Positions 1 through 64,000 of a stretch of 64,000 bases of DNA are shown one piece after another (within the stretch, counting starts at the first letter, position 1; the number at the start of each line of letters is the position of its first letter). This stretch comes from Chthoniobacterales bacterium. Its GTDB lineage: Bacteria; Verrucomicrobiota; Verrucomicrobiia; Chthoniobacterales; DASVRZ01. A program made the position numbers and the translations under genes. The stretch lies in the NCBI GenBank assembly GCA_039930045.1, contig JBDSQB010000006.1, positions 1 through 64,000 of the forward strand. Reading direction: 5' to 3'. The notes beneath the pieces were generated by a model. It saw only the letters and a list, made by a program, of their open reading frames with translations. It was not told where the DNA came from and did not search any database.

Positions 1-4381
<4,381 letters not shown>

Positions 4382-4385
<4 letters not shown>

Positions 4386-6850
4386 GGCACGGAAGGGCGG
4401 GGGGCGCATGGCTGCGCTGTCAATGTGGCGGTGGCGGACGCGAGGCCGTCGGCGGTGGCGGTCAGTTTGATTTCACCGGCGTCGTGCGTGGATTGCACGA
4501 TGACCTGCGCCAGGCCGTTGAACAGGCTGCGCCGATCGCCTTTCTCTGGCTCGTGGCAGTTCGGATCGCCGTTGCCCACGCCGATGATCCGGCCCGGCCC
4601 GCTGATTGCGAAAGCCACCGCGAGGTTTGCCGTCGGCACAGGCCGCCCTTGCTCGTCCAGCGCCTCCACCGTCACCGGCAGGGCATCGCAGCCGTCGGCA
4701 GCGAGCGTTTTGCGGTCGGGTGCGAGTCGGAGTTTCACCGGCTTGCCGGTTGTTTCCACGACGTAACGCGCAACTTCGCGGCCATCCTTTTTCGCGACGG
4801 CTTCCAGCCGGCCCGGTGCGTAGGGCACTTGCCAATCCACCATTTGAAATGGATCGACTTTCTTTTCTTCGATGAGCTTGCCGTTGAGCGAAAGCGCGAC
4901 GTGATCGGCATTGCACAAGGCCATCACCCTGATCGGCTGGCCTTCCTTGCCGGGCCAGTTCCAGTGCGGCACAAGCGTCAGCACCGGTTTGTTTTTCACC
5001 CAGTGCGCCTGTCGGACGTAGAAGTCGGTCTTCGGGAAACCGCAGAGATCCATCGCGCCGAAGAACGACCCCGCCGACGGCCAGCCGAAAGGCGTGGGTT
5101 CGCCGCGGTAATCGAAGCCCGTCCACGAGAAGCCGCCGGCGAGGCGCGGACGCGTGGCGATGGCCTCCCACGAATTGCGGGCACTGCTGCACTTGTCCCA
5201 GCCCGGGTAAACCTCATCGTAGGATGTCACGATGAACTTGGAATAATCGGTGGAGTATGCTCCGCGCGTCATCACCTGCGAAGTGTCTTCGGTGCTGATG
5301 ATTGGCTTGTCCGGATAGGCGGCGAGAATCTTGTCATACTCGCCCGCCTGATAGTTGATACCGACGACATCCATCGTCCAAGCCGCGTTCTTCGGGTTGA
5401 CCTTGCCGTCCCAGCCCATCTGGCCCTTGTTCTGCGCGCCAGTGGTGGGCCGGGTGGTATCGAGTCGCTTGACCACTGAGTTCATGACGCGCGTCATCTC
5501 CATGCCTTCCTCGTTGATTTCGAGCGCCTCCTCGTTGAACAGACTCCACAGGATCACACTGGGATGATTGCGGTCACGGCGCACCAGCCATTCGAGTTGT
5601 TTCAAGTATTCGGGCGACGCGTTGAAATGCCGCGTCTCATCCATCACCATCATGCCGAGGCGATCACAAATTTCTACCAGCTCCCGCGACGGAGGATTGT
5701 GCGAGGTGCGATAGGCGTTCGATCCCATCTCCTTCAATTTGCGGATGCGGAACTCCTGAATCGAATCCGGCACGGCCACGCCGACTCCGGCGTGATCTTG
5801 GTGATTGCATGTGCCCTGCAACTTGAGCGGCTGGTCGTTGAGAAAGAAACCGTTCTTCGCGTCGAAGCGGACCGTGCGAAAACCGCACGTCGTGCTGACG
5901 ACGTCCACCGGCTGGTTGTCACTCAACACCGTCGTCCGCACTTCATACAGGTTCGGATGCTCAACCGACCAGAGCTGCGGCGAGTTCGCTGGAATCGAAA
6001 GTTTCGCCACCGCTTGATCCATCGGCACAATGTTCACCGATGCGGATTTGCCGGCGGCGATTTTCTTTCCGGCGGAATCGAACACGCTGATTTCCACCAT
6101 CGCCGAAGCCGCGTTCGTTCCGGTGTTGCAGAGCGTGACCTCGGCGGGAATCGTCCACCTGCCATCCGCGCTTTTCACCGGGTTGGCATAAACACCATCC
6201 GTGACGACATGCACCGGGCTGCGTTTGACGAGCCAGGTGTGCCGATAGAGGCCCGCGCCTTCATACCACCAGCCTTCCATCGCCTCGGCATCCACGCGGA
6301 CGGCGATGGTGTTCTCGTCATTGCCGTAGCGCGCCATCGGCGTGACATCCGTGTGGAATGACGTGTAGCCACAAAAGTTGTGATGCACCGGCGTCCCGTT
6401 AAAATAAACGGCGCAATGCGTCGCCACTCCGTCGAACTGCAATTCAATGTTTTTGCCTCGGTCGGACGGATCGAGCTTGAAGGTGCGACGATACCAACCA
6501 ATGCCGCGCGGACGATAACCCTGCTGCTTAACCGCCTTGGAATCGAACGGCTGTTCCACCGCCCAATCATGCGGCAGGTTTACTTGCTGCCAGCCCTTGT
6601 CATCGAACCCGCGAGCAGCCGCGCCCCAGGTGTGTCCGGCCTTCGCACCGCTGTGAGTAATATCCGGGCCGTAGAGCGCGACACCCTGGCCGCCGGGAAA
6701 TGAATCGAGCGGAATGTCTCCGAGATGAAACCGCCAGTTTTCATCGAGCGAAAGCTGTTCGCGCGGTGCTGCGGCCGTCGCAGCTTGCGCGGCTAACCAC
6801 ACGGTGCAGGCGCTGATGCCGATAAGACGGAGCAACCGGGAGTTCCTCAT
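4382..6850 (-). CDS. GH2 beta-galactosidase-type enzyme
   Basis: 822 residues, exported (signal peptide MRNSRLLRLIGISACTVWLA onward). Order: sugar-binding jelly roll (about 30-215, with NLPHDWAVE and GIGWYRRTF), immunoglobulin-like domain, TIM barrel with CNHQDHAGVG and RTSHNPPS, then two C-terminal Ig-like domains of the DUF4982/invasin type. The acid/base is expected at E440 in WSLFNEE and the nucleophile at E521 in ISTEDTS. Probably removes beta-galactosyl units such as those on xyloglucan side chains or pectic galactan; other GH2 specificities are possible. Only 3 bases separate it from the next upstream GH2. Its C-terminal Ig domain is uninterrupted (GVGNGDPNCHEP then RSLFNGLAQ), unlike that of the paralogue ending near 13.46 kb, which carries an inserted domain at this point. 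Confidence 0.92.
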
Positions 6851-6853
6851 TGG

Positions 6854-9745
6854 TCAACGGGTTTGCACCACAATAGTCGTTCCCTTCAGGCCGTCGGCCT
6901 CGGCTGTGAGCGTGATTTTGCCCGCTCCACCGTTCGGCCGGAGAATGGCGAGACAACGGCCTTCGTAGGTTTTGCGAAGCGGCGCATGGAAACTGGAGGC
7001 GTCGTTCGGCGCGGAACTGCCGGTGGCGGCGAGTTCGCCTGCGCCGGTGATGGTGAAGCGAACCGGAATCGCGGCGGTGGGAACGCGGTTGCCATTTCGG
7101 TCCACCACTTCAACCGTCACGTAGGAAAGGTCGTTGCGGTCGGCGCGAATCGTGGAGCGATCTGCGGTGAGCCGGATTCCCATTGGTTCGCCCGCAGTGC
7201 GAAGAACGGTGCTGGCAACCTGCTTGCCGCCGGTCAAACCGATGGCGAGAAGCTCGCCGGGTTGGTAAGGCACATCAAACCTGGCCGTGAGTTTGGTCGC
7301 CGCAGAAACCTCTTTTTCGCCGATCACTTTCCCGTTGAGTTCGAGGCGCACGCTTTCGCAACGCGAATAAACCGCCACGTGCATCGACTTTCCTTCGCGG
7401 CCCGGCCAATTCCAGCTCTGCGTCTCATCCGGCCAACCCCAGTTGCTGACGCGCTCCCACACGCCCTCCGGCATCGGCGCGTGAACCATCATTTCAATCT
7501 GGCTGCGACGCCAGACCACATCGCGGTAGTAAGACTGCGGCTTCTTGAAACCGCACACGTCAATGTCCCCGCACCAGGCGTTATACCACGGCCACGGCAT
7601 GAGGAAGTTGTCCTTCTCGTTGCTCGGCGTGCTGTGTCCGATTCCCGATTCACCGAAGTAGTCCATCGCTGTCCAGACGAAGTCGCCGATGATGTAGGGG
7701 TGCTTCTCCACCAGCGACCAGTAGTCGAAGAAGCCCTTCGGATACGATTCGCTGCCATACATCACGCGCTTGGGATTCCGGGCGTGGTCGGATTCATATT
7801 TCTCCGGCAGATAATTGTAACCGCCGATGTCGAGATGCGTGAACGCGACGTCGGAGAGCGTGTCCCAATTCTTCAAGACCTCGCCCCAGTCCGAACAGAT
7901 CGCCTGTGTAATCGGGCGCGTGGCGTCGTACGAGAGCACCGCCTCGCGGAGCATCTTCGCGGTCGCTTCGGCGCGGAATTGTTCGGGGATTTCATTGCCG
8001 ATGGACCACATCACGACGGAGGGATGATTGCGGTCGCGCCGGACCATTGAAGCCATGTCGCGCTGCGCCCAATCCTTGAAATAGACGCTGTAGTCCTGCC
8101 CGTTCTTGCCTTGCTGCCAGCAGTCGAACGCCTCGTCAATCACCAGCACGCCCAGCCGGTCGCAGGCATCGAGAAACGCGGGCGACGGCGGATTGTGGCT
8201 GGTGCGAATGGCGTTGAATCCGTTCGCTTTCATCAGCTCAACACGGCGCTCCTCGGCACGATCAATCGTGGCCGATCCGAGCGGGCCGTTGTCATGGTGC
8301 ATGCAGCCGCCCTTGAGCTTGAGCATCTGGCCGTTGAGCCGGAAGCCGTTCTCGGCGTCCACTTCGATTTTGCGAATACCAAAACGAGTCGAAGTCTTGT
8401 CCAGCGTTTTGCCAGCAGCGGTGATTTCAACTTCCGCTGAATACAACTCCGGCGAATCCGGCGACCACAGTTTTGGCGAACGCAGTTCCAACGACTGCTC
8501 CACCGTGCGCGTTTCGCTGCCGGAAAGATGCAATTTGCTTTCGGTGGTTTGAACCGCCTTGCCTTTGGAATCCAGCACACGCGTGCGCACCACCACGTCG
8601 GATTCGGCACTGCCGTCGTTGCGAACTTCACTCGCAATCTTCACGACAGCTTTGTCTTTTGAAACTTCCGGCGTTGTTACGAACACGCCCCACGTCGGCA
8701 CATGAATCGAATCGGTGACGGTTAGCCACGCGTGCCGATAAATTCCCGAGCCGGAATACCAGCGGCTGTTTTTGCCCTCGTTGCGAACGCGCACGGCGAT
8801 GACGTTTTCCTCGCCCGCCGGTTTGAGGTGCGGTGTCAGGTCGAATTCAAACCCGGTGTAGCCGTAAGGATGATTGCCGAGAGGCTGGCCGTTGATCCAG
8901 AAATCGGCGTTCATGTAAACGCCATCAAAGCGCACCGCGACGCGCTTGCCCTGCTCCGCCGACGAAAGCGTGAAGTGTTTGCGATACCAGCCCGTGCCGC
9001 CCACGACGTGACCGGTGTATCCGCCTCCCTTGGTTTCAGCCGTGTCGAATGGGCCGACGCGAATGGACTTCACGCCCGCTTCCACAATGCCGCCGTTGTT
9101 GAGCTGATCGAACACACGCACCGCGAGCACATCCGAACCGTCGCCGCGCACGAGTGAAGCCGGGACGCGGTAATGCCGGGGCACGTCCCACGCGATTTGA
9201 AAGTTGGGCGGAAACGAACCTGTGCCGCCGATGCGTTCGCCGTTCAGAAACGTCTCATCCACGTCGTCAATGCAGCCGAGCAGAAGGTCGAAGTCCTTGC
9301 CCTTGAAATCGGCGGGGATTTCGATGCGGCGGCGAAACCAGCCATAGACTTTGTCGTCTGTATAATCCGAATGGTGCTCCCAATTGTCCGGGAGCGTGAC
9401 GGTCTGCCAGCCGCTGTCGTCTAGCTCTCGGGCCTTCCACACGGCGTCATCGCCTTTTTGAAACCGCCACTCGCCCGGCACGACCGACAATTCCAAACCC
9501 GGGCCTTCGCGCGGCGGCAAATCTTCAATACTCCAATCATGCGGCACATCGAGCGCGCGCCACCTGGAATCATCAAACGCCGCTGCTTCCGCGCCCGGCG
9601 CATCCGCGCGCAGAAAACGCCAGCCGGAATCGAAGGAACAGTCACGGATGTCGGCGGCGGAGTCGGCGGCAAAAGCGTTGCAGCCGGTGCCGGCCACGAG
9701 GGCCAACAGCGTGATTCCAACTGAAAACAAAACGATCTGCTTCAC
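6854..9745 (-). CDS. GH2 beta-galactosidase-type enzyme with a second jelly roll nested in its N-terminal domain
   Basis: 963 residues from a GTG start; an ATG 8 bases upstream is out of frame. The export signal ends near VAGTGCNAF; a lipoprotein cleavage site there is possible but weak. The GH2 sugar-binding domain starts normally (GWRFLRADAPG, LDVPHDWSIED), is interrupted at about residue 82 by a complete extra jelly-roll module (GEWRFQKGDD to VGPFDTAET, about 85-236), and resumes with GTGWYRKHF. The barrel carries CMHHDNGPLG, RTSHNPPSP, the acid/base E585 (SIGNEIPEQF) and the nucleophile E666 (MYGSESYPK). The upstream GH51 gene ends 8 bases before its start, so both belong to one operon. 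Probable beta-galactosidase; exact linkage unknown. Confidence 0.9.
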   Translation of the reverse strand: MKQIVLFSVGITLLALVAGTGCNAFAADSAADIRDCSFDSGWRFLRADAPGAEAAAFDDSRWRALDVPHDWSIEDLPPREGPGLELSVVPGEWRFQKGDDAVWKARELDDSGWQTVTLPDNWEHHSDYTDDKVYGWFRRRIEIPADFKGKDFDLLLGCIDDVDETFLNGERIGGTGSFPPNFQIAWDVPRHYRVPASLVRGDGSDVLAVRVFDQLNNGGIVEAGVKSIRVGPFDTAETKGGGYTGHVVGGTGWYRKHFTLSSAEQGKRVAVRFDGVYMNADFWINGQPLGNHPYGYTGFEFDLTPHLKPAGEENVIAVRVRNEGKNSRWYSGSGIYRHAWLTVTDSIHVPTWGVFVTTPEVSKDKAVVKIASEVRNDGSAESDVVVRTRVLDSKGKAVQTTESKLHLSGSETRTVEQSLELRSPKLWSPDSPELYSAEVEITAAGKTLDKTSTRFGIRKIEVDAENGFRLNGQMLKLKGGCMHHDNGPLGSATIDRAEERRVELMKANGFNAIRTSHNPPSPAFLDACDRLGVLVIDEAFDCWQQGKNGQDYSVYFKDWAQRDMASMVRRDRNHPSVVMWSIGNEIPEQFRAEATAKMLREAVLSYDATRPITQAICSDWGEVLKNWDTLSDVAFTHLDIGGYNYLPEKYESDHARNPKRVMYGSESYPKGFFDYWSLVEKHPYIIGDFVWTAMDYFGESGIGHSTPSNEKDNFLMPWPWYNAWCGDIDVCGFKKPQSYYRDVVWRRSQIEMMVHAPMPEGVWERVSNWGWPDETQSWNWPGREGKSMHVAVYSRCESVRLELNGKVIGEKEVSAATKLTARFDVPYQPGELLAIGLTGGKQVASTVLRTAGEPMGIRLTADRSTIRADRNDLSYVTVEVVDRNGNRVPTAAIPVRFTITGAGELAATGSSAPNDASSFHAPLRKTYEGRCLAILRPNGGAGKITLTAEADGLKGTTIVVQTR

Positions 9746-9752
9746 GATTTCA

Positions 9753-11681
9753 TCAGCGGGTTTTTAGTTTAAGAACCACAATGCTGCTGGGCGGAAGGGT
9801 GTGGGTAAAAACACGTTTGACACCGTTCAAGGTCGTGGTGACAGGCGCGACTTTTCGCGGCTGGCTTATGGAGTTGGTCTCCTCGGGATTGGCCGCCAGC
9901 GTGATCACCATCACCTTCGATTCAAGGGAGCTAACGCCCTTGATCTCAATCGGCAGCGATTGCGGTGTCAGCTCCGGGTTCACCAGCTTGAGAATGATTT
10001 CGCCGGTCTTGCTGTCACGCGTGGCGCTTCCCTGGACCGGGGTTTCCATCGGTGTGACCGGCAGAATTTCGTCGCCCAGATTCCGGCTGAACATCTGAAA
10101 TGCGTAGTAGCTCGGCGAACCGAAATCCGAAAGCGCGTCATAGCCGATGAGGTTAGGTCGCCACTGGTAAGCGCCGGGATTCACATTCGCAAACAGTGGC
10201 GCGTAGCATTGCATTTTGATGATGTCCGAGTTTCGCTCCATCGCCGCCATGAACACGGCGTCGCCAATGGCAGCCTTCATCGAGGGCGTGGGCGGCAGTT
10301 TTTTCGCAGCCGCATCCCAGGGTCGCGCTGACGCATCTTCGTGCGCCGCCCATTCGCCGACAAAAACGTCCGGCCCCTTGCGGTCCATCTGGGCACCGTA
10401 ATCGCGCGACTTTTTGATGAACTCGTCCGTGGAGCTGTAGTCATGATAGTCACCCATGTCGGGCTTGCGCCCATCGTGTTTCCCCCACGGAACAGTCGAA
10501 ATGAGCTTGATCTGAGGATACTTTGCCTTGATGGCGTCGTGAAATTGCGCATAGCGGCCATCGTAAGTCTTGGCCTTGTCAAAGTCGTCCTCGTTGCCGA
10601 TCTCCACGTAGGTCAATTTGAACGGCGCGGGATGCCCATCCTTGGCCCGCCGCGCGCCCCAAGTCGTGTTCGTGTCGCCGATCACATATTCAATCTCGTC
10701 CAGCGCCTCCTTCACGAACGGCTCAAGCTCAGGCCCGGCTTTGATGTAATCGCCCTGGAGGGAATAACCGGCATAGACCGCCAAAACCGGCTCGGCTTTC
10801 ATGTCTTCGCACCATTGGAGGAACTCGAGCAGCCCCATGCCATCGCTTGAACGATAGCCCCAGCTACCGGCGTGGCCGGGCCGGTCTTCCAGCGGACCAA
10901 GCGTCTTCTGCCACGGAAAGCGGTCTTCAATACGTGGTCCTTCGACATAATTGCCGCCGGGAAAACGCAGGAATTTCGGATTCAGATCCACGAGCATTTG
11001 CATGATGTCCTTGCGCAGTCCGTTCGGACGGTCCTTCCAGGTCGGCGGGAACAGCGAAACGAGACTAAGCCAGACTGTTCCGGGGCGATCCGTGGTGATC
11101 TGGAAATGCGCTTTGGCGGTGGGGGTGACGTTGCCGGTTTTGAGTGTTACCTGGAATTTTTTCCACTCCGGTGCGACGCCGGATATTTTTTCCGAGGCGT
11201 AAACTGTGCGGCCATCCTCGCTCGCGATTGAAACCGTTAAGGGTCCCGAGAAACCCGCTTCCGCCCGCGCCCACAGCGACGCGCGATACTGCGTTTTCGG
11301 TTGCACGGGAATTCCCCAGTAACCGCCGTTCGCAACGCCCGCAGGGTTTTCCTTCGAGGCTTGAGAGACCGTGAGGCGAAGGCTCGTCGTGAGCTTGTCA
11401 TTCACGGGATTGGCCGTGTCGAGCGCAATGGTCGCGGCTGCCGTGTCGTTCGCCACCACGGACCAGTGAACCGGCGCCTTGGCGTCGTCCAGGAAAGCGC
11501 GGTTTTGAATCAGCTCCGCATAAAGACCGCCGTCGTAGGAGTGGTTAATCTCCTCAGTCATCAATCCGTAAAGCTTGGGACTGACCTGACCCTTGGAACT
11601 GGTCGTATCAACGGTGAAGGAAGGCCCGGCAGCAAACGCTGTGGAGGCTATGAGAGTTACGAGCGCGGGAAGTAAACGCAT
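9753..11681 (-). CDS. GH51 alpha-L-arabinofuranosidase
   Basis: 642 residues, exported (MRLLPALVTLIASTAFAAG). Releases arabinofuranosyl residues from arabinan, arabinoxylan or arabinogalactan. The N-terminus SPKLYGLMTEEINHSYDGGLY and a CBM4/9-like insert at about residues 65-210 are characteristic of the larger GH51 enzymes. The barrel contains KFLRFPGGNYVEG, the acid/base E364 in VEIGNEDDFD and the nucleophile E443 in FVGEWAAHE. A C-terminal beta-sandwich follows (EIILKLVNPE). ATG 11681 is chosen over an in-frame TTG at 11705 because the signal peptide begins there. It sits between GH39 (35 bases upstream) and GH2 (8 bases downstream). Confidence 0.93.
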   Translation of the reverse strand: MRLLPALVTLIASTAFAAGPSFTVDTTSSKGQVSPKLYGLMTEEINHSYDGGLYAELIQNRAFLDDAKAPVHWSVVANDTAAATIALDTANPVNDKLTTSLRLTVSQASKENPAGVANGGYWGIPVQPKTQYRASLWARAEAGFSGPLTVSIASEDGRTVYASEKISGVAPEWKKFQVTLKTGNVTPTAKAHFQITTDRPGTVWLSLVSLFPPTWKDRPNGLRKDIMQMLVDLNPKFLRFPGGNYVEGPRIEDRFPWQKTLGPLEDRPGHAGSWGYRSSDGMGLLEFLQWCEDMKAEPVLAVYAGYSLQGDYIKAGPELEPFVKEALDEIEYVIGDTNTTWGARRAKDGHPAPFKLTYVEIGNEDDFDKAKTYDGRYAQFHDAIKAKYPQIKLISTVPWGKHDGRKPDMGDYHDYSSTDEFIKKSRDYGAQMDRKGPDVFVGEWAAHEDASARPWDAAAKKLPPTPSMKAAIGDAVFMAAMERNSDIIKMQCYAPLFANVNPGAYQWRPNLIGYDALSDFGSPSYYAFQMFSRNLGDEILPVTPMETPVQGSATRDSKTGEIILKLVNPELTPQSLPIEIKGVSSLESKVMVITLAANPEETNSISQPRKVAPVTTTLNGVKRVFTHTLPPSSIVVLKLKTR

Positions 11682-11715
11682 TGTGTTGTTTTCTATTGTT
11701 TGCAAAAAGCGCCTC

Positions 11716-13344
11716 TTACCGCTGCGGCTTAAGCGTGATCATCACCGCGTCGTTTTCGCGGAGGTCGAACTGCTGCTCGAATTTTCCGTCGCCCCCGATC
11801 TCGACTGTGCGGGTCTCCAGCGGCGCACCGCTGTTTTTGGATTTGATCTCGGCGACCTGCGCCTTCGTAAGTTGCGCCGGCGCGCCCATGTCCCGATACG
11901 TTGCGTAAGGGTCATTGACACGGTAGCCGGCCTTGTAGGTCTCCATCGTATATTTGCCCTTCGGAACGTTCGCCACGCTGAGCGTGACTTTGCCCTTCGG
12001 CTGTGACGGCAGATCGCGTTTGTAGAAAACCTGGTTGATCATGTTTTTGGCCGGAAAGGTGTAAGTGAAATCCCAGACCAACGCCTCCACGCCTCCATCG
12101 TTGTCGGTGCAAATCCACGAGGAGGGATCGCTGCATTTCAGCTCCGTCGGACCGAGCCGGTTCAAAAACTGATATGCGAAATACGCTGACTTTTTGATGT
12201 CCTGGTAATTCATCAGGCCGAAGCCGCCGTGGAATGCCTCCCAACGCGGACCGGGCTCCTCAAAGATGTCGCTGAATGTCCAGTAAGACATGGAATCCGG
12301 GGAGTCACCGCATTTCCTGAGCTTGTCGAGAATGTAGGCCGCGCTGTGATAGCTGTCGTGCATCGGATCAGTCGGCGTATAGGAGGAACTCCACTCGGTG
12401 AAATGCATCTCCAGTTTTGGAAACGCGGAGTCCTTGATCTCCTGACGCGAACGCTTCACCTCGCCATAAATCGAGTCCGGGTTCTTTGAGAGCGCCGTGC
12501 CTGCAGTGGCGGTTTCATCCAGAAAACCGCTCTCGGTGCCGTAGGTATGCGTGGATACAAAATCCACCGGCACGTCGTTTGTCTTGCAGAAGTTGATGAA
12601 CTCCGGAATCCATGCGCAACCCGCCGTCGCCGGGCCTCCGGTCCGATAGGCCGGGTCAACGGATTTCACGGCGTGCGCCGTGGTCGCGTAGAGCTTGAAG
12701 TATTCGGCCCGAGCGCCAGGAACCCACTCCTCATAGGGCTTTTTCCCGGGATTTCCCATCCAGAAGCCATCGAGATTTGGCTCATTCCAGACTTCAAAAT
12801 ACCACGAGCGCACCTCGTCGGCCCCATATCGCTCGGTGCAATGCCTCACAAAGGCAGCGATGAACGCCTCCCATTTCGCATAATCCTTCGGGGGCGTCAC
12901 ATTGCCGCGCCACCAGAAGATCGTCTGGGAACCGCTGGCGAGCGCCGACGGCATGAAGCCCAGCTCGACGAACGGCTTCATGCCGATGCTTTGCAGGAAA
13001 TCGAAGAGCTCGTCGATGTATTGCCAGTTATACTCCGGCTTGCCGTTGACCTCACGGTAAACGCCCATGTCATCCGTGAACAATCCGTGCATGCGAATAT
13101 ACTCAAAACCACATTCGCGGTGGACGATGGCCAATTGCCGCTGCCAGTCGGCGCGTAGTCCTTCATTCGCGCGGCCTGCGCCAACGCAGCGCTTGAACAT
13201 GGTATTCAGTGGGCCGCCTACTTGTCGCAGATCGGCGGAGACGGTCCTTTGCTTGGGCATATTGTCATTTCCGGCAGCCAGTCCGCTGCCGCCGGCCAGC
13301 AATGTCGCCGCGCAGAGGAGGAGTGAAAGAATCGTTTGGTTCAT
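11716..13344 (-). CDS. GH39 beta-xylosidase-like glycosidase
   Basis: 542 residues, exported (MNQTILSLLLCAATLLAGGS then GLAAG). GH39 enzymes cleave beta-xylosides, alpha-L-iduronides or, in some clades, arabinose-containing side chains. The barrel begins VSADLRQVGGPLN with YIRMHGLFTDDMGVY; the acid/base is E188 in FEVWNEPNLDGFW and the nucleophile E317 in MHFTEWSSSY. The C-terminal beta-sandwich ends VMITLKPQR. The ATG at 13344 gives the signal peptide; a longer frame to 13401 would run through the palindromic upstream site. This is probably the first gene of the minus-strand unit that continues to the left edge: a GTTACCGTCAC palindrome lies 58 bases before its ATG. Confidence 0.88.
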   Translation of the reverse strand: MNQTILSLLLCAATLLAGGSGLAAGNDNMPKQRTVSADLRQVGGPLNTMFKRCVGAGRANEGLRADWQRQLAIVHRECGFEYIRMHGLFTDDMGVYREVNGKPEYNWQYIDELFDFLQSIGMKPFVELGFMPSALASGSQTIFWWRGNVTPPKDYAKWEAFIAAFVRHCTERYGADEVRSWYFEVWNEPNLDGFWMGNPGKKPYEEWVPGARAEYFKLYATTAHAVKSVDPAYRTGGPATAGCAWIPEFINFCKTNDVPVDFVSTHTYGTESGFLDETATAGTALSKNPDSIYGEVKRSRQEIKDSAFPKLEMHFTEWSSSYTPTDPMHDSYHSAAYILDKLRKCGDSPDSMSYWTFSDIFEEPGPRWEAFHGGFGLMNYQDIKKSAYFAYQFLNRLGPTELKCSDPSSWICTDNDGGVEALVWDFTYTFPAKNMINQVFYKRDLPSQPKGKVTLSVANVPKGKYTMETYKAGYRVNDPYATYRDMGAPAQLTKAQVAEIKSKNSGAPLETRTVEIGGDGKFEQQFDLRENDAVMITLKPQR

Positions 13345-13400
13345 CGAGCGAGTATGTAGGTCGAAATGGTGGTTATCAAATGACCTATCCATTGAACTCA

Positions 13401-13416
13401 TGTGACGGTAACATCA
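13401..13416 (-). promoter_or_regulatory. Candidate operator upstream of the GH39-GH51-GH2 unit
   Basis: The minus strand reads TGATGTTACCGTCACA. Its core GTTACCGTCAC (13412-13402) is an 11-base odd-centred palindrome with one mismatch, and it lies 58 bases before the GH39 start codon. The same core type (GTTACTGTAAC) lies exactly 58 bases before the small secreted protein gene at 33093. Inferred to be the binding site of a local sugar-responsive repressor or activator that is encoded elsewhere. Confidence 0.45.
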
Positions 13417-13458
13417 GACCTAGGCCTCGGACTAATCTTCCTTGAGAGTTGCCGATTC

Positions 13459-16326
13459 TCAGGGCACGGATGGACGAGACTTGCTGGGTTGCGTTTTCAC
13501 TGTGACCGTTGCCGCAGGGAGGCCGTCGGCGGTGGCCGTCAATTTGAATTCGCCTGAGTCGCGTGTGGATTGGACGATGATTTGCGCCAGGCCGTTGAAG
13601 AGGCTGCGCGACCACGGCTGCGTGGCGGGTTTGCCGATGATTTCCACGGTCACGTTCGGATTCAGCCCACCCAGCGCACCGCCGTTCAGACAGCAAACCG
13701 CGATGAGATTGTCGCCGGGGCGAAGGAACTTCGTGATGTCGAACGCCGGCTTCGCGTCCCAGTCGTGCGTCTCGCCGACGTATTGGCCGTTCACGAAATA
13801 CCAACCCTCGTCGTCACAGCCGGCGAACTGGATTTGCACGCCCGTGCCGCTCAAGTCTTCCTCGGTCAGCGTCAGATGCGCACGGTAAATCGCCGCCGTG
13901 TTGTCAGTCGTAATCGTGGAGGATTCGCCGCCTTTAGCTGGGAGCGTGTTCCAACTGGAGTCGTCGAAATTCGCCATGTATTCCGGGACGGAACTGGTGC
14001 TCCCATGATCTTTCGTCACCTGCCAACGCCACTCGGTCAATGCAATCTCCCGCACGGAAGGGTTCGAGACAAACGTGTCTGGCTCATGGCAACTCGGGTC
14101 GCCGTTGCCCACGCCGATGATTTTGCCGGCGCCTTCGATGGCGAAGTTGATCCTGTTCTGCGCCACTGGAACAAAGCGACCTTGCGCGTCATACGCCGTC
14201 ACGGAGAACACCGCCACATCCTCGCCATCGGCGTTGATGGTTTTGCGATCCGGCGTGAGTTGAATCTTCGTCGCGTCGCCGGTCGTTTCGACCTTGGTTT
14301 CGGCGATGACTTTGCCTGCGGCATCAAAGCCTTTCGCGCTCAGAGTGCCCGGCGTGTATTTCACCTTCCACGTCAGCTTGGAATTTGGCTTCATCGCCTT
14401 CCTGCCGAGCGTCTCGCCATTCAGGAACAGTTCGACTTCCTTGCAATTGCTCAACGCGTCCACGCGAAACTCCTGGCCTTCGCGCCCGGGCCAGTTCCAG
14501 TGCGGCAGGAGATGCAGCACGGTGTCGGTGGTCCACCAGGCTTGATAGTAATAGAAGTTGTCCTTGGGAAAACCACACATGTCGAGAACGCCGAAGTGCG
14601 AGTTGATGTTCGGCCAGGCATACGGCGTCGGCTCGCCGCGATAATCAAAACCCGTCCACACGAAACCGCCGGAGAGCCACGGACGTTCCGCGAACCAGCT
14701 CCACCACGTCTCGGAGTTGGTCACCCATTGGTTCGGCTTTTCGTCGTAAGCCGCCACGTGGCCGCGCTCCCGGCTGCTCTCATAAATGCCGCGCGTGCTG
14801 GTGGCGCTGGATTGTTCCGTGCCGACGTTCGACTGGAGCGGATGTTTGGCGTGATACTTGTCCATATCCGGGCCGGGATGATAATTCCAGCCGCGCACTT
14901 CGATGACGCTGTTGATGCCGCCAACGGTGTCGCCCTGCGGCGCGGGATACGTCACGGGCCGCGTAGGGTCGAGGCGCTTGACGTAGTTCTGCATCGTGCG
15001 CGCGGTGTTGCGGCCCTGATCATTGCTTTCCACGGTGCCCTCCTCGTTGCAGACGCTCCAGATGATGATGCTCGGATGATTGCGGTCGCGCCGGATCATC
15101 ACGTCCCATTTCCGCATGTTTTCCGAATCGCTGCCGAGCAGACGGTTTTCGTCCATGATCAACATGCCGAGCCGGTCGCAGGCGTCGAGCAGTTCCGGCG
15201 TGGGCGGATTGTGCGACGTGCGGATGCCGTTGCAGCCGAATTTTTTCAACTGGTTGATGCGGAACTCCTGCAACGCATCGGGAATCGCCGCGCCGACGCC
15301 CGCGTGATCCTGGTGATTGCAGACGCCGTGAATCGGGCAAGGCCTGCCATTTAACAGAAAGCCTTTGTCGGCATCGAAGACCGCGGTGCGGATGCCGAAC
15401 ACGGTTTCCTTTTCGTCCACCACTTTGCCATCCACCGAGACCGTGGTGACGAGCTTGTAGAGCTGGGGCGATTCCGGCGACCACAGCACCGGCGAGGAAA
15501 CTTTCGACTGCAACTTCAGCGTGGCCTGCAACCCGCCGCCGACGGACTGCGTTCCCTTGAATTGCGCGACGGATTTTCCATCCGGCGAAATGACTTCGCA
15601 GTTCACCTGCGCGTTGGCGGCAGTGGTGAGCGTGTTCAGCACGTCCGCCTCGACGTGAATCTCCGCCTGATCCGACGGCACGTTGTCCTTGAACTGCGAG
15701 TAAACGAAAATCCCGTCCGGCGCGATGGCGACCGGAGCGCTTTTCTCCAACCAGGCATGGCGGTAAATGCCCGCGCCTTCGTAGAACCAGCCCTCGAACT
15801 TCGTCGCGTCCACCTTCACCGCGACGACGTTAGGCTCACCATACTTCACCACGTCCGTGATGTCCTCGTGGATCGGGTAATAACCGCCCTCGTTACGGCG
15901 GACGAGCCAGCCGTTGACCCAGATGGTCGCGTCACGATACACGCCGTCGAACGTGAGCCGGATGCGCTTGCCTTCGTCCTCCTTCGGCAGCTCGAACGTG
16001 CGGCGATACCAGCCGATGCTGTTGGCCTCGAATCCCGGCCCGAGCGCCTTGTAGCCATGATTCTTGTCGGCGCTTTTGTCGAACGGCAGTTCGATCGCCC
16101 AATCGTGCGGCAGATTCACCGTGCGCCACGTCGCGTCGCTGAAATGCTTTTCGGAAGCCGGCCCGGCGTTCGCGCCCGCCTTGTCCAGCCGCAACGCTTT
16201 CGGCCAGTCATCGCCCAGATGAAATTTCCAGTTGGCGTCGAGCGAGAGACGTTCGCGTGGTGATTCGGCAGCTGAAAGTTGCGCGACGGAAAGCGCCGCC
16301 CAGACGCAGGCAATAATGGAGCGCAT
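13459..16326 (-). CDS. GH2 beta-galactosidase-type enzyme with a jelly roll nested in its C-terminal Ig domain
   Basis: 955 residues from ATG 16326 (MRSIIACVWAALSVAQLSAA signal peptide); an in-frame extension to 16434 lacks such a signal. Canonical GH2 order: NLPHDWAIELPFD, SIGWYRRTF, Ig domain, barrel with CNHQDHAGVG, RTSHNPPTP, acid/base E428 (SVCNEEG) and nucleophile E504 (VGTEQSS). Near the end, where the paralogue at 4.4 kb reads straight through, about 150 residues (about 753-900, EWRWQVTK to NVTVEIIGK) forming another sugar-binding jelly roll (ANFDDSSWNTL, FAGCDDEGWYFVNG) are inserted between CHEPD and RSLFNGLAQ. Likely beta-galactosidase with added glycan binding. Transcribed from its own upstream region (16327-16539). 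Confidence 0.9.
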   Translation of the reverse strand: MRSIIACVWAALSVAQLSAAESPRERLSLDANWKFHLGDDWPKALRLDKAGANAGPASEKHFSDATWRTVNLPHDWAIELPFDKSADKNHGYKALGPGFEANSIGWYRRTFELPKEDEGKRIRLTFDGVYRDATIWVNGWLVRRNEGGYYPIHEDITDVVKYGEPNVVAVKVDATKFEGWFYEGAGIYRHAWLEKSAPVAIAPDGIFVYSQFKDNVPSDQAEIHVEADVLNTLTTAANAQVNCEVISPDGKSVAQFKGTQSVGGGLQATLKLQSKVSSPVLWSPESPQLYKLVTTVSVDGKVVDEKETVFGIRTAVFDADKGFLLNGRPCPIHGVCNHQDHAGVGAAIPDALQEFRINQLKKFGCNGIRTSHNPPTPELLDACDRLGMLIMDENRLLGSDSENMRKWDVMIRRDRNHPSIIIWSVCNEEGTVESNDQGRNTARTMQNYVKRLDPTRPVTYPAPQGDTVGGINSVIEVRGWNYHPGPDMDKYHAKHPLQSNVGTEQSSATSTRGIYESSRERGHVAAYDEKPNQWVTNSETWWSWFAERPWLSGGFVWTGFDYRGEPTPYAWPNINSHFGVLDMCGFPKDNFYYYQAWWTTDTVLHLLPHWNWPGREGQEFRVDALSNCKEVELFLNGETLGRKAMKPNSKLTWKVKYTPGTLSAKGFDAAGKVIAETKVETTGDATKIQLTPDRKTINADGEDVAVFSVTAYDAQGRFVPVAQNRINFAIEGAGKIIGVGNGDPSCHEPDTFVSNPSVREIALTEWRWQVTKDHGSTSSVPEYMANFDDSSWNTLPAKGGESSTITTDNTAAIYRAHLTLTEEDLSGTGVQIQFAGCDDEGWYFVNGQYVGETHDWDAKPAFDITKFLRPGDNLIAVCCLNGGALGGLNPNVTVEIIGKPATQPWSRSLFNGLAQIIVQSTRDSGEFKLTATADGLPAATVTVKTQPSKSRPSVP

Positions 16327-16539
16327 GAACAGACAGCCTTTCAATCGGGCAAAAACGCGCGCTGCTGGAGTGGTTCTTACTATCCTGGCTATGGGCTTCA
16401 AAGTGCTAATGTAGAACTTCGATGTCATGTTCAAGTATTTGAAAAAGTGTGTTGCGGAGTGGATTGGAGGACTAGGTCATCTAAAGAAAAATGGGCGCAA
16501 TTGCGCCACCCACTGTGAACATTCGTGGCGAAGTCATCA

Positions 16540-16684
16540 TCACACGACTACCTGGTAGAATCGCCTCGGCTGCGTGGCTCCGTTGGTGTCGATAGACCTG
16601 GATGGTGCCACCAGTGCCGGCGATGTTGTCCTGCACCGTGACCAGCGTCGCATCGCGTTCGTAGCCGCTCTCATCGAATTTCAC
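16540..16684 (-). pseudogene. Remnant of a C-terminal module, frameshifted
   Basis: The minus strand reads LVTVQDNIAGTGGTIQV, after which the frame is broken; skipping one base near 16594 restores IDTNGATQPRRFYQVVV and a stop. This matches the extreme C-terminus of the large GH74 protein (VTVQDNIAGNGS, TDTGGAAQPKRFYRV) and of the giant esterase-GH2 protein. No start or upstream domain is present, so it is the tail of a lost gene. It lies downstream of a terminator hairpin. Confidence 0.8.
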
Positions 16685-16702
16685 GAAAGTCGGCTACACT
16701 AC

Positions 16703-16734
16703 AAAAGCCTCTGCGGCTTCCCACAGAGGCTTTT
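16703..16734 (-). terminator. Intrinsic terminator hairpin after the PEP-CTERM gene
   Basis: Perfect 11-bp inverted repeat AAAAGCCTCTG / CAGAGGCTTTT with a 10-base loop, about 30 bases past the stop of the PEP-CTERM gene. The A and T ends make it able to work in both directions. Confidence 0.8.
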
Positions 16735-16763
16735 GAACTTTGAGACTTGGCGAAAAAAAGCGC

Positions 16764-17513
16764 CTACGCCATCATGCGCCGACGACGGACGAAGATGGCC
16801 GTGCCGACCATGCCCACGGCGACAAGCGCCAATTCGTTTGGCTCGGGAACGACGACGAAACCAAGATCGTCGTAACGGACGAAAGCATTTTGGGCGATCG
16901 AAAAGCTCTTGATGTAGTTAGTCCCAGTAGCTGACAGACCCTCGAAATAATTGGATTGCGGGGTCGTATTCGGTCCCGCTAACGCTCCCGAGGTGCTGGC
17001 GGTGGTGTTGTCCAGAAAGGTAACCGTCAGCACGGAAGAGCGAGCGTTATCGTTCCGATTCCCGAGGAAGATTCCGATGGATTGCAGCGGCGTGCTCAGA
17101 GTAAAAGTTCGGGTGGCCGAATCGCCACCAAGCCCCATTCCCAAACCCGCAGAAGTCAGTTCCCCGGTTCCGTTATTGGATTGGTTGATACGGTCGGTGG
17201 AGCCCAATGTCATAACCAAGCTGTTGGTCGCCGAAGTGCCATAGGACAAGGTGATGGTATCTCCGTTAGCGATGCCGGCGTCGCCCAAGGCGCCAAAGGC
17301 GGCACTGTTAAAGTCCCAAACACCACCGGTGTTGTTGGTGAATGCGCTTGCCACGTTCGTCGCAAAAGTCGCATTGGAAATGGAACCCGTGGCGTCGAGA
17401 ATCGTATGACCGTTTGTGTTCATGACTCCCACCGTGGTGTCGATGAGGGGGGTCGCAGATGCGGCGGTGATTGAAGCGGCCAAGATGCCGGCCATGGCGA
17501 GTATGGATTTCAT
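16764..17513 (-). CDS. PEP-CTERM surface protein
   Basis: 249 residues. A signal peptide (MKSILAMAGILAASITAASA) is followed by a beta-rich, Asn/Thr/Gly/Ser-rich body (GVWDFNSAAFGALGD, NGDTITLSYG) and the sorting tail VVPEPNELALVAVGMVG plus an arginine cluster. PEP-CTERM proteins are processed by an exosortase (none in this window) and are typically delivered to the cell surface or exopolysaccharide. The start at 17513 is chosen because in-frame alternatives at 17588 and 17717 add a charged, non-signal stretch. It stands alone between the esterase-GH2 giant and the GH2 gene, with its own terminator and a long upstream region. A matrix or display role in this enzyme island is inferred only. Confidence 0.88.
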   Translation of the reverse strand: MKSILAMAGILAASITAASATPLIDTTVGVMNTNGHTILDATGSISNATFATNVASAFTNNTGGVWDFNSAAFGALGDAGIANGDTITLSYGTSATNSLVMTLGSTDRINQSNNGTGELTSAGLGMGLGGDSATRTFTLSTPLQSIGIFLGNRNDNARSSVLTVTFLDNTTASTSGALAGPNTTPQSNYFEGLSATGTNYIKSFSIAQNAFVRYDDLGFVVVPEPNELALVAVGMVGTAIFVRRRRMMA

Positions 17514-18064
17514 GGTTTTTTTGGAGCAGGTACTTTGTGTTGGCGTGGATGCCGTATCGCATCCGATGATTGAGGTTTCTGGGTTCATATTTTTTTTGTT
17601 TACGACTACGGTTACTTCGGATTTTTGTGGAAAATCTTTTCTTCGTCGAGCGAATCTTTCCCACCGCGACTGGGACGCAACGCGGCGAAGTCGATGAGAT
17701 TCCGTTGCCGTTTGCACGGTACTTGGATCTCCTGGGAGGTGAGAAGGGGGTTCACGATCATGGATCTGCTGTGATACTGCTCAAGGAATACAGAATGCGG
17801 GCGAACTTCCCAATTAATAATCTTGCCGTAAAATTGATACAGTATCATGCAAAGACATTTCAAAACCATCCTTGGCGCCACGCCCTTGATCTGACGACTT
17901 GGGCCCGCCTTGCAAGTGCTGCGGTGGTTCCGCGCCATTTGAAAAGCCGCTACGCGAAGTAGGAGCGCCCGGGCGCAACCGTTTGGGGTTTCCCCGTCCG
18001 AGCTTGGGGGAAGCGAAGGCGGGCAAGAGGATTGAGATCGACGCGAACCTCGTACCGGGTGGAT
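17514..18064. other. Intergenic region upstream of the PEP-CTERM gene
   Basis: 551 bases without a credible gene; open frames here have no family signature. It holds a perfect 13-base palindrome TGATACAGTATCA (17835-17847), related to the island's candidate operator, a possible half site at 17771-17779, and a 12-base GC palindrome GCGCCCGGGCGC (17965-17976) that lacks a T tract and is therefore not a clear terminator for the gene ending at 18065. Confidence 0.6.
17835..17847. promoter_or_regulatory. Candidate operator palindrome
   Basis: TGATACAGTATCA is a perfect odd-centred palindrome, 322 bases before the PEP-CTERM start codon at 17513. It shares the central TACAGTA with the sites at 23929, 25756 and 33150. 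Confidence 0.4.
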
Positions 18065-21000
18065 TCACCAACTGACGACCCGGTAGAAGCGTTTTCCTTG
18101 GGCGCCCCCGCCAGTGTCGGTGACCTGCTTGGTGCCGCCGTTGCCGGCGATATTGTCCTGCGGCACGCCGTTGGTCTGCACCGTGGTCCATGAGCCGCCT
18201 TGCAGCGTATCGGAACGCTCCGCGCGGTAGGTTTTACCCGACACACTCGGGAAACTCAGCACGAAGTCGTTTCCGCTCGCTTGTATCTGGGTGATCTTCA
18301 GCGAACTCGACGAGTCGTTCGGATTCGTTCCCGCCGCAAATTCCTGCGCGTTGGTCATGCCGTCCCCGTCGGGATCCGCATTGGGATCCTGGCCGAGCGT
18401 GTTGAATTGCTGCAATTCCCACGAGTCGCCCAGGCCGTTGCCATCGCGGTCAACGCCGGGTTCGGGCAGCGCGCCAAAGTAGAAATCCGCCCCACCTTCG
18501 TAGAGGCCCGTTGCGGTCGTATCCGCCGAACTCGGTCCGATGGTGGTCGCGGCGGGACTCTGGAATTTATTGCCGATGGCGTTGATCGCGTGAAGCAGCG
18601 AGAGATTGCCGGCGGGAAATGTCGGGCTCACGCTGGTGATCCACGTATAGTTCGACGGCGTGAGGCTCGGGGTGAGCACGCGCAGGAAGAGATTCGAGGT
18701 GTCGGTCGTCAGGGTGATCGGCTGCTGGGTCGTCCCCAGTTGCGCCCAATAAAGCTGGCCATGGTAGCCGCGGAACTCCGGATAACCCCACTGCGTTCCG
18801 TTGACGATGTTGTTAGCCGCCTTGTAGTTCACCCCGATTTCCTGACCTTCCAGGCGATTTTTCCACACGCGATACGGACCCTGCCCCAGCCAGCGCATGC
18901 CGGTGACATTCGCCTCGGGATAGTCGAAGGTGACGCCGAGCCACGTCTGCGTGCCGGTGAGCGTGTAGCGGTATTTCAGATTTACCCATCCGTTCGGATG
19001 GATACGCCACTGGAAGCCGTTGCTTGCGCTGGTAACATCATTCATCGTCACGACATAATCCGCGCCGTCGAACCCGTGGGTGACGCTCGACGTCGTCCAG
19101 GAGCCCGACACGGGGCGAGGCCCGTTCGAGAGCGACACTGGCTGGCCGGAGACAGTCACTCCATTCAGTCTCCCGGTGCTGAGATCGAAGGCCCATGTGC
19201 GTGTGCCGTTGGTGATGCTGAGCACGCTGCCGTTGACACTAGGGGTAAGGCCGCTGGGCGTGCCGGCAACGTTCACGATGCGGTTGTGCACCTGGGCCAC
19301 GCTGTGCAACGGCCATGTCCAGGTATAAATCTCGCGCCCGAAGGTATCTTTCGCTGTCACGCGCAGCGCATCGTAGCTGGCCACGCTCGCCGGGACGCCG
19401 AGCGTGAGCGTGCCCGACGCACCGGAGGCGACCGAAGGTCCGGCGAATTCCACACTGCTTTTGCCGACGATGAAGCCGCTGTTCTGCACCGCCGTCGAAT
19501 CCGTCGGGTCCGGAAACCAGCCGAGTTTCCAGCTAAACGTGCATTGGTTGAGATTGGTGAAGTCGAACCGGTTCTCGACCGCGAGGGAGCCGGTGAAGGT
19601 GGCCGGGTTTGGCGCGGTGATTTGCACCGGGCTCCACAAGGCTTTCACACTGTAATAGCTGGCCTCTTTCTCGCGATACGGGCCGACGATGCCGTCGGCC
19701 GCGTCGGCACCACTCACGCTGACCGCGCCGCCCTGGTCGTCGCGCACAATGCCTTCGTCGATGAGCGACCAGATGAACATGCCGCCGCCGTTGGGCGCGG
19801 TGCGCATCGCGTTCCAATGATCCGCCAGGCCCGCACCGCCGCCGCCATCGAAAAGAGCGTGCTGCATCTCCGTGGGCATGAACACCGGCTGGCCCGCGCC
19901 GAGATAACTGATGAAGGTGTCGTAAGGGGCGTAGTGGTGCGTGCGGACGCCACCAGTGAGCTCAGTGGGCCAGTTGGCCGGGTGCAGCACCTTGCGATTC
20001 TGCGGATCCCAGAGCCCGAAGTCGTCGTCCAAGGTTCCGTTGGAACCGCCTTCATTGCCATTGGCCCACGCGAAAATGCTCGGGTGGTTCACATCCCGAA
20101 TCACCATCTCGCGCACGAGGCCCGGCCCGATGATATTGTCGTAAGCTCCCTGCCAGCCAGCCAGTTCGTCGAGCACGAGCAGGCCAAGCCGGTCGCACTC
20201 TTCGAGGAAATGTTTCGAAGGCGGGTAATGGCTCATCCGCACGGCATTCATGTTCAAGCTCTTCATCAGCTCGATGTCGGCGATGCTCACCGCGCGGCTG
20301 GTGGTGCGTCCGTCCGTCGGCCAGATCTCGTGCCGGTTTGCACCGCGCATCACGATCTTCTTCCCGTTCAACGTGAACCCGCTGTTCGCGACGAAGCCGA
20401 TCGTGCGAAAGCCGATGGTCTCGGTGCGCGAATTCAGCACCGCCGCGCCGTCGCGCAACTCGATGGTGAGTTTGTAGAGGTTCGGGAACTCGGGCGACCA
20501 CGGCTGCGGGGTGGGCAGGGTGGCGGAAAGAACGACGCTGGTGGTGCCGGTGGCCGCGGCCTGGGTGAACTCTGCACCGAGTGGGTTGTTGTTCATGTCC
20601 GTCACGCGGGCCGCCACGGTGCAGGGGCTGGTCACGCCGGAGAGAAACGAACTGACGCTGATCTGCCCGTTGGCCTTCGCGTCCACGGCGACGCGTTCGA
20701 TATTCGCGGGCGGGCGGGCTTCGAGATACACCGGCCGATGGATGCCGCCGAAAACCCAGTAATCCGCCGTCCGCTCGGCATCGTTCACGGACGCGTTCGC
20801 GGAGACTTTCTTGACGGTGGCTTCGAGCAGATTGCTCGCGCCGTAGTTCAGGTTATTCGTCACGTCGTAGCTGAACTCGTAAAAGCTGCCCTGGTGAAGC
20901 GCGCTGGTGGATGTTGCCGCCTGGCCCGCGCTGACGCCGCTGCCGATGGCGGAATACAGGTCTGTGGCCGTGCCGCCGGAGTTTTGCAGGGTGAGAGTGC

Positions 21001-23308
21001 CGCCCGCACCCGTGACCGGCGCGACGGTCGTGCCGCTGGAAGCGGTGTTCAAATTCCACTGATACAGCGGCGTGGGTGGCGTGGCGCTTGCGCCGAGACC
21101 GGATGCGCGCACCGACTCGAGCTGGGCCTGGCTGAGGGCGCCGTTGAAGATGCGGAAGTCGTCGCCCGAGCCGTCGAAGGCACGGCCGCGATCGCCGCGG
21201 TTCAGGAAATAGGCGAAAGCGTTCGCACCAAACGGCACCGATGCGCCCGCCCCGTAAGTGGCCGTGGTCACCGGGGTTCCCAAGGCACCGGATCGGTTTC
21301 CCACATAAATTTTCACCTGGTTCGAGCCCAGCGTGGAATCGTAGGTCACCGCCACGAACGTCCAGTCGCTTCCGCTCAGTACGTTGGGGGTGGCGATCAC
21401 GCCGTTCCCGGAATCGGTATTCACCTTGAACTGGAGCGTGCGGGTGTTGCCGCCGGAGTTGTAGGCGGCGAGATAGACGCCATTGCCGTTTGCATCGTAG
21501 TTCGCAGTCGCGCCGATCAGCATGAGCCGGGGGAAGCGCCCGTCGGGTATCGTGCTGAAGTCCGCCTCGGGCTTGATCCAGCAGGCCAGCGTGAAGCTGG
21601 TGAGCGTGCCGAGGTTCACGTTGCCGGTGGCGCTGGCGGCTATGCCACCGCCCTGCCCCATCGAGGTGGAGGCGGCGTTGTTGAAGGCGCGGTCGTTGGC
21701 CAGCGGTGTCGGGGTCGAGACCGTCCCCCCGCCGGGCGCCGCGCCGTTGATGCGTGTCTCGGTGTCGGTCATCGAGCCCTCGTAGACGAGGAATATGCGC
21801 TTGCCGGCCCAGTTGGCGGGCACGTTGAACGTTTTCTTATACTCGCCATACTCGGTGGTGTTGATGTTGCCGTATTCGTAGGTGCCGAAGCCCTTCGTCT
21901 CCCAGCACGACGGCACGGGAATCGTCGTCCAGACGCCTGCATTCCGCCCGGCGGACACGCGAAAATCCCACGGCACGGTGTTGTCCTTGTCGGTGCCGGA
22001 GAGATACTGGACCTCATTGGTCGTCGCGACGCTGGGGGCGACCAGTCGAACCGTCTCATTGTCCGCGATCCCCGTCACCTGGTAAGTGCCGCCGCCGGTG
22101 AAGGTGGCGGTCACAACGCCGTTACGCACCACGTTGACCGTTTGGCCATTCATGTCGGCCGTGTCCACCGTGAGTTTGCCGGTGACCGCGTAGGTGCTCT
22201 GCAGATGGAAGGTGAAGGTCTTCACTCCGGGGGTTAAGGAATAGAGGAGCGAGCCCGCCCCGTTCTGCCCGTCGCCGACGAAGAAGCTGAATTTTTTGGT
22301 GCGGACGAAGCCGGCGACAAACAGGTTGTCGCTGGCATTCAGCACGGGGGCGGCAATCGAGCCATTGAGCACGCGGCTGAGATACCACGACAGGCCCGAC
22401 GCCTGCTGGTCGGTCGTCAAGGTGGTATGCGGCCAGTATTGCTGCTCGCTGGCGTCATTGATTCCATTGCCGTTGAAATCCTGATAGGTCCCGGCATTTC
22501 CCGTATGCAGAGTGATGTTATTGAATTCCCCGGTAAAACTCGCGGCGGCGATCGCATTGTTCCGATAGCTCGTGTCGTTGATCGGCGGACAAGTGGGCTC
22601 GTCGCCGTTCACGAAGAAATGAATCTCGCTGTAGGGATTGTTCCGGGAGGCGAGATTCGAGGCCCTCGCCATGTAGCGCGAGGTGATCAGCGCGGTCGCG
22701 CCGTTCGGATTGCCCACGTCGGTATCAAGCTGCGTCTTGTGATTGCTGGCGGCCCCATTGTTATACCAGCCATTGACCAGGTCGTAACCGTAGTCCGACA
22801 TGCCATAGAAGGCTCCCCCCGTGCGGAACAAGTCGGGGAATTTCGTGAGGGCCGACATGGTGTTTCCTCCTCCGCCTGAATAGCCGGTGATGTTGATGTT
22901 ATTCGGGTTGATCAAGCTGCCATACTGGGTCTTCGCAGCCTCCACGGCGTCGAGGATATCGTAAATCTCAAGCCCTCCGGAGTCGCGGACGCCGCCGGAA
23001 CCCTCCCGCCCGCGCATGGCGACTGTGACGACAAAGAACCCCTGATCCCGAACCTGCTGGGCATTGGGCCTTACCTGATCGAAAAGACCTGACGGCCCGG
23101 AATACTGATGCAGCATCACCATCAGCGGCGCGTTGGAGACGGCGTTGTTATAATTCGCCTCCATCTTCAGATCGAGGGGGCCTCCCGCATCCGTGCTGAT
23201 GGTGGACTGATACGTCTTGATCTCGGTAATGTTCGCCGCGGCGGCGATTCCCGTCGTGACGATAAATGCTGCGGCGGTGACAATGGATTTCAGGGAGAGG
23301 GAGTTCAT
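18065..23308 (-). CDS. Giant secreted fusion: alpha/beta-hydrolase esterase + GH2 with nested LamG + TSP3/C-terminal module
   Basis: 1747 residues from ATG 23308 (MNSLSLKSIVTAAAFIVTTG then IAAAAN); a longer frame to 23437 runs through debris of another gene. Domains: alpha/beta hydrolase at about 25-340 (MLHQYSGPSG, nucleophile elbow GYSGGGGN, HFFVNGDEP), beta-sandwich linker, then a GH2 sugar-binding domain from about 430 (PVPSCWETKGFGTYEYGN) that is interrupted at about 530-800 by a LamG/concanavalin-like domain (FTLACWIKPEADF, DDFRIFNGALSQ) and resumes at YEFSYDVTNN. The GH2 barrel has RGANRHEIWPTDGR, RMSHYPPSK, acid/base E near 1084 (ANGNEGGS) and nucleophile E near 1144 (MPTEMQHA), followed by the large beta-galactosidase small-chain domain. 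The tail is a TSP3-like calcium repeat (DPDGDGMTNAQEF) plus the shared YRAERSDTL...RFYRV module. Predicted bifunctional deacylating galactosidase; the activity pairing is inferred. Confidence 0.85.
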   Translation of the reverse strand: MNSLSLKSIVTAAAFIVTTGIAAAANITEIKTYQSTISTDAGGPLDLKMEANYNNAVSNAPLMVMLHQYSGPSGLFDQVRPNAQQVRDQGFFVVTVAMRGREGSGGVRDSGGLEIYDILDAVEAAKTQYGSLINPNNINITGYSGGGGNTMSALTKFPDLFRTGGAFYGMSDYGYDLVNGWYNNGAASNHKTQLDTDVGNPNGATALITSRYMARASNLASRNNPYSEIHFFVNGDEPTCPPINDTSYRNNAIAAASFTGEFNNITLHTGNAGTYQDFNGNGINDASEQQYWPHTTLTTDQQASGLSWYLSRVLNGSIAAPVLNASDNLFVAGFVRTKKFSFFVGDGQNGAGSLLYSLTPGVKTFTFHLQSTYAVTGKLTVDTADMNGQTVNVVRNGVVTATFTGGGTYQVTGIADNETVRLVAPSVATTNEVQYLSGTDKDNTVPWDFRVSAGRNAGVWTTIPVPSCWETKGFGTYEYGNINTTEYGEYKKTFNVPANWAGKRIFLVYEGSMTDTETRINGAAPGGGTVSTPTPLANDRAFNNAASTSMGQGGGIAASATGNVNLGTLTSFTLACWIKPEADFSTIPDGRFPRLMLIGATANYDANGNGVYLAAYNSGGNTRTLQFKVNTDSGNGVIATPNVLSGSDWTFVAVTYDSTLGSNQVKIYVGNRSGALGTPVTTATYGAGASVPFGANAFAYFLNRGDRGRAFDGSGDDFRIFNGALSQAQLESVRASGLGASATPPTPLYQWNLNTASSGTTVAPVTGAGGTLTLQNSGGTATDLYSAIGSGVSAGQAATSTSALHQGSFYEFSYDVTNNLNYGASNLLEATVKKVSANASVNDAERTADYWVFGGIHRPVYLEARPPANIERVAVDAKANGQISVSSFLSGVTSPCTVAARVTDMNNNPLGAEFTQAAATGTTSVVLSATLPTPQPWSPEFPNLYKLTIELRDGAAVLNSRTETIGFRTIGFVANSGFTLNGKKIVMRGANRHEIWPTDGRTTSRAVSIADIELMKSLNMNAVRMSHYPPSKHFLEECDRLGLLVLDELAGWQGAYDNIIGPGLVREMVIRDVNHPSIFAWANGNEGGSNGTLDDDFGLWDPQNRKVLHPANWPTELTGGVRTHHYAPYDTFISYLGAGQPVFMPTEMQHALFDGGGGAGLADHWNAMRTAPNGGGMFIWSLIDEGIVRDDQGGAVSVSGADAADGIVGPYREKEASYYSVKALWSPVQITAPNPATFTGSLAVENRFDFTNLNQCTFSWKLGWFPDPTDSTAVQNSGFIVGKSSVEFAGPSVASGASGTLTLGVPASVASYDALRVTAKDTFGREIYTWTWPLHSVAQVHNRIVNVAGTPSGLTPSVNGSVLSITNGTRTWAFDLSTGRLNGVTVSGQPVSLSNGPRPVSGSWTTSSVTHGFDGADYVVTMNDVTSASNGFQWRIHPNGWVNLKYRYTLTGTQTWLGVTFDYPEANVTGMRWLGQGPYRVWKNRLEGQEIGVNYKAANNIVNGTQWGYPEFRGYHGQLYWAQLGTTQQPITLTTDTSNLFLRVLTPSLTPSNYTWITSVSPTFPAGNLSLLHAINAIGNKFQSPAATTIGPSSADTTATGLYEGGADFYFGALPEPGVDRDGNGLGDSWELQQFNTLGQDPNADPDGDGMTNAQEFAAGTNPNDSSSSLKITQIQASGNDFVLSFPSVSGKTYRAERSDTLQGGSWTTVQTNGVPQDNIAGNGGTKQVTDTGGGAQGKRFYRVVSW

Positions 23309-23320
23309 TGGAGGAGAAAA
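23040..23320 (-). repeat. Source copy of a ~270-bp duplicated segment
   Basis: The 5' end of the esterase-GH2 giant gene (ATG plus about 90 codons and a few upstream bases) recurs nearly base for base at about 24003-24272. This copy is intact and in use. Confidence 0.8.
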
Positions 23321-23329
23321 TGCGAAAAA

Positions 23330-23440
23330 ATGTGGATGATAACGTAACGGTATCACCGTTGAGGACGTTGACCCCGCTGAAAGACGCGTTGTCAAAATTC
23401 CACACGCCACCCTGAACGAGAGCTGTGGCCGGGTCACTGA
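23330..23440 (-). pseudogene. Fragment of a PEP-CTERM/PATR-type surface protein
   Basis: The minus strand can be read as ATALVQGGVWNFDNASFSG then VNVLNGDTVTLSS, closely resembling the GVWDFNSAAFG...NGDTITLS segment of the PEP-CTERM protein near 17.2 kb. It has no start, no tail, and lies in a different frame from the short leader-bearing frame just upstream (23447-23752), so it is gene debris. Confidence 0.6.
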
Positions 23441-23446
23441 CCCGGG

Positions 23447-23752
23447 CTACAACGTCGTCATCCCGAGCACGGAGGTATCGCCGCTCAGGGAAATGGTTTC
23501 GTTACCGTTTACGCTCGACTGGTTGAACACCGCGGTATCGGTCGAAGTAGGCGCAACGCCCGTGGTGCCGCCGGTCGTGGCGTTGTCGGACCAATTGGCG
23601 CTCGTTTGCCAGGTGCCCGGGGTCGTATCCCAATAATAGATCGCCGCCTGGGCGGAATCGCCGGAGAAGAGGAATACGACCGTGGACGCGGTTGCAACGG
23701 CGACGGCGAAGCGGTTGCGGAGTTTGAGGGAGAAAGAGGGCTTGTATTTCAT
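23447..23752 (-). pseudogene. Truncated autotransporter-strand-type (PATR-like) surface protein, N-terminal part
   Basis: 101 residues: a signal peptide (KLRNRFAVAVATASTVVFLF, ending AQAA) followed by YYWDTTPGTWQTSANWSD and DTAVFNQSSVNGNETISL, the opening typical of long proteins with autotransporter-associated beta-strand repeats. It stops after one repeat at LGMTTL. Such proteins normally run for many hundreds of residues and end in an anchoring tail, so this is a 5' remnant. The next downstream debris (23330-23440) is out of frame with it. Confidence 0.65.
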
Positions 23753-23928
23753 CTTGGTTTTGAGGGGAGGAGGCTCAGTGCAAAAAATTTGATCGAACGG
23801 GATGGGAGGTTTTCATGGGAGCTTTCATATTGGCTCTGATTTGAGATTGTGCTCATAGGGATATTGGAGCTGTGATAAACATTCTCTGTTTGCTGAAAAA
23901 CTTTCAAAACATTCTGCCGTCGCCGTGA

Positions 23929-23951
23929 TGTTACAGTATTTCCCCCCCCCC
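23929..23951. promoter_or_regulatory. Operator-like TGTTACAGTATTT followed by a C10 tract
   Basis: TGTTACAGTATTT (23929-23941), preceded by GA, is identical over 16 bases to the site 20 bases upstream of the PEP-CTERM gene at 25736. It is followed directly by ten cytosines (23942-23951). It lies 177 bases before the truncated PATR-like gene. Confidence 0.4.
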
Positions 23952-24002
23952 GTAAATCGGTCCATCTGTGGACATTATCAGCGATCCAAAGGCCTAATCT
24001 CG

Positions 24003-24272
24003 AAGCTGCTGGGCATTGGGTCTCACCTGATCGAAGAGCCCTGTGGACCCGGAATACTGATGCGTCGTCACCATCACCGGCGCGTTGGAGACGGCGTTAT
24101 TATAATTTACCTACATCTTCAGATCGAGCACTCCTCCCGCATCCGTGCTGATGGTGGACTGATACGTTTTGATCTCGGTAGTGTTCGCCGCGGCGGCGAT
24201 TCCCGTCGTGACGATGAGCGTTGCCGCGATGAAGACTGATTACAGGGAGAGAGAGTTCATTGGAGGAGAAAA
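24003..24272 (-). pseudogene. Decayed duplicate of the 5' end of the esterase-GH2 gene
   Basis: Read from the ATG at 24260 the minus strand gives MNSLSL, stop, SVFIAATLIVTTGIAAAAN, TTEIKTYQSTISTDAGG and further matches to the first ~90 residues of the giant protein, with at least two in-frame stops. DNA similarity to 23040-23320 continues a few bases upstream of the ATG, so this is a DNA-level duplication that has since decayed. Confidence 0.85.
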
Positions 24273-24336
24273 TGCGAATGAGCCTCGAATCGAGTTTACG
24301 ATCCTGACTAAAGCGGCTTCCCATTCTGACTATAGC

Positions 24337-24453
24337 GAGTGCCAAAAGGAATTTCCGGCTGCGCCGGTGTAGCGTCGGCTCTGTGAGCCGAAAATGCGCT
24401 CACAGAGCGCACGCTACATTGCCAAAGGCGGAAGGAACTTTTGGCGGGCACTC
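24337..24453. repeat. Palindromic REP/MITE-like element
   Basis: Inner arms of 21 bases, 24368-24388 and 24398-24418, are reverse complements with two mismatches and a 9-base loop. Outer arms (from GAGTGCC at 24337 and ending GGCACTC at 24453) also pair, each containing an AAAAGG/CCTTTT-like stretch near the boundary. The ~117-base element has no coding content. It sits between debris and the terminator of the next gene, as expected for a mobile or extragenic palindromic repeat. Confidence 0.65.
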
Positions 24454-24491
24454 TAAAACTAACTCGAATGATTTCGGACGGTGTGATACCC

Positions 24492-24528
24492 GGAAAAGAA
24501 AAAGGGGTCTGAGCATGGCCCAGGCCCC
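24492..24528 (-). terminator. Intrinsic terminator after the second PEP-CTERM gene
   Basis: Minus-strand hairpin from GGGGTCTGAGC (24504-24514) and GCCCAGGCCCC (24518-24528), with G-U pairs and a 3-base loop, followed on the minus strand by the T-rich run TTTTTCTTTT. It lies about 70 bases past the stop at 24597. Confidence 0.8.
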
Positions 24529-24596
24529 CCTAAAATGCCTACCCTTATTTGCAGCAGTTGTTACGAAATGAGGCTTCGGAGTTTGTGGTTTGAAAA

Positions 24597-25736
24597 CTAA
24601 ACTCGAGGAGTTGCTCCACGGCGACGGAAGAGAGCGAGCATCCCGATGCCACCCAGAAGAGTGGCGATTGTGGTCGGCTCGGGAACGGACGCCAAACCGT
24701 ATATGCCCTGACCGTCTGCAGAGGAGAAGGAGAAATCGCTGATCGAAGCCGCCGCGCCATTGAGCTTAATCTGGCCAGCAGTAACAAGGGCATCGAAGCT
24801 GGACTGATCCCACCCCTGAAGCGAGAGGGCACCCGTGCCACCGCTGATGAAGTTGACATAGGAATTGGTGCCGATCATGAACGTGCTTGCCGTGGTGGAA
24901 AGTCCGGTCGCAAGTGTAAAGCCCGTCTGCTTGAAGATGCCATCCGTGATGTTTATCTTGCTTGCCCCATTGCCACTGGCCCAAACCGCTGTGCTATTCA
25001 AGGAGCTGAAATTTCCACCAAGTCCGAAGGGAATGGCCCCCGACACACTGAATGTTCCGGTAGTCAGATTGATCGTGCCCACAGAATTATTCCCGAAGGG
25101 GCCGACGTAAACTCCGCGACCATCGTCACCTGAATTTGCGGACGTGACCGCAAATGTGCCGCCGATCAGATTGATCGAGGCAGAGGCAGAGTTAAAAGGG
25201 CCATTGGCAATCACGAGTCTTTGCTGACTCCAGCCTTGGCTCGTGATATCCCAATTCACCGTGGCACCTCCGCTGATATTGACCGAGGAACCGGCGGCCT
25301 CAACATGCTGGCCGATGGAGGTCTGCCAATATCTATTAATAATGTTCAAGGTGCCGCCGGTTGCGTTGATCGTGCCTGGTCCTGCAGGAGATGCCGCTCC
25401 ATTGCCAAGCGTGGCGATGTTCGCAGTGAGGGTCAACGTGCCGCTGCTGATATTCAGAGTGGCATTGATGGAGGCACCATCATCACTAGGACCCATGTCG
25501 TAGGTATTGGTGGGCGCGTCGGAGAAGTCCTGAGTGCCGGTCATAGTTCCTGGACCGGTGTAGGTCCAGGCCGCGAACGCGGGAGTCACGCTCAGAACAA
25601 ATCCGGCGGCGGACAGGGCAAGGAACTTCCAAGGGGTAATTTTAATGGATTTTATGATTTTGGAGGGTGGAAGGTTTGAGTTTGCTGGTGGGTTCGACTC
25701 TTTTGCATAATAGGCCCAGCTGATAATAAATCCCAC
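24597..25736 (-). CDS. PEP-CTERM surface protein with beta-solenoid-like body
   Basis: Up to 379 residues from a GTG start. The hydrophobic export segment is WKFLALSAAGFVLSVTPAFA at about residues 36-55, and the ~35 residues before it are unusual, so the real start is uncertain; a nearby ATG at 25708 is out of frame. The body is made of repeated glycine/asparagine-rich strands (NISSGTLTLTANIATLGNG, INLIGGTFAVTS, INLTTGTFSVSG), as in autotransporter-strand proteins. The tail VPEPTTIATLLGGIGMLALF followed by RRR is a textbook PEP-CTERM sorting signal. A TGTTACAGTATTT site lies 20 bases upstream and a strong terminator follows, so it is a single-gene unit. Function beyond surface localisation is unknown. 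Confidence 0.85.
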   Translation of the reverse strand: MGFIISWAYYAKESNPPANSNLPPSKIIKSIKITPWKFLALSAAGFVLSVTPAFAAWTYTGPGTMTGTQDFSDAPTNTYDMGPSDDGASINATLNISSGTLTLTANIATLGNGAASPAGPGTINATGGTLNIINRYWQTSIGQHVEAAGSSVNISGGATVNWDITSQGWSQQRLVIANGPFNSASASINLIGGTFAVTSANSGDDGRGVYVGPFGNNSVGTINLTTGTFSVSGAIPFGLGGNFSSLNSTAVWASGNGASKINITDGIFKQTGFTLATGLSTTASTFMIGTNSYVNFISGGTGALSLQGWDQSSFDALVTAGQIKLNGAAASISDFSFSSADGQGIYGLASVPEPTTIATLLGGIGMLALFRRRGATPRV

Positions 25737-25755
25737 AAATGAACCTGGGAATTGA

Positions 25756-25768
25756 TGTTACAGTATTT
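25756..25768. promoter_or_regulatory. Candidate operator upstream of the second PEP-CTERM gene
   Basis: TGTTACAGTATTT, 20 bases before the GTG start at 25736 and identical (16 bases, from TGATG) to the site at 23929. Belongs to the same palindrome family as 33150-33162. Confidence 0.45.
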
Positions 25769-25795
25769 TTGGTAACGCTGGCTGGATGACGGGTT

Positions 25796-28700
25796 TCACA
25801 TGCTGACGGCCACCCGGTAGAAGCGTTTGGGTTGGGCGGCACCGCCGGTGTCGGTGATCAGGATAACGCTGCCGTTGCCAGCGATATTGTCCTGAACGGT
25901 GACCCACGAGCCGTTTTGGAGGGTGTCGGAGCGCTCCACGCGATAGGTTTTTCCAGACACACTCGCGAAGCTCAGGACCATGTTGTTTCCGTTGGTCTGC
26001 ATCTGGCCGATCTTCAGCACGCTCGACCCGCTGTTTGGATTCGTGCCGGCGACGTATTCCTGAGCATTGGCCTGGTCGTCGCCATCGGGATTAGCGGTGT
26101 CGGCGGCGTTGCCGGTGTTGGCGATGGTGCCGAAATTCGTGAGCCGCCAATTTTCGACCGCGGTATAGGTAGTCGCCGACACCGGGCTGGAGGCCGACCC
26201 CAAGCCCGAGGGGCCGTTGGCGGCGATGGTGTAATACCAGGACGCCCCATCGGCCAGGCCGGAGTCGATGTAACTCGTGGCCGTGACTCCGCTGGCCAGG
26301 CTCGTGATGGAGCCGCCGCTGCTGCTCGAGCGCTGGATCGTGTAATCGTTCGCACCGCTCACGGCGTTCCACGAGAGCGTGATCTTCTTACTGCCCGGCG
26401 TGGCGGTCAGGTTCTGCGGCGCGGCCAGCGGGTTCGCAGTAAGCGTGACGCGGTTCAGGTTCCAGCCTCCGCCGTCGTAGAAAACGCGCATGACGTGCGG
26501 GCCGGCGGTGAGAGTGACGTCCGGGACGGTGACGTCGGTGTAGGTCTGCCACCCGCCCGTGGCGGAAGCCGTCATCAGGCCGGTGACATTGACGCCGTCA
26601 AACTCGACGTGCCCCTGGATCTGCGGGGACAAGGAGGCGGCCCGTAGCGTGATGCGATAACTGCCGGTATAGGCGACGTTGACGGTGTATTCGAGCCATT
26701 CGCCCGTGGCGGTCCAACCCACGTTGTAGCCGCCTTCCGCGCAGGTCTCCACGTCAACGCCATCGGAGCGATACTGTCCGCCCTGATTGGCGGTATCGCT
26801 GTCGTTGTAGGCGAAGTCTTGGCCGCCGATGTCGTAGTTTTCCGCCTCAATGACTCCGGGCACCGGCCAGGGCGTGCCGCCGTAAGGCCCTTGAGTCAGC
26901 GGCGTGGCTGCGAGCTGCGAGGAGTTCGTGCTTTCGCCGTAGGTATTCAGCGCGGCGACCACGTAGTAATAGGTCGTCCCGTTGGTCAGGCCGGTGTTGG
27001 TGAAACTCGTGCCGGTGACGGTGGTGACTGTCGTGTAAGGCCCGCCGCTGACGGTGGCGCGCTTCACGTTGTAATCAGTCGCGCCACTCGAAGCGTTCCA
27101 GGTCAACGCGACTTGTGCGTTGCCTGCCGTGGTGGCGAGTTCGCCCGGAGCCGACGGCGCGCCAGCTCCCGCATCGGCTTCGCCGACGAGCGCGATGTCG
27201 TCCACGTAGAAGGTGGAAATTGCCGAGCCGCTGGAGTTCTGGATCCACAGTCCGTCGAAGTCCCACACGTTGGTTAGGCCCAGCTCGGACAAGGGGATCA
27301 CCACGCGTGTCCACTGGCCGGCCAGTGGCGGCGGGATCGGCTTGAACACCTGGGTGTTCCCGCTGCGCAGACTGGCGACCTGGAGCGGTTGTCCCCCGCT
27401 CTGCCCGCCATGGATCCAGAAGGCCACCGCAGAGTAGCCGACGGTGGACTGCTCCGCCGGCCGCCGCAGAAAGAGGGCCTCATAACCGCCCGCCGTGACC
27501 GAGATGGCGGACGTTCCGCGCCGCACCGGAGCTGCGGACGCCGTGTTCGTCGTCGCCCAGCTCCAGTTCTGCCAGCCATCGACCAGCGAGTCCTGATAGA
27601 TCATCTTTGTGACTTGCGGCGGGGTGTAAATGTCGCCGTAGAGCAAGCCGCGTCCGTTGAAGTAACAGCGGCCATAAATTTTCGGATCGCCGGTGATTTG
27701 GGATACAATGCCGTATTGGTGCTGGTCATCGTTGAGGCGTATCCAACTCGCGGCCGTATCCTCGGAGCGGTAGATACCCCAGACATTGTTGACTTGCCCG
27801 CTCAGGTAGAGGACCGGATATCCGCTGCCACTCGCCGTGCGACCGAAGCCGATGGCCTGCGCATTCTGGACGCCGCTCACTTTGGTGAAACTCACGCCGG
27901 AGTTGGTCGAGCGCCAAAGGCCCGCCCTGTTAGTGTCGTAGTCGATGCACGAGATCCAGATGTTACCTTCCTGACCATAAACGGTGCGCATGGCTTTATC
28001 CACGTTGATGGTGTTCGGGGCGCCAGGGCTGACGGTTGCTCCAGCGACAAAAGTCGCACCGCCGTCCGTGCTGACATTGACCACTCCCGTGGAGGTGATG
28101 TAGAGATAGAATTTGTTGCGGTTGACCCGGTCGGAGCAAAGAAGCGGCATCTCCCATGAATAGGTCGGCGTGATGTTGCCGCCACACTGGGTCCAGGTCG
28201 CGCCATTGTTGGTTGAATAGAACGCAGGTGAACCCTGTGACACCCAGACCAGCCGTGTGCCGTCTGCGGAAATCGCAATCACGCCGGGGTCGTTGTCCGC
28301 AGCGGAGGGATGCGTGGGGAACTCCGTCCACGTTTTTCCGCTATCGGTCGAACGCCCGCCCCCCGTCGCACTCGTGCCATCCGACTTGGTGCCATAATGG
28401 GTGCGGACGACGATGGCGGGGTTCTGCTCCGCGAAATCCACGCTCGTATTGCTGCCATAGAACGGGAAGAAGTGATCCGTTTTTGGTGGCGAAACATCGG
28501 GGTTGTAGTCCGCGAACCCGCCGATGTCGCCGAACGCGCAGTAAAACAGAGGTCCGCTGGGCGGACTGCATAGCGCGCCGCCGCCGCCCCACAAACCCAT
28601 TTCCTCGATGCCGTCCGAGCGGAACTGCCATGTTGGCGATGTCGCCGTCAGGTTGTAACTCGACCACACACCACCACCACTGATGTGATAGACGCGGTCA

Positions 28701-29875
28701 GAGTTGAACGGATCAATTTTGATGTCGCCAATCCAAGTGGGCACGGGAGGTGTCGCCTGATCGAGGTTAACCCATGGCGCGCTCGATCCGTCGATGACCG
28801 GCGTGCTGCCATAACACGCGTTCCAAGTCGTGCCGCCGTTCGTGCTTCGATAGACTTCATCGTGCGGATACCAGCGGCCCATCGTGCAGACGACGAGGGT
28901 GGTGGGATTTTGCTTGTCCACGGAAACGCCCCCGAAGCCGCCCTGGCTCGTCGGCGGCGTCACATTCGTTGTGGCGAGCGTGGCGAGATTGATTTTACGA
29001 ACCGCCCCGGCGCCCACGTCGTTCGGTCCCGCCGCGTCGTTGAAAGTGACATACATGTTTCCAAGGCCGTCCTGGGAGGCACGGTGCGGCATGTAGCCGG
29101 CAGGCGCGCCGCTAGGCACCGCCGACCAGCTGGCGCCGCCATCCGTGCTGCGGTATAAATTGTTCCCTCCCTGGGAAACCCCCACCCAGATCTCGGGCGT
29201 GGCGCTTCCATTGCCCCCGCTGCTCTTGATGAATTCCACGAACACGAGGCCGACCTGGTTCGTCGTGGTGTTGACGGGGAAACTCGTAACCTTGGACCAA
29301 CTCGCGGCGTAATTCACGCTCTTCCACAAACCGTCAAGGCGCGTGCCGTTGAACAAGATGCTGCCGAGATTGGGATCAACTGCGAGGCGCTCGCCATTGC
29401 TGCGGCCGTCGCTGTTAGCCAGCAGCGTGAACGGCGCCGTGACGCGCGTGAAAGTCGCGCCTTGGTTCGTGGAAATCCAAATTTCATTCGGACGTCCCGC
29501 GCCCAACCAGCCGCACGTCATGTAAAGCCGGTTGGCGTCCTGCGGATCGAGGGCGATGCTTTCACCGCCGAAGAGGCCAAATTCCGAGTTCGTGGGACCG
29601 ATGAAATCCTGCAACGGGACCCAGGAATTATTCGCGGGATTCCACCGGTAATTTCCGCCAACGTCCGTGCGGCAATACATCACGCCGGGCACGTTCGGAT
29701 GCGTCACGATGCCCGTCACGAATCCGCCCCCCTTGATCACGACCTCTTTCAAAACATAGGATTGAGCTTCAGCTGAAGGCGCCGCCAAAAGGACGAGCCA
29801 CAGCAAGAGGAACGAATGGAGCTGGTTGATCAGGAGGCATTCGCCGCCGCATTTTTTGAGTTTGAACGAAGACAT
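25796..29875 (-). CDS. GH74 xyloglucanase with CBM and FN3 modules and TSP3/C-terminal module
   Basis: 1359 residues from ATG 29875, with signal segment FLLLWLVLLAAPSAEAQ. Residues about 40-755 form the twin beta-propeller of GH74 endo-xyloglucanases: repeated RSTDGGASW-type blades, an Asp at D71 in YCRTDVGGNYRW and another at D384 in WIGDIKIDPFN, matching the two catalytic Asp positions of the family. Then come a CIA30/CBM11-like jelly roll (about 757-898), FN3 (903-998), a CBM6/35-type domain beginning VIEAENYD (1001-1155), FN3 (1157-1238), a TSP3-like motif (NPDGDDQANAQEYVAG) and the shared YRVERSDTL...RFYRV tail. Predicted to cut the xyloglucan backbone outside the cell while bound to polysaccharide. 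A second, simpler GH74 lies 173 bases upstream. Confidence 0.92.
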   Translation of the reverse strand: MSSFKLKKCGGECLLINQLHSFLLLWLVLLAAPSAEAQSYVLKEVVIKGGGFVTGIVTHPNVPGVMYCRTDVGGNYRWNPANNSWVPLQDFIGPTNSEFGLFGGESIALDPQDANRLYMTCGWLGAGRPNEIWISTNQGATFTRVTAPFTLLANSDGRSNGERLAVDPNLGSILFNGTRLDGLWKSVNYAASWSKVTSFPVNTTTNQVGLVFVEFIKSSGGNGSATPEIWVGVSQGGNNLYRSTDGGASWSAVPSGAPAGYMPHRASQDGLGNMYVTFNDAAGPNDVGAGAVRKINLATLATTNVTPPTSQGGFGGVSVDKQNPTTLVVCTMGRWYPHDEVYRSTNGGTTWNACYGSTPVIDGSSAPWVNLDQATPPVPTWIGDIKIDPFNSDRVYHISGGGVWSSYNLTATSPTWQFRSDGIEEMGLWGGGGALCSPPSGPLFYCAFGDIGGFADYNPDVSPPKTDHFFPFYGSNTSVDFAEQNPAIVVRTHYGTKSDGTSATGGGRSTDSGKTWTEFPTHPSAADNDPGVIAISADGTRLVWVSQGSPAFYSTNNGATWTQCGGNITPTYSWEMPLLCSDRVNRNKFYLYITSTGVVNVSTDGGATFVAGATVSPGAPNTINVDKAMRTVYGQEGNIWISCIDYDTNRAGLWRSTNSGVSFTKVSGVQNAQAIGFGRTASGSGYPVLYLSGQVNNVWGIYRSEDTAASWIRLNDDQHQYGIVSQITGDPKIYGRCYFNGRGLLYGDIYTPPQVTKMIYQDSLVDGWQNWSWATTNTASAAPVRRGTSAISVTAGGYEALFLRRPAEQSTVGYSAVAFWIHGGQSGGQPLQVASLRSGNTQVFKPIPPPLAGQWTRVVIPLSELGLTNVWDFDGLWIQNSSGSAISTFYVDDIALVGEADAGAGAPSAPGELATTAGNAQVALTWNASSGATDYNVKRATVSGGPYTTVTTVTGTSFTNTGLTNGTTYYYVVAALNTYGESTNSSQLAATPLTQGPYGGTPWPVPGVIEAENYDIGGQDFAYNDSDTANQGGQYRSDGVDVETCAEGGYNVGWTATGEWLEYTVNVAYTGSYRITLRAASLSPQIQGHVEFDGVNVTGLMTASATGGWQTYTDVTVPDVTLTAGPHVMRVFYDGGGWNLNRVTLTANPLAAPQNLTATPGSKKITLSWNAVSGANDYTIQRSSSSGGSITSLASGVTATSYIDSGLADGASWYYTIAANGPSGLGSASSPVSATTYTAVENWRLTNFGTIANTGNAADTANPDGDDQANAQEYVAGTNPNSGSSVLKIGQMQTNGNNMVLSFASVSGKTYRVERSDTLQNGSWVTVQDNIAGNGSVILITDTGGAAQPKRFYRVAVSM

Positions 29876-30030
29876 GTGTTTTTGCGACTTGGCGGTGAGG
29901 TGGAGCAAGACGGCCAAACACGCCACTTTGACCTGCGTCCAGACACGCGGAATCCCCCGCAGAAGTCCTGCGCAATAATATTTGATGGGGGGGCATTTTT
30001 TAGGTCGATTGAGGAATCCGGCGCAGGATC

Positions 30031-30039
30031 GTTACTGTC
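30031..30039. promoter_or_regulatory. Weak operator-like half site before the modular GH74 gene
   Basis: GTTACTGTC, one good half (GTTAC) and part of the other half of the island palindrome, 156 bases before the GH74 ATG at 29875. Weak on its own. Confidence 0.2.
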
Positions 30040-30048
30040 TTGGATTCA

Positions 30049-32400
30049 TCATGGAGAGATAAGGGCCGTGCCGCCTTGGCTCATCACCGGATCGCCGTAG
30101 ATGATGCCGCGTCCGTTGGTGCCAAAATAGACGCGGCCATAGAGACGCGGATCGCCGGTGATGACTTTGCCAATCCAGCCATAGCGATGCTGGTCGTCGT
30201 TGATGCGCGTCCATTTCGCGCCTTCGTCGTCGGAGCGATAGACGCCGTGGGTTTTACCGACGACGCCCACGAGGTAGATTGCGTCGTAGTTCCCACCCGG
30301 CGCGGCTTTGCCGAAGCCGACGACTTCCGCATTGGCCACTTCGGTGATTTTTTGGAACTGCGCACCGCCGTTTGTCGAACGCCAAAGGCCGTTCCAGTCC
30401 GCCGTGAGCCAGAGATCGCCTTCGCGGCTGGGGACTGCGCGCAATGCCTTCGCTCCGGCGGGCAGTTCGTGACTTTGCTCGGCGAAAGTATTGCCGCCGT
30501 CTGTGCTGACAAAGAGCTTCCGCTCCTCCGGCGAGAGCGCGTAGAAAGTTTTTGGATTTACGCGATCCGCGATGACTTCCACTTTTGCGCCCAATCCCTC
30601 GCAACGTTTCCAATTTGTCCCGCGATCCTGCGAGACGTAGGCAGACCCGTCCGGCGCCACCCACACGAATGAACTGCCGTCGGCCGCAACAGCGACGACG
30701 CAGTGGGAATTTTCATCCGTGCCCTGGCTCATCGCGGGCTCGCTGCCAAAGGGCTGCCACGATTTCGCCCCATCAGTGGAGAACGCGCCACGAACCTTCG
30801 ATCCACTGCCCACCCGCACCACGAGATCGGGATTCATCTGGGCAAAGTCCAGTCCAGACACAGAGCTCATCGTGGGATTCGTCCACATCCCGCCCGCCGG
30901 GGAGACGGCGAGATCGTCGTGGCGGAATCCGGCGACATCGAGCAGGCCGCTGATCAATGACGGGCCGCTCGGCGGGCTGAGGAGCGAAGTGACCGCCGAC
31001 TCCTCGATGCCTTGCGCGTGAACTTTCCAAGTCGTGGGAAGCCCTGCGTCTGCTGCGTTGAGATCGTCCGTCGCCCACATCGTCGCGCCGGTGACGTAGA
31101 ACGCCTGCTTGTTGTCGAAGGGGTTGATTTCCACATCGCCGATCCAGTGGCCAAAGTCCGTTTTGGCCCGGCCCCAGCTCAGGTAAGGCGCGGCGGAGGG
31201 GGCATTGGTCGCTTTTTGCGCGAAGTCGCTCCAGTGCGCGCCGCCGTCTTTGCTGCGGAGGATGTCGTCGCCTTTGTTCCAGCGATCCAGCGTTGCGACC
31301 ATGAGTGTCTTCGGGTCTGTGGCATCCACGGCGAGACCGGAGTAGCCAAATTTTCCCTCGCCGCCGACGTCCGGCTTCAGCGGCGTGATGTCCGTCCATT
31401 GGCCGGTCGTCGTGTCGAGTTTCCACACCGCGCCGTTGGTCACGCCGTTTGGCCCCGGCTTGTCGGAGTAGGTGAGGTAAAGCGTGCCGTCAGGAGCGAG
31501 CACCCCGTGATGCGGCATGAGACCCGCTGTCTGCCCGGCGATTTCCTGCCAGCTCGCACCCGCGTCGGTGCTGCGATAGAGGCTGGTCTTCGTGGTAGCC
31601 ACGCTGACGTAGATGGTCGAGGAAGCGGTCCCACGATTGCCGCTTTTTGCGTCGAAAAGCACAAAGCCGACACCCGCGCCGTCCGTTTTTTCTTTCACCG
31701 GGAACGCTGCATCCTGCTGCCACGTCTTGCCAAAGTCGTCGCTTTTCCAAAGTCCGTTGTTTCGCGTTCCGAGGAAAAGACGGCTGCTCAGATTCGGGTC
31801 CACCGCCAGCCGCTCGCCGATGGCGCGCCCGTCTTCATTCCCGCCAAACTTGAACGGCACCGGAGTCTTCTCCCACGTCTTCCCCTGGTCCGTGGAACGC
31901 AGAATCGCGCCGTTTTTTCCCCAGTTGTTTGTGTAAGTTCCAGCAGCCAGATAAACGCGCTGCGCATCCTGCGGGTCGAGCGCAAGGCTCTCGATGCCGA
32001 ACAATGTCCAATCATCGTTGCCGACCCAGTCCAATAGCGGAATCCATCGCATACTTTTTGGAGCCCAACGATACGCGCCGCCGATATCGGTGCGGGCATA
32101 GACCAGCCCCGGTTTCTTAGGATGAAAAACAACGCCGGTGATGAAGCCGGTCCCGCCGATTTCCACATTGCGCCAGCGATAAGGGCCGGTGATTTCCTCC
32201 GCGTCTGGCGCGTCAGGCTCGCCTTGCGGAAGAAGCGTGACGACGGGCTGCGCGGGGGCTGATGATGTTTGTCCGGTGAAAATCCCGCTCCGCTCTGCAG
32301 CGCGCCTCCACAGCGCCTGCGGTGATTGGTTAAAAATCAGACTGCCGCCCACGGTGATTCCAAAAATCACCGGCAGGAGGAAGAGGACGAAACGCTTCAT
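30049..32400 (-). CDS. GH74 xyloglucanase, single-domain, probably membrane-anchored
   Basis: 783 residues. The N-terminus (MKRFVLFLLPVIFGITVGGS then LIFNQ) is a hydrophobic segment followed by basic residues (WRRAAERSG) without an obvious AXA cleavage site, so it may stay as a membrane anchor. After a linker (about 40-75) the GH74 propellers begin at NVEIGGTGFITGVVFHP. D105 in YARTDIGGAYRW and D422 in WIGDVEINPFD match the catalytic Asp positions. Repeated blades RSTDQGKTW, RSTDAGASW and RSKDGGAHW are visible. There are no carbohydrate-binding modules, in contrast to the neighbouring GH74. It probably processes shorter xyloglucan chains near the cell surface. A small secreted protein gene lies 54 bases upstream in the same unit. 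Confidence 0.9.
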   Translation of the reverse strand: MKRFVLFLLPVIFGITVGGSLIFNQSPQALWRRAAERSGIFTGQTSSAPAQPVVTLLPQGEPDAPDAEEITGPYRWRNVEIGGTGFITGVVFHPKKPGLVYARTDIGGAYRWAPKSMRWIPLLDWVGNDDWTLFGIESLALDPQDAQRVYLAAGTYTNNWGKNGAILRSTDQGKTWEKTPVPFKFGGNEDGRAIGERLAVDPNLSSRLFLGTRNNGLWKSDDFGKTWQQDAAFPVKEKTDGAGVGFVLFDAKSGNRGTASSTIYVSVATTKTSLYRSTDAGASWQEIAGQTAGLMPHHGVLAPDGTLYLTYSDKPGPNGVTNGAVWKLDTTTGQWTDITPLKPDVGGEGKFGYSGLAVDATDPKTLMVATLDRWNKGDDILRSKDGGAHWSDFAQKATNAPSAAPYLSWGRAKTDFGHWIGDVEINPFDNKQAFYVTGATMWATDDLNAADAGLPTTWKVHAQGIEESAVTSLLSPPSGPSLISGLLDVAGFRHDDLAVSPAGGMWTNPTMSSVSGLDFAQMNPDLVVRVGSGSKVRGAFSTDGAKSWQPFGSEPAMSQGTDENSHCVVAVAADGSSFVWVAPDGSAYVSQDRGTNWKRCEGLGAKVEVIADRVNPKTFYALSPEERKLFVSTDGGNTFAEQSHELPAGAKALRAVPSREGDLWLTADWNGLWRSTNGGAQFQKITEVANAEVVGFGKAAPGGNYDAIYLVGVVGKTHGVYRSDDEGAKWTRINDDQHRYGWIGKVITGDPRLYGRVYFGTNGRGIIYGDPVMSQGGTALISP

Positions 32401-32454
32401 GGAGACTCTGGGGAAAAATGTCTGCCAGCCGCGAGCTGCGCCAAAGCGCGAGCC

Positions 32455-33093
32455 TCACGGTTTCGTCTTGCGCCCGACCTTGATGTCGTCGATGACCAGT
32501 TCGTTCTCCGGCCCGTTACCCCAGTTAGAGCCATAAATTTGAAAGAGGATTTGGAGTGTCTTGCCTGATGGATCGAAGGGTTCCTGTAGCGACGAGTCGT
32601 CCAGCGCGATGCGATAGACCTGAAATGTGTTGGGTGTCTCCGGCAGCTTGAGGATGGTCGAGATCGAACCGGTACTTTCCCCTGAAAAATTGGCATCTCT
32701 CCAGCCTTTGATGATGACCTGAAACTCTTTGGATTCCTTTGATCCCTTGGCAGCAAATTCAATGAAACATTCCGATGCACTCACGCCTTCGTTCCCGGTC
32801 ATTTGGGCGCGCGAAAACCCAATCGCCGCGAGCGTCCCCCCATCTATAGCGACAAAGTCGGCGTCCAACACCATCGCACGGGAACCCGCCACGCCCACGC
32901 CCTCCTTGAAGGCGTACTTGGCCGTCACTTCCGCCTCATCGGTGACGTAACCACCCGGTGTCTCGGGCAGACCGGGATTCCCCACATCAAAGTTTTCATC
33001 GATAAACAGTTCGTCCGCCGCCGACAGGGCACCGATAGACATCGTAAATATCGCCAAGGCGAGGCTGGCTGGGAGAAAGGAGTGGATTTTCAT
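32455..33093 (-). CDS. Small secreted jelly-roll protein, unknown function
   Basis: 212 residues, with the signal peptide in MKIHSFLPASLALAIFTMSI then GALSAAD. The mature part reads like a carbohydrate-binding beta-sandwich (LFIDENFDVGNPGLPE, FQVYRIALDDSS, ILFQIYGSNWG and the end NELVIDDIKVG), a form often seen in CBM-type or LamG-like modules. No enzyme motif is visible. It is the first gene of the unit leading to the two GH74 genes, 54 bases before the anchored one, and has the clearest operator palindrome 58 bases upstream of its ATG. A role as a stand-alone xyloglucan-binding protein is a guess from context. Confidence 0.75.
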   Translation of the reverse strand: MKIHSFLPASLALAIFTMSIGALSAADELFIDENFDVGNPGLPETPGGYVTDEAEVTAKYAFKEGVGVAGSRAMVLDADFVAIDGGTLAAIGFSRAQMTGNEGVSASECFIEFAAKGSKESKEFQVIIKGWRDANFSGESTGSISTILKLPETPNTFQVYRIALDDSSLQEPFDPSGKTLQILFQIYGSNWGNGPENELVIDDIKVGRKTKP

Positions 33094-33149
33094 TTCATAA
33101 GTCTAGGTCAAAACGCGGCGATATAAAAAGTGTATCCGCCGGCAGGCTG

Positions 33150-33162
33150 TGTTACAGTAACG
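33150..33162. promoter_or_regulatory. Candidate operator in the divergent region
   Basis: TGTTACAGTAACG contains the perfect palindrome GTTACAGTAAC (33151-33161), 58 bases before the ATG at 33093. The equivalent core GTTACCGTCAC is also exactly 58 bases before the GH39 ATG at 13344. This is the best representative of the repeated site. Confidence 0.5.
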
Positions 33163-33163
33163 T

Positions 33164-33195
33164 AAGCTCCATTTCACACGAAATGGAGCTTTTTG
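33164..33195 (+). terminator. Terminator or attenuator hairpin in the divergent region
   Basis: Perfect 11-bp stem AAGCTCCATTT / AAATGGAGCTT with a 6-base loop, running into TTTT on the plus strand. It lies directly beside the operator palindrome and upstream of the rightward genes, so it may be an attenuator or an insulator between the two divergent units. Confidence 0.6.
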
Positions 33196-33488
33196 GTTAC
33201 GCCCTGTAAAGTGAATGGAGATGGAATCATCGCCCCCAAAATATCCTCCGCATTCTGCTAACTAAGCTGAGAAACAATCCACCCTAATCGTCTTTGCTCA
33301 ACTACATAAGACCCAAATTTTAAAATGCCCTAATGTCCTGTCAGACTAGCGTATCCCTACCACCGACTCAACATCACCGTGAACAACGGCGCCAAGGGGC
33401 ACGCACCTCTCCGAGCTCGGGCTTTTCACCGAAGAAGAGCCAGAAGGTCTGAATCCGTCTAACAAGAAAGACATGATAGCCACAAAAT

Positions 33489-35126
33489 ATGACTACCCTA
33501 CACACTCAGTTACTCACAATGATTGCCCCCGCGCACAAAATTTCCCTCCTTGTGGCCCTCGTCCTCGCCTCCGTCGCATCTCTGCCCCTCCCGGCGGAGC
33601 CGGCGGAGCCGGCCCATAATCCCATCATCTGGGCCGATGTCCCGGACATCGCCATCATCCGTGTAGGAAAATCCTACTACATGAGCAGCACGACGATGCA
33701 CATGAGCCCGGGCCTCCCGATCATGAAGTCGGAGGATCTGGTCAACTGGCGCATGGCCTCCTACGCCTATGAAACCCTTGCCGACAACGAGGCCTTCCGC
33801 CTCGAAAACGGCCAAAACGCCTATGGTCAAGGCTCCTACGCCAGCAGCCTGCGTTTCCACGACGGCGTGTTCTATGCCTCGACTTTCTCCTCCACCAGCT
33901 TACGCACCCACATCTACACCACGCGCGATCCGGAGCGCGGCCCGTGGAAAGAGACGAAATTCGAGCCCGTGCTGCATGATCACAGCCTGTTTTTCGACGA
34001 CGACGGTCGCGTTTACATGGTTTTCGGGGGCGGTCGCATCACGCTCCTCGAGCTGAACCCCGATCTCACCGGAATCAAGCCCGATGGCGTGAACAAGGTC
34101 CTCATTGAAAACGTCAACACCGTCTTCGGCGACGACCTGGGCGGCCTCAATGGCGAGGGCTCGCAGCTTTCCAAGATCAACGGCCGCTACTACCTCGTGA
34201 ACATCGCCTCGCCCCGGAGCCGCTGGGCACGCAGCGTCATCATCAGCCGTGCCGACGCGATCGACGGCCCCTACGAGAGTCGCATCGCGCTCGATGATCG
34301 CGGTATCGCCCAGGGCGGCCTCATCGACACCCCGGAAGGCAAATGGTATGCCTACCTTTTCAAGGACAACGACTCCGTCGGTCGCATCCCCTACCTCGTG
34401 CCCGTGACGTGGAAGGACGGCTGGCCCGTTCTCGGCGAAGACGGCAAGGCGCCCATGACGCTCGACATCCCCGCCGGCGGACAGGGCGTCTCCGGTGCTT
34501 CCGGCATCGTCGCCTCCGACGAATTCAACCGCCGACCCGGCGACCCCGCCCTGCCTCTCGCCTGGCAATGGAATCACAATCCCGACAACAAGCTTTGGTC
34601 AGTCACGCAACGGCCCGGCTTTCTGCGTTTGACTACGGGCCGGGTTGACGCTGATTTAGCTTCCGCCAGGAATACCCTCACTCAACGCACCTTTGGCCCG
34701 AGCAGTTCCGCCACCACCAGCATCGACGTGAGCGGAATGAAAGATGGCGACTACGCCGGCCTCGCCGCCTTCCAGAAACGCTATGGTTTTGTGGGCGTAA
34801 AGATGAGCGGCAACACCAAGTCCCTCGTCATGGTAAGCGCCGATTCCGACACTCCCGAGGAAATCGCCTCGGTGCCCCTCTCCGGCAAAACCGTTCACCT
34901 CAAGGTCGAATGCGAATTCGCGCCCGCACCTGAACTCGCCCGCTTCTCCTACAGCCTCGACGGCAAATCCTGGACCCCCATCGGTCGTCCCTCGGGCCTT
35001 AAATACACCTTTCCTCACTTCATGGGTTATCGCTACGCCCTCTTCTATTATTCGACCAAGACCGCCGGCGGCCGGGTGGACTTTGACTACTACCGGGTCG
35101 GGCAAGGGGCGAAAAATGGTGGTTAA
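33489..35126 (+). CDS. GH43 beta-xylosidase / alpha-L-arabinofuranosidase (subfamily 12-like)
   Basis: 545 residues, exported. The five-bladed propeller starts HNPIIWADVPDIAIIRVG (base Asp in ADVPD), with HDHSLFFDDDGRVYMVFGG (pKa-setting Asp) and LNGEGSQLSKINGRYYLVN (acid Glu). It is followed by the GH43 C2 beta-sandwich (EFNRRPGDPALPLAWQWNHNP onward) that shapes the active site. Either ATG 33489 or 33519 could start it; the longer form is kept because its first residues are conserved in the close paralogue at 48784. First gene of the rightward cluster, 88 bases before the GH62 start. The paralogue differs at scattered positions only, pointing to a recent duplication. Likely releases arabinose or xylose from arabinoxylan. 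Confidence 0.9.
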   Translation: MTTLHTQLLTMIAPAHKISLLVALVLASVASLPLPAEPAEPAHNPIIWADVPDIAIIRVGKSYYMSSTTMHMSPGLPIMKSEDLVNWRMASYAYETLADNEAFRLENGQNAYGQGSYASSLRFHDGVFYASTFSSTSLRTHIYTTRDPERGPWKETKFEPVLHDHSLFFDDDGRVYMVFGGGRITLLELNPDLTGIKPDGVNKVLIENVNTVFGDDLGGLNGEGSQLSKINGRYYLVNIASPRSRWARSVIISRADAIDGPYESRIALDDRGIAQGGLIDTPEGKWYAYLFKDNDSVGRIPYLVPVTWKDGWPVLGEDGKAPMTLDIPAGGQGVSGASGIVASDEFNRRPGDPALPLAWQWNHNPDNKLWSVTQRPGFLRLTTGRVDADLASARNTLTQRTFGPSSSATTSIDVSGMKDGDYAGLAAFQKRYGFVGVKMSGNTKSLVMVSADSDTPEEIASVPLSGKTVHLKVECEFAPAPELARFSYSLDGKSWTPIGRPSGLKYTFPHFMGYRYALFYYSTKTAGGRVDFDYYRVGQGAKNGG

Positions 35127-35214
35127 CAAACAGCCTCCTGCCCCACCTCTCCACCAACGCCGATGCCTCCAGCCTTGCTCACCTCTTGCTCCACCTCCCG
35201 TCCCGCCGATTCCC

Positions 35215-36273
35215 ATGAAAAATAACATCCTTTCTCAAAGCCTCGCCTTCGCAGGCATCTGTCTGCTCGGCTTTGGCGGTACGCTTTCCGCCGCCGACAG
35301 CCTCTCGGGCACCGCGCCGCTTACTCCCTTGTCCTGGACGACCACCGGCCCGCTGGTTCACCCCACAGCCGACGAGGCTCACCCCATTGTCGCCGTGAAA
35401 GATCCCACCGTCGTTTTTCACGACGGCCGCTGGCACATCTTCGCCACCACTGCAGGAAGCAAAGGCTGGGGCATGGCCTATTTCAATTTTGCCAACTGGG
35501 ACGAGGCGCCCAAAGCCAAGCCCTTCTACCTTGACGAAAACCCGAACCTCGCCGGCTACAACTGCGCGCCGCAGGCCTTCTACTTCCGGCTGCAGAAGAA
35601 GTGGTATCTGATCTTCCAGTCGGGGCAGCCGCGCTTCTCGACCAGCGACAACATCGCAGACCCGATGTCGTGGAGCCAGCCGCAGGACTTTTTCGAGGGC
35701 AAGCCGAAGAGCGTCGTCGAAGGCTGGCTCGACTACTGGATCATCTGCGACGACACCCACGCGTATTTGTTTTTCCCCGACGACGCCGGCCGCATGTATC
35801 GCAGCCGCACGACCCTCGCGGACTTCCCGCGTGGTTTCGACGAACCCGTCGTCGTCCTGCAAGAGGCCAAGAACGACCTCTTCGAAGGCTCCTGCGTTTA
35901 CCGGATCAAGGGCTCCAACAAGTTCCTCCTTCTCGTCGAATGCATCGGCAAGCACGGGCACCGCTACTACCGCGCCTGGTTGGCCGAGCGCCTCGACGGC
36001 GAATGGAAGCCGGTGCCCGGTGCGGACTCCGAGGAAACCCCCTTCGCGGGCGACGCCAACGTGCGCACGAGCGACGGCAGCCCCCGCTGGGCCGAAGGCA
36101 TCAGCCACGGAGAACTCCTCCGCGAAGGCAGTGACGAGACGATGACGGTCGATCCGAAAAACCTGCAGTTCCTCTACCAAGGCCTTCCTGTCGGCACCCA
36201 GGAGCCCAATTACCTCCTCCTGCCCTACCGCCTCGCGATCCTCAAGCCCGCTCCGGCCCAACCCGCCAAGTAA
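35215..36273 (+). CDS. GH62 alpha-L-arabinofuranosidase
   Basis: 352 residues, exported (MKNNILSQSLAFAGICLLGF then GGTLSAAD). The GH62 propeller carries D63 in AVKDPTVVFHDGRWHIFATT, the motifs FYFRLQKKWYLIFQ, IICDDTHAYLFFPDD and MYRSRT, the acid E224 in LFEGSCVYRIKG, and RYYRAW. GH62 enzymes remove single arabinofuranosyl branches from arabinoxylan and some arabinans. The ATG at 35215 follows the pyrimidine leader GATTCCC and no Shine-Dalgarno sequence; the longer in-frame extension from 35083 overlaps the GH43 gene and lacks a signal peptide at its start. The GH127 gene starts 9 bases after its stop. Confidence 0.9.
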   Translation: MKNNILSQSLAFAGICLLGFGGTLSAADSLSGTAPLTPLSWTTTGPLVHPTADEAHPIVAVKDPTVVFHDGRWHIFATTAGSKGWGMAYFNFANWDEAPKAKPFYLDENPNLAGYNCAPQAFYFRLQKKWYLIFQSGQPRFSTSDNIADPMSWSQPQDFFEGKPKSVVEGWLDYWIICDDTHAYLFFPDDAGRMYRSRTTLADFPRGFDEPVVVLQEAKNDLFEGSCVYRIKGSNKFLLLVECIGKHGHRYYRAWLAERLDGEWKPVPGADSEETPFAGDANVRTSDGSPRWAEGISHGELLREGSDETMTVDPKNLQFLYQGLPVGTQEPNYLLLPYRLAILKPAPAQPAK

Positions 36274-36282
36274 GCCCCCCCA

Positions 36283-38676
36283 GTGGCATTCCCCACCCAC
36301 ACCTCCAGGCTCTCGCGAATCGCGTTCCTCCTCCTCGCGCTCGCCGCCTCCGCTCACGCCGAACCGCCCGCCGGCTCCGCCGAGATGGTGGACGCGTCCC
36401 ACGTGCGGCTGCTCCCCGGCAGTCCCTTCTACGACCGGCAGGAGCTGCATCGCACCGGCTACGTCGGCCGGCTTGATCCCGACCGCCTGCTCTTCGAATA
36501 CCGCAAGCTGGCCGGCCTGCCCCAACCCGCCGGCATCACCGCCGGCTACGGCAGCTGGGACAGCGGCTTCATCCGGGGACACATGGCCGGCCACTACCTT
36601 TCCGCCGCCTCCCGCATGGCCGCCGCCACCGGCGACGACTCCTTTCGCAAAAAAGCCGCCTACCTCGTCGCCGAGCTCGCCAAGTGCCAGCAGGCGTTGA
36701 AACAGGACGGCTACCTCGCCGCCTTCCCGTCCGTCGCCCTCGATTGGCAGGAGGGCGCCTCCAAAAACTCGGGCGGCGTGGTCGTGCCCTATTACACGCT
36801 CCACAAGATCATGGCCGGCCTCGTGGACGCCCACCACTACCTGGGCAACAAGCAGGCGCTCGACGTTGCCCTGAAGCTTTCGGCCTATCTCCAGAAACGC
36901 CTCCTCTCCCTCCCGCCCGACCAGATCGAGCGCATGTTCCGCACCGATCAAAGCCGCAACCCGCAGACCGAATTCGGAGGCATGGCCGACGTGCTCTCCG
37001 AACTGTATGCGATCACCGGCGACAAAAAACAGCTCGAACTCGCCGCCCTCTTCAACCGCCCCTGGCTGATCGACCCGCTCGCCGCCAACGAGGACCGCCT
37101 GAAATCCCTCCACGCCAACACCCACGTCGCCCAGCTGGCCGGCATCGCCCGCTACGCCAACCTCACCGGTGACGCCGCCGACCTCCGCGCCTCGGAAAAC
37201 TTTTGGGCAATGGTCACCCGCCACCACTCCTTCGCCATCGGCGGCAACTCATACAAAGAGTGGTTCGACGCCCCCGACGTCGAGGCCGGCCCATCCATCA
37301 ACGATGGCAAACGCCTCCCGCCCACCACCGCCGAGAGCTGCAACACGCAAAACATGCTGAAGCTCACCGCGCGCCTCATCGAACGCACTCCTGGCCGCGC
37401 CTACTACGCCGACTACTTCGAACGCGCCCTCTACAACCACCTCCTCGCCACCATCGCCCCCGACACCGGCGCGATGACTTATTTCACACCCCTGCACGGC
37501 GACTTCCGCACCTACCTCGACGGCACCCATTGCTGCGTCGGCTCGGGCATCGAAAACACCGCCCGCTACAACGAAGGCATCTACTTCCAACACCCCGGTC
37601 ACCTCTGGGTGAATCTCTACATCCCGTCCGCCCTCGACTGGACCGCCCAGGGTCTCGCGATCAAACAGGAGGGTTTCCCTCCATTCACCGACACGGTCCG
37701 CCTCACCGTCGTCCGCGCCGCCCGTCCCGCCGAGTCCACGCTGCACCTCCGCGTTCCCGGCTGGTTGTCCGGCCCGGTCGCGCTGTCCATCAATGGACGC
37801 CCGCAACCCGCCACCGCCAAGCCCTCCAGCTATCTCGCCGTGAAACGCGTCTGGCAAACCGGCGACGTCGTCACCCTCAAGCTCCCCTCGGCGCTCCGCC
37901 TCGAACGCGCCAAGGACGTTCCCTCCATGATCTCCGTTTTCTACGGCCCCCTCCTCCTCGCCGGCCGGCTCGGCCACGACGGCATGACCGGAGATTTCGC
38001 CGACAAAGACGCCTACCTCAAACTCCCGCCCGCGCCGGTGCCCGCCATCATCAACGCCGCCGCCAACCCCTCCGATTGGCTGACCCTCGCCGACGCCTCC
38101 ACGCTCACGTTCAAGACGCACGATGTCGGCCCCGCGTCCGGCATCGTATTCCAGCCGCTCTACGCCGTGCATCACGAACGTTACTCGGTGTATTGGGAAC
38201 TCGCGGACGCCGCCGCCATGGCATCTCCGACCACGCCCGCGCCGAACGCCTCAGCCAAGGAAGCGACCTCGGTGCTCGACCGTGTCATCATCGGCGACAC
38301 CGACTCCGAGCGTGCCCACGATCTCTCAGCGGAGCAGAGCCTGACCGGACACGTTGCCAACTACTCTTGGCGCGATGCCGCCCCGAACGGAGCCTTTTCC
38401 TACGTCCTCGCGCTCCCGACCGTCCCCAAGTCCACCCTAATCTGCACCTACTGGGGAAGCGACCGCGACCGCACCTTCGATATCGTGGTCAACGGAGTCG
38501 TCGTCGCCACGCAGACCCTCGAAGGCCGCCAGCCGGGCAAAGCGATCGAGGTCGCTTATCCCCTTCCGCCCGAGTCGCTCACCGGCCAGCAAAATCTGAC
38601 CGTGCGCTTCCAAGGCTCGAACCAAGGCCGAGTCGGCGGACTCTTCGGGCTCCGTCTCGAAGCCACCCGCCCTTAA
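36283..38676 (+). CDS. GH127 beta-L-arabinofuranosidase (DUF1680 type)
   Basis: 797 residues from a GTG start, with signal sequence RIAFLLLALAASAHAE. Cleaves beta-L-arabinofuranosyl linkages as found in extensin-type glycoproteins and pectin side chains. The (alpha/alpha)6 barrel shows GYGSWDSGFIRGHMAGHYL, NPQTEFGGMADVLSELY and LHANTHVAQLAG. The metal/thiol site characteristic of the family is complete: E351 and C353 in AESCNTQN, and C417/C418 in THCCVGSGIENTARY, the Cys pair position used as zinc ligand and nucleophile in characterised members. A C-terminal beta-sandwich (DRVIIGDTDSERAHDL to the end) corresponds to the DUF6805-like tail. Sits between GH62 and a broken GH43. Confidence 0.9.
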   Translation: MAFPTHTSRLSRIAFLLLALAASAHAEPPAGSAEMVDASHVRLLPGSPFYDRQELHRTGYVGRLDPDRLLFEYRKLAGLPQPAGITAGYGSWDSGFIRGHMAGHYLSAASRMAAATGDDSFRKKAAYLVAELAKCQQALKQDGYLAAFPSVALDWQEGASKNSGGVVVPYYTLHKIMAGLVDAHHYLGNKQALDVALKLSAYLQKRLLSLPPDQIERMFRTDQSRNPQTEFGGMADVLSELYAITGDKKQLELAALFNRPWLIDPLAANEDRLKSLHANTHVAQLAGIARYANLTGDAADLRASENFWAMVTRHHSFAIGGNSYKEWFDAPDVEAGPSINDGKRLPPTTAESCNTQNMLKLTARLIERTPGRAYYADYFERALYNHLLATIAPDTGAMTYFTPLHGDFRTYLDGTHCCVGSGIENTARYNEGIYFQHPGHLWVNLYIPSALDWTAQGLAIKQEGFPPFTDTVRLTVVRAARPAESTLHLRVPGWLSGPVALSINGRPQPATAKPSSYLAVKRVWQTGDVVTLKLPSALRLERAKDVPSMISVFYGPLLLAGRLGHDGMTGDFADKDAYLKLPPAPVPAIINAAANPSDWLTLADASTLTFKTHDVGPASGIVFQPLYAVHHERYSVYWELADAAAMASPTTPAPNASAKEATSVLDRVIIGDTDSERAHDLSAEQSLTGHVANYSWRDAAPNGAFSYVLALPTVPKSTLICTYWGSDRDRTFDIVVNGVVVATQTLEGRQPGKAIEVAYPLPPESLTGQQNLTVRFQGSNQGRVGGLFGLRLEATRP

Positions 38677-38688
38677 CGCCCCATCTCC

Positions 38689-39134
38689 GTGAAAAAAACA
38701 ACCCGCTCCGCCATCGTTCTCTTGTCCGTGCTGGCTTCGCTGCCTGCGGCGTCATTCGCGCTCAACCCGGTTATACAAACGATGTTTACCGCCGATCCGG
38801 CCCCGGTGGTCCATGACGGCACGTTCTACCTATTTTCCAGCCACGACGAAGAAGCCGGAGAGAATGGCCTCATTCGCCATCCGATGACCGTCAAGGCCTT
38901 GGGCGAGCGCACCCTCGGGACAAAAACTGCGGCACGTCCTACGAAGAGGCTCCCTCCGACCTGCTCGCCAGCCGCGCCGGCAACGCTTGGGAGCCCGTTC
39001 GCTCCCGCATCGACATCTCCGACCTGCATCACAACCGCTACAAAGGGTTCTTCGCCCTGCGCCCCGGCTTGATGGCCGCCGGCTCAAGCGACGTCCGATT
39101 CAACCACTTCCAATACACTCCCTTCATCCTTTGA
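38689..39134 (+). pseudogene. Internally deleted GH43 gene remnant
   Basis: Opens with the same leader as the double-GH43 gene at 45855 (LLSVLASLPAASFALNPVIQ, ADPAPVVHDG, YLFSSHDE) and then jumps directly to the downstream segment ENGLIRHPMTVKALGERT, skipping about 130 codons. A frameshift follows; in the shifted frame it reads CGTSYEEAP, SDLLASRAGNAWEPVRSRID and KGFFALRPGLM, ending QYTPFIL at 39134, the C-terminal sandwich of a GH43-type enzyme. It is therefore a chimera of deleted and rejoined GH43 pieces with no complete propeller. Confidence 0.85.
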
Positions 39135-39145
39135 AAAATCTTCCC

Positions 39146-41293
39146 ATGCAACTCCGTCTTGCCGCCATCGGCTGTCTAGTGATCTCCACCCTTTCGTCGG
39201 TGCCTGCGGCGCCGACCGCTTCCGTGCAAGCCATGCAGCTCAACGGCGCCGCCGGAGGCCCGCGCTTCGACGGCATCGGCGTGGTCAACGGTGGTGGCGC
39301 GACGTCGGTGCTGCTCAAAGATTATCCCGAACCGCAGCGCAGCCAGATTCTCGACCTCGTTTACAAGCCGAAGTTCGGTGCCTCCGTGAGCGCGCTGCTC
39401 GTCGAGATCCCCGGAGACGGCAATTCCACGCAGGGCTCGATGCCCAGCCACATGCACACGCGTGACGACCTCAACTACACGCGCGGCTACACGTGGTGGA
39501 TCTTGCGCGAGGCGAAGAAGCGCAATCCCGACCTCTCGCTCGACGGCTCGGCCTGGAGCGCGCCCGGCTGGGTGGGCAACGGAAATTTCTGGTCGCAGGA
39601 CGCCGCCGATTATTACGTGAAATGGCTGCAGGGGCTGCGCAGCATCTACGGCTTGGAGCTCGACGCCATGGGATGCCGCAACGAAATGGGCGTGAGCCTC
39701 GACTTTGCAAAGCAGCTCCGCGCGAGCCTCGACGCGAATGGATTTGGGAAAATCAAAATCCACGCCTTCGACAACTGGCCGAAGGACAAATTCGACTTTG
39801 TGAAGAACCTGCTCGCTGACGAGAAGGCGCGTGACGCCATTGCCATCCTCAGTGCGCACACGCTGGCGGAGGAACCCGTCTCTGCCGAAGTTCGAAAGCT
39901 GGCGGCGGAGATGGGCAAGCCGATCTGGAACACCGAGGAGCACGTCTATTTGAAGGGCTTTGACTGCGCGATCAGCGTCGTGAAGGCATTCAACGTAAAT
40001 CACATCCGTAGTGGCGCGACCCGGATCGTGAATTGGTATGATATCGCCGGCGTTTACCCAATCGAGCCGTATGCAGAAGACCCTGCGGCGCTCCTCGCGT
40101 GGTCGCCTTGGAGCGGGAATTATCAAGTCCGCGAGGCGCTGTGGGGCTACGCGCACTACGGCCAGTTCACGAAGATCGGCTGGCATTACCTCGAAAGCGG
40201 GTGCGGCCCGCTCGACGGCGGCGGCACGGTCGTGACCTTCAAATCTCCGGGCGGCGACGATTACAGCATCATTCTCGAGACGAAGGGCGCGAAGGTGTCC
40301 CAGCAGGTGCGCTTCCAAATCGGCGGCGGCCTGCCCGCGAAACCGTTGTGTGTCTGGCGCAGTGACGAGAAGGCGCAATTCGTCCGGCAGCCGGACATCA
40401 CGCCCGTGAGCGGTGCGTTCACGCTCACGCTCGAGCCGAATGCGATCTATTCGCTCTCCACAACGACGGGGCAGCAGAAGGGCTCCTTCGCGAATATACC
40501 CGCCGCGAAACCGTTTCCGTTCCCCTACCACGAGACATTCGAGGAATACACCGACCCGAAGATCTGGGGCTGGCTGCCGCGCTACACGGCCGACATTTCC
40601 GGCGCTTTCGAGATCGCGGAGCGCCCGGACGGGAAGGGGAAATGCCTGCACCAAGTCGTGCCGGTTCGCACGATCTCGTGGGCGCAACCGGATTGGCTGC
40701 CTTACACGATTCTGGGTGATGACCAGTGGCAGGACTACGAAGTCGGCGTCGATGTGTGCCTGAATCCAGGCGACTCGGCGGGTGTGATGGGGCGCATCAA
40801 CCATATCGGTGCCGGCTACGGCTTCAACCCGAAAGGCTACTTCCTGCAACTCTCGGCCGACGGCGAGTGTCAGCTGGTCGTCATTCGAGGGAAAACGGAT
40901 AAAAATAGACTCGTCGGCGACGCCGAGCAGCAGGCTCTCATCAAAGCGGGCAAGGGCGAGAGCGAAGGCGGCGAAAAGGTGCTCGGCACTGTTCACGTCC
41001 CCGGAATCGCGCCCGGCCAATGGCACAATTTAAAGCTCCGTTTTAAGGGTTCCTCGATCACGGCGCTCGTGGACGACAAGCCGGTTCTGAGCGTGACGGA
41101 CACTCTTTACTCCCACGGCATGGCCGGCCTGCTCGCGGGCGGCGGCGAGCAGAAAAAGCTCAGCACGCCGTGGTTCGACAATCTTCTCATCAAAGCCGTC
41201 AACGCGCCTATGCCGAAGCCGACTGCGCTCACGCCAGAACAATCGCCGATTTACGGCGCCCAAGGCACCGTCCAAACTCCAAATACACACTAA
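39146..41293 (+). CDS. GH59 beta-galactosidase (galactocerebrosidase family)
   Basis: 715 residues, with signal peptide MQLRLAAIGCLVISTLSSVP. The GH59 barrel begins FDGIGVVNGGGATSVLLKDY and shows DGSAWSAPGWVGNG, acid/base E180 in MGCRNEMGVS and nucleophile E264 in PIWNTEEHVY. A galactocerebrosidase-type lectin/LamG domain closes the protein (about 455-700: FPFPYHETFEEYTDPKIWGW, GYFLQLSADGECQLVV, YSHGMAGLL). Bacterial GH59 proteins are little studied; removal of beta-galactosyl groups from plant glycans or galactolipids is inferred. The ATG follows AATCTTCCC, another C-rich leader without Shine-Dalgarno. The next GH27 gene begins 10 bases after its stop. Confidence 0.85.
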   Translation: MQLRLAAIGCLVISTLSSVPAAPTASVQAMQLNGAAGGPRFDGIGVVNGGGATSVLLKDYPEPQRSQILDLVYKPKFGASVSALLVEIPGDGNSTQGSMPSHMHTRDDLNYTRGYTWWILREAKKRNPDLSLDGSAWSAPGWVGNGNFWSQDAADYYVKWLQGLRSIYGLELDAMGCRNEMGVSLDFAKQLRASLDANGFGKIKIHAFDNWPKDKFDFVKNLLADEKARDAIAILSAHTLAEEPVSAEVRKLAAEMGKPIWNTEEHVYLKGFDCAISVVKAFNVNHIRSGATRIVNWYDIAGVYPIEPYAEDPAALLAWSPWSGNYQVREALWGYAHYGQFTKIGWHYLESGCGPLDGGGTVVTFKSPGGDDYSIILETKGAKVSQQVRFQIGGGLPAKPLCVWRSDEKAQFVRQPDITPVSGAFTLTLEPNAIYSLSTTTGQQKGSFANIPAAKPFPFPYHETFEEYTDPKIWGWLPRYTADISGAFEIAERPDGKGKCLHQVVPVRTISWAQPDWLPYTILGDDQWQDYEVGVDVCLNPGDSAGVMGRINHIGAGYGFNPKGYFLQLSADGECQLVVIRGKTDKNRLVGDAEQQALIKAGKGESEGGEKVLGTVHVPGIAPGQWHNLKLRFKGSSITALVDDKPVLSVTDTLYSHGMAGLLAGGGEQKKLSTPWFDNLLIKAVNAPMPKPTALTPEQSPIYGAQGTVQTPNTH

Positions 41294-41303
41294 CCTCACC
41301 ACC

Positions 41304-42893
41304 ATGAATCGAATCGCTCTCTCCCTGCTGTCGATAGCCCTGCTTGCAGCCAACTCAATAGCCGCCCCAGCTGCCGCCCCATCGGTTGAGCCCTACATTC
41401 TCACCCCGCCCGCACCGGCCTCGCCGCGCATCAACGGCGCATCCGTCTTCGGCGTGCGGCCCGGATCGCCGTTCCTGTTCACCATTGCCGCGACTGGCGA
41501 CCGCCCGATGACCTTCTCCGCGCAGAATCTTCCCAAGGGACTGAAGCTCGATCCGGCCACCGGTCGCATCACCGGCTCGCTCGCAATCAAAGGCGAACAC
41601 ATCGTCATGCTCGGCGCGAAAAATTCCCTCGGCGCGGTGGAGAAAAAATTCCGCATCGTTTGCGGCGACCAGATCGCGCTCACCCCGCCGATGGGCTGGA
41701 ACAGTTGGAACTGCTTCGCGCAAGAGGTTTCCGCCGACAGGGTGAAAGCTGCCGCCGATGTGCTGGTCAAGAGCGGCCTCGCCAACCACGGCTGGACTTA
41801 CGTCAACATCGATGACGGCTGGCAGAACAATCGCGACTCGCAGGATCCGACGCTGCAAGGGCCGCATCGGGACAAGGACGGTTTCATCGTGCCGAACGCG
41901 CGCTTTCCCGACATGAAAGGTCTGGTGGATTACGTTCACGGTCTGGGCTTGAAGATTGGTTTGTATTCTTCGCCCGGTCCGTGGACCTGCGGCGGTCACA
42001 CGGGCAGCTACGACCATGAACAGAAGGACGCGCAGACGTATGCGAAGTGGGGTTTTGATTACTTCAAATACGACTGGTGCAGCTACGGCGGCATCGCCGA
42101 TGGGAAAGCGGCCACGGACAAAAGTATTTCGTCGTGGGATGCAGGCGCGAAGGGCAAAAGCGATGTCGAAGTCGCGACTCATCCGTTTCGCTTGATGGGG
42201 AAATTTTTGCGCGAGCAGAAGCGCGACATCGTTTATAGTGTGTGCCAATACGGCATGTCCGAGGTCTGGAAATGGGGCGCATCGGTCGATGGCAATTGCT
42301 GGCGCACGACCTGGGACATCGTCGACACGTGGGAGAGCATGAGCAGTATCGGTTTTGACCAGCAGAACCAAGCCGCGCCGTTCGCCAAGCCCGGCAACTG
42401 GAACGATCCCGACATGCTCGTCGTCGGCCACGTCGGCTGGGGCAAGCCGCATCCGACCCGGCTCACGCCGGACGAGCAATACACGCACATGAGCCTCTGG
42501 TGCTTGCTCGCCTCGCCGCTGCTCATCGGCTGCGATCTTGAAAAACTCGACGACTTCACGCTCTCACTGCTCACGAACGACGAAGTCATCGCCGTTGACC
42601 AGGATCCGCTCGGAAAACAGGCGACGTGCGTCATCAATGACAGCGACCTGCGCGTTTACACCCGCGAACTGGAGGACGGCAGCCGCGCCGTCGGCTTCTT
42701 CAACCGCAGCGTGAAGCCGATGGAATTGTCGTTCAAAGATTTCGCAAAACTCGGCCTCGCCGGCAGGCAGACCCCACGCGATCTCTGGAGGCAGAAAAAC
42801 CTGGCCGCAGTGAACACCGCGATGGATTCCCTCCCGCTCACGATCCCAGCGCACGGCGTGGTGCTCTGCAAGTTCACGACCGTCAAACAATGA
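41304..42893 (+). CDS. GH27 alpha-galactosidase with N-terminal Ig-like module
   Basis: 529 residues, exported (MNRIALSLLSIALLAANSIA). The Ig-like module at about 30-120 (PRINGASVFGVRPGSPFLFT, ATGRITGSLAIKG) precedes the barrel at LTPPMGWNSWNCF. Nucleophile D257 in YFKYDWCSYGG and acid/base D338 in CWRTTWDIVDTW are present, as is the C-terminal antiparallel sheet (GVVLCKF). Closest relatives in the window are the GH27 proteins at the left edge and at 53874. The stop overlaps the next gene's ATG (ATGA, 42890-42893), so translation of the second GH27 is probably coupled. Acts on alpha-galactosyl ends such as those of galactomannan or RFO sugars. Confidence 0.93.
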   Translation: MNRIALSLLSIALLAANSIAAPAAAPSVEPYILTPPAPASPRINGASVFGVRPGSPFLFTIAATGDRPMTFSAQNLPKGLKLDPATGRITGSLAIKGEHIVMLGAKNSLGAVEKKFRIVCGDQIALTPPMGWNSWNCFAQEVSADRVKAAADVLVKSGLANHGWTYVNIDDGWQNNRDSQDPTLQGPHRDKDGFIVPNARFPDMKGLVDYVHGLGLKIGLYSSPGPWTCGGHTGSYDHEQKDAQTYAKWGFDYFKYDWCSYGGIADGKAATDKSISSWDAGAKGKSDVEVATHPFRLMGKFLREQKRDIVYSVCQYGMSEVWKWGASVDGNCWRTTWDIVDTWESMSSIGFDQQNQAAPFAKPGNWNDPDMLVVGHVGWGKPHPTRLTPDEQYTHMSLWCLLASPLLIGCDLEKLDDFTLSLLTNDEVIAVDQDPLGKQATCVINDSDLRVYTRELEDGSRAVGFFNRSVKPMELSFKDFAKLGLAGRQTPRDLWRQKNLAAVNTAMDSLPLTIPAHGVVLCKFTTVKQ

Positions 42894-44203
42894 AAAAACT
42901 ACTTTGCTTGCTCCTTTGCCTCACCACGCCGGCCCTCGCCCAGAAATGGAAAGGCGTGGCTCTGACGCCGCCGATGGGCTGGAACAGTTGGGACGCCTTC
43001 GGCACCGCGCTTAAAGAAACCCAGGCCAAGGCGCAGGCCGATGTGATGGCCGACAAACTCCTCCCGCACGGCTGGAAAATCTTCACCGTGGACATCCAGT
43101 GGTATGAGCCCGCCTCCATCGGCTTCGAATACCGCAAGGACGCCACGCTCACCATGGACGCTTACGGGCGCCTCCTTCCCGCCGTCGAAAAATTCCCCTC
43201 CGCCGCCGATGGTGCCGGCTTCAAGCCTCTGGCCGACTATATCCATGCCAAAGGCCTCAAATTCGGCATCCACGTCATGCGCGGCATCCCTCGCCAGGCG
43301 GTGAAGGAAAACACGCCCATCCTTGGCTCCAACGTCCGCGCCGCCGACATCGCGATCACCTCCAACATCTGCTACTGGAACCCCGATATGTTCGGCGTGG
43401 ACGCCGCCAAACCCGGTGGCCAGGCCTACTACGATTCCATCATAGCCCTCTACGCGAGCTGGGGCGTGGACTTCATCAAGGTGGACGACCTTAGTCAGCC
43501 CTACACCGACGTGCAATTGGCGGAGGTCGAAGCCATCCGCCGCGCCATCGACAAGACCGGTCGCCCCATCGTCTTCAGCACCTCGCCCGGCGCCACGCCA
43601 CTCGCTCGTGGAGAGCACATCGCCGCCCACGCCAACATGTGGCGCATCAGCAATGATTTTTGGGACAAATGGCCCGAGCTCCGCGAGCAGTTCAAGCGCC
43701 TCCACGACTGGACGCCGTATCGCGCGCCCGGCGCGTGGCCCGACGCCGACATGCTCCCGCTCGGCAGGATCGAGTGGAACCGACCCACCCGCTTCACGCC
43801 CGACGAGCAACGCACGATGATGAGCCTCTGGTGCATCGCCCGCTCTCCGCTCATCCTCGGCACCGATATGACCCAGCTCGACGAAGCCACGCTCGCGCTC
43901 CTGACCAACGACGAGGTCCTCGCCGTCAACCAGGCAAGCGCGGGCAACCGCCAGCTTTTCGAAAAAGGGGACCTCATCGCGTGGGTCGCCGATGTCCCGG
44001 AGTCGAAGGACAAATACCTCGCGGTCTTCAACACCGGCGACGCGCCCGCGCCCGTTCCCGTCGAGCTTTCCGCAGTCGGGTTTACCGGCCGCGTCGCCGT
44101 CCGTGATCTCTGGGCGCGCCGCACCCAGGACGATGTCCGCAGCACCTTCGCCCCCGTCATCCCCTCGCACGGCTCTGCGCTTTACCGCCTCCGCGCGCGT
44201 TGA
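42890..44203 (+). CDS. GH27 alpha-galactosidase-like enzyme, no accessory module
   Basis: 437 residues with a short signal peptide (MKKLLCLLLCLTTPALAQ). The barrel begins immediately with VALTPPMGWNSWDAFG. The nucleophile is the first Asp of FIKVDDLSQPY and the acid/base the Asp in WRISNDFWDKW. It differs markedly from the Ig-bearing GH27 paralogues (FEYRKDATLTMDAYGRLLP, HVMRGIPRQAV) and so probably has another specificity within GH27, such as beta-L-arabinopyranosidase or isomalto-type activity; this cannot be settled here. ATGA overlap with the preceding GH27 gene. Confidence 0.9.
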   Translation: MKKLLCLLLCLTTPALAQKWKGVALTPPMGWNSWDAFGTALKETQAKAQADVMADKLLPHGWKIFTVDIQWYEPASIGFEYRKDATLTMDAYGRLLPAVEKFPSAADGAGFKPLADYIHAKGLKFGIHVMRGIPRQAVKENTPILGSNVRAADIAITSNICYWNPDMFGVDAAKPGGQAYYDSIIALYASWGVDFIKVDDLSQPYTDVQLAEVEAIRRAIDKTGRPIVFSTSPGATPLARGEHIAAHANMWRISNDFWDKWPELREQFKRLHDWTPYRAPGAWPDADMLPLGRIEWNRPTRFTPDEQRTMMSLWCIARSPLILGTDMTQLDEATLALLTNDEVLAVNQASAGNRQLFEKGDLIAWVADVPESKDKYLAVFNTGDAPAPVPVELSAVGFTGRVAVRDLWARRTQDDVRSTFAPVIPSHGSALYRLRAR

Positions 44204-44241
44204 ACCTCAAGATCCCCGCCGCACCCGACGCCACCAACGCC

Positions 44242-45834
44242 ATGATATCAAAAAACCTTGCATTAGGTTTGTTAACGCTGAGCTGTGCATTTGCCGCGCC
44301 GGAGCCGGCGACGAAACCTCAACCTCTGCAGCTGCCGCCCATCACGGACGGTCCGTTCAAGCCGAGCTGGGAATCGCTGGCGAATTACCAGACACCGGAA
44401 TGGTTTCGCGACGCGAAGTTCGGCATCTGGGCGCATTGGGGACCGCAATGCGAGCCGGAGCACGGCGATTGGTATGCCCGCGGCATGTATGAACAAGGCG
44501 GCGTCCATTATAACACCCACCTCGCCGAATACGGACATCCCTCAAAGGAGGGATTCAAGGACGTGATCCACGCCTGGAAGGCGGAACATTTCGATCCCGA
44601 CACCCTGGTGAAATTCTACAAGGAAAACGGAGCGAAAATCTTCATGGCACTGGCCAATCACCACGACAATTTCGACCTCTACAACTCGAAGTATCAGCCG
44701 TGGAACTCCGTCGCGATCGGTCCCAAGAAAGACTTGATCGTCGGCTGGGCGAAGGCCGCCAAGGCGAATGGCCTGCGGTTTGCCGTGAGCGTCCACGCCG
44801 CGCGCGCCTGGACATGGTATGAAGCGGCTCAAGGCGCGGATAAGGACGGCCCGCTCGCGAGCGTGCCATACGACGGCAAGCTGACGAAAGCCGATGGCAA
44901 AGGCCTTTGGTGGCAGGGCCTCGACCCGCAGGATCTCTACGCGCAGAATCACCGCCCCGGCAGTCCGCCCGACAACGCGTATCTCGAAAAATTCTTCAAA
45001 CGCACCAAGCAACTCTGGGACGATTACCAGCCGGACCAGATCTACTACGACGACCGCGTCCTTCCCTTCTACAACATCGCGGAAGAGGTGCCGCTTAAGC
45101 TCGCTGCCCATTTCTACAACACGCGTCTCGACAAGAACGGACGCACCCAAGCGGTGATGAATGGCAAGCACCTCGACGAGATGCAGCGCCGGACCATGGT
45201 CTATGACATCGAGCGCGGCAAAGCGCACGACATCCTGCCCCAACCCTGGCAAACCGATACCTGTATCGGCTCTTGGCACTACGACCGCGGCATCTACGAC
45301 CGCAAAGGCTACAAATCCGCCGCGTCCGTCGTGCGGATGCTGGCCGACATCGTCAGCAAAAACGGCAATCTCATGCTCAGCGTGCCGCTGCGTCGCGACG
45401 GCCAACCGGACGAATTGGAGATCGAAATCGTCAAGGAAATCGGCGCATGGTTGAAGGTGAACAGCGAGGCGATCTATGCGACCCGTCCGTGGAAAATTTA
45501 TGGCGAAGGACCCTCCACCCAGGTGGCCGAGAAAGGCCCGTTTGACGGACAGAAAGACGTCTCCGACAAGCCCTTCACCTCCGAAGACATCCGCTTCACG
45601 CAATCGAAGGACGGCAAGACGCTTTATGCCATCGCGCTGGAGCTTCCCGCGGACGGCAAATTCACGGTCAAATCCCTGGCATCCGATTCGCCGCAGTGGC
45701 CGGGCAAGATCGGCAGCGTCCAGCTCGTCGGCGGGGGCAAATTGAAATTCACGCGCGACGCCGCCGGCCTGCACGTTTCGCTGCCCGAGAAATTCGACGG
45801 CAAGACAGCCTTCGCGTTGAAGGTTCAATCCTGA
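44242..45834 (+). CDS. GH29 alpha-L-fucosidase
   Basis: 530 residues from ATG 44242, with signal MISKNLALGLLTLSCAFAAP; a TTG at 44200 overlapping the GH27 stop is a less likely start. GH29 signature regions: WFRDAKFGIWAHWGPQCEPE, GAKIFMALANHHDNFDLYNS, RFAVSVHAARAWTWY, nucleophile D270 in DQIYYDDRVLPFYN, and GNLMLSVPLRRDGQPDELE. A C-terminal beta-sandwich ends the protein. Expected to remove alpha-L-fucose, consistent with fucosylated xyloglucan as a target next to GH74 and beta-galactosidases. The following GH43 gene starts 20 bases after the stop. Confidence 0.92.
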   Translation: MISKNLALGLLTLSCAFAAPEPATKPQPLQLPPITDGPFKPSWESLANYQTPEWFRDAKFGIWAHWGPQCEPEHGDWYARGMYEQGGVHYNTHLAEYGHPSKEGFKDVIHAWKAEHFDPDTLVKFYKENGAKIFMALANHHDNFDLYNSKYQPWNSVAIGPKKDLIVGWAKAAKANGLRFAVSVHAARAWTWYEAAQGADKDGPLASVPYDGKLTKADGKGLWWQGLDPQDLYAQNHRPGSPPDNAYLEKFFKRTKQLWDDYQPDQIYYDDRVLPFYNIAEEVPLKLAAHFYNTRLDKNGRTQAVMNGKHLDEMQRRTMVYDIERGKAHDILPQPWQTDTCIGSWHYDRGIYDRKGYKSAASVVRMLADIVSKNGNLMLSVPLRRDGQPDELEIEIVKEIGAWLKVNSEAIYATRPWKIYGEGPSTQVAEKGPFDGQKDVSDKPFTSEDIRFTQSKDGKTLYAIALELPADGKFTVKSLASDSPQWPGKIGSVQLVGGGKLKFTRDAAGLHVSLPEKFDGKTAFALKVQS

Positions 45835-45854
45835 TTCCCCCCGCCCCCATTTCC

Positions 45855-48758
45855 ATGAAGAAAACAACCCGCGCCGCTCTCGTTCTCTTGTCCGTGTTGG
45901 CCTCGCTGCCCGCGGCGTCATTCGCGCTCAACCCGGTTATTCAAACGATGTATACCGCCGATCCGGCCCCCGTGGTCCATGACGGCACGCTCTACCTGTT
46001 TTCCGGCCACGACGAAGACGGGAGCATCGGCAACTTCAACATGAAGAACTGGGTGCTCGCCACGACGACGGACATGGTGAACTGGACCCAGCACGGCGCG
46101 ATCGCCTCCCTCCGGGATCTTCCCTGGGCCGCCAAGGAGATCTCCGGCTGGCACGGTTTTGACAACGGCGCCTGGGCTCTCCAGGCGATCGAGCGGGATG
46201 GCAAATGGTATCTCTATTGCCCGGTGCAAGGCCGGGGCATTGGCGTGCTGGTGGCCGATAATCCCCTCGGCCCCTACACCTCTCCCCTCCAAAAACCGCT
46301 GATCGGCGCCCAATACGACAGCATCGATCCGACCGTTTACATCGACGACAAGGGCCAGGCCTATCTCTACTGGGGCAATCCCAATCTGTGGTCGGTGAAA
46401 CTGAACAAGGACATGATTTCCTACGACACCAGCGTCGGGGAGAACGGCCTCATTCGCCATCCGATGACCGTCCAAGCCTTGGGCGGGCGCACCCCTCCGG
46501 ACGAAAAACGCGGCACGTCCTACGAAGAGGCTCCCTGGCTCTATAAGCGCGGCAATCTCTACTACCTGTTTTTTGCCGGCGGTCCGCTCCCCGAGCATTT
46601 CGGCTACTCCACCGGCCCCTCACCCGAAGGTCCGTGGACCTACCGCGGCGTCATCATGGCTCCGCAAAACACCTCCTTCACCAACCACCCGGGCGTGGTG
46701 GATTACAAGGGAAAGACCTACCTCGTTTACCACAACGGCGCGCTTCCGGGAGGCGGCGGCTTCAACCGTTCCGTGTGCGTCGATGAGTTGAAGTTCAACC
46801 CGGATGGCTCGATCCCGATGGTGCAGTCAACCAAGGAAGGGCCGGCACCAGTCGGCACCCTCGATCCCTACAAGCGGGTGGAAGCCGAGACCATTGCCTG
46901 GTCTTCCGGGGTCAAAATAGAGCCGAGCAGCGCCGGCGGCCAGGCTGTGCGAAACATCCACGACGGGGACTACATCCGGGTAAACCACGTCGATTTCGGC
47001 GCGACCGGCGCGCGCACCTTCAAGGCCAGCCTCTCCAGCACGGCCAAGGCGCAGGGGGCCACCGGGACGAAGATCGAGATTCGACTTGGCAAGCTCGACG
47101 GGCAGCTAATCGGAACTCTGCCGGTCTCGGGAACCGGCGGCGAATGGAAGCCGCAGTTTGCCCGGATATCCAGAGCCTCCGGCATCAACGATCTCTTCTT
47201 CGTGTTCCGCGGCGCGGCCGGCGAAGACCTGTTCAAGTTCGATTACTGGCAATTTTCCCAGCGCGACCTGCCCGCAGGAGGCACCGGCAAAGACGGCGCC
47301 ACCGCGCCGCCGGTCGGCCATCCGTTAAAATCCGAGAGTTACAACCCGATTTTGAAGCGCGATGCCAAGGGTAATCAGATTTTCACGGCCGATCCCACCG
47401 TGCTGGTGGAGGGCGATACGCTCTACATTTATGCCGGGCGCGACGAGGCGGCCATCGGTGCCTGGTTCAACATGAACGAGTGGGTCTGCTACTCGACCAA
47501 GGACATGGTGGACTGGAAATACGAAGGGGTCGTTTTGAAGGCCGCCGATTTTGCCTGGGGCAGGCCGGGCACGGCTTGGGCGTGCCAAGTGGTTAAGCGG
47601 CACGGGAAGTATTTTTTATATTCCACGACAGGACGTCCGTATCCCCAAGGTTACAGCGTAGGTGTGGCGGTGTCGGATCGACCCACCGGGCCGTTTGTCG
47701 ATGCGATCGGCGGTCCGCTGTTTGATAACGCGATTACCACCGGCGGTCCCGTGGACAGCATTGAGGATATAGATCCGACCGTCTTCGTGGACGACGATGG
47801 TCAGGCCTACCTTTATTGGGGTAATTGCACGTTGCACTACGCCTTGCTCAACGAGGATATGATTTCGTTAAAGGACCTGAACGGAGACGGAAAGATAACC
47901 GAAGGCGCGGACATCTTTTCGAAGATCGAAATCAAGGATCGTCCCGCCGGATCTGGATTTGGGGAAGCCCCCTGGCTATATAAAGCGAATGGGAAATACT
48001 ACCTCGTGGACGCCATGAGCATGCCCCAGCAAGTGGCTTACGCGATGTCCGACAGTCCGCGCGGTCCTTGGCAATATAAGGGTGTTATCCTGAACGAGAA
48101 TGTTCGCCCCGACGGAAGCCAGGGTGATTTCAGTTCCGACACCAGCCATCCGGCGGTCATCGAGTTCAAGGGCCAGTGGTATGTATTCTACCACAACGCC
48201 GCCTTGCCGACGGGCGGCCAGACACGGCGCTCGGTTTGCGTGGAGAAGATGAGCTACAACGCCGATGGTTCCATCGCGCGATCGTTCATCACATCGACCG
48301 GACCGATTGGAGGGGCCGTTCGTATTCAGTCGGGCCGTCAGCCGGATCATTATATTACGTTCCTTGGTTTCGATGTGAAGTTGGACACCTTGCCGGCCGA
48401 TGACCGGGCCTTCCGCTGGGACGTCACGCTGGGCCTGGCAGGCGAAGGCACGCTCAATACGGTGTCGATCCAGTCGGTGGCTCATCCGGGCTATTATCTC
48501 ACCGTGAAAGGCGATGCCGTCGCCTTGGAGAAGAACGACGCCAGCGTGGGCTTCCGCCAACGTGCGACCTTTAAAACAATTCCGGTGCCGTCGGATAAAA
48601 CGCTGACGGCTTTCCAGTCGCTCGCCGATCCGTCCCGTTATCTCCGGCGCTCGGCGGTGACGGGCAAACTGACGGCCGAGATGATCACTTCCGCCACCAA
48701 CAGCGCCGACAAGAGCGATGCCACTTTCAAGTTCATAAGCGACGCTGACGCCTACTGA
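45855..48758 (+). CDS. Double GH43 enzyme: GH43-CBM6-GH43-AbfB-like
   Basis: 967 residues from ATG 45855, with leader LVLLSVLASLPAASFALNP; an in-frame extension to 45696 overlaps the fucosidase gene and is not used. First propeller at about 35-330: TADPAPVVHDG (base), DSIDPTVYIDD (pKa), TSYEEAPWLY (acid). CBM6 at about 335-475 (RVEAETIAWSSGV, HDGDYIRVNHVDFG, FKFDYWQFSQ). Second propeller at about 495-815: FTADPTVLVEGDTLYIYAG, EDIDPTVFVDD, GFGEAPWLYKANG. The end (VRIQSGRQPDHYITFLGFDV onward) resembles an AbfB/CBM42 arabinose-binding trefoil. Two different arabinofuranosidase or xylosidase activities on one chain are likely. Its leader and CBM6 end are copied elsewhere in the island (38689, 53874 and 55947). 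Confidence 0.9.
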   Translation: MKKTTRAALVLLSVLASLPAASFALNPVIQTMYTADPAPVVHDGTLYLFSGHDEDGSIGNFNMKNWVLATTTDMVNWTQHGAIASLRDLPWAAKEISGWHGFDNGAWALQAIERDGKWYLYCPVQGRGIGVLVADNPLGPYTSPLQKPLIGAQYDSIDPTVYIDDKGQAYLYWGNPNLWSVKLNKDMISYDTSVGENGLIRHPMTVQALGGRTPPDEKRGTSYEEAPWLYKRGNLYYLFFAGGPLPEHFGYSTGPSPEGPWTYRGVIMAPQNTSFTNHPGVVDYKGKTYLVYHNGALPGGGGFNRSVCVDELKFNPDGSIPMVQSTKEGPAPVGTLDPYKRVEAETIAWSSGVKIEPSSAGGQAVRNIHDGDYIRVNHVDFGATGARTFKASLSSTAKAQGATGTKIEIRLGKLDGQLIGTLPVSGTGGEWKPQFARISRASGINDLFFVFRGAAGEDLFKFDYWQFSQRDLPAGGTGKDGATAPPVGHPLKSESYNPILKRDAKGNQIFTADPTVLVEGDTLYIYAGRDEAAIGAWFNMNEWVCYSTKDMVDWKYEGVVLKAADFAWGRPGTAWACQVVKRHGKYFLYSTTGRPYPQGYSVGVAVSDRPTGPFVDAIGGPLFDNAITTGGPVDSIEDIDPTVFVDDDGQAYLYWGNCTLHYALLNEDMISLKDLNGDGKITEGADIFSKIEIKDRPAGSGFGEAPWLYKANGKYYLVDAMSMPQQVAYAMSDSPRGPWQYKGVILNENVRPDGSQGDFSSDTSHPAVIEFKGQWYVFYHNAALPTGGQTRRSVCVEKMSYNADGSIARSFITSTGPIGGAVRIQSGRQPDHYITFLGFDVKLDTLPADDRAFRWDVTLGLAGEGTLNTVSIQSVAHPGYYLTVKGDAVALEKNDASVGFRQRATFKTIPVPSDKTLTAFQSLADPSRYLRRSAVTGKLTAEMITSATNSADKSDATFKFISDADAY

Positions 48759-48783
48759 CCACGTCAAAACCTTTAGCACAAAT

Positions 48784-50415
48784 ATGAATACCCTACGCAC
48801 TCCCTCTTTCCCCATGAACCGCACTATCCTTTCCCTTCTGGTGACCCTCGTCCTCGCCTCCGTCGCGTCTCAGCCCCTTCCGGCGGCCCCGGCGAATCCT
48901 GCCCACAATCCCGTCATCTGGGCCGACGTCCCGGACATCTGTATCATCCGTGTAGGGAAAACCTACTACATGAGCAGCACAACGATGCACATGAGCCCGG
49001 GCCTCCCGATCATGAAGTCGGAGGATCTGGTCAACTGGCGCATGGCCTCCTACGCCTATGAAACCCTTGCCGACAACGAAGCCCTCCGCCTCGAAAACGG
49101 CAAAGACGCTTACAGCAAAGGCTCCTGGGCCAGCAGCCTGCGTTACCACGACGGCGTATTCTATGCCTCGACTTTCTCCTACACCAGCGGACGCACCCAC
49201 ATCTACACCACGTGTGATCCGGAGCGCGGCCCGTGGAAAGAGATGAGTTTCGAGCCCGTGCTGCATGACCACAGCCTGTTTTTCGATGACGACGGTCGCG
49301 TTTACATGGTTTACGGAGGCGGTCGCATCACGCTCATCGAGCTGAAACCCGATCTCTCCGGAATCAAGCCCGGCGGCGTGAACAAGGTTCTCATCGAAAA
49401 CGTCAACACCATCTTCGGCTCCGACTTGGGCGGACTCAATGGCGAGGGTTCGCAGCTTTCCAAGATCAACGGCCGCTACTACCTCTTTAACATCGCCTCG
49501 CCCAAGAGCCGCTGGGCTCCCAGCGTCATCGTCCACCGCGCCGACGCAATCGACGGTCCCTACGAGGGCCGCATTGCGCTCGATGATCGGGGTGTCGCCC
49601 AAGGCGGCCTCATCGATACCCCGGAGGGCAAATGGTATGCGTATCTTTTCAGGGGCAACGGCGCCGTCGGTCGCATCCCCTACCTCGTGCCTGTGACGTG
49701 GAAGGACGGCTGGCCCGTTCTGGGCGAAGACGGCAAGGTGCCCATGACGCTCGACCTCCCCGCTGGCGGACAGGGCGTCTCCGGAGCCTCCGGCATCGTC
49801 GCCTCCGACGAATTCGACCGCCAGCCCGGCGCTCCCAAGCTGCCTCTCGCCTGGCAATGGAATCACAATCCCGAGTCTCGTTACTGGTCGCTCGCCTCGC
49901 GCCCGGGTTACATGAGCTTCGTCACCAACCGGGTCGTGGCCACTCTGCCGGAGGCCCCGAATACCCTCACTCAGCGCACCTTTGGCCCGAGCAGTTCCGC
50001 CACCACCAGCATCGATGTGAGCGGCATGAAAGACGGCGACTATGCCGGCCTCGCCGTGTTTCAGAAGCTCTATGGTTTTGTGGGCGTAAAGATGAGCGGC
50101 GGCACCCGATCTCTCGTCATGGTGAGCGCCGACTCCGACACTCCCGAGGAAATCGCCTCCGTTCCTCTCTCCGGTAAAACCGTTCACCTCAAGGTCGAAT
50201 GCGAATTCCAGCCCGCGCCTGAAGTTGCCCGTTTCTCCTACAGCCTCGAAGGCAAATCCTGGACCCCCATCGGTCGTCCCTCGCGTCTAACCTATACCTT
50301 CCCATTGCACTTCATGGGTTATCGCTACGCCCTCTTCTATTATTCGACCAAGACCGCCGGCGGCCGTGTGGACTTTGATTACTACCGCGTCGGGCAAGGC
50401 GGCGACTCCCGCTGA
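48784..50415 (+). CDS. GH43 enzyme, paralogue of the one at 33489
   Basis: 543 residues, near-identical over long stretches to the GH43 at 33489 (YYMSSTTMHMSPGLPIMKSE shared exactly) with clusters of differences in the C2 sandwich (YWSLASRPGYMSFVTNRVVA). All three catalytic regions are present: WADVPDICIIRVG, DHSLFFDDDGRVYMVYGG and LNGEGSQLSKINGRYYLFN. The start may be 48784 or 48814; the latter follows TTTCCCC and begins MNRTILSLL. It follows the double GH43 by 25 bases. Retention of both copies with a divergent C-terminal domain suggests specialised linkage preference; inferred. Confidence 0.9.
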   Translation: MNTLRTPSFPMNRTILSLLVTLVLASVASQPLPAAPANPAHNPVIWADVPDICIIRVGKTYYMSSTTMHMSPGLPIMKSEDLVNWRMASYAYETLADNEALRLENGKDAYSKGSWASSLRYHDGVFYASTFSYTSGRTHIYTTCDPERGPWKEMSFEPVLHDHSLFFDDDGRVYMVYGGGRITLIELKPDLSGIKPGGVNKVLIENVNTIFGSDLGGLNGEGSQLSKINGRYYLFNIASPKSRWAPSVIVHRADAIDGPYEGRIALDDRGVAQGGLIDTPEGKWYAYLFRGNGAVGRIPYLVPVTWKDGWPVLGEDGKVPMTLDLPAGGQGVSGASGIVASDEFDRQPGAPKLPLAWQWNHNPESRYWSLASRPGYMSFVTNRVVATLPEAPNTLTQRTFGPSSSATTSIDVSGMKDGDYAGLAVFQKLYGFVGVKMSGGTRSLVMVSADSDTPEEIASVPLSGKTVHLKVECEFQPAPEVARFSYSLEGKSWTPIGRPSRLTYTFPLHFMGYRYALFYYSTKTAGGRVDFDYYRVGQGGDSR

Positions 50416-50432
50416 CCCTCTCCCTTTTTCCC

Positions 50433-52442
50433 ATGCGTCTCATCCCCATCCTCCTTACCGCCACCGCCCTGCTGGCATCGCTCGCGTCCGCTGCCGAGCA
50501 ACGGGTGCTCTCGCCCGACGGCAAGCTCACGCTGGTCGTCTCCGACGCCGCCGGCCTGCGCTACCGTGTTGAACTCGACGGCAAACCCCTCCTCGCCGAC
50601 TCCGTTCTCGGCCTCGACTTCGCCGACGGCACCACCCTCGGCCCCGCCGCCAAAATCACCGGCACCAAGAAAGCGTCTCGCAAGACCACCTGGGACAACC
50701 CCCTCGGCCAACGCCGCACCGTGCCGGACCGCTTCCGCGAGCTTCGCATCACCCTGAGCGAAGGCACCGCTCCCGTCCGGACCTTCGCCCTCATCGCGCG
50801 CGCGTATGACGAAGGCGTCGCCTTCCGCTACGACCTACCCGAAGCATCCGGCCTCGGCGAATTCACCCTCCAACGCGAACTCACCGAATTCCGTTTCCCC
50901 GCCGACCACCGCGCCTGGGCCGGCATGGAATCCGCCTACGCCGAGAACACCTGGCTCGAACGCAAGCTCTCCGACATTCCCGCAAAAACCTCCGAGAGCT
51001 GGCGCCCCGGCCAAGCCTACCGTTCCGTCCTGCCCCTTCTCGTCGAAACGCCCTCCGCCTACGTCGCCGTGGCCGAGTCCGACCTCCTTGACTGGGCCGG
51101 CCTCTTTCTCACCGGCACCGGCGAGGCCGCCGTTCGCGCCGAACTTGCCCCGCGCCAGGATGGACGCGGAGCCGTCGTCGGCCGCGTCCCGATGGTCAGC
51201 CCGTGGCGCGTCCTCATGGTCGGCCACACCGCCGCCGACCTCGTCACCAACGACCTCGTCGCCACCCTCGCCACGCCGTCCCGCGTCGCCGACGCCGACT
51301 GGGTCAAACCCGGCGTGAGCGCCTGGGACGCCTGGTGGACCGGCGTCAATCCCTCCCAGCCCCAATATACCGCCGTGCTGGCCCGCGGCGACAACCGCTC
51401 CCATCGCGAATACATCGATTTCGCCGCCGAGATGGGTTGGCCCTACCAACTCGTGGACTGGTTTTGGTATCAGCACATGACCGACTGGAACAAGAGCCTC
51501 TTCTCCCCGCCCAATCAGCCCTCCGGCGACTTCACCCATTCCGTCCCCGACATCGACCTGCCCGCCTTGGTCGCTTACGCCCGCGCCAAAAACGTGCGCC
51601 TCTTCGCCTGGGGCCATTCCCTCGATCTCCAGACTGCGGGCATCGACAAAACCCTCGGTTATCTCGCCTCCCTCGGCTTGGCCGGCGTGAAAATTGACTT
51701 CATCAACAGCGATTCCCAAGAAGCCGTCCAGTGGTGCGTTCGCGTGCTCGAAGCCGCCGCCCGCAACCACCTGATGGTGGACTTCCACGGCACCTACAAA
51801 CCCACCGGACTCGCCCGCACCTACCCGAATTTCATCACCCAGGAAGGCGTCCTCGGCAACGAGTATAACAAACTCGGTGGCAGCGTCACCGCCCGCCACA
51901 CCCTCATCCTCCCCTTCACCCGCGGTCTCCTCGGCCCGATGGACTACACCCCCGGCGGTTTTCTCAACCGCACTCAGTCCACGTTTAAGGTCACCCATCC
52001 CGCCCAGGTCATCGGCACCCGCGCCCGCCAGCTCGCCATGACGGTCGTCTATCACAGTCCGCTGCTCGTCCTCTGCGACAGTCCCGCCAACTACCGCGGC
52101 CAGCCCGGCGTCGAGTTCTTCCGCGACCTCCCCACGGTCTGGGACGAAAGCGTCGTCCTCTCCGCCGAAGTCGGCAAACACCTCGTCATCGCCCGTCGCT
52201 CCGGCCAGCGCTGGTTTATCGCCGCGATGAACGGCGACGACGCCCTCACGCTGGACGTTTCCCTCGACGCGCTCCGCGCCAAGGGCCGCGGCTGGACTCT
52301 GGGCGAGTTCGCCGACGGCGCCGACCCTGCCGCGCCCGAGACCGTGGTCGAAACCACCCGCGATCTCGGTGACACGCGCACGCTCACCCTCCGCCTCTCC
52401 CCGGGTGGCGGTTACGCCGCCATCTTATCCCTAAAGCCTTAA
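50433..52442 (+). CDS. GH97 retaining alpha-galactosidase-type glycosidase
   Basis: 669 residues, with signal MRLIPILLTATALLASLASA. N-terminal beta-super-sandwich (VLSPDGKLTLVVSDAAGLRY), barrel from about 285 (SAWDAWWTGVNP) and a C-terminal sheet. D422 in VKIDFINSDSQ corresponds to the nucleophile of the retaining GH97 subgroup, whereas inverting members use Glu at other sites; E471 in ITQEGVLGNEYNK fits the acid. Retaining GH97 enzymes studied so far are calcium-dependent alpha-galactosidases or alpha-glucosidases. ATG follows TTTTTCCC. Spacing to the upstream GH43 is 17 bases and to the GH28 start about 14-32 bases. Confidence 0.88.
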   Translation: MRLIPILLTATALLASLASAAEQRVLSPDGKLTLVVSDAAGLRYRVELDGKPLLADSVLGLDFADGTTLGPAAKITGTKKASRKTTWDNPLGQRRTVPDRFRELRITLSEGTAPVRTFALIARAYDEGVAFRYDLPEASGLGEFTLQRELTEFRFPADHRAWAGMESAYAENTWLERKLSDIPAKTSESWRPGQAYRSVLPLLVETPSAYVAVAESDLLDWAGLFLTGTGEAAVRAELAPRQDGRGAVVGRVPMVSPWRVLMVGHTAADLVTNDLVATLATPSRVADADWVKPGVSAWDAWWTGVNPSQPQYTAVLARGDNRSHREYIDFAAEMGWPYQLVDWFWYQHMTDWNKSLFSPPNQPSGDFTHSVPDIDLPALVAYARAKNVRLFAWGHSLDLQTAGIDKTLGYLASLGLAGVKIDFINSDSQEAVQWCVRVLEAAARNHLMVDFHGTYKPTGLARTYPNFITQEGVLGNEYNKLGGSVTARHTLILPFTRGLLGPMDYTPGGFLNRTQSTFKVTHPAQVIGTRARQLAMTVVYHSPLLVLCDSPANYRGQPGVEFFRDLPTVWDESVVLSAEVGKHLVIARRSGQRWFIAAMNGDDALTLDVSLDALRAKGRGWTLGEFADGADPAAPETVVETTRDLGDTRTLTLRLSPGGGYAAILSLKP

Positions 52443-52474
52443 CACCGGCCCCACGCGTGAACCGTATTCGATCT

Positions 52475-53845
52475 ATGTCATCATACCCCAAAGCCGGTCT
52501 GCAACTTGCCGTGGCGCTGTTTGCGCTCGCAGCGATGAATCTTCTTTTCACGCCATCGGTGATCGCCGCCGCGAGCACAGTAATCGATGCAACCAAGGCC
52601 GGCGTGATCGGTGACGGCATGACGCTCAACACCGCGAGTATCCAGAAAGTCATTGATGACTGCGCCGCCGGCGGTGGCGGAACGATTCACTTCCCGGCAG
52701 GCCGCTATCTGACCGGCACGATTCAAATCAAAAACAACATCACTTTGCGCCTGGCGAAAGACGCGACGTTGCTCGGCAGCACCGATATCGCCGACTACCT
52801 CAATCTTGATCCCTTCCTTGATGGCCCCGGAGATCCGATGGGCTATGCGCTCGTGGTGGCCGTCGATGCGGAGAACGTGGGCATCGAGGGAGAGGGCACC
52901 ATCGACGGGCAAGGCCGGGAGTTGCGAGCGAGGCAGAGTCCTTACAAGAAACGGCCCTTCCTGGTGCGCTGGGTGCGATGCACCCGTGTGAAGGTCAGGG
53001 ATGTTCACCTCACCCATCCGGGAGCGTGGACGCTGAATTTTTTCCAGAGCAAAGGAATCCTTGTCGAGGGCGTGACCATCCGCACCCGGGACTCGGGGGT
53101 AAACAACGCCGACGGTATTGACCTCGATTCCTGTCAGGATGCGCGGATCACCCGCTGCGACATCGAAAGCGGCGACGACGCGTTATGCCTGAAATCCACG
53201 AGCCTCACCCCGACCCGGAATATCACGGCGACGAACCTCACGCTCTCCACCTGGTGCAATGCCATCAAACTCGGCACGGAGTCCATCGGTGGCTTTGAAA
53301 ACATCTCCGTCTCCAACTGCCGTGTCACCACTGCGGGGATGGCCGGCATCGCCCTTTACGCCGTCGATGGCGGCGACCTGCGCGCTGTGACCATCAGCGA
53401 CATCACGATGGACCGCGTGGGCACGCCCGTCAGCATCCGCCGCGGCGCGCGTTTCAAGACCTTCCGCGACGGCGACCGGCCCAAAACGACCCCCGGAAAA
53501 CTTGCCGGCGTCACGATCAAAAACCTAAGCGCCACCAACAGCGCAACGAGCGGTATTCTTATCAACGGAATTCCCGGCTATCCGGTCGAGACCCTGCTTT
53601 TGGAGAACATCCAGATCGAGGTGCCCGGTGGCGGAACAGCCGAGGATGCGAGGATCCAGTTGTCGGAAAACGAAAATGGCTATCCCGAAAACAGGATGTT
53701 TGGAGCGACGCTGCCCACCTACGGCATCTATGCGCGGCACGTCCGCGGCGCGGCTTTCAAGAACATCAAGGTGAAAACCCAGCAGCCCGATGGGCGACCG
53801 GAGAAGGTTTTCATCGACGTCGAGACGGTTGAACCGGCTCCTTGA
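52475..53845 (+). CDS. GH28 polygalacturonase-family enzyme, divergent active site
   Basis: 456 residues from ATG 52475 (a GTG at 52457 is the alternative); signal region AGLQLAVALFALAAMNLLF. Parallel beta-helix opening TVIDATKAGVIGDGMTLNTA, then IEGEGTIDGQG. Catalytic Asp residues are present: D213 and D216 in NADGIDLDS and D234/D235 in ESGDDALCLKS. The usual GHG histidine motif is absent; the equivalent strand reads STWCNAIKLGTESIGG. That points to a subgroup acting on rhamnogalacturonan or unusual galacturonides rather than plain homogalacturonan. It is the island's only dedicated pectin-backbone enzyme. Confidence 0.88.
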   Translation: MSSYPKAGLQLAVALFALAAMNLLFTPSVIAAASTVIDATKAGVIGDGMTLNTASIQKVIDDCAAGGGGTIHFPAGRYLTGTIQIKNNITLRLAKDATLLGSTDIADYLNLDPFLDGPGDPMGYALVVAVDAENVGIEGEGTIDGQGRELRARQSPYKKRPFLVRWVRCTRVKVRDVHLTHPGAWTLNFFQSKGILVEGVTIRTRDSGVNNADGIDLDSCQDARITRCDIESGDDALCLKSTSLTPTRNITATNLTLSTWCNAIKLGTESIGGFENISVSNCRVTTAGMAGIALYAVDGGDLRAVTISDITMDRVGTPVSIRRGARFKTFRDGDRPKTTPGKLAGVTIKNLSATNSATSGILINGIPGYPVETLLLENIQIEVPGGGTAEDARIQLSENENGYPENRMFGATLPTYGIYARHVRGAAFKNIKVKTQQPDGRPEKVFIDVETVEPAP

Positions 53846-53873
53846 ATCAATCATCCATCCTCGCCCATTTTAC

Positions 53874-55937
53874 ATGAAAAAAATAACCCGCTCCGCTCTC
53901 GTTTTCTTGTCCGTGTTGGCCTTGCTGCCCGCGGCGTCATTCGCACTCAACCCGGATCCGGCCCCTGTGGTCCATGACGGCGCCACCGTCTGGCTCGACG
54001 ATTTGGATATTTCCGAGGTCACCCAAGGCTGGGGAACGGCCCGCAAAAACGCGTCCGTCGATGGCAAGCCACTCCGGATCGCAGGACGTGATTACGCACG
54101 CGGTGTCGGCACCCATGCCGAAAGCTCGGTGCAAATCCAACTGGATGGAGGCGCCTATGAGTTTGCCGCGCACGTCGGCGTCGATGACGAGGTCAAGGGG
54201 CGCGTATCCAGCGTTGAGTTTATCGTGATAGGCGACAGCCGGGAGCTTTGGCGCAGCGGCGTTATGAAAGCCGGGGATATCGCGCGAGACTGTCGGGTGA
54301 ACCTCGCCGGGGTGAAACTTCTCGAATTGCAAGTTTCCGACGGCGGAAATGGCATCGACTCCGATCATGCGGACTGGGCCGAGGCCCGGTTTAGTGCGCC
54401 CGAGGGGGCACACCTCCACGCGGTCGGGATGCCTGTCGTGGCTCCCTACCTTCTTACGCCGCCTTCGCCGGCTACTCCCCGAATCAATGGCCCGACTATT
54501 TTTGGCGTCCGTCCCGGTTCGCCGTTCCTCTACACGGTGCCCGCCACGGGAGATCGACCGATGCGATTCTCGGCCGATGGTTTGCCGGACGGCATCAAAA
54601 TCGACGGTGCCAGCGGTCGTATCACCGGTCGCGTGACGAAGCCCGGCGCCTATGCGGTGACTTTGCGCGCGGAGAACTCCAAAGGAAACGCGAGCAAGCG
54701 GTTTCGTATCGTATGCGGCGACCAGATCGCGCTCACGCCGCCGATGGGCTGGAACAGTTGGAACTGTTTCGCCCAAGAGGTTTCCGCCGATAAGGTAAAA
54801 CGCGCCGCTGAAGTCATGGTGCGCAGCGGCCTCGTCAATCACGGTTGGAGCTACGTCAATATCGACGATTTCTGGCAAAACCACCGCGATTCCGGCGATC
54901 CCACGCTCAAGGGGGATTTTCGCGATGAGCGAGGCGTGATCATCCCCAATCAGCGCTTTCCGGACATGAAGGGCTTGGTCGCCTCCATTCACGACCTCGG
55001 CCTGAAGGTGGGCCTCTATTCCTCGCCCGGCCCCTGGACCTGTGGAGGTTGCGCCGGCAGTCATGGCTACGAACGGCAGGATGCCGAGACTTACGCCAAG
55101 TGGGGGATCGATTATCTCAAATACGACTGGTGCAGCTATGGTGCCGTCGACGCGGGCCAGAAGCTTGATCCGCAGAAGGCTCCTTCATTCAACCTCGGCC
55201 GGGGCGAGCGTGATCGCGAGGCCGAGATCGCTCCCTATCGTCTGATGGGGACCCTGCTGCGTGAGCAGCCGCGCGACATCGTGTATAGCCTTTGCCAATA
55301 CGGCATGTCCGACGTCGCCAGTTGGGGCGCTTCCGTCAACGGCAACTGCTGGCGCACGACCCATGATATTACCGACACGTGGGCTAGCATGCGGGGCATT
55401 GCATTGGCGCAGGACAACTCCGCCGCCCACGCGGGACCGGGGAACTGGAGCGACCCGGACATGCTGATCCTCGGTCACGTGGGCTGGGGCAATCCTCATC
55501 CCACCCGGTTGACCCCGGATGAGCAATATCTCCACATGAGCCTGTGGAGCCTCTTTTCCGCGCCGCTGCTGATCGGCTGCGACATGGAAAAACTCGATGA
55601 CTTCACGCTCAATCTCCTCACCAACGACGAGGTCATCGCGGTAAACCAGGATGCCTTGGGGCGGCAGGCCACTTGCGTGCACTCCATCGGTGATATTCGA
55701 GTCTATGTGAAGGAGCTCGAGGACGGCTCTCGCGCGGTTGGCTTCTGCAACTTTGGCCGTCTCCCTGCGGTTATACGTTACGACGCCTTTGCGCCGCTCG
55801 GTCTGAAAGGACGTCAGCAAGCTCGCGATTTATGGCGTCAAATGGACGTGGCGACGGTGGATACGGCTCGCGAGTCCCTGCCGCTTACGATCCCCGCCCA
55901 TGGGATCGTGCTCTACAAATTCACGAGCATGCCCTGA
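53874..55937 (+). CDS. NPCBM-Ig-GH27 alpha-galactosidase with a GH43-derived leader
   Basis: 687 residues from ATG 53874. The first ~35 residues (LSVLALLPAASFALNP, PAPVVHDG) are the leader and first strand of the GH43 gene at 45855, minus a short deletion. They are joined in frame to an NPCBM domain (about 36-165: TVWLDDLDISEVTQGWG, GVGTHAESSVQIQLDGG, VSDGGNGIDSDHADWAEARF), an Ig-like module (PRINGPTIFGVRPGSPFLY) and a GH27 barrel (LTPPMGWNSWNCF, nucleophile Asp in YLKYDWCSYG, acid/base Asp in CWRTTHDITDTW). Right after the stop, the CBM6 end of the GH43 gene reappears (55947-56025). This gene thus replaces the middle of a GH43-CBM6 copy. Last enzyme of the island. Confidence 0.92.
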   Translation: MKKITRSALVFLSVLALLPAASFALNPDPAPVVHDGATVWLDDLDISEVTQGWGTARKNASVDGKPLRIAGRDYARGVGTHAESSVQIQLDGGAYEFAAHVGVDDEVKGRVSSVEFIVIGDSRELWRSGVMKAGDIARDCRVNLAGVKLLELQVSDGGNGIDSDHADWAEARFSAPEGAHLHAVGMPVVAPYLLTPPSPATPRINGPTIFGVRPGSPFLYTVPATGDRPMRFSADGLPDGIKIDGASGRITGRVTKPGAYAVTLRAENSKGNASKRFRIVCGDQIALTPPMGWNSWNCFAQEVSADKVKRAAEVMVRSGLVNHGWSYVNIDDFWQNHRDSGDPTLKGDFRDERGVIIPNQRFPDMKGLVASIHDLGLKVGLYSSPGPWTCGGCAGSHGYERQDAETYAKWGIDYLKYDWCSYGAVDAGQKLDPQKAPSFNLGRGERDREAEIAPYRLMGTLLREQPRDIVYSLCQYGMSDVASWGASVNGNCWRTTHDITDTWASMRGIALAQDNSAAHAGPGNWSDPDMLILGHVGWGNPHPTRLTPDEQYLHMSLWSLFSAPLLIGCDMEKLDDFTLNLLTNDEVIAVNQDALGRQATCVHSIGDIRVYVKELEDGSRAVGFCNFGRLPAVIRYDAFAPLGLKGRQQARDLWRQMDVATVDTARESLPLTIPAHGIVLYKFTSMP

Positions 55938-55946
55938 GGCGCGCCC

Positions 55947-56025
55947 CTCTTCTACGTGTTCCGCGGCGCGGCCGGCGAAGAACTGTTCAAGTTCGATTAC
56001 TGGCAATTTTCCCAGCGAGACCTGC
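55947..56025 (+). pseudogene. CBM6 remnant from a GH43 gene
   Basis: Reads LFYVFRGAAGEELFKFDYWQ then FSQRDL, nearly identical in DNA to 47191-47270 inside the double GH43 gene. It follows directly after the stop of the chimeric GH27 gene and has no start of its own. Confidence 0.88.
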
Positions 56026-56033
56026 TCGCGGTC

Positions 56034-57315
56034 AAGTGGGTCACCCCCCTCGCCCCGGCACTAGAGCGTTTCCACATTAATCCTGACGTAATAAGCTGTA
56101 CATTCATTTTGTGCTGTGTACCAGAGTGTTTCGCGTTCAAATAGCCACATTCACGGTCTGAATTTTTTAACCTATCACCTCCGCACAAATCACCAAAGCG
56201 CCGAATCTATCGGCGCACTCAAAGAAGCTTCGCTTCCCAAATGCTATTCCTTTGTAGGGTGGCAGGCCCTGCCGCCGATGATCGTTCTGCGATCGCCCTC
56301 CCGATGCGCAGCACTTTGGATTGCGGTGATTCTTTCCCCGCTTTGGGCACATCTTCGTGGCGCAAGCTGTCCCCGATTAAACGCGAAATTACAACGCTTT
56401 GGGACGGCCCATATTTGATATTCAAGCCGCGACAGCTGAAACCGGCCGGTCTTATACGCAAAAGGATTTCGATCGACGCATTAAACGACACCCTGATGCC
56501 GATGTCAATTCAGCACTTCCATGGATGGCGCGGTGGAGGTGCTTCGCCTGTTCTTTCGGATCGGTATCTCTGCCGGCAAAAGCCTGTAGGCATTCGGAGA
56601 GTTCGAGCGCTTTATTCTTGAAACGATCAAAAGATGCAGCCTCGAAGAGGCATTGCGAACCGCTATCGCGAAAGATTTTAAACGCCCCAATTCTGATTAA
56701 ATTCGAGGATTACTCTCCAGATCTCTGATCGATGCGGACTTGAAATACTGAATCTTACTCCAAATCGGCCACGCAGTAAATCCGTCTCTAAGGGCGGTGC
56801 GTCATCCTCACACAGAAGTGGTCGGAGGCGGTGTGATCGATTTCTATCAGCTATGCAGAGGTCTGTGGCCGAGCTGGCGGTGGCTGTTGGACTCTAAAGC
56901 ACCTTAGAACCAACGATTTTTCTCGGCGCGAAAATCACGCCGGATGAATGGAACGCTTCAGTTATTCGGAATCGCTGGTTGCACGATTCCGGGCGGGTTA
57001 TTGTGGATGCCTGTACTAGATAAGCACAAGAGTCTAGCACATCCCATCGTATTTCTCTTGCGTGTGAAGCAAGCGCCCTACCACTGAGCTAATCGCGCGT
57101 AAAACAGGCCTTCCAGCACCGCTAAGGTATAAGGCGATGGATGCGGGTCAACAGATTTCAAAAGGCTCAAGCCGCCTAAAAGCCCAGCTTCAAGGCTCAT
57201 TTTTCTCATCAATGATTATCATTTCTGATAAAGCGTAAGTGGTGGCGCGGTGCTGATCCGGCTATAAGTCGTTGATAATCAGTAGATTAACCTTTCGAAG
57301 TGCGCAATTTTCGCC
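56034..57315. other. Decayed region at the right border of the enzyme island
   Basis: About 1.3 kb with no intact gene. On the plus strand around 56520-56692 a frame reads MDGAVEVLRLFFRIGISAGK, then a stop, then FGEFERFILETIKRC and SLEEALRTAIAKDFKRPNSD, which looks like a broken small gene of unknown family. A short imperfect palindrome (GGCAGGCCCTGCC) lies near 56263. The half tRNA-Val (57055-57098) falls in this stretch. Its loss of coding content contrasts with the tight packing on both sides. Confidence 0.55.
57055..57098 (-). pseudogene. Truncated tRNA-Val (anticodon CAC), 5' half only
   Basis: The minus strand from 57098 reads an acceptor strand GCGCGAT, TA, D arm GCTCAGTGGTAGGGC, then an anticodon stem CTTGC/GCAAG around the loop TTCACAC (anticodon CAC). 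After the anticodon stem the sequence no longer resembles a tRNA: there is no GGTTCGAATCC T-arm and no 3' acceptor strand. It is therefore a broken tRNA gene, with the break on the side facing the enzyme island. Confidence 0.75.
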
Positions 57316-57316
57316 G

Positions 57317-57333
57317 TGGCACGTTCACTGCTT
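57317..57333 (+). promoter_or_regulatory. Sigma-54-type promoter candidate
   Basis: TGGCACGTTCACTGCTT matches the -24/-12 consensus TGGCACG-N4-TTGCT with a single mismatch and exact GG-to-GC spacing. The expected start of transcription (about 57343) would be only a few bases before the ATG at 57346, which is odd. Confidence 0.45.
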
Positions 57334-57345
57334 AAAGAATATTGT

Positions 57346-57885
57346 ATGAAAAACTTCTCGACTCTCTCCTTTCGCTCCACCGCCTCGCTTCTTTTGGTGC
57401 TCGTAACGATGGCGTTGAGCGGTGTGGCCAAAGCCCAGTTCCAGCAAGTGGCTGCCACTCCTTACGACCGCCAGATGACACCGGTTCGCCTCATTCTCGA
57501 GCAGCGTCCTCAGGGCCAGAACGAAGTCTCCATGAATGAGGTCAACTCTTACATGCGCGACCTGCGCTCGATTCCTTACCAATACAGCACCAACTGGAAG
57601 ACCCCTCAGCAAGTGCAGACCGAATTCAAAGCCGACTGCAAAGCCAAAGCCATCGCTCTTTACTCCATCCTCAAAAAACGCGGCGTAGACAACCTCCGCC
57701 TCGTCATCGGCATGCGCACCAAGACCAGCAAGCTCACCCACGCCTGGCTCGAGATGAACTACCAGGGCAAACTCTATCTCCTCGACCCTACCTTCGACAA
57801 CAAAGTGCGCGCACTTAACGACGGCCCTCGCAGCAACTACGTGCAGAACTACGCTTACGAAGGCGCCAAGAAATTCCGCATCTAA
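57346..57885 (+). CDS. Secreted transglutaminase-like cysteine peptidase family protein
   Basis: 179 residues with a signal sequence (TASLLLVLVTMALSGVAKAQ). The fold is that of bacterial transglutaminase-like proteins with a Cys-His-Asp triad: C98 in FKADCKAKAIALYSILKKRG, H132 in KLTHAWLEMNYQG and D147 in YLLDPTFDNK. These proteins act as peptidases or amide-modifying enzymes in the envelope; the substrate is unknown. It is a single gene with a sigma-54-like element just upstream and a strong terminator just downstream. ATG 57346 is used; the longer frame from 57316 would start inside the promoter element. Codon and gene spacing here look like the core genome again, after the decayed border region. 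Confidence 0.82.
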   Translation: MKNFSTLSFRSTASLLLVLVTMALSGVAKAQFQQVAATPYDRQMTPVRLILEQRPQGQNEVSMNEVNSYMRDLRSIPYQYSTNWKTPQQVQTEFKADCKAKAIALYSILKKRGVDNLRLVIGMRTKTSKLTHAWLEMNYQGKLYLLDPTFDNKVRALNDGPRSNYVQNYAYEGAKKFRI

Positions 57886-57908
57886 GTTTTTAGGAAATTA
57901 AAAATCAG

Positions 57909-57944
57909 AAAAGGGGTTCGGTTTCAGGCCGAACCCCTTTTCTG
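57909..57944 (+). terminator. Intrinsic terminator after the transglutaminase-like gene
   Basis: Perfect 13-bp stem AAAAGGGGTTCGG / CCGAACCCCTTTT with a 7-base loop. The A/T ends allow it to stop transcription from both sides, serving also the leftward allantoinase unit. Confidence 0.9.
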
Positions 57945-58052
57945 TTCCCGACAAAAGTTTTACACCGATCTAACCTGAATTTTGTCATAGTACTCAGGGC
58001 GGGTCTTGATCTCAGCGGCGGCTAGCGAGCTCCGAATGCCACAGATGTAGAG

Positions 58053-59330
58053 TCATGGCGTCACCAAGCGGCCACGGCCTTTGGAAAAACCGTGGCTGCG
58101 TTCCCAGACGGTTTGGCCGCGCAGGAGGGTGCGGACGACGGTGGCGTGGAAGGTCTCGCCGATATAGGGACTTTGGCGATGGCGGTAGTGGAGTGATTCG
58201 GCGGTGACGGTTTCCGGCGTTTGGCTGACGAGAACAAAATCAGCGTCACGACCGATTTCGAGGCCTCCTTTTGAGCGGAGTTGGAATCGATTCGCGACAT
58301 TGGTCGAAGTGAGGCGGACGATTTCCACGGGAGTTAGGTTCAACTCCAGAAGGATCGGGAGCAGATGCTGCACGCCGGAGATGCCTCCCCAGATGCGGAA
58401 GAAATTGACATCTTGCTTCATCGACGTAGGGGCGGGGGAATGGTCGGAGCCGATGGTCTGGATGCCGCCGTCGCGGACGCACTGGAGCAGGGCGGCGCGC
58501 TCGAGTTCGCTGCGAATGGGCGGGGCGCATTTGGCCACGGCTCCGAGGCGTTCGACGTCGGCTTCGTTGAGAAAAAGATAATGCGGGCACGTCTCGCAGG
58601 TGACATCGACGCCCTGCGCCGCCGCCTCGGCGACGGCTGTCACGCCCGCCGCGCTGCTGACGTGGACGATGTGCAGCGCGCCGCCGGTCTCGCCCGCGAT
58701 GTCGCACGCGGCCCGGATGGCGGCGACTTCCGAGGCAATCGGGCGCGAGGCAAGGTAATCGCGAATGGTGTGGCCGGATTCCCTGTGGAGATGGTCGAGT
58801 TCCGCATGAACGGCGACGAGGACGCCGAGGCGCGCGGCGTGTTTCATTCCCTCGCGCAGGGTGCGCAGGTCGGCGCTGGGAAATTCCGCGATGCCGCTGC
58901 CGGACATAAAGGCCTTGAACCCGATGGCACCTGCATCGCGCAACGCCTCCAGATCATCGACGTGACCCGGCACGAGCCCGCCCCAGAGTGCAAAATCGAC
59001 GACGGATTTCTCCGCTGCAAGGGCTGCTTTCGCTCGAAACGCCTCCGCCGTGACGGTGGGCGGATCGGAGTTCAGCGGCATGTCGAAAAAAGTGGTCACG
59101 CCCCCGGCGGCGGCGGCGCGGGAGCCGGTCTCGAGGCCTTCCCAGTCGGTGCGGCCCGGTTCGTTGAAGTGAACATGGGCGTCGATCACGCCGGGGAGGA
59201 GGAGCAGCCCGGCGGCGTCGATCTCGCTGGCGGCGGTGCCGTTGCCGGAGAGCGCGGCGATTTTTCCTTCCGCGATGCCGACGAACGGCTGGCCCTCGGC
59301 GTGGCGAATGATGAGGTCGAAATCAGGCAT
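58053..59330 (-). CDS. allB: Allantoinase
   Basis: 425 residues, cytosolic amidohydrolase that opens the allantoin ring to allantoate. Metal ligands of the cyclic amidohydrolase family are all present: H52 and H54 in DAHVHFNEPGR, the carboxylated lysine K139 in AIGFKAFMSGSG, H175 in AVHAELDH, H223 in IVHVSSAAG and D296 in TIGSDHSPAP. The HFNEPGRTDWEG and GSDHSPA wording favours allantoinase over dihydropyrimidinase or dihydroorotase. It shares the leftward direction with the urate-degradation genes at 61.7-63.7 kb but is separated from them by two membrane-protein genes. The upstream GT87-like gene ends 50 bases before its start. Confidence 0.93.
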   Translation of the reverse strand: MPDFDLIIRHAEGQPFVGIAEGKIAALSGNGTAASEIDAAGLLLLPGVIDAHVHFNEPGRTDWEGLETGSRAAAAGGVTTFFDMPLNSDPPTVTAEAFRAKAALAAEKSVVDFALWGGLVPGHVDDLEALRDAGAIGFKAFMSGSGIAEFPSADLRTLREGMKHAARLGVLVAVHAELDHLHRESGHTIRDYLASRPIASEVAAIRAACDIAGETGGALHIVHVSSAAGVTAVAEAAAQGVDVTCETCPHYLFLNEADVERLGAVAKCAPPIRSELERAALLQCVRDGGIQTIGSDHSPAPTSMKQDVNFFRIWGGISGVQHLLPILLELNLTPVEIVRLTSTNVANRFQLRSKGGLEIGRDADFVLVSQTPETVTAESLHYRHRQSPYIGETFHATVVRTLLRGQTVWERSHGFSKGRGRLVTP

Positions 59331-59380
59331 TCACTTGCGATGCTGCGAGCCGATGGCGGACAAGTCCAGCCTGAGTTTCT

Positions 59381-60709
59381 TTAAACGGCCAACCGATGGG
59401 ACTTGGGGAGAAATACGGCCGTTTTGGCGACGACGCAGCGGGTTTTTCCGACCAATTCGACTCCCGTTTTAATGAGGACATAAAGGAGCGGCAGGATGCA
59501 CCAGGAGGGACCGCCAAGCCATTTCCAGGTGTCGGCATAAGGATCGAACCATCCGTTGGAAGGCGGCAGGCGCAGGCCGATTTGATAGAAGAGGAGGGTC
59601 CAGAAAAGGAGTCGGCGCTGGCGCTGGCTCAGGGCGTCGGAGAAAAGCAGGATGACGACCAGCAGATGCGTGAGCATGAGGATGAAGAGGTGTCGCCGGG
59701 TGGTTTGTGGTCCATAAGCGAGGAGCAGGAGCATGATGGAACTCCACTCAAAAACGACCAGCCGTTCACAACCGCCGGTGAGCCGACCGATGAAGGGGAC
59801 GCGATGAGTTTGGTAAAGTCGGGCGATGACGGCGAAGAGCACCAAGGCCAGCCCAAGTGCCAGTGGATACGCCCATTTTTGCTCAAGTCCGAGCACGGGC
59901 AGGATGCGAGCCAGCGCGCTGGGCAGGGAAACACTGGAAGTCCAATCCAAGGCGTGAATCTGGGCGGTTTTTTCGGATTGCAGCCCGATGAATTTGCCGA
60001 GTCCGCCAATGGCCGAGGACCAGGCGGTGAGGTTGCCCTGCCAGCCGAGTGAAATCGCCGAGACAGCGCCAATCAGCGGGAAGCCAAGTAGCGCGGCCAA
60101 GGCGGCCCGATAGTGTCCGCGCCAGACGAGATAGGGCACGAGGACGAGCGTCTGGTATTTAATGTTGGCACCGAGGGCGATGACGAGTCCGGCGGCAATG
60201 GGCGAGGCGGCGAGCAGGGCGAGGGAGAATGAAAAGGAGTCCAGGACGAGCCCATCGCATTGGGCGACGGACCATTCGGTTTTGGCCTCGCCCGCGCTGA
60301 GCAGAAACGCACCGAGAACGATGGTGATGGCGTTTTTAACGTCCAGTTTCAGCCCGAGATAACGGGAGATCGCGCTCCATCCGACTAACATGGAACTGCT
60401 GGTCAGCAAAAAACTGAAGCCGAGCCACACGCGAAAAGCCACGGCGACAGGCAGCCGGGTGAGCGGCTGGATGGCCCAGGCCAGAAAGGGTGGATAAATA
60501 TAGTTGCCCGGCAAAGCGGCGGCTCCGGCCTGCGAACGAATGGCTGCCGCCGCATAGTAAAAAGCGGAAAAGGTGTTGCGCCCGCTCTTAAACGGATGGC
60601 GGAAGGCCAGGATCAGTATCCAGGCGAGAAAAATGAAAGCCAGTGCCCACAAGGTGCGCCGCAGGAGGGAAGAAATCTGGCACGAATGATCGAGCGGCCG
60701 ACTCGTCAT
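59381..60709 (-). CDS. GT87-like polytopic membrane glycosyltransferase (DUF2029)
   Basis: 442 residues with about ten hydrophobic segments (WALAFIFLAWILILAF, VAFRVWLGFSFLLTSSSMLV, PLALGLALVLFAVIARLY and others). The first loop has FYYAAAAIRSQ and YIYPPFLAWAIQPL, the pattern of the DUF2029/GT87 family of polyprenyl-phosphate-sugar-dependent mannosyltransferases. A role in lipid- or envelope-glycan assembly is inferred. ATG 60709 overlaps the stop of the preceding gene (ATGA, 60706-60709); a longer in-frame extension to 60925 is only the antisense-like shadow of that gene. Its presence among allantoin genes has no clear metabolic reason. Confidence 0.8.
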   Translation of the reverse strand: MTSRPLDHSCQISSLLRRTLWALAFIFLAWILILAFRHPFKSGRNTFSAFYYAAAAIRSQAGAAALPGNYIYPPFLAWAIQPLTRLPVAVAFRVWLGFSFLLTSSSMLVGWSAISRYLGLKLDVKNAITIVLGAFLLSAGEAKTEWSVAQCDGLVLDSFSFSLALLAASPIAAGLVIALGANIKYQTLVLVPYLVWRGHYRAALAALLGFPLIGAVSAISLGWQGNLTAWSSAIGGLGKFIGLQSEKTAQIHALDWTSSVSLPSALARILPVLGLEQKWAYPLALGLALVLFAVIARLYQTHRVPFIGRLTGGCERLVVFEWSSIMLLLLAYGPQTTRRHLFILMLTHLLVVILLFSDALSQRQRRLLFWTLLFYQIGLRLPPSNGWFDPYADTWKWLGGPSWCILPLLYVLIKTGVELVGKTRCVVAKTAVFLPKSHRLAV

Positions 60710-61323
60710 GATGTGGGCTCGCGGAAGCGAAAGAGCAGGATCGCCGCGCCCAAAATGCCGAGGACCAGAAAGCTGCCGCCAATTTGCACGGCGACTTTCT
60801 CTGAGCGGCGGAAGAATTTTTCCTGCGGCTGCTCGTTGAGTCCGAGGCAAAGCGTCGCACCGCCGGGAAGGCGTCCGGTGAGCAAATCGTAATCGAGCCC
60901 GCGGTCGGTGATCGTCTCCGCCCAATCGGGCACGCTGGAGTTGCCGCCGATGGCGGGCCTGGGCAGGAGCGGATGGTTGAATCGGACGTGATCGGGGTTT
61001 TGTTCCAAGATCATTTGTCCACTGGGCTGGGACAGCCGGATGTATTCGTGTTGGAAACTGTTGCTGCGGAGGAGTTTTTCCACTCCGGGCAGACCAGCGT
61101 CCCGATAGGCGGTGCTGAGGGCGAGATGGCGGCTGGCGAGAAGTTCGTCTTCCTTGCTATCGAGGACCGTGCGGAGGATGCCGTCCATGACGAGTCCCAT
61201 GACGATGGCGCCGCAAAACGAGGTGAGGACCATCCAGCCGACGAGCAGCAACGGGAACTCCCGGCAAAGCCGTTTCGAGGAAGTGGAAAGGGGGCGAGAA
61301 TGGATCAAGCTAGCGAACGACAT
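60706..61323 (-). CDS. Two-helix membrane protein resembling a sensor input domain
   Basis: 205 residues from ATG 61323 (MSFASLIHSRPLSTSSKRL). An N-terminal membrane helix (FPLLLVGWMVLTSFCGAIVM), an outside domain of ~110 residues (SKEDELLASRHLALSTAYRD, EYIRLSQPSGQMILEQNPD, GLDYDLLTGRLPGGATLCLG) and a C-terminal helix (VAVQIGGSFLVLGILGAAIL) ending shortly after. This is the layout of a histidine-kinase input region, but no HAMP, DHp or ATPase domain follows; the gene ends and couples to the GT87-like gene. Either a stand-alone periplasmic partner of that transferase or a shortened kinase. Function unknown. Confidence 0.65.
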   Translation of the reverse strand: MSFASLIHSRPLSTSSKRLCREFPLLLVGWMVLTSFCGAIVMGLVMDGILRTVLDSKEDELLASRHLALSTAYRDAGLPGVEKLLRSNSFQHEYIRLSQPSGQMILEQNPDHVRFNHPLLPRPAIGGNSSVPDWAETITDRGLDYDLLTGRLPGGATLCLGLNEQPQEKFFRRSEKVAVQIGGSFLVLGILGAAILLFRFREPTS

Positions 61324-61657
61324 GAGCCAATATAGCTCAGCGAAAGGAAAAAGCCACGGTGAGGCCGATGACAGTTTTGTCATGCGCTTATATTGAACAA
61401 AAAGCCACCCTGGAAGTCTGCGCACGCTGGTGACGAGACGATTTCCAGGACGCAAACTGGCCATCTGCCGAAAGAGCTGGGGAACCCCATGCCATCCGTA
61501 AACCGCCGGTTGCATTTGAGTTCCATTCCACTCAGTTCGGCGGTATGGACGCGGCTGCCGCTGTCTTTGCGGGACTCACCTCCGTTCTGGCGAAAAGCGG
61601 CTTGAAAACCCTGCCCACCGATGTCGGCCTCGTCGAGCTGGTCTGGAAATAAAGCGG
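61324..61657. other. Intergenic stretch with a possible coding remnant
   Basis: 334 bases. On the plus strand 61434-61652 is open without an early ATG and reads coherently (AGEPHAIRKPPVAFEFHSTQ, FGGMDAAAAVFAGLTSVLAK), ending six bases from the allantoate gene's stop. It may be the tail of a lost gene; no family recognised. Confidence 0.35.
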
Positions 61658-62827
61658 CTAACTCGTCGCGGCCAGAGCCACAATGAAGTCGCTGAGCACG
61701 TCGATGGACTTGGCCACATCCGCCGCCTGCACCGACTCCGCGGGGTGGTGGCTGATGCCGTCTTTGCAGCGAATAAAGAGCATCGCCATCGGGCACAAAC
61801 TGGCCATCACCGCCGCATCATGACCCGCGCCGCTGGGCATCGCCACGACGGCCGTTTCGTGCGCCGCGACGACCCGGCGCATGAGTTTGGTGAGAGCTTT
61901 GTCGCAGGGAACAGCATCGGTTTCCTGAAGAAGATCCCAAGTGAGGGTCAACTGACGGCGACTAACGATTCTATCTGCGTGCTCGTGCAACCGCCGGTAA
62001 ATGCGGTCGCAAACGGCGTCACTTTGATCCCGCAGATCGAGGCTGAGCTCGACTTTTCCGGGGATAACGTTGCTCGCTCCCGGATGCACTTCCACGATGC
62101 CGACCGTGCCGAGAATGCCGCAATTTTCCACCGCCGTGATGAACTCCGCCGCGCCACACAATGCGTCGCGCCGCCCATGCATCGGAGTCGTGCCAGCATG
62201 GCCGGCCTGCCCGGTGAAGGTGACTTTGACTCGCTTCTGACTCGCAATCGCCGTGACCACGCCGACGCCCAGATTTCTGGATTCGAGAACCGGCCCCTGC
62301 TCGATATGGACCTCGGCGTAGGCGAGAAATTCACCAGCTTTGCGACGGGCTTTTTCGATGCCTTTCTCCTCGATCAGCGCGAGATCGGCTTTGGTTAGTT
62401 TTCCGGCGAGGGCGCGGCTGCCGAGATAGGTCGTCTGATAACGCACGCCTTCCTCGTCGGAAAAACCCACGACCTCGATGTGAAAGGGCAATGCAACTCC
62501 GCTCGTTTTCAGTTTCTCCACCGCCGCCAGCGCGACCAGCACGCCAAGCGGGCCGTCGTATTTTCCAGCATCGCGCACGGTGTCGAGGTGCGAACCTAAC
62601 AATAAGGTTTTCGCCTTCGGATTCGCGCTGGACCAGCGACCGAAAAGATTGAAGGCCGCATCCTCCGAGACAGCGAGTCCGGCCTGGCGCATCCAGCCTC
62701 CCACGAGCTTGTTGGCACGCTGCATCGCCGGCGAATGAAAGGTGCGGGTGATGCGCCCCGGCTCATCGGTGACGGCGGCGAGTTCGTCACACTGGACGAG
62801 GACTTTTTTAGCGGAGTTAGGTTTCAT
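61658..62827 (-). CDS. allC: Allantoate amidohydrolase (M20 peptidase family)
   Basis: 389 residues, cytosolic. Hydrolyses allantoate to ureidoglycine or ureidoglycolate plus ammonia and carbon dioxide. M20/Zn-hydrolase ligands are visible: H80 in LLGSHLDTV, D91 in AGKYDGPLG, the pair E125/E126 in GFSDEEGVRY, H174 in YAEVHIEQGP and a late His in DGISHHPAES. The dimerisation-domain signature TGQAGHAGTTPM is also present. N-carbamoyl-amino-acid hydrolases are close relatives, but the neighbouring 5-hydroxyisourate hydrolase and OHCU decarboxylase genes and the nearby allantoinase favour allantoate. One base separates it from the preceding gene. Confidence 0.88.
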   Translation of the reverse strand: MKPNSAKKVLVQCDELAAVTDEPGRITRTFHSPAMQRANKLVGGWMRQAGLAVSEDAAFNLFGRWSSANPKAKTLLLGSHLDTVRDAGKYDGPLGVLVALAAVEKLKTSGVALPFHIEVVGFSDEEGVRYQTTYLGSRALAGKLTKADLALIEEKGIEKARRKAGEFLAYAEVHIEQGPVLESRNLGVGVVTAIASQKRVKVTFTGQAGHAGTTPMHGRRDALCGAAEFITAVENCGILGTVGIVEVHPGASNVIPGKVELSLDLRDQSDAVCDRIYRRLHEHADRIVSRRQLTLTWDLLQETDAVPCDKALTKLMRRVVAAHETAVVAMPSGAGHDAAVMASLCPMAMLFIRCKDGISHHPAESVQAADVAKSIDVLSDFIVALAATS

Positions 62828-62828
62828 T

Positions 62829-63158
62829 CTAACTTCCGCGATAGGTGCTGTAAGCCCAGGGGCTGCAGAGGAGCGGGACGTGGTAGCTGGCGTCGATGTC
62901 GTCGATGATGAAACGGATCGGGACGAGGTCGAGGAAGCGCTTTTGTCCGAAGTAGTCGCCGACGAAAAAGGTGAGCTCGTAGGTTCCCTCCACCATTTTC
63001 GATCCTGCTAACAATGGACTGTCCGTGCGTCCGTCGATGTTAGTCGAAACAGATTTGACTAACATTCCACTGTCGAGCGAGCGGAGTTCGATTTTCATGC
63101 CCGGAGCGGGGCGTCCGATGACGGTGTCGAGGACGTGCGTGCTTAGTTTTCCACTCAT
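62829..63158 (-). CDS. uraH: 5-hydroxyisourate hydrolase (transthyretin-like)
   Basis: 109 residues, the normal size of the family. Converts 5-hydroxyisourate, the product of urate oxidation, to OHCU. Starts [17 protein letters not shown] with the family His and ends with the diagnostic YRGS; the second His is in [18 protein letters not shown] and the third conserved region is [10 protein letters not shown]. The ATG overlaps the stop of the OHCU decarboxylase gene (ATGA at 63155-63158), as expected for consecutive pathway steps. Confidence 0.95.
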
Positions 63159-63655
63159 GGAGAAATCAGGTCATTGATGCGGAGCAGGGCGATTTCAAAA
63201 ATCTCCTGGAGCGCGATTTTCTGTTCGAGTTCCAGTGTATTCTGGAGGCGTTTTGGAAAGGCGGCGAGGATGGCTTCCTTCTTGTTTTTGCGCGCGCAAA
63301 TCACAAACGGAAAATGGAAGCGCACCTTGTATTCGTGGTTGTATTTGTCAAAGGCCGCCACGTCCTCCGGGGTTAGATTCAACAGGCCGGCGGCGGTTTG
63401 CTCGCCCTGCGACTCGGCTGTTAGGACGACGCGGCCCACCAGATCTGGATGGGCGCGAATGAGGCTCATCTGTTCCTTCGCGGTGGCGCTTTCCACGATG
63501 TGCCGGAGCATGGTGTGGAGGTGTTTTTTGTTCTCAAACGGACGCGCCGCCCAGCCGCGCTCGGCGATCCAGGGAGAGTGCTCAAAAATAGGGCCCACGA
63601 TCTTGATGAATTCGTCGTGACTGAACTGGTTGATCTCGTCGATGGAGTAGCTCAC
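63155..63655 (-). CDS. uraD: 2-oxo-4-hydroxy-4-carboxy-5-ureidoimidazoline (OHCU) decarboxylase
   Basis: 166 residues from the GTG at 63655, which gives the family-like opening [20 protein letters not shown]; a TTG at 63682 would overlap the moaA end and is the alternative. Decarboxylates OHCU to S-allantoin. Conserved regions are [38 protein letters not shown] and [10 protein letters not shown] (catalytic His region), and [20 protein letters not shown] near the end. Followed by uraH with a 4-base overlap. Confidence 0.92.
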
Positions 63656-63671
63656 GGGTGTTGTTAGAAAT

Positions 63672-64000
63672 TCAGCCGCCAATGGCAGTCATCACGCGGC
63701 CCGGCTGATAATTTTCGCGAAACAAATGTTCCGCAGGCTTCGTCGCGAGCGTCTCGAGAAAGAGCCGGGTGAGCCACGCGCGGTCGATCACCGGGCGCAG
63801 CGCGGGAACCAGATCGGTCTCCTGGTGATTCCCCAGACAAGGCCGCAACTGGCCCTCGCAGGTGAGCCGCATTTTATTACAGCGCTCGCAGAAATGCAGG
63901 TCGGTCAGCGCGCCGATAAATCCCACGATGGCCTTGCGCCCGGCGAGCCGGAAATATTTCGCCGGCCCGGCTCCGTAACTGCGCTCGATGGGGATCAATT
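63672..64000 (-). CDS. moaA: GTP 3',8-cyclase MoaA, C-terminal part (5' end beyond window)
   Basis: Only the last ~109 codons are inside the window. They contain the C-terminal [4Fe-4S] cluster motif C-x2-C-x13-C (HFCERCNKMRLTC to LRPCLG) that binds GTP, and the conserved Gly-Gly end (MTAIGG). MoaA catalyses the first step of molybdopterin synthesis. Lying directly before the urate genes, it would fit supply of molybdenum cofactor for a xanthine dehydrogenase feeding the pathway; that enzyme is not in the window. Confidence 0.93.
   Translation of the reverse strand, partial: LIPIERSYGAGPAKYFRLAGRKAIVGFIGALTDLHFCERCNKMRLTCEGQLRPCLGNHQETDLVPALRPVIDRAWLTRLFLETLATKPAEHLFRENYQPGRVMTAIGG

Follow-up and report, generated by a model that had tools for sequence, protein, structure and literature searches.

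Palindromic sites as putative operators of a LacI-family regulator at two xyloglucan loci of a Chthoniobacterales bacterium

Five palindromes in the window and the genes behind them

The window, that is, the whole stretch of 64,000 nucleotides analysed here, contains five palindromic sites. All five are intergenic and upstream of minus-strand genes, as the preliminary description of this DNA had proposed; the only ORF spanning position 23932 is a spurious one of 104 aa on the plus strand. The first putative operator (33147–33165, with the core GTTACTGTAAC at 33161–33151 on the minus strand) precedes the unit 33093–30049. The first gene after this site, centred on 33156, encodes a small, presumably secreted protein of 212 aa (32455–33093, minus strand) with a signal-peptide-like start and no Pfam family, and it is followed by the gene of a GH74 xyloglucanase (30049–32400, minus strand; PDB 2cn2, E 1.6e-196). 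The second putative operator, TGATGTTACAGTATTT (25753–25771), lies before the gene of a PEP-CTERM protein (24597–25736, minus strand; PF07589 23.1 bits, cut-off 20.7), the start codon of which is uncertain. The same 16-mer returns in a third one (23926–23944), found before a 101-aa ORF with a signal-peptide-like start and no family found (23447–23752, minus strand) and the gene of a 1790-aa protein combining a peptidase-S9/S15-like domain with GH2 domains (18065–23437, minus strand). The fourth (17832–17850) holds the perfect palindrome TGATACAGTATCA at 17835–17847 and precedes a minus-strand gene for a PEP-CTERM-like protein (16764–17717), whose true start is probably near 17513. The fifth, a putative weaker operator (13398–13416, with GTTACCGTCAC at 13412–13402 on the minus strand), stands before a GH39 gene (11716–13344, minus strand; PF01229 371 bits), which is the first gene after this site, centred on 13407, and is followed by more GH genes on the same strand.

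Two of the palindromes had been placed 58 bases before the ATGs at 33093 and 13344, and 57 bases indeed intervene in both cases. The perfect palindrome at 17835 and the identical pair of variants were likewise confirmed, except that the coordinates given earlier for the pair, 23929 and 25756, are each three bases off: the starts are 23926 and 25753. A fixed distance of 58 bases holds for just two of the five sites and was dropped as a rule: over the remaining sites, those on contig C1 (see below) included, centre-to-start distances range from 9 to 328 bases (328 and 183 for the sites at 17841 and 23935, counted to predicted starts), several start codons being uncertain. Operators of the LacI family usually lie in promoter regions, 140 to 30 bases ahead of the start codon in most cases. 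Downstream of both 58-base sites, at about 28 and 51 bases, there are putative promoter hexamers, all of them weak matches. In line with the proposal that no regulator is encoded nearby, a Pfam scan of the 33 larger ORFs of the window found none. A GH39 search of 57 genomes, made for phylogenetic footprinting, returned only distant homologues (the best at 57%, over a portion of the protein) and no genome of the same family.

The motif and a second locus on contig C1

In the window, GTTACNGTMAC has three matches against 0.09 expected, while GTTACNGTAAC with two mismatches allowed has 10 against 9.8 expected. Enrichment had been anticipated from a search of the full genome with the former pattern; taken alone, this pattern is found at background level (8 places, or 12 strand-matches, against 27 strand-matches of the reversed control), the very outcome that the preliminary description had named as speaking against it. 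Four of the eight places are in a promoter position, all in the window or on contig C1; of the other four, three fall in coding sequence and one is not near any gene start. A perfect GTTACGGTAAC also occurs within a coding region at C17:80296. GTTACNGTMAC was rejected as the motif, being too short and showing no enrichment.

The better description is a TACWGTA core within a palindrome of 19 bp similar to TGATGTTAC-N-GTAACATCA. In the window, this core occurs four times, each time at one of the five sites and in a single orientation; the site at 13407 is without it. It is rare, with 26 places in the 3.52-Mb genome (reversed control 207), and nine of these are intergenic places in just two loci, namely the window (four) and the first 19 kb of C1 (five). 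One might also take TACTGT for the -10 element of a promoter, with the palindrome around it being incidental, since the word is similar to the -10 hexamer and keeps one orientation at all four window sites that bear it. However, most sites have no good -35 element at the proper distance, both arms are conserved out to 19 bp, and the half-site goes with LacI helices in other genomes (see below), which makes this reading highly improbable.

On C1, the same 19-bp palindrome precedes genes for xyloglucan enzymes and for a PEP-CTERM-like protein, as well as pilin-like genes. The enzymes include a YicI-type alpha-xylosidase (1226.7 bits, cut-off 606), a GH5 enzyme near both cel5D and a xyloglucanase, and a GH3 enzyme; a GPH-type symporter (PF13347 over cut-off; TIGR00792 171 bits, below the cut-off of 231) is encoded as well. 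The PEP-CTERM-like protein (17398–18189) is a homologue of that encoded behind the fourth window site (46.7% over 227 aa, 2e-52). Adjacent ORFs at C1:2356–4550 match the Verru_Chthon cassette models D, B and C with 46.1 of 70, 45.8 of 51.4 and 37.2 of 256.5 bits; for B and C these are the top matches, and as all three scores are below the NCBIfam cut-offs, we call the cassette Verru_Chthon-like. We know of no function for it. Taken across the two loci, both the GH74 xyloglucanase and the alpha-xylosidase of a xyloglucan utilisation set lie behind sites.

The two loci predict each other's sites. In a 620-kb set, into which C1 had entered whole after an earlier pattern search matched there, so that the test was not blind, a weight matrix built on the five window sites alone found its best non-training matches at four promoter sites, C1:18301, 2294, 18496 and 16701 (18.8–21.7), the next one scoring 15.7 and being coding. 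Reciprocally, a matrix from six C1 sites had four window sites as its best non-training matches (17.3–18.7), followed by a coding match at 15.3. None of 300 column-permuted matrices gave four matches at 18.5 or more, an excess that becomes weaker at lower thresholds (6/300 at 17 and 46/300 at 15.8). At E up to 10, a whole-genome profile scan listed no sites but those of the window and C1; it regained just six of the ten sites it was trained on, and thus weaker sites may exist elsewhere. Other weak matrix matches are seen, for example, at C6:126135 (15.6), C6:107002 and C6:116335, C6 being the contig of the window. The background frequency of the short pattern, both genome-wide and, when two mismatches are allowed, in the window, is what one would expect of short AT-rich intergenic words picked by eye; the reciprocal matrices, the permutation control and the clustering of the core in two loci of matching function leave such a chance origin barely credible.

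A LacI-family candidate regulator

Behind the GH3 gene on C1, the same genome encodes P0001 (C1:20863–22608), a LacI-family protein of 581 aa with an N-terminal helix-turn-helix (PF00356 43.5 bits, cut-off 27) and a periplasmic-binding-protein-like effector domain (PF13377, Peripla_BP_3, 42.2 bits, cut-off 26.5). A scan of genome contigs with P0001 as query returned no relative. A putative site at C1:18496 lies 76 bases before the GH3 gene, which in turn ends 86 bases ahead of lacI; the position of this site before the GH3–lacI pair suggests that P0001 may control itself. The exact GTTA-N3-TAAC is absent from the 3-kb locus of P0001, and the site before the pair has two mismatches in this core.

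The recognition helix of P0001, VSPMTVSR, is the sole one with MTVSR among the seven LacI-type genes of the genome. E. coli GntR, also of the LacI family, shares the LacI-type helix-turn-helix, the helix KMTVSR (TKMTVSR) and the half-site GTTA, with GTTACGGGTAAC and GTTATCGGTAAC before gntK reading GTTA-N4-TAAC; it differs in its spacer (four bases versus three here) and target genes, and P0001 is longer by about 235 residues at its C terminus. P0001 was rejected as an orthologue of the gluconate regulator GntR, scoring 47.2 bits on the Pseudomonas GntR equivalog model against a cut-off of 400.

In relatives, the half-site tracks the helix. Within 300 bases before LacI genes, GTTA-N3-TAAC was found for 10/17 genes with MTVSR versus 1/80 without in a first sample, where positives all came from two genera of one family and GTTA with a three-base gap was the best of 256 half-sites and seven gaps. 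The second sample gave 6/15 versus 0/55, with matches in five families; kinship is ignored in both statistics. Such a correspondence points to a straightforward way of predicting regulons in related genomes, namely by pairing an MTVSR helix with GTTA-N3-TAAC. TGTTANNNTAACA occurs at 2, 1, 1, 2, 3 and 4 places in genomes G000, G064, G070, G069, G341 and G242 (controls 2, 3, 2, 0, 1 and 1), small counts whose excess over control is not seen in all six. Three of these genomes belong to genus g30, and all four of their places are at LacI genes; in G242, three of the four share a contig with the LacI gene, two of them lying just upstream of it. In the genome studied here, its only matches are two identical contig-end sequences (C1:48 and C22:48), which were excluded from the regulon.

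The sites might instead be operators of another protein, LacI-type or unrelated, with P0001 a mere neighbour of some of them: neighbourhood is not proof, the window's own contig carries a LacI gene (C6:74771), and a LacI gene on contig C5 has its own TACAGTA palindrome. Against this, none of the six other LacI genes has the MTVSR helix that the half-site follows in two samples. The helix of C6:74771 is VSHVTVSL, and the 20-kb stretch around it holds only two one-mismatch GTTA-N3-TAAC sequences, neither near the gene. We consider another regulator unlikely.

The proposed xyloglucan regulon

Overall, it seems quite probable from these sequence comparisons that a single LacI-family regulator, P0001, governs a xyloglucan regulon over two loci and that the palindromes are its operators. 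The earlier proposal of one unlinked regulator for enzymes and surface proteins thus gains support, as the palindrome recurs on C1 beside a LacI-family gene with an MTVSR-type helix. In the absence of inducer, a P0001 dimer would sit on 19-bp sites and hold the promoters of the predicted operons down, acting by repression rather than activation. A xyloglucan-derived oligosaccharide, presumably the effector, would be imported by the GPH transporter and bind the periplasmic-binding-protein-like domain, releasing the repressor. Release would raise the GH74, GH39, GH2, GH31, GH3 and GH5 enzymes, together with the PEP-CTERM proteins, an H-X9-DG prepilin and the Verru_Chthon-like cassette.

To our knowledge, gene control in this bacterial group is little worked out. 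An unexplained palindrome would here become a regulon that can be tested and has a candidate regulator, and surface proteins and pilin-like cassettes without a known role would be tied to growth on one polymer, xyloglucan. The LacI-family regulons described in the main text of Ravcheev et al. 2014 (PMC4052901), in which 'Verrucomicrobi' does not appear, likewise have palindromic operators before sugar-use genes; self-regulation is frequent among them, though not universal. The window and C1 sites differ from them in having an odd spacer and no central CG, the common LacI form being an even palindrome with a central CG. According to that text, odd palindromes belong to 4% of LacI regulators; being a known minority, they do not make the odd centre an excluding feature. 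XygS/XygR of Ruminiclostridium cellulolyticum is also described as coordinating xyloglucan degradation, import and catabolism, in that case as a two-component activator and not a LacI-type protein.

As a tentative extension, xyloglucan enzymes, the Verru_Chthon-like prepilin cassette and PEP-CTERM proteins might be induced together by a LacI-type regulator whose sensor-like C-terminal domain is undescribed; if so, the cassette would belong to a cell-surface apparatus for plant polymers that is induced by the substrate. In relatives, this C-terminal domain is fused to GntR-type and AraC-type DNA-binding domains.

Palindromic sites in the window and on contig C1

Five palindromic sites, centred at 33156, 25762, 23935, 17841 and 13407 of the window, are found between genes in a large plant-polymer locus, each upstream of a minus-strand gene. 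Four of the five read exactly TACTGTA at their core when taken on the coding strand, and no further TACTGTA was found in the window in either orientation. An identical 16-mer occurs at 23926 and 25753, with one further copy on C1, another contig of this genome, and no other in the sequence fetched for that comparison. Comparison of the 1-kb flanks revealed no longer duplication spanning the sites, so the shared 16-mer is not part of a copied segment. The preliminary description gave a spacing of 58 bases before the start codon; this holds at 33151 and 13402, but not at the remaining window sites.

The stretch immediately upstream of the putative operator at 23935 (24278-23988, minus strand) is a degenerate copy of part of the 1790-aa GH2 fusion protein (23437-18065): it matches residues 38-134 with 81% identity and is interrupted by three stops. 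Adjoining the 33156 site, the plus strand has a perfect hairpin of 12 pairs with T after it (33164-33191), which looks like a terminator between divergent units. A big plus-strand cluster with GH43, GH62, GH127, GH59, alpha-galactosidase, fucosidase, GH97 and GH28 genes (33489-55937) contains none of the operator sites and therefore is probably under other control.

On C1, the genes behind the site at 2294 encode relatives of Verru_Chthon cassette proteins D, B and C, which score below the curated cut-offs, together with a 1362-aa protein and a GH5 enzyme. An H-X9-DG prepilin is encoded behind the sites at 12515 and 12576. The site at 16701 stands before a YicI-type alpha-xylosidase and a GPH-type symporter, and the one at 18301 before a PEP-CTERM-like protein homologous to that behind window site 17841. 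The last, at 18496, precedes a GH3 gene, and the LacI-type gene for P0001 starts 86 bases after it. Xyloglucan is the theme that these genes share with the GH74 xyloglucanase behind window site 33156.

Matrix tests and genome-wide counts

When a weight matrix was trained on the five window sites only, its top non-training positions were four C1 promoter sites, followed by a gap; trained on the C1 sites only, it ranked four window sites highest. At the level where the real matrix gave four matches, 300 permuted matrices gave at most three (mean 0.21), an excess that was weaker at lower thresholds (6/300 at 17 and 46/300 at 15.8). This test between the window and C1 is strong, though not blind, because C1 was chosen after an earlier search had matched there. 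A whole-genome profile scan with E up to 10 returned only window and C1 sites, namely six of its own ten training sites.

The pattern initially proposed, GTTACNGTMAC, did not prove enriched in the genome-wide search: it occurs at eight places in 3.52 Mb, against 27 strand-matches for the control. Four of the eight precede a gene, all of them in the window or on C1. TACWGTA is found at 26 places, versus 207 for the reversed pattern. Four of these are intergenic in the window, where the place at 23932 overlaps a spurious ORF only, and five in the first 19 kb of C1; a simple gene caller put nine of the remaining 17 within genes and eight outside. One of these eight, CTTTACAGTAAAG (C5:161646-161664; L115:7646-7664), lies immediately 5' of another LacI gene, with helix VSKNAVSL, and is perhaps its own operator. 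The starts of C22 and C1 carry the same CTGTTACCTTAACAT at the same position (L062:47-61 and L043:47-61), perhaps a repeat shared by contig ends.

The candidate regulator P0001

P0001 (581 aa; C1, 20863-22608) is the only one of seven LacI-type genes in the genome with the recognition helix MTVSR. We searched the 300 bases before each of 97 LacI genes from 96 loci (seven of this genome, 89 of the same order). GTTA-N3-TAAC preceded 10 of 17 genes with MTVSR versus 1 of 80 others, the exception carrying MSVSR; all positives came from two genera of one family. Among 256 half-sites and seven gaps, this was the strongest association. Seven MTVSR genes, including P0001, lack the exact motif in that span. 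In a second, phylum-wide sample (70 genes, 69 loci), the counts were 6/15 and 0/55, with five families among the positives; counts in both samples ignore relatedness. For comparison, E. coli GntR has the helix TKMTVSR, and GTTA-N4-TAAC occurs twice before gntK. In its helix domain, P0001 carries the pair PM at residues 15 and 16. Camas et al. (2010, PMC2978694) give these residues as the determinants in TVSR regulators and mention PM as a class whose predicted site had no experimental test.

A LacI-family regulon is of a well-known kind. LacI-type regulators act by repression in most cases. In a study of Caldicellulosiruptor, the sites of all 12 LacI and DeoR factors lay in the leader or overlapped the promoter (PMC8579813). 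From both points we infer that P0001 would repress, and that a xyloglucan oligosaccharide, as putative effector, might lift the repression. In the literature on LacI and xyloglucan, on LacI regulons and binding motifs of Verrucomicrobia and on Verru_Chthon, within a search covering few subscription papers, we found no description of this regulon. Its odd spacer, its extra domain and the putative control of enzymes together with pilin-like and PEP-CTERM genes set it apart as a variant.

Pfam has no family for the C-terminal ~235 residues of P0001. Of 383 other genomes in the class, 14 have matches to this region, which in two of them (G432 and G437) are confined to the first ~50 query residues. 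The domain (residues ~340-581; L044:863-2608 for the gene) is common to LacI-, GntR- and AraC-type regulators and a beta-helix protein within the class.

Follow-up and report, generated by a model that had tools for sequence, protein, structure and literature searches.

We start from the removal of galactan from RG-I in B. thetaiotaomicron, where the galactan is taken off by BT4151, BT4156 and BT4160, and where the acetylesterase BT4158 deacetylates the RG-I oligosaccharides that BT4156 acts on (PMC8002723). The GH2 enzymes of the BT4156 type, known from the Bacteroides RG-I locus, are built of a jelly roll, an Ig domain, a TIM barrel and C-terminal beta domains, with catalytic glutamates in the barrel. 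All of these parts are found again in the protein described here, which adds to them an N-terminal esterase and a LamG domain inserted in the jelly roll. Its gene occupies positions 18065 to 23308 on the minus strand of the window (the whole stretch of 64,000 nucleotides that was analysed, from a Chthoniobacterales bacterium) and encodes 1747 residues from signal peptide to stop. The component domains are known, and their arrangement is new; in a literature search, for which subscription journals were mostly out of reach, neither the architecture nor permuted LamG inserts were found described.

The reading frame is continuous, with no stop between 23308 and 18065. An in-frame GTG upstream would lengthen the protein to 1790 residues; the ATG at 23308 opens a clear signal peptide (residues 1-24, 23237-23308), read directly from the sequence and having no lipobox, which agrees with the secretion proposed in an earlier note on this DNA. 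Searched against Pfam, the protein gives an alpha/beta hydrolase of the Peptidase_S9/S15 type (residues 59-195, with the Peptidase_S9 match at 80-175), a GH2_N match broken into two stretches, the GH2 Ig-like domain (879-968), the GH2_C barrel (973-1089) and a TSP3 motif (1645-1665). The domain order that the note had read from the letters is upheld.

A chain of this kind raises the question of whether two or three genes have been joined wrongly in assembly, and the note had named the esterase/GH2 border as the place to fear. Just upstream of the gene (23993-24278, minus strand) lies a decayed partial copy of its own 5' end, about 100 codons at 87% DNA identity with an in-frame TAA and TAG, which points to a former duplication; repeats of this type can lead an assembler astray. 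Against this, the uninterrupted frame and, above all, a complete orthologue in a separate metagenome-assembled genome make a wrong join hardly credible. The orthologue (1774 residues, L079:5818-11142, in the Opitutaceae MAG nzgw615, JAHFTG010000047.1) has the same domain order and the same nested insert. The two proteins are 88% identical in the esterase, 91% in its beta-domain, 84% and 89% in the two parts of the GH2 jelly roll, 86% in the insert, 80% in the Ig domain, 88.5% in the barrel and 83% in the GH2 C-terminal domains. The dN/dS ratio is 0.12-0.28 for each domain from the esterase to the GH2 C-terminus, 0.12 over the border itself (residues 420-455) and 0.23 for the insert as a whole. 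Free change is seen only at the two ends of the chain, in signal peptide and C-terminal module, with the TSP3 region intermediate. The identities and the low ratios mark the two proteins as orthologues under purifying selection, and since the same chain occurs in a different genome, the fusion is real and not an assembly join; the fear of a false border is thereby dispelled. We have high confidence in this architecture, that of a real, rare fusion protein conserved in two species.

We turn to the N-terminal enzyme. The alpha/beta hydrolase (residues 25-325, 22334-23236) is followed by a beta-domain of about 110 residues (326-435, 22004-22333) that is present in nearly all standalone relatives and belongs to the same module. 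In an alignment of 22 sequences Ser144, within the GYSGG elbow, and His294 are invariant and Glu237 is nearly so. The neighbouring Asp236 varies, which makes the glutamate the probable acid of the triad. AlphaFold models the hydrolase and beta-domain (residues 25-435) confidently (pLDDT 90.5, pTM 0.90) and places Glu237 after a late strand and His294 close to where the fold ends, the usual topological positions, so that the G-x-S-x-G elbow and triad of an alpha/beta-hydrolase serine esterase are both present in the predicted model. A Foldseek search of the PDB returns only generic relatives, S9-type hydrolases and lipases being the closest (PaL 8yzn, S9 peptidases, the Pf2001 esterase and a CE7 acetyl xylan esterase) with query TM of about 0.5 at most. 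The best PDB sequence match has an E-value of 3e-4, and no characterised close relative is among the matches. Pfam, NCBIfam and the PDB likewise yield only distant general matches and no specific carbohydrate-esterase (CE) family.

Across about 85,000 species genomes this esterase family is found at 28 loci, mostly in Planctomycetota and Verrucomicrobiota, with a few in Latescibacterota and Aminicenantes and one in Limnochordia. Apart from the window genome, the L079 esterase is the only one of the 28 that is fused to a GH2. The standalone secreted esterases of Verrucomicrobiota and Planctomycetota (L010/L091, 754 residues; L011/L097, 813 residues; L080, 503 residues) share the triad and are 45-61% identical to the window protein over the hydrolase and beta-domain; unlike it, they have no GH2. 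Two of them that were examined closely (L010 and L011) carry a separate LamG domain after the esterase, not nested as it is here. These standalone esterases, some without a further domain and some bearing a LamG or another tail, occur in varied neighbourhoods that include GH95, GH115, GH3 and GH28, and BT4156-type GH2 genes were not found adjoining them. As a clue to the esterase substrate these neighbourhoods are mixed and not decisive, and they give no pointer to RG-I.

The GH2 enzyme begins directly after the esterase module. Its sugar-binding jelly roll comes in two parts (residues 436-527, 21728-22003, flush with 29 GH2 relatives, and residues 804-868, 20705-20899, with Pfam GH2_N at 804-866 and the alignment of relatives), followed by the immunoglobulin-like domain (871-970, 20399-20698; PF00703), the TIM barrel (971-1240, 19589-20398; PF02836) and the C-terminal beta domains (1241-1590, 18539-19588), which align with relatives and give weak LacZ_4 and Bgal_small_N matches. 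The predicted acid/base Glu1086 (codon 20051-20053, minus strand) and nucleophile Glu1147 (codon 19868-19870) are kept in all aligned relatives. Jelly roll, Ig-like domain and barrel thus stand in the order of the GH2 family, with both catalytic glutamates conserved. The best NCBIfam model is that of the BT4156 exo-beta-1,4-galactosidase (NF049891, 1.8e-227), with a score of 757.5 bits that lies far under the equivalog cut-off of 1700 bits. The tryptophan that follows the acid/base motif GNEGG in most relatives is a serine here, and TEFLH has become TEMQH; the specificity may therefore differ from that of BT4156. The LacZ-type beta-galactosidases 3dec and 3bga of B. thetaiotaomicron share the fold (Foldseek 2.5e-33) at 17-18% identity over the structural alignment, and both lack the insert and the esterase.

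In a sample of 388 genomes from the phylum, close GH2 relatives (E <1e-80) turn up in 28. In the GH2 tree the window and L079 proteins pair as a clade (100/100), and L050, L055, L056 and L068 join them (90/97); a late gain of the insert is the simplest account of this placement. One close relative, a chain of 1587 residues in G414 (L111:3673-8436, minus strand), was considered as a second fusion and rejected: it has another N-terminal region, no esterase and no LamG insert. To the eye, this long region has passenger-like and fn3-like features.

The two parts of the jelly roll are separated by an insert of 276 residues (528-803, 20900-21727). All 29 aligned GH2 relatives are gapped at this point, reading 'NG..aG-P.HQGGFY' where the window protein reads 'NGAAPG-[276 aa]-HQGSFY', and a class-wide search of 384 genomes finds no second protein that matches both the jelly roll and the insert. 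The LamG domain was missed by hmmscan of the whole protein. PF13385 (Laminin_G_3) matches positions 21122-21631 (residues 560-729) with 59.8 bits against a gathering cut-off of 27.6, and the L079 insert with 52.6 bits (7.2e-14). The nesting of a LamG domain inside the GH2 sugar-binding domain, which the note had proposed, is in this way upheld. The note had also suggested structure prediction around the insert, and in the AlphaFold model of residues 430-1262 the pLDDT is mostly above 90 before and after it; the GH2 core is predicted to form intact around the insert. The LamG domain itself is modelled poorly (pLDDT about 30-79), with two insert sequences only to draw on.

The question then is how such a domain can sit in the loop of another. 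The LamG body (residues 535-741, 21086-21706) covers positions 92-277 of a profile made from 11 LamG proteins, which were collected with the insert as query and whose matches covered the body. It aligns with ordinary Laminin_G_3 concanavalin-A-like domains, for example L017, L018 and P0004 beside the L079 orthologue. In the standalone LamG proteins found with it a segment of the form '(L)Y.(w/f)nf...GvSG.a.d.aFnn' comes first and the body after it. In the insert this leading segment (PLYQWNLN...GSGVSA) is found after the body, within residues 742-794 (20927-21085), where the profile alignment gives positions 46-91. Unlike the ordinary domains, then, in which the N-terminal strand segment precedes the body, those of the window and L079 have a permuted order and are nested in an enzyme. 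Some 53 residues towards the insert's end could have been taken for a linker; the profile match identifies them as the displaced LamG N-terminus. Probable linkers to the GH2 are the flanking stretches 'GGGTVSTPT' and 'GQAATSTSA'.

When the insert is rotated through every position, the profile score has a single peak, with the start at about residue 743. The rotated order scores 139.8 bits against 121.9 for the native order in the window protein, and 139.5 against 121.0 in L079. None of 1000 shuffles of the tail reaches the score of the real one (138.3 bits, best shuffle 133.3), and the tail alone scores 13.5 bits in the window and 15.7 in L079 as compared to at most 10.8 in 1000 shuffles. Judged by its sequence, the LamG domain is circularly permuted, a feature that the note had overlooked.

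The same order might be produced if residues 742-794 were the start of a second, truncated LamG domain, left over from a tandem and not folding with the body, in which case there would be no true permutation. Large proteins with tandem LamG domains do occur in the window genome, and cutting a unit out of a tandem array is a usual route to such an order. The body, however, has no N-terminal segment of its own, in the window protein and in L079 alike the tail fills exactly the gap at positions 46-91, and the insert is conserved as a whole (the dN/dS given above), which leaves us thinking a tandem remnant unlikely. We prefer the true permutation, and expect with moderate confidence, from the profile match, that the displaced tail would fold together with the body. 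In the permuted order the new ends of the LamG domain lie close to each other, as would be convenient for a unit placed in a jelly-roll loop of the GH2. Going by how the strands of GH2 jelly rolls are ordered, we presume that this loop (from 'NG..aG' to 'HQGGF') lies on the side of the LacZ loops that reach the active site (Asn102, Asp201). Directly upstream of the orthologous fusion gene in L079 is a free-standing LamG protein of canonical order (L079:4442-5476, plus strand), the N-terminus of which is 41% identical to the displaced segment over 56 residues.

The chain closes with the TSP3 hinge and C-terminal module (residues 1591-1747, 18068-18538; PF18884), of which close copies exist elsewhere in the genome. 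The TSP3 and about 75 further residues (18068-18380) reappear, 56-69% identical, on a number of very large proteins (G000:C18:104459, C15:6819, C6:25808 and C11:13595), and the L079 orthologue has exchanged the module for another; it is perhaps a lineage-specific tail for secretion or anchoring. On the other side of the gene, the apparent start of an autotransporter-type secreted protein (MKYKPSFSLKLRNRFAVAVATAS..., 23440-23760, minus strand) ends in a stop just before it. A one-strand cluster at 1045-16434 (minus strand) holds a Putative esterase, a PDZ/beta-helix protein, GalA- and GalB-like GH2 enzymes, an arabinofuranosidase and a GH39; the protein at 2010-4409 (minus strand) combines a Pel9A-like beta-helix region and a C-terminal PDZ domain. 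With three further GH2 genes (two of them scoring above the GalA cut-off), a GH51-type arabinofuranosidase, the GH39 and the Putative-esterase gene, the neighbourhood is consistent with plant polysaccharide breakdown in general.

Combining this information, we arrive at a secreted, single-chain bifunctional enzyme, a deacylase and an exo-beta-galactosidase acting on a glycan that the LamG domain would bind near the GH2; we think this reading about evenly poised between right and wrong. By its sequence, the serine-hydrolase module with its beta-domain runs into a BT4156-like GH2 at the point where the mature part of such an enzyme begins. The hydrolase would take an acyl group, most likely acetyl, off a plant or algal glycan by way of Ser144-His294-Glu237, and the GH2, as a retaining enzyme using Glu1086 and Glu1147, would remove terminal beta-galactose while the LamG domain holds the glycan close by. 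Permutation, by bringing the LamG ends close, would allow the insertion without opening the jelly roll. The probable origin of the protein is that two secreted enzymes were fused and that a LamG unit, excised from a tandem array or from a duplicated LamG gene, was inserted. Joining a predicted esterase to a BT4156-like enzyme that is not a BT4156 equivalog would, by analogy, fit an RG-I pathway of the BT4156/BT4158 type. The xyloglucan that the note had named as substrate finds no support, the nearest named GH2 model being that of the RG-I galactan enzyme; a decorated plant galactan, both deacylated and degalactosylated, is our candidate at low confidence.

Alternatively, two independently useful enzymes may share a chain for co-export and anchoring only, each attacking its own bond or substrate within a mixed plant polymer, with the LamG domain as a non-catalytic adhesion module. 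The esterase does occur alone or with other tails in diverse neighbourhoods and not beside a BT4156-type GH2, the close relative in G414 has a different N-terminal accessory region, and the C-terminal module has been swapped between the two orthologues. Yet both species retain the domain order, the border and the nested LamG, and the border is under purifying selection; we hold co-export alone to be a conceivable, tentative explanation. Within the bifunctional reading, a stronger version would have the permuted LamG as a substrate-gripping wall at the mouth of the GH2 active site, with one chain deacylating and then degalactosylating the same glycan. This version is improbable as we judge it; if true, it would place the protein in a new class among bifunctional enzymes and would exemplify in nature how permutation can enable domain nesting.

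For the esterase module, which stands for an uncharacterised secreted family, the fusion to a named type of galactosidase is a first hint of a substrate class. What deserves most notice in the protein is the LamG domain, both permuted and nested. If it folds as its sequence implies, it shows that a binding domain can be inserted in a catalytic domain without harm once permutation has brought its ends close. Protein engineers permute domains for nesting by hand, and natural cases are useful to them.
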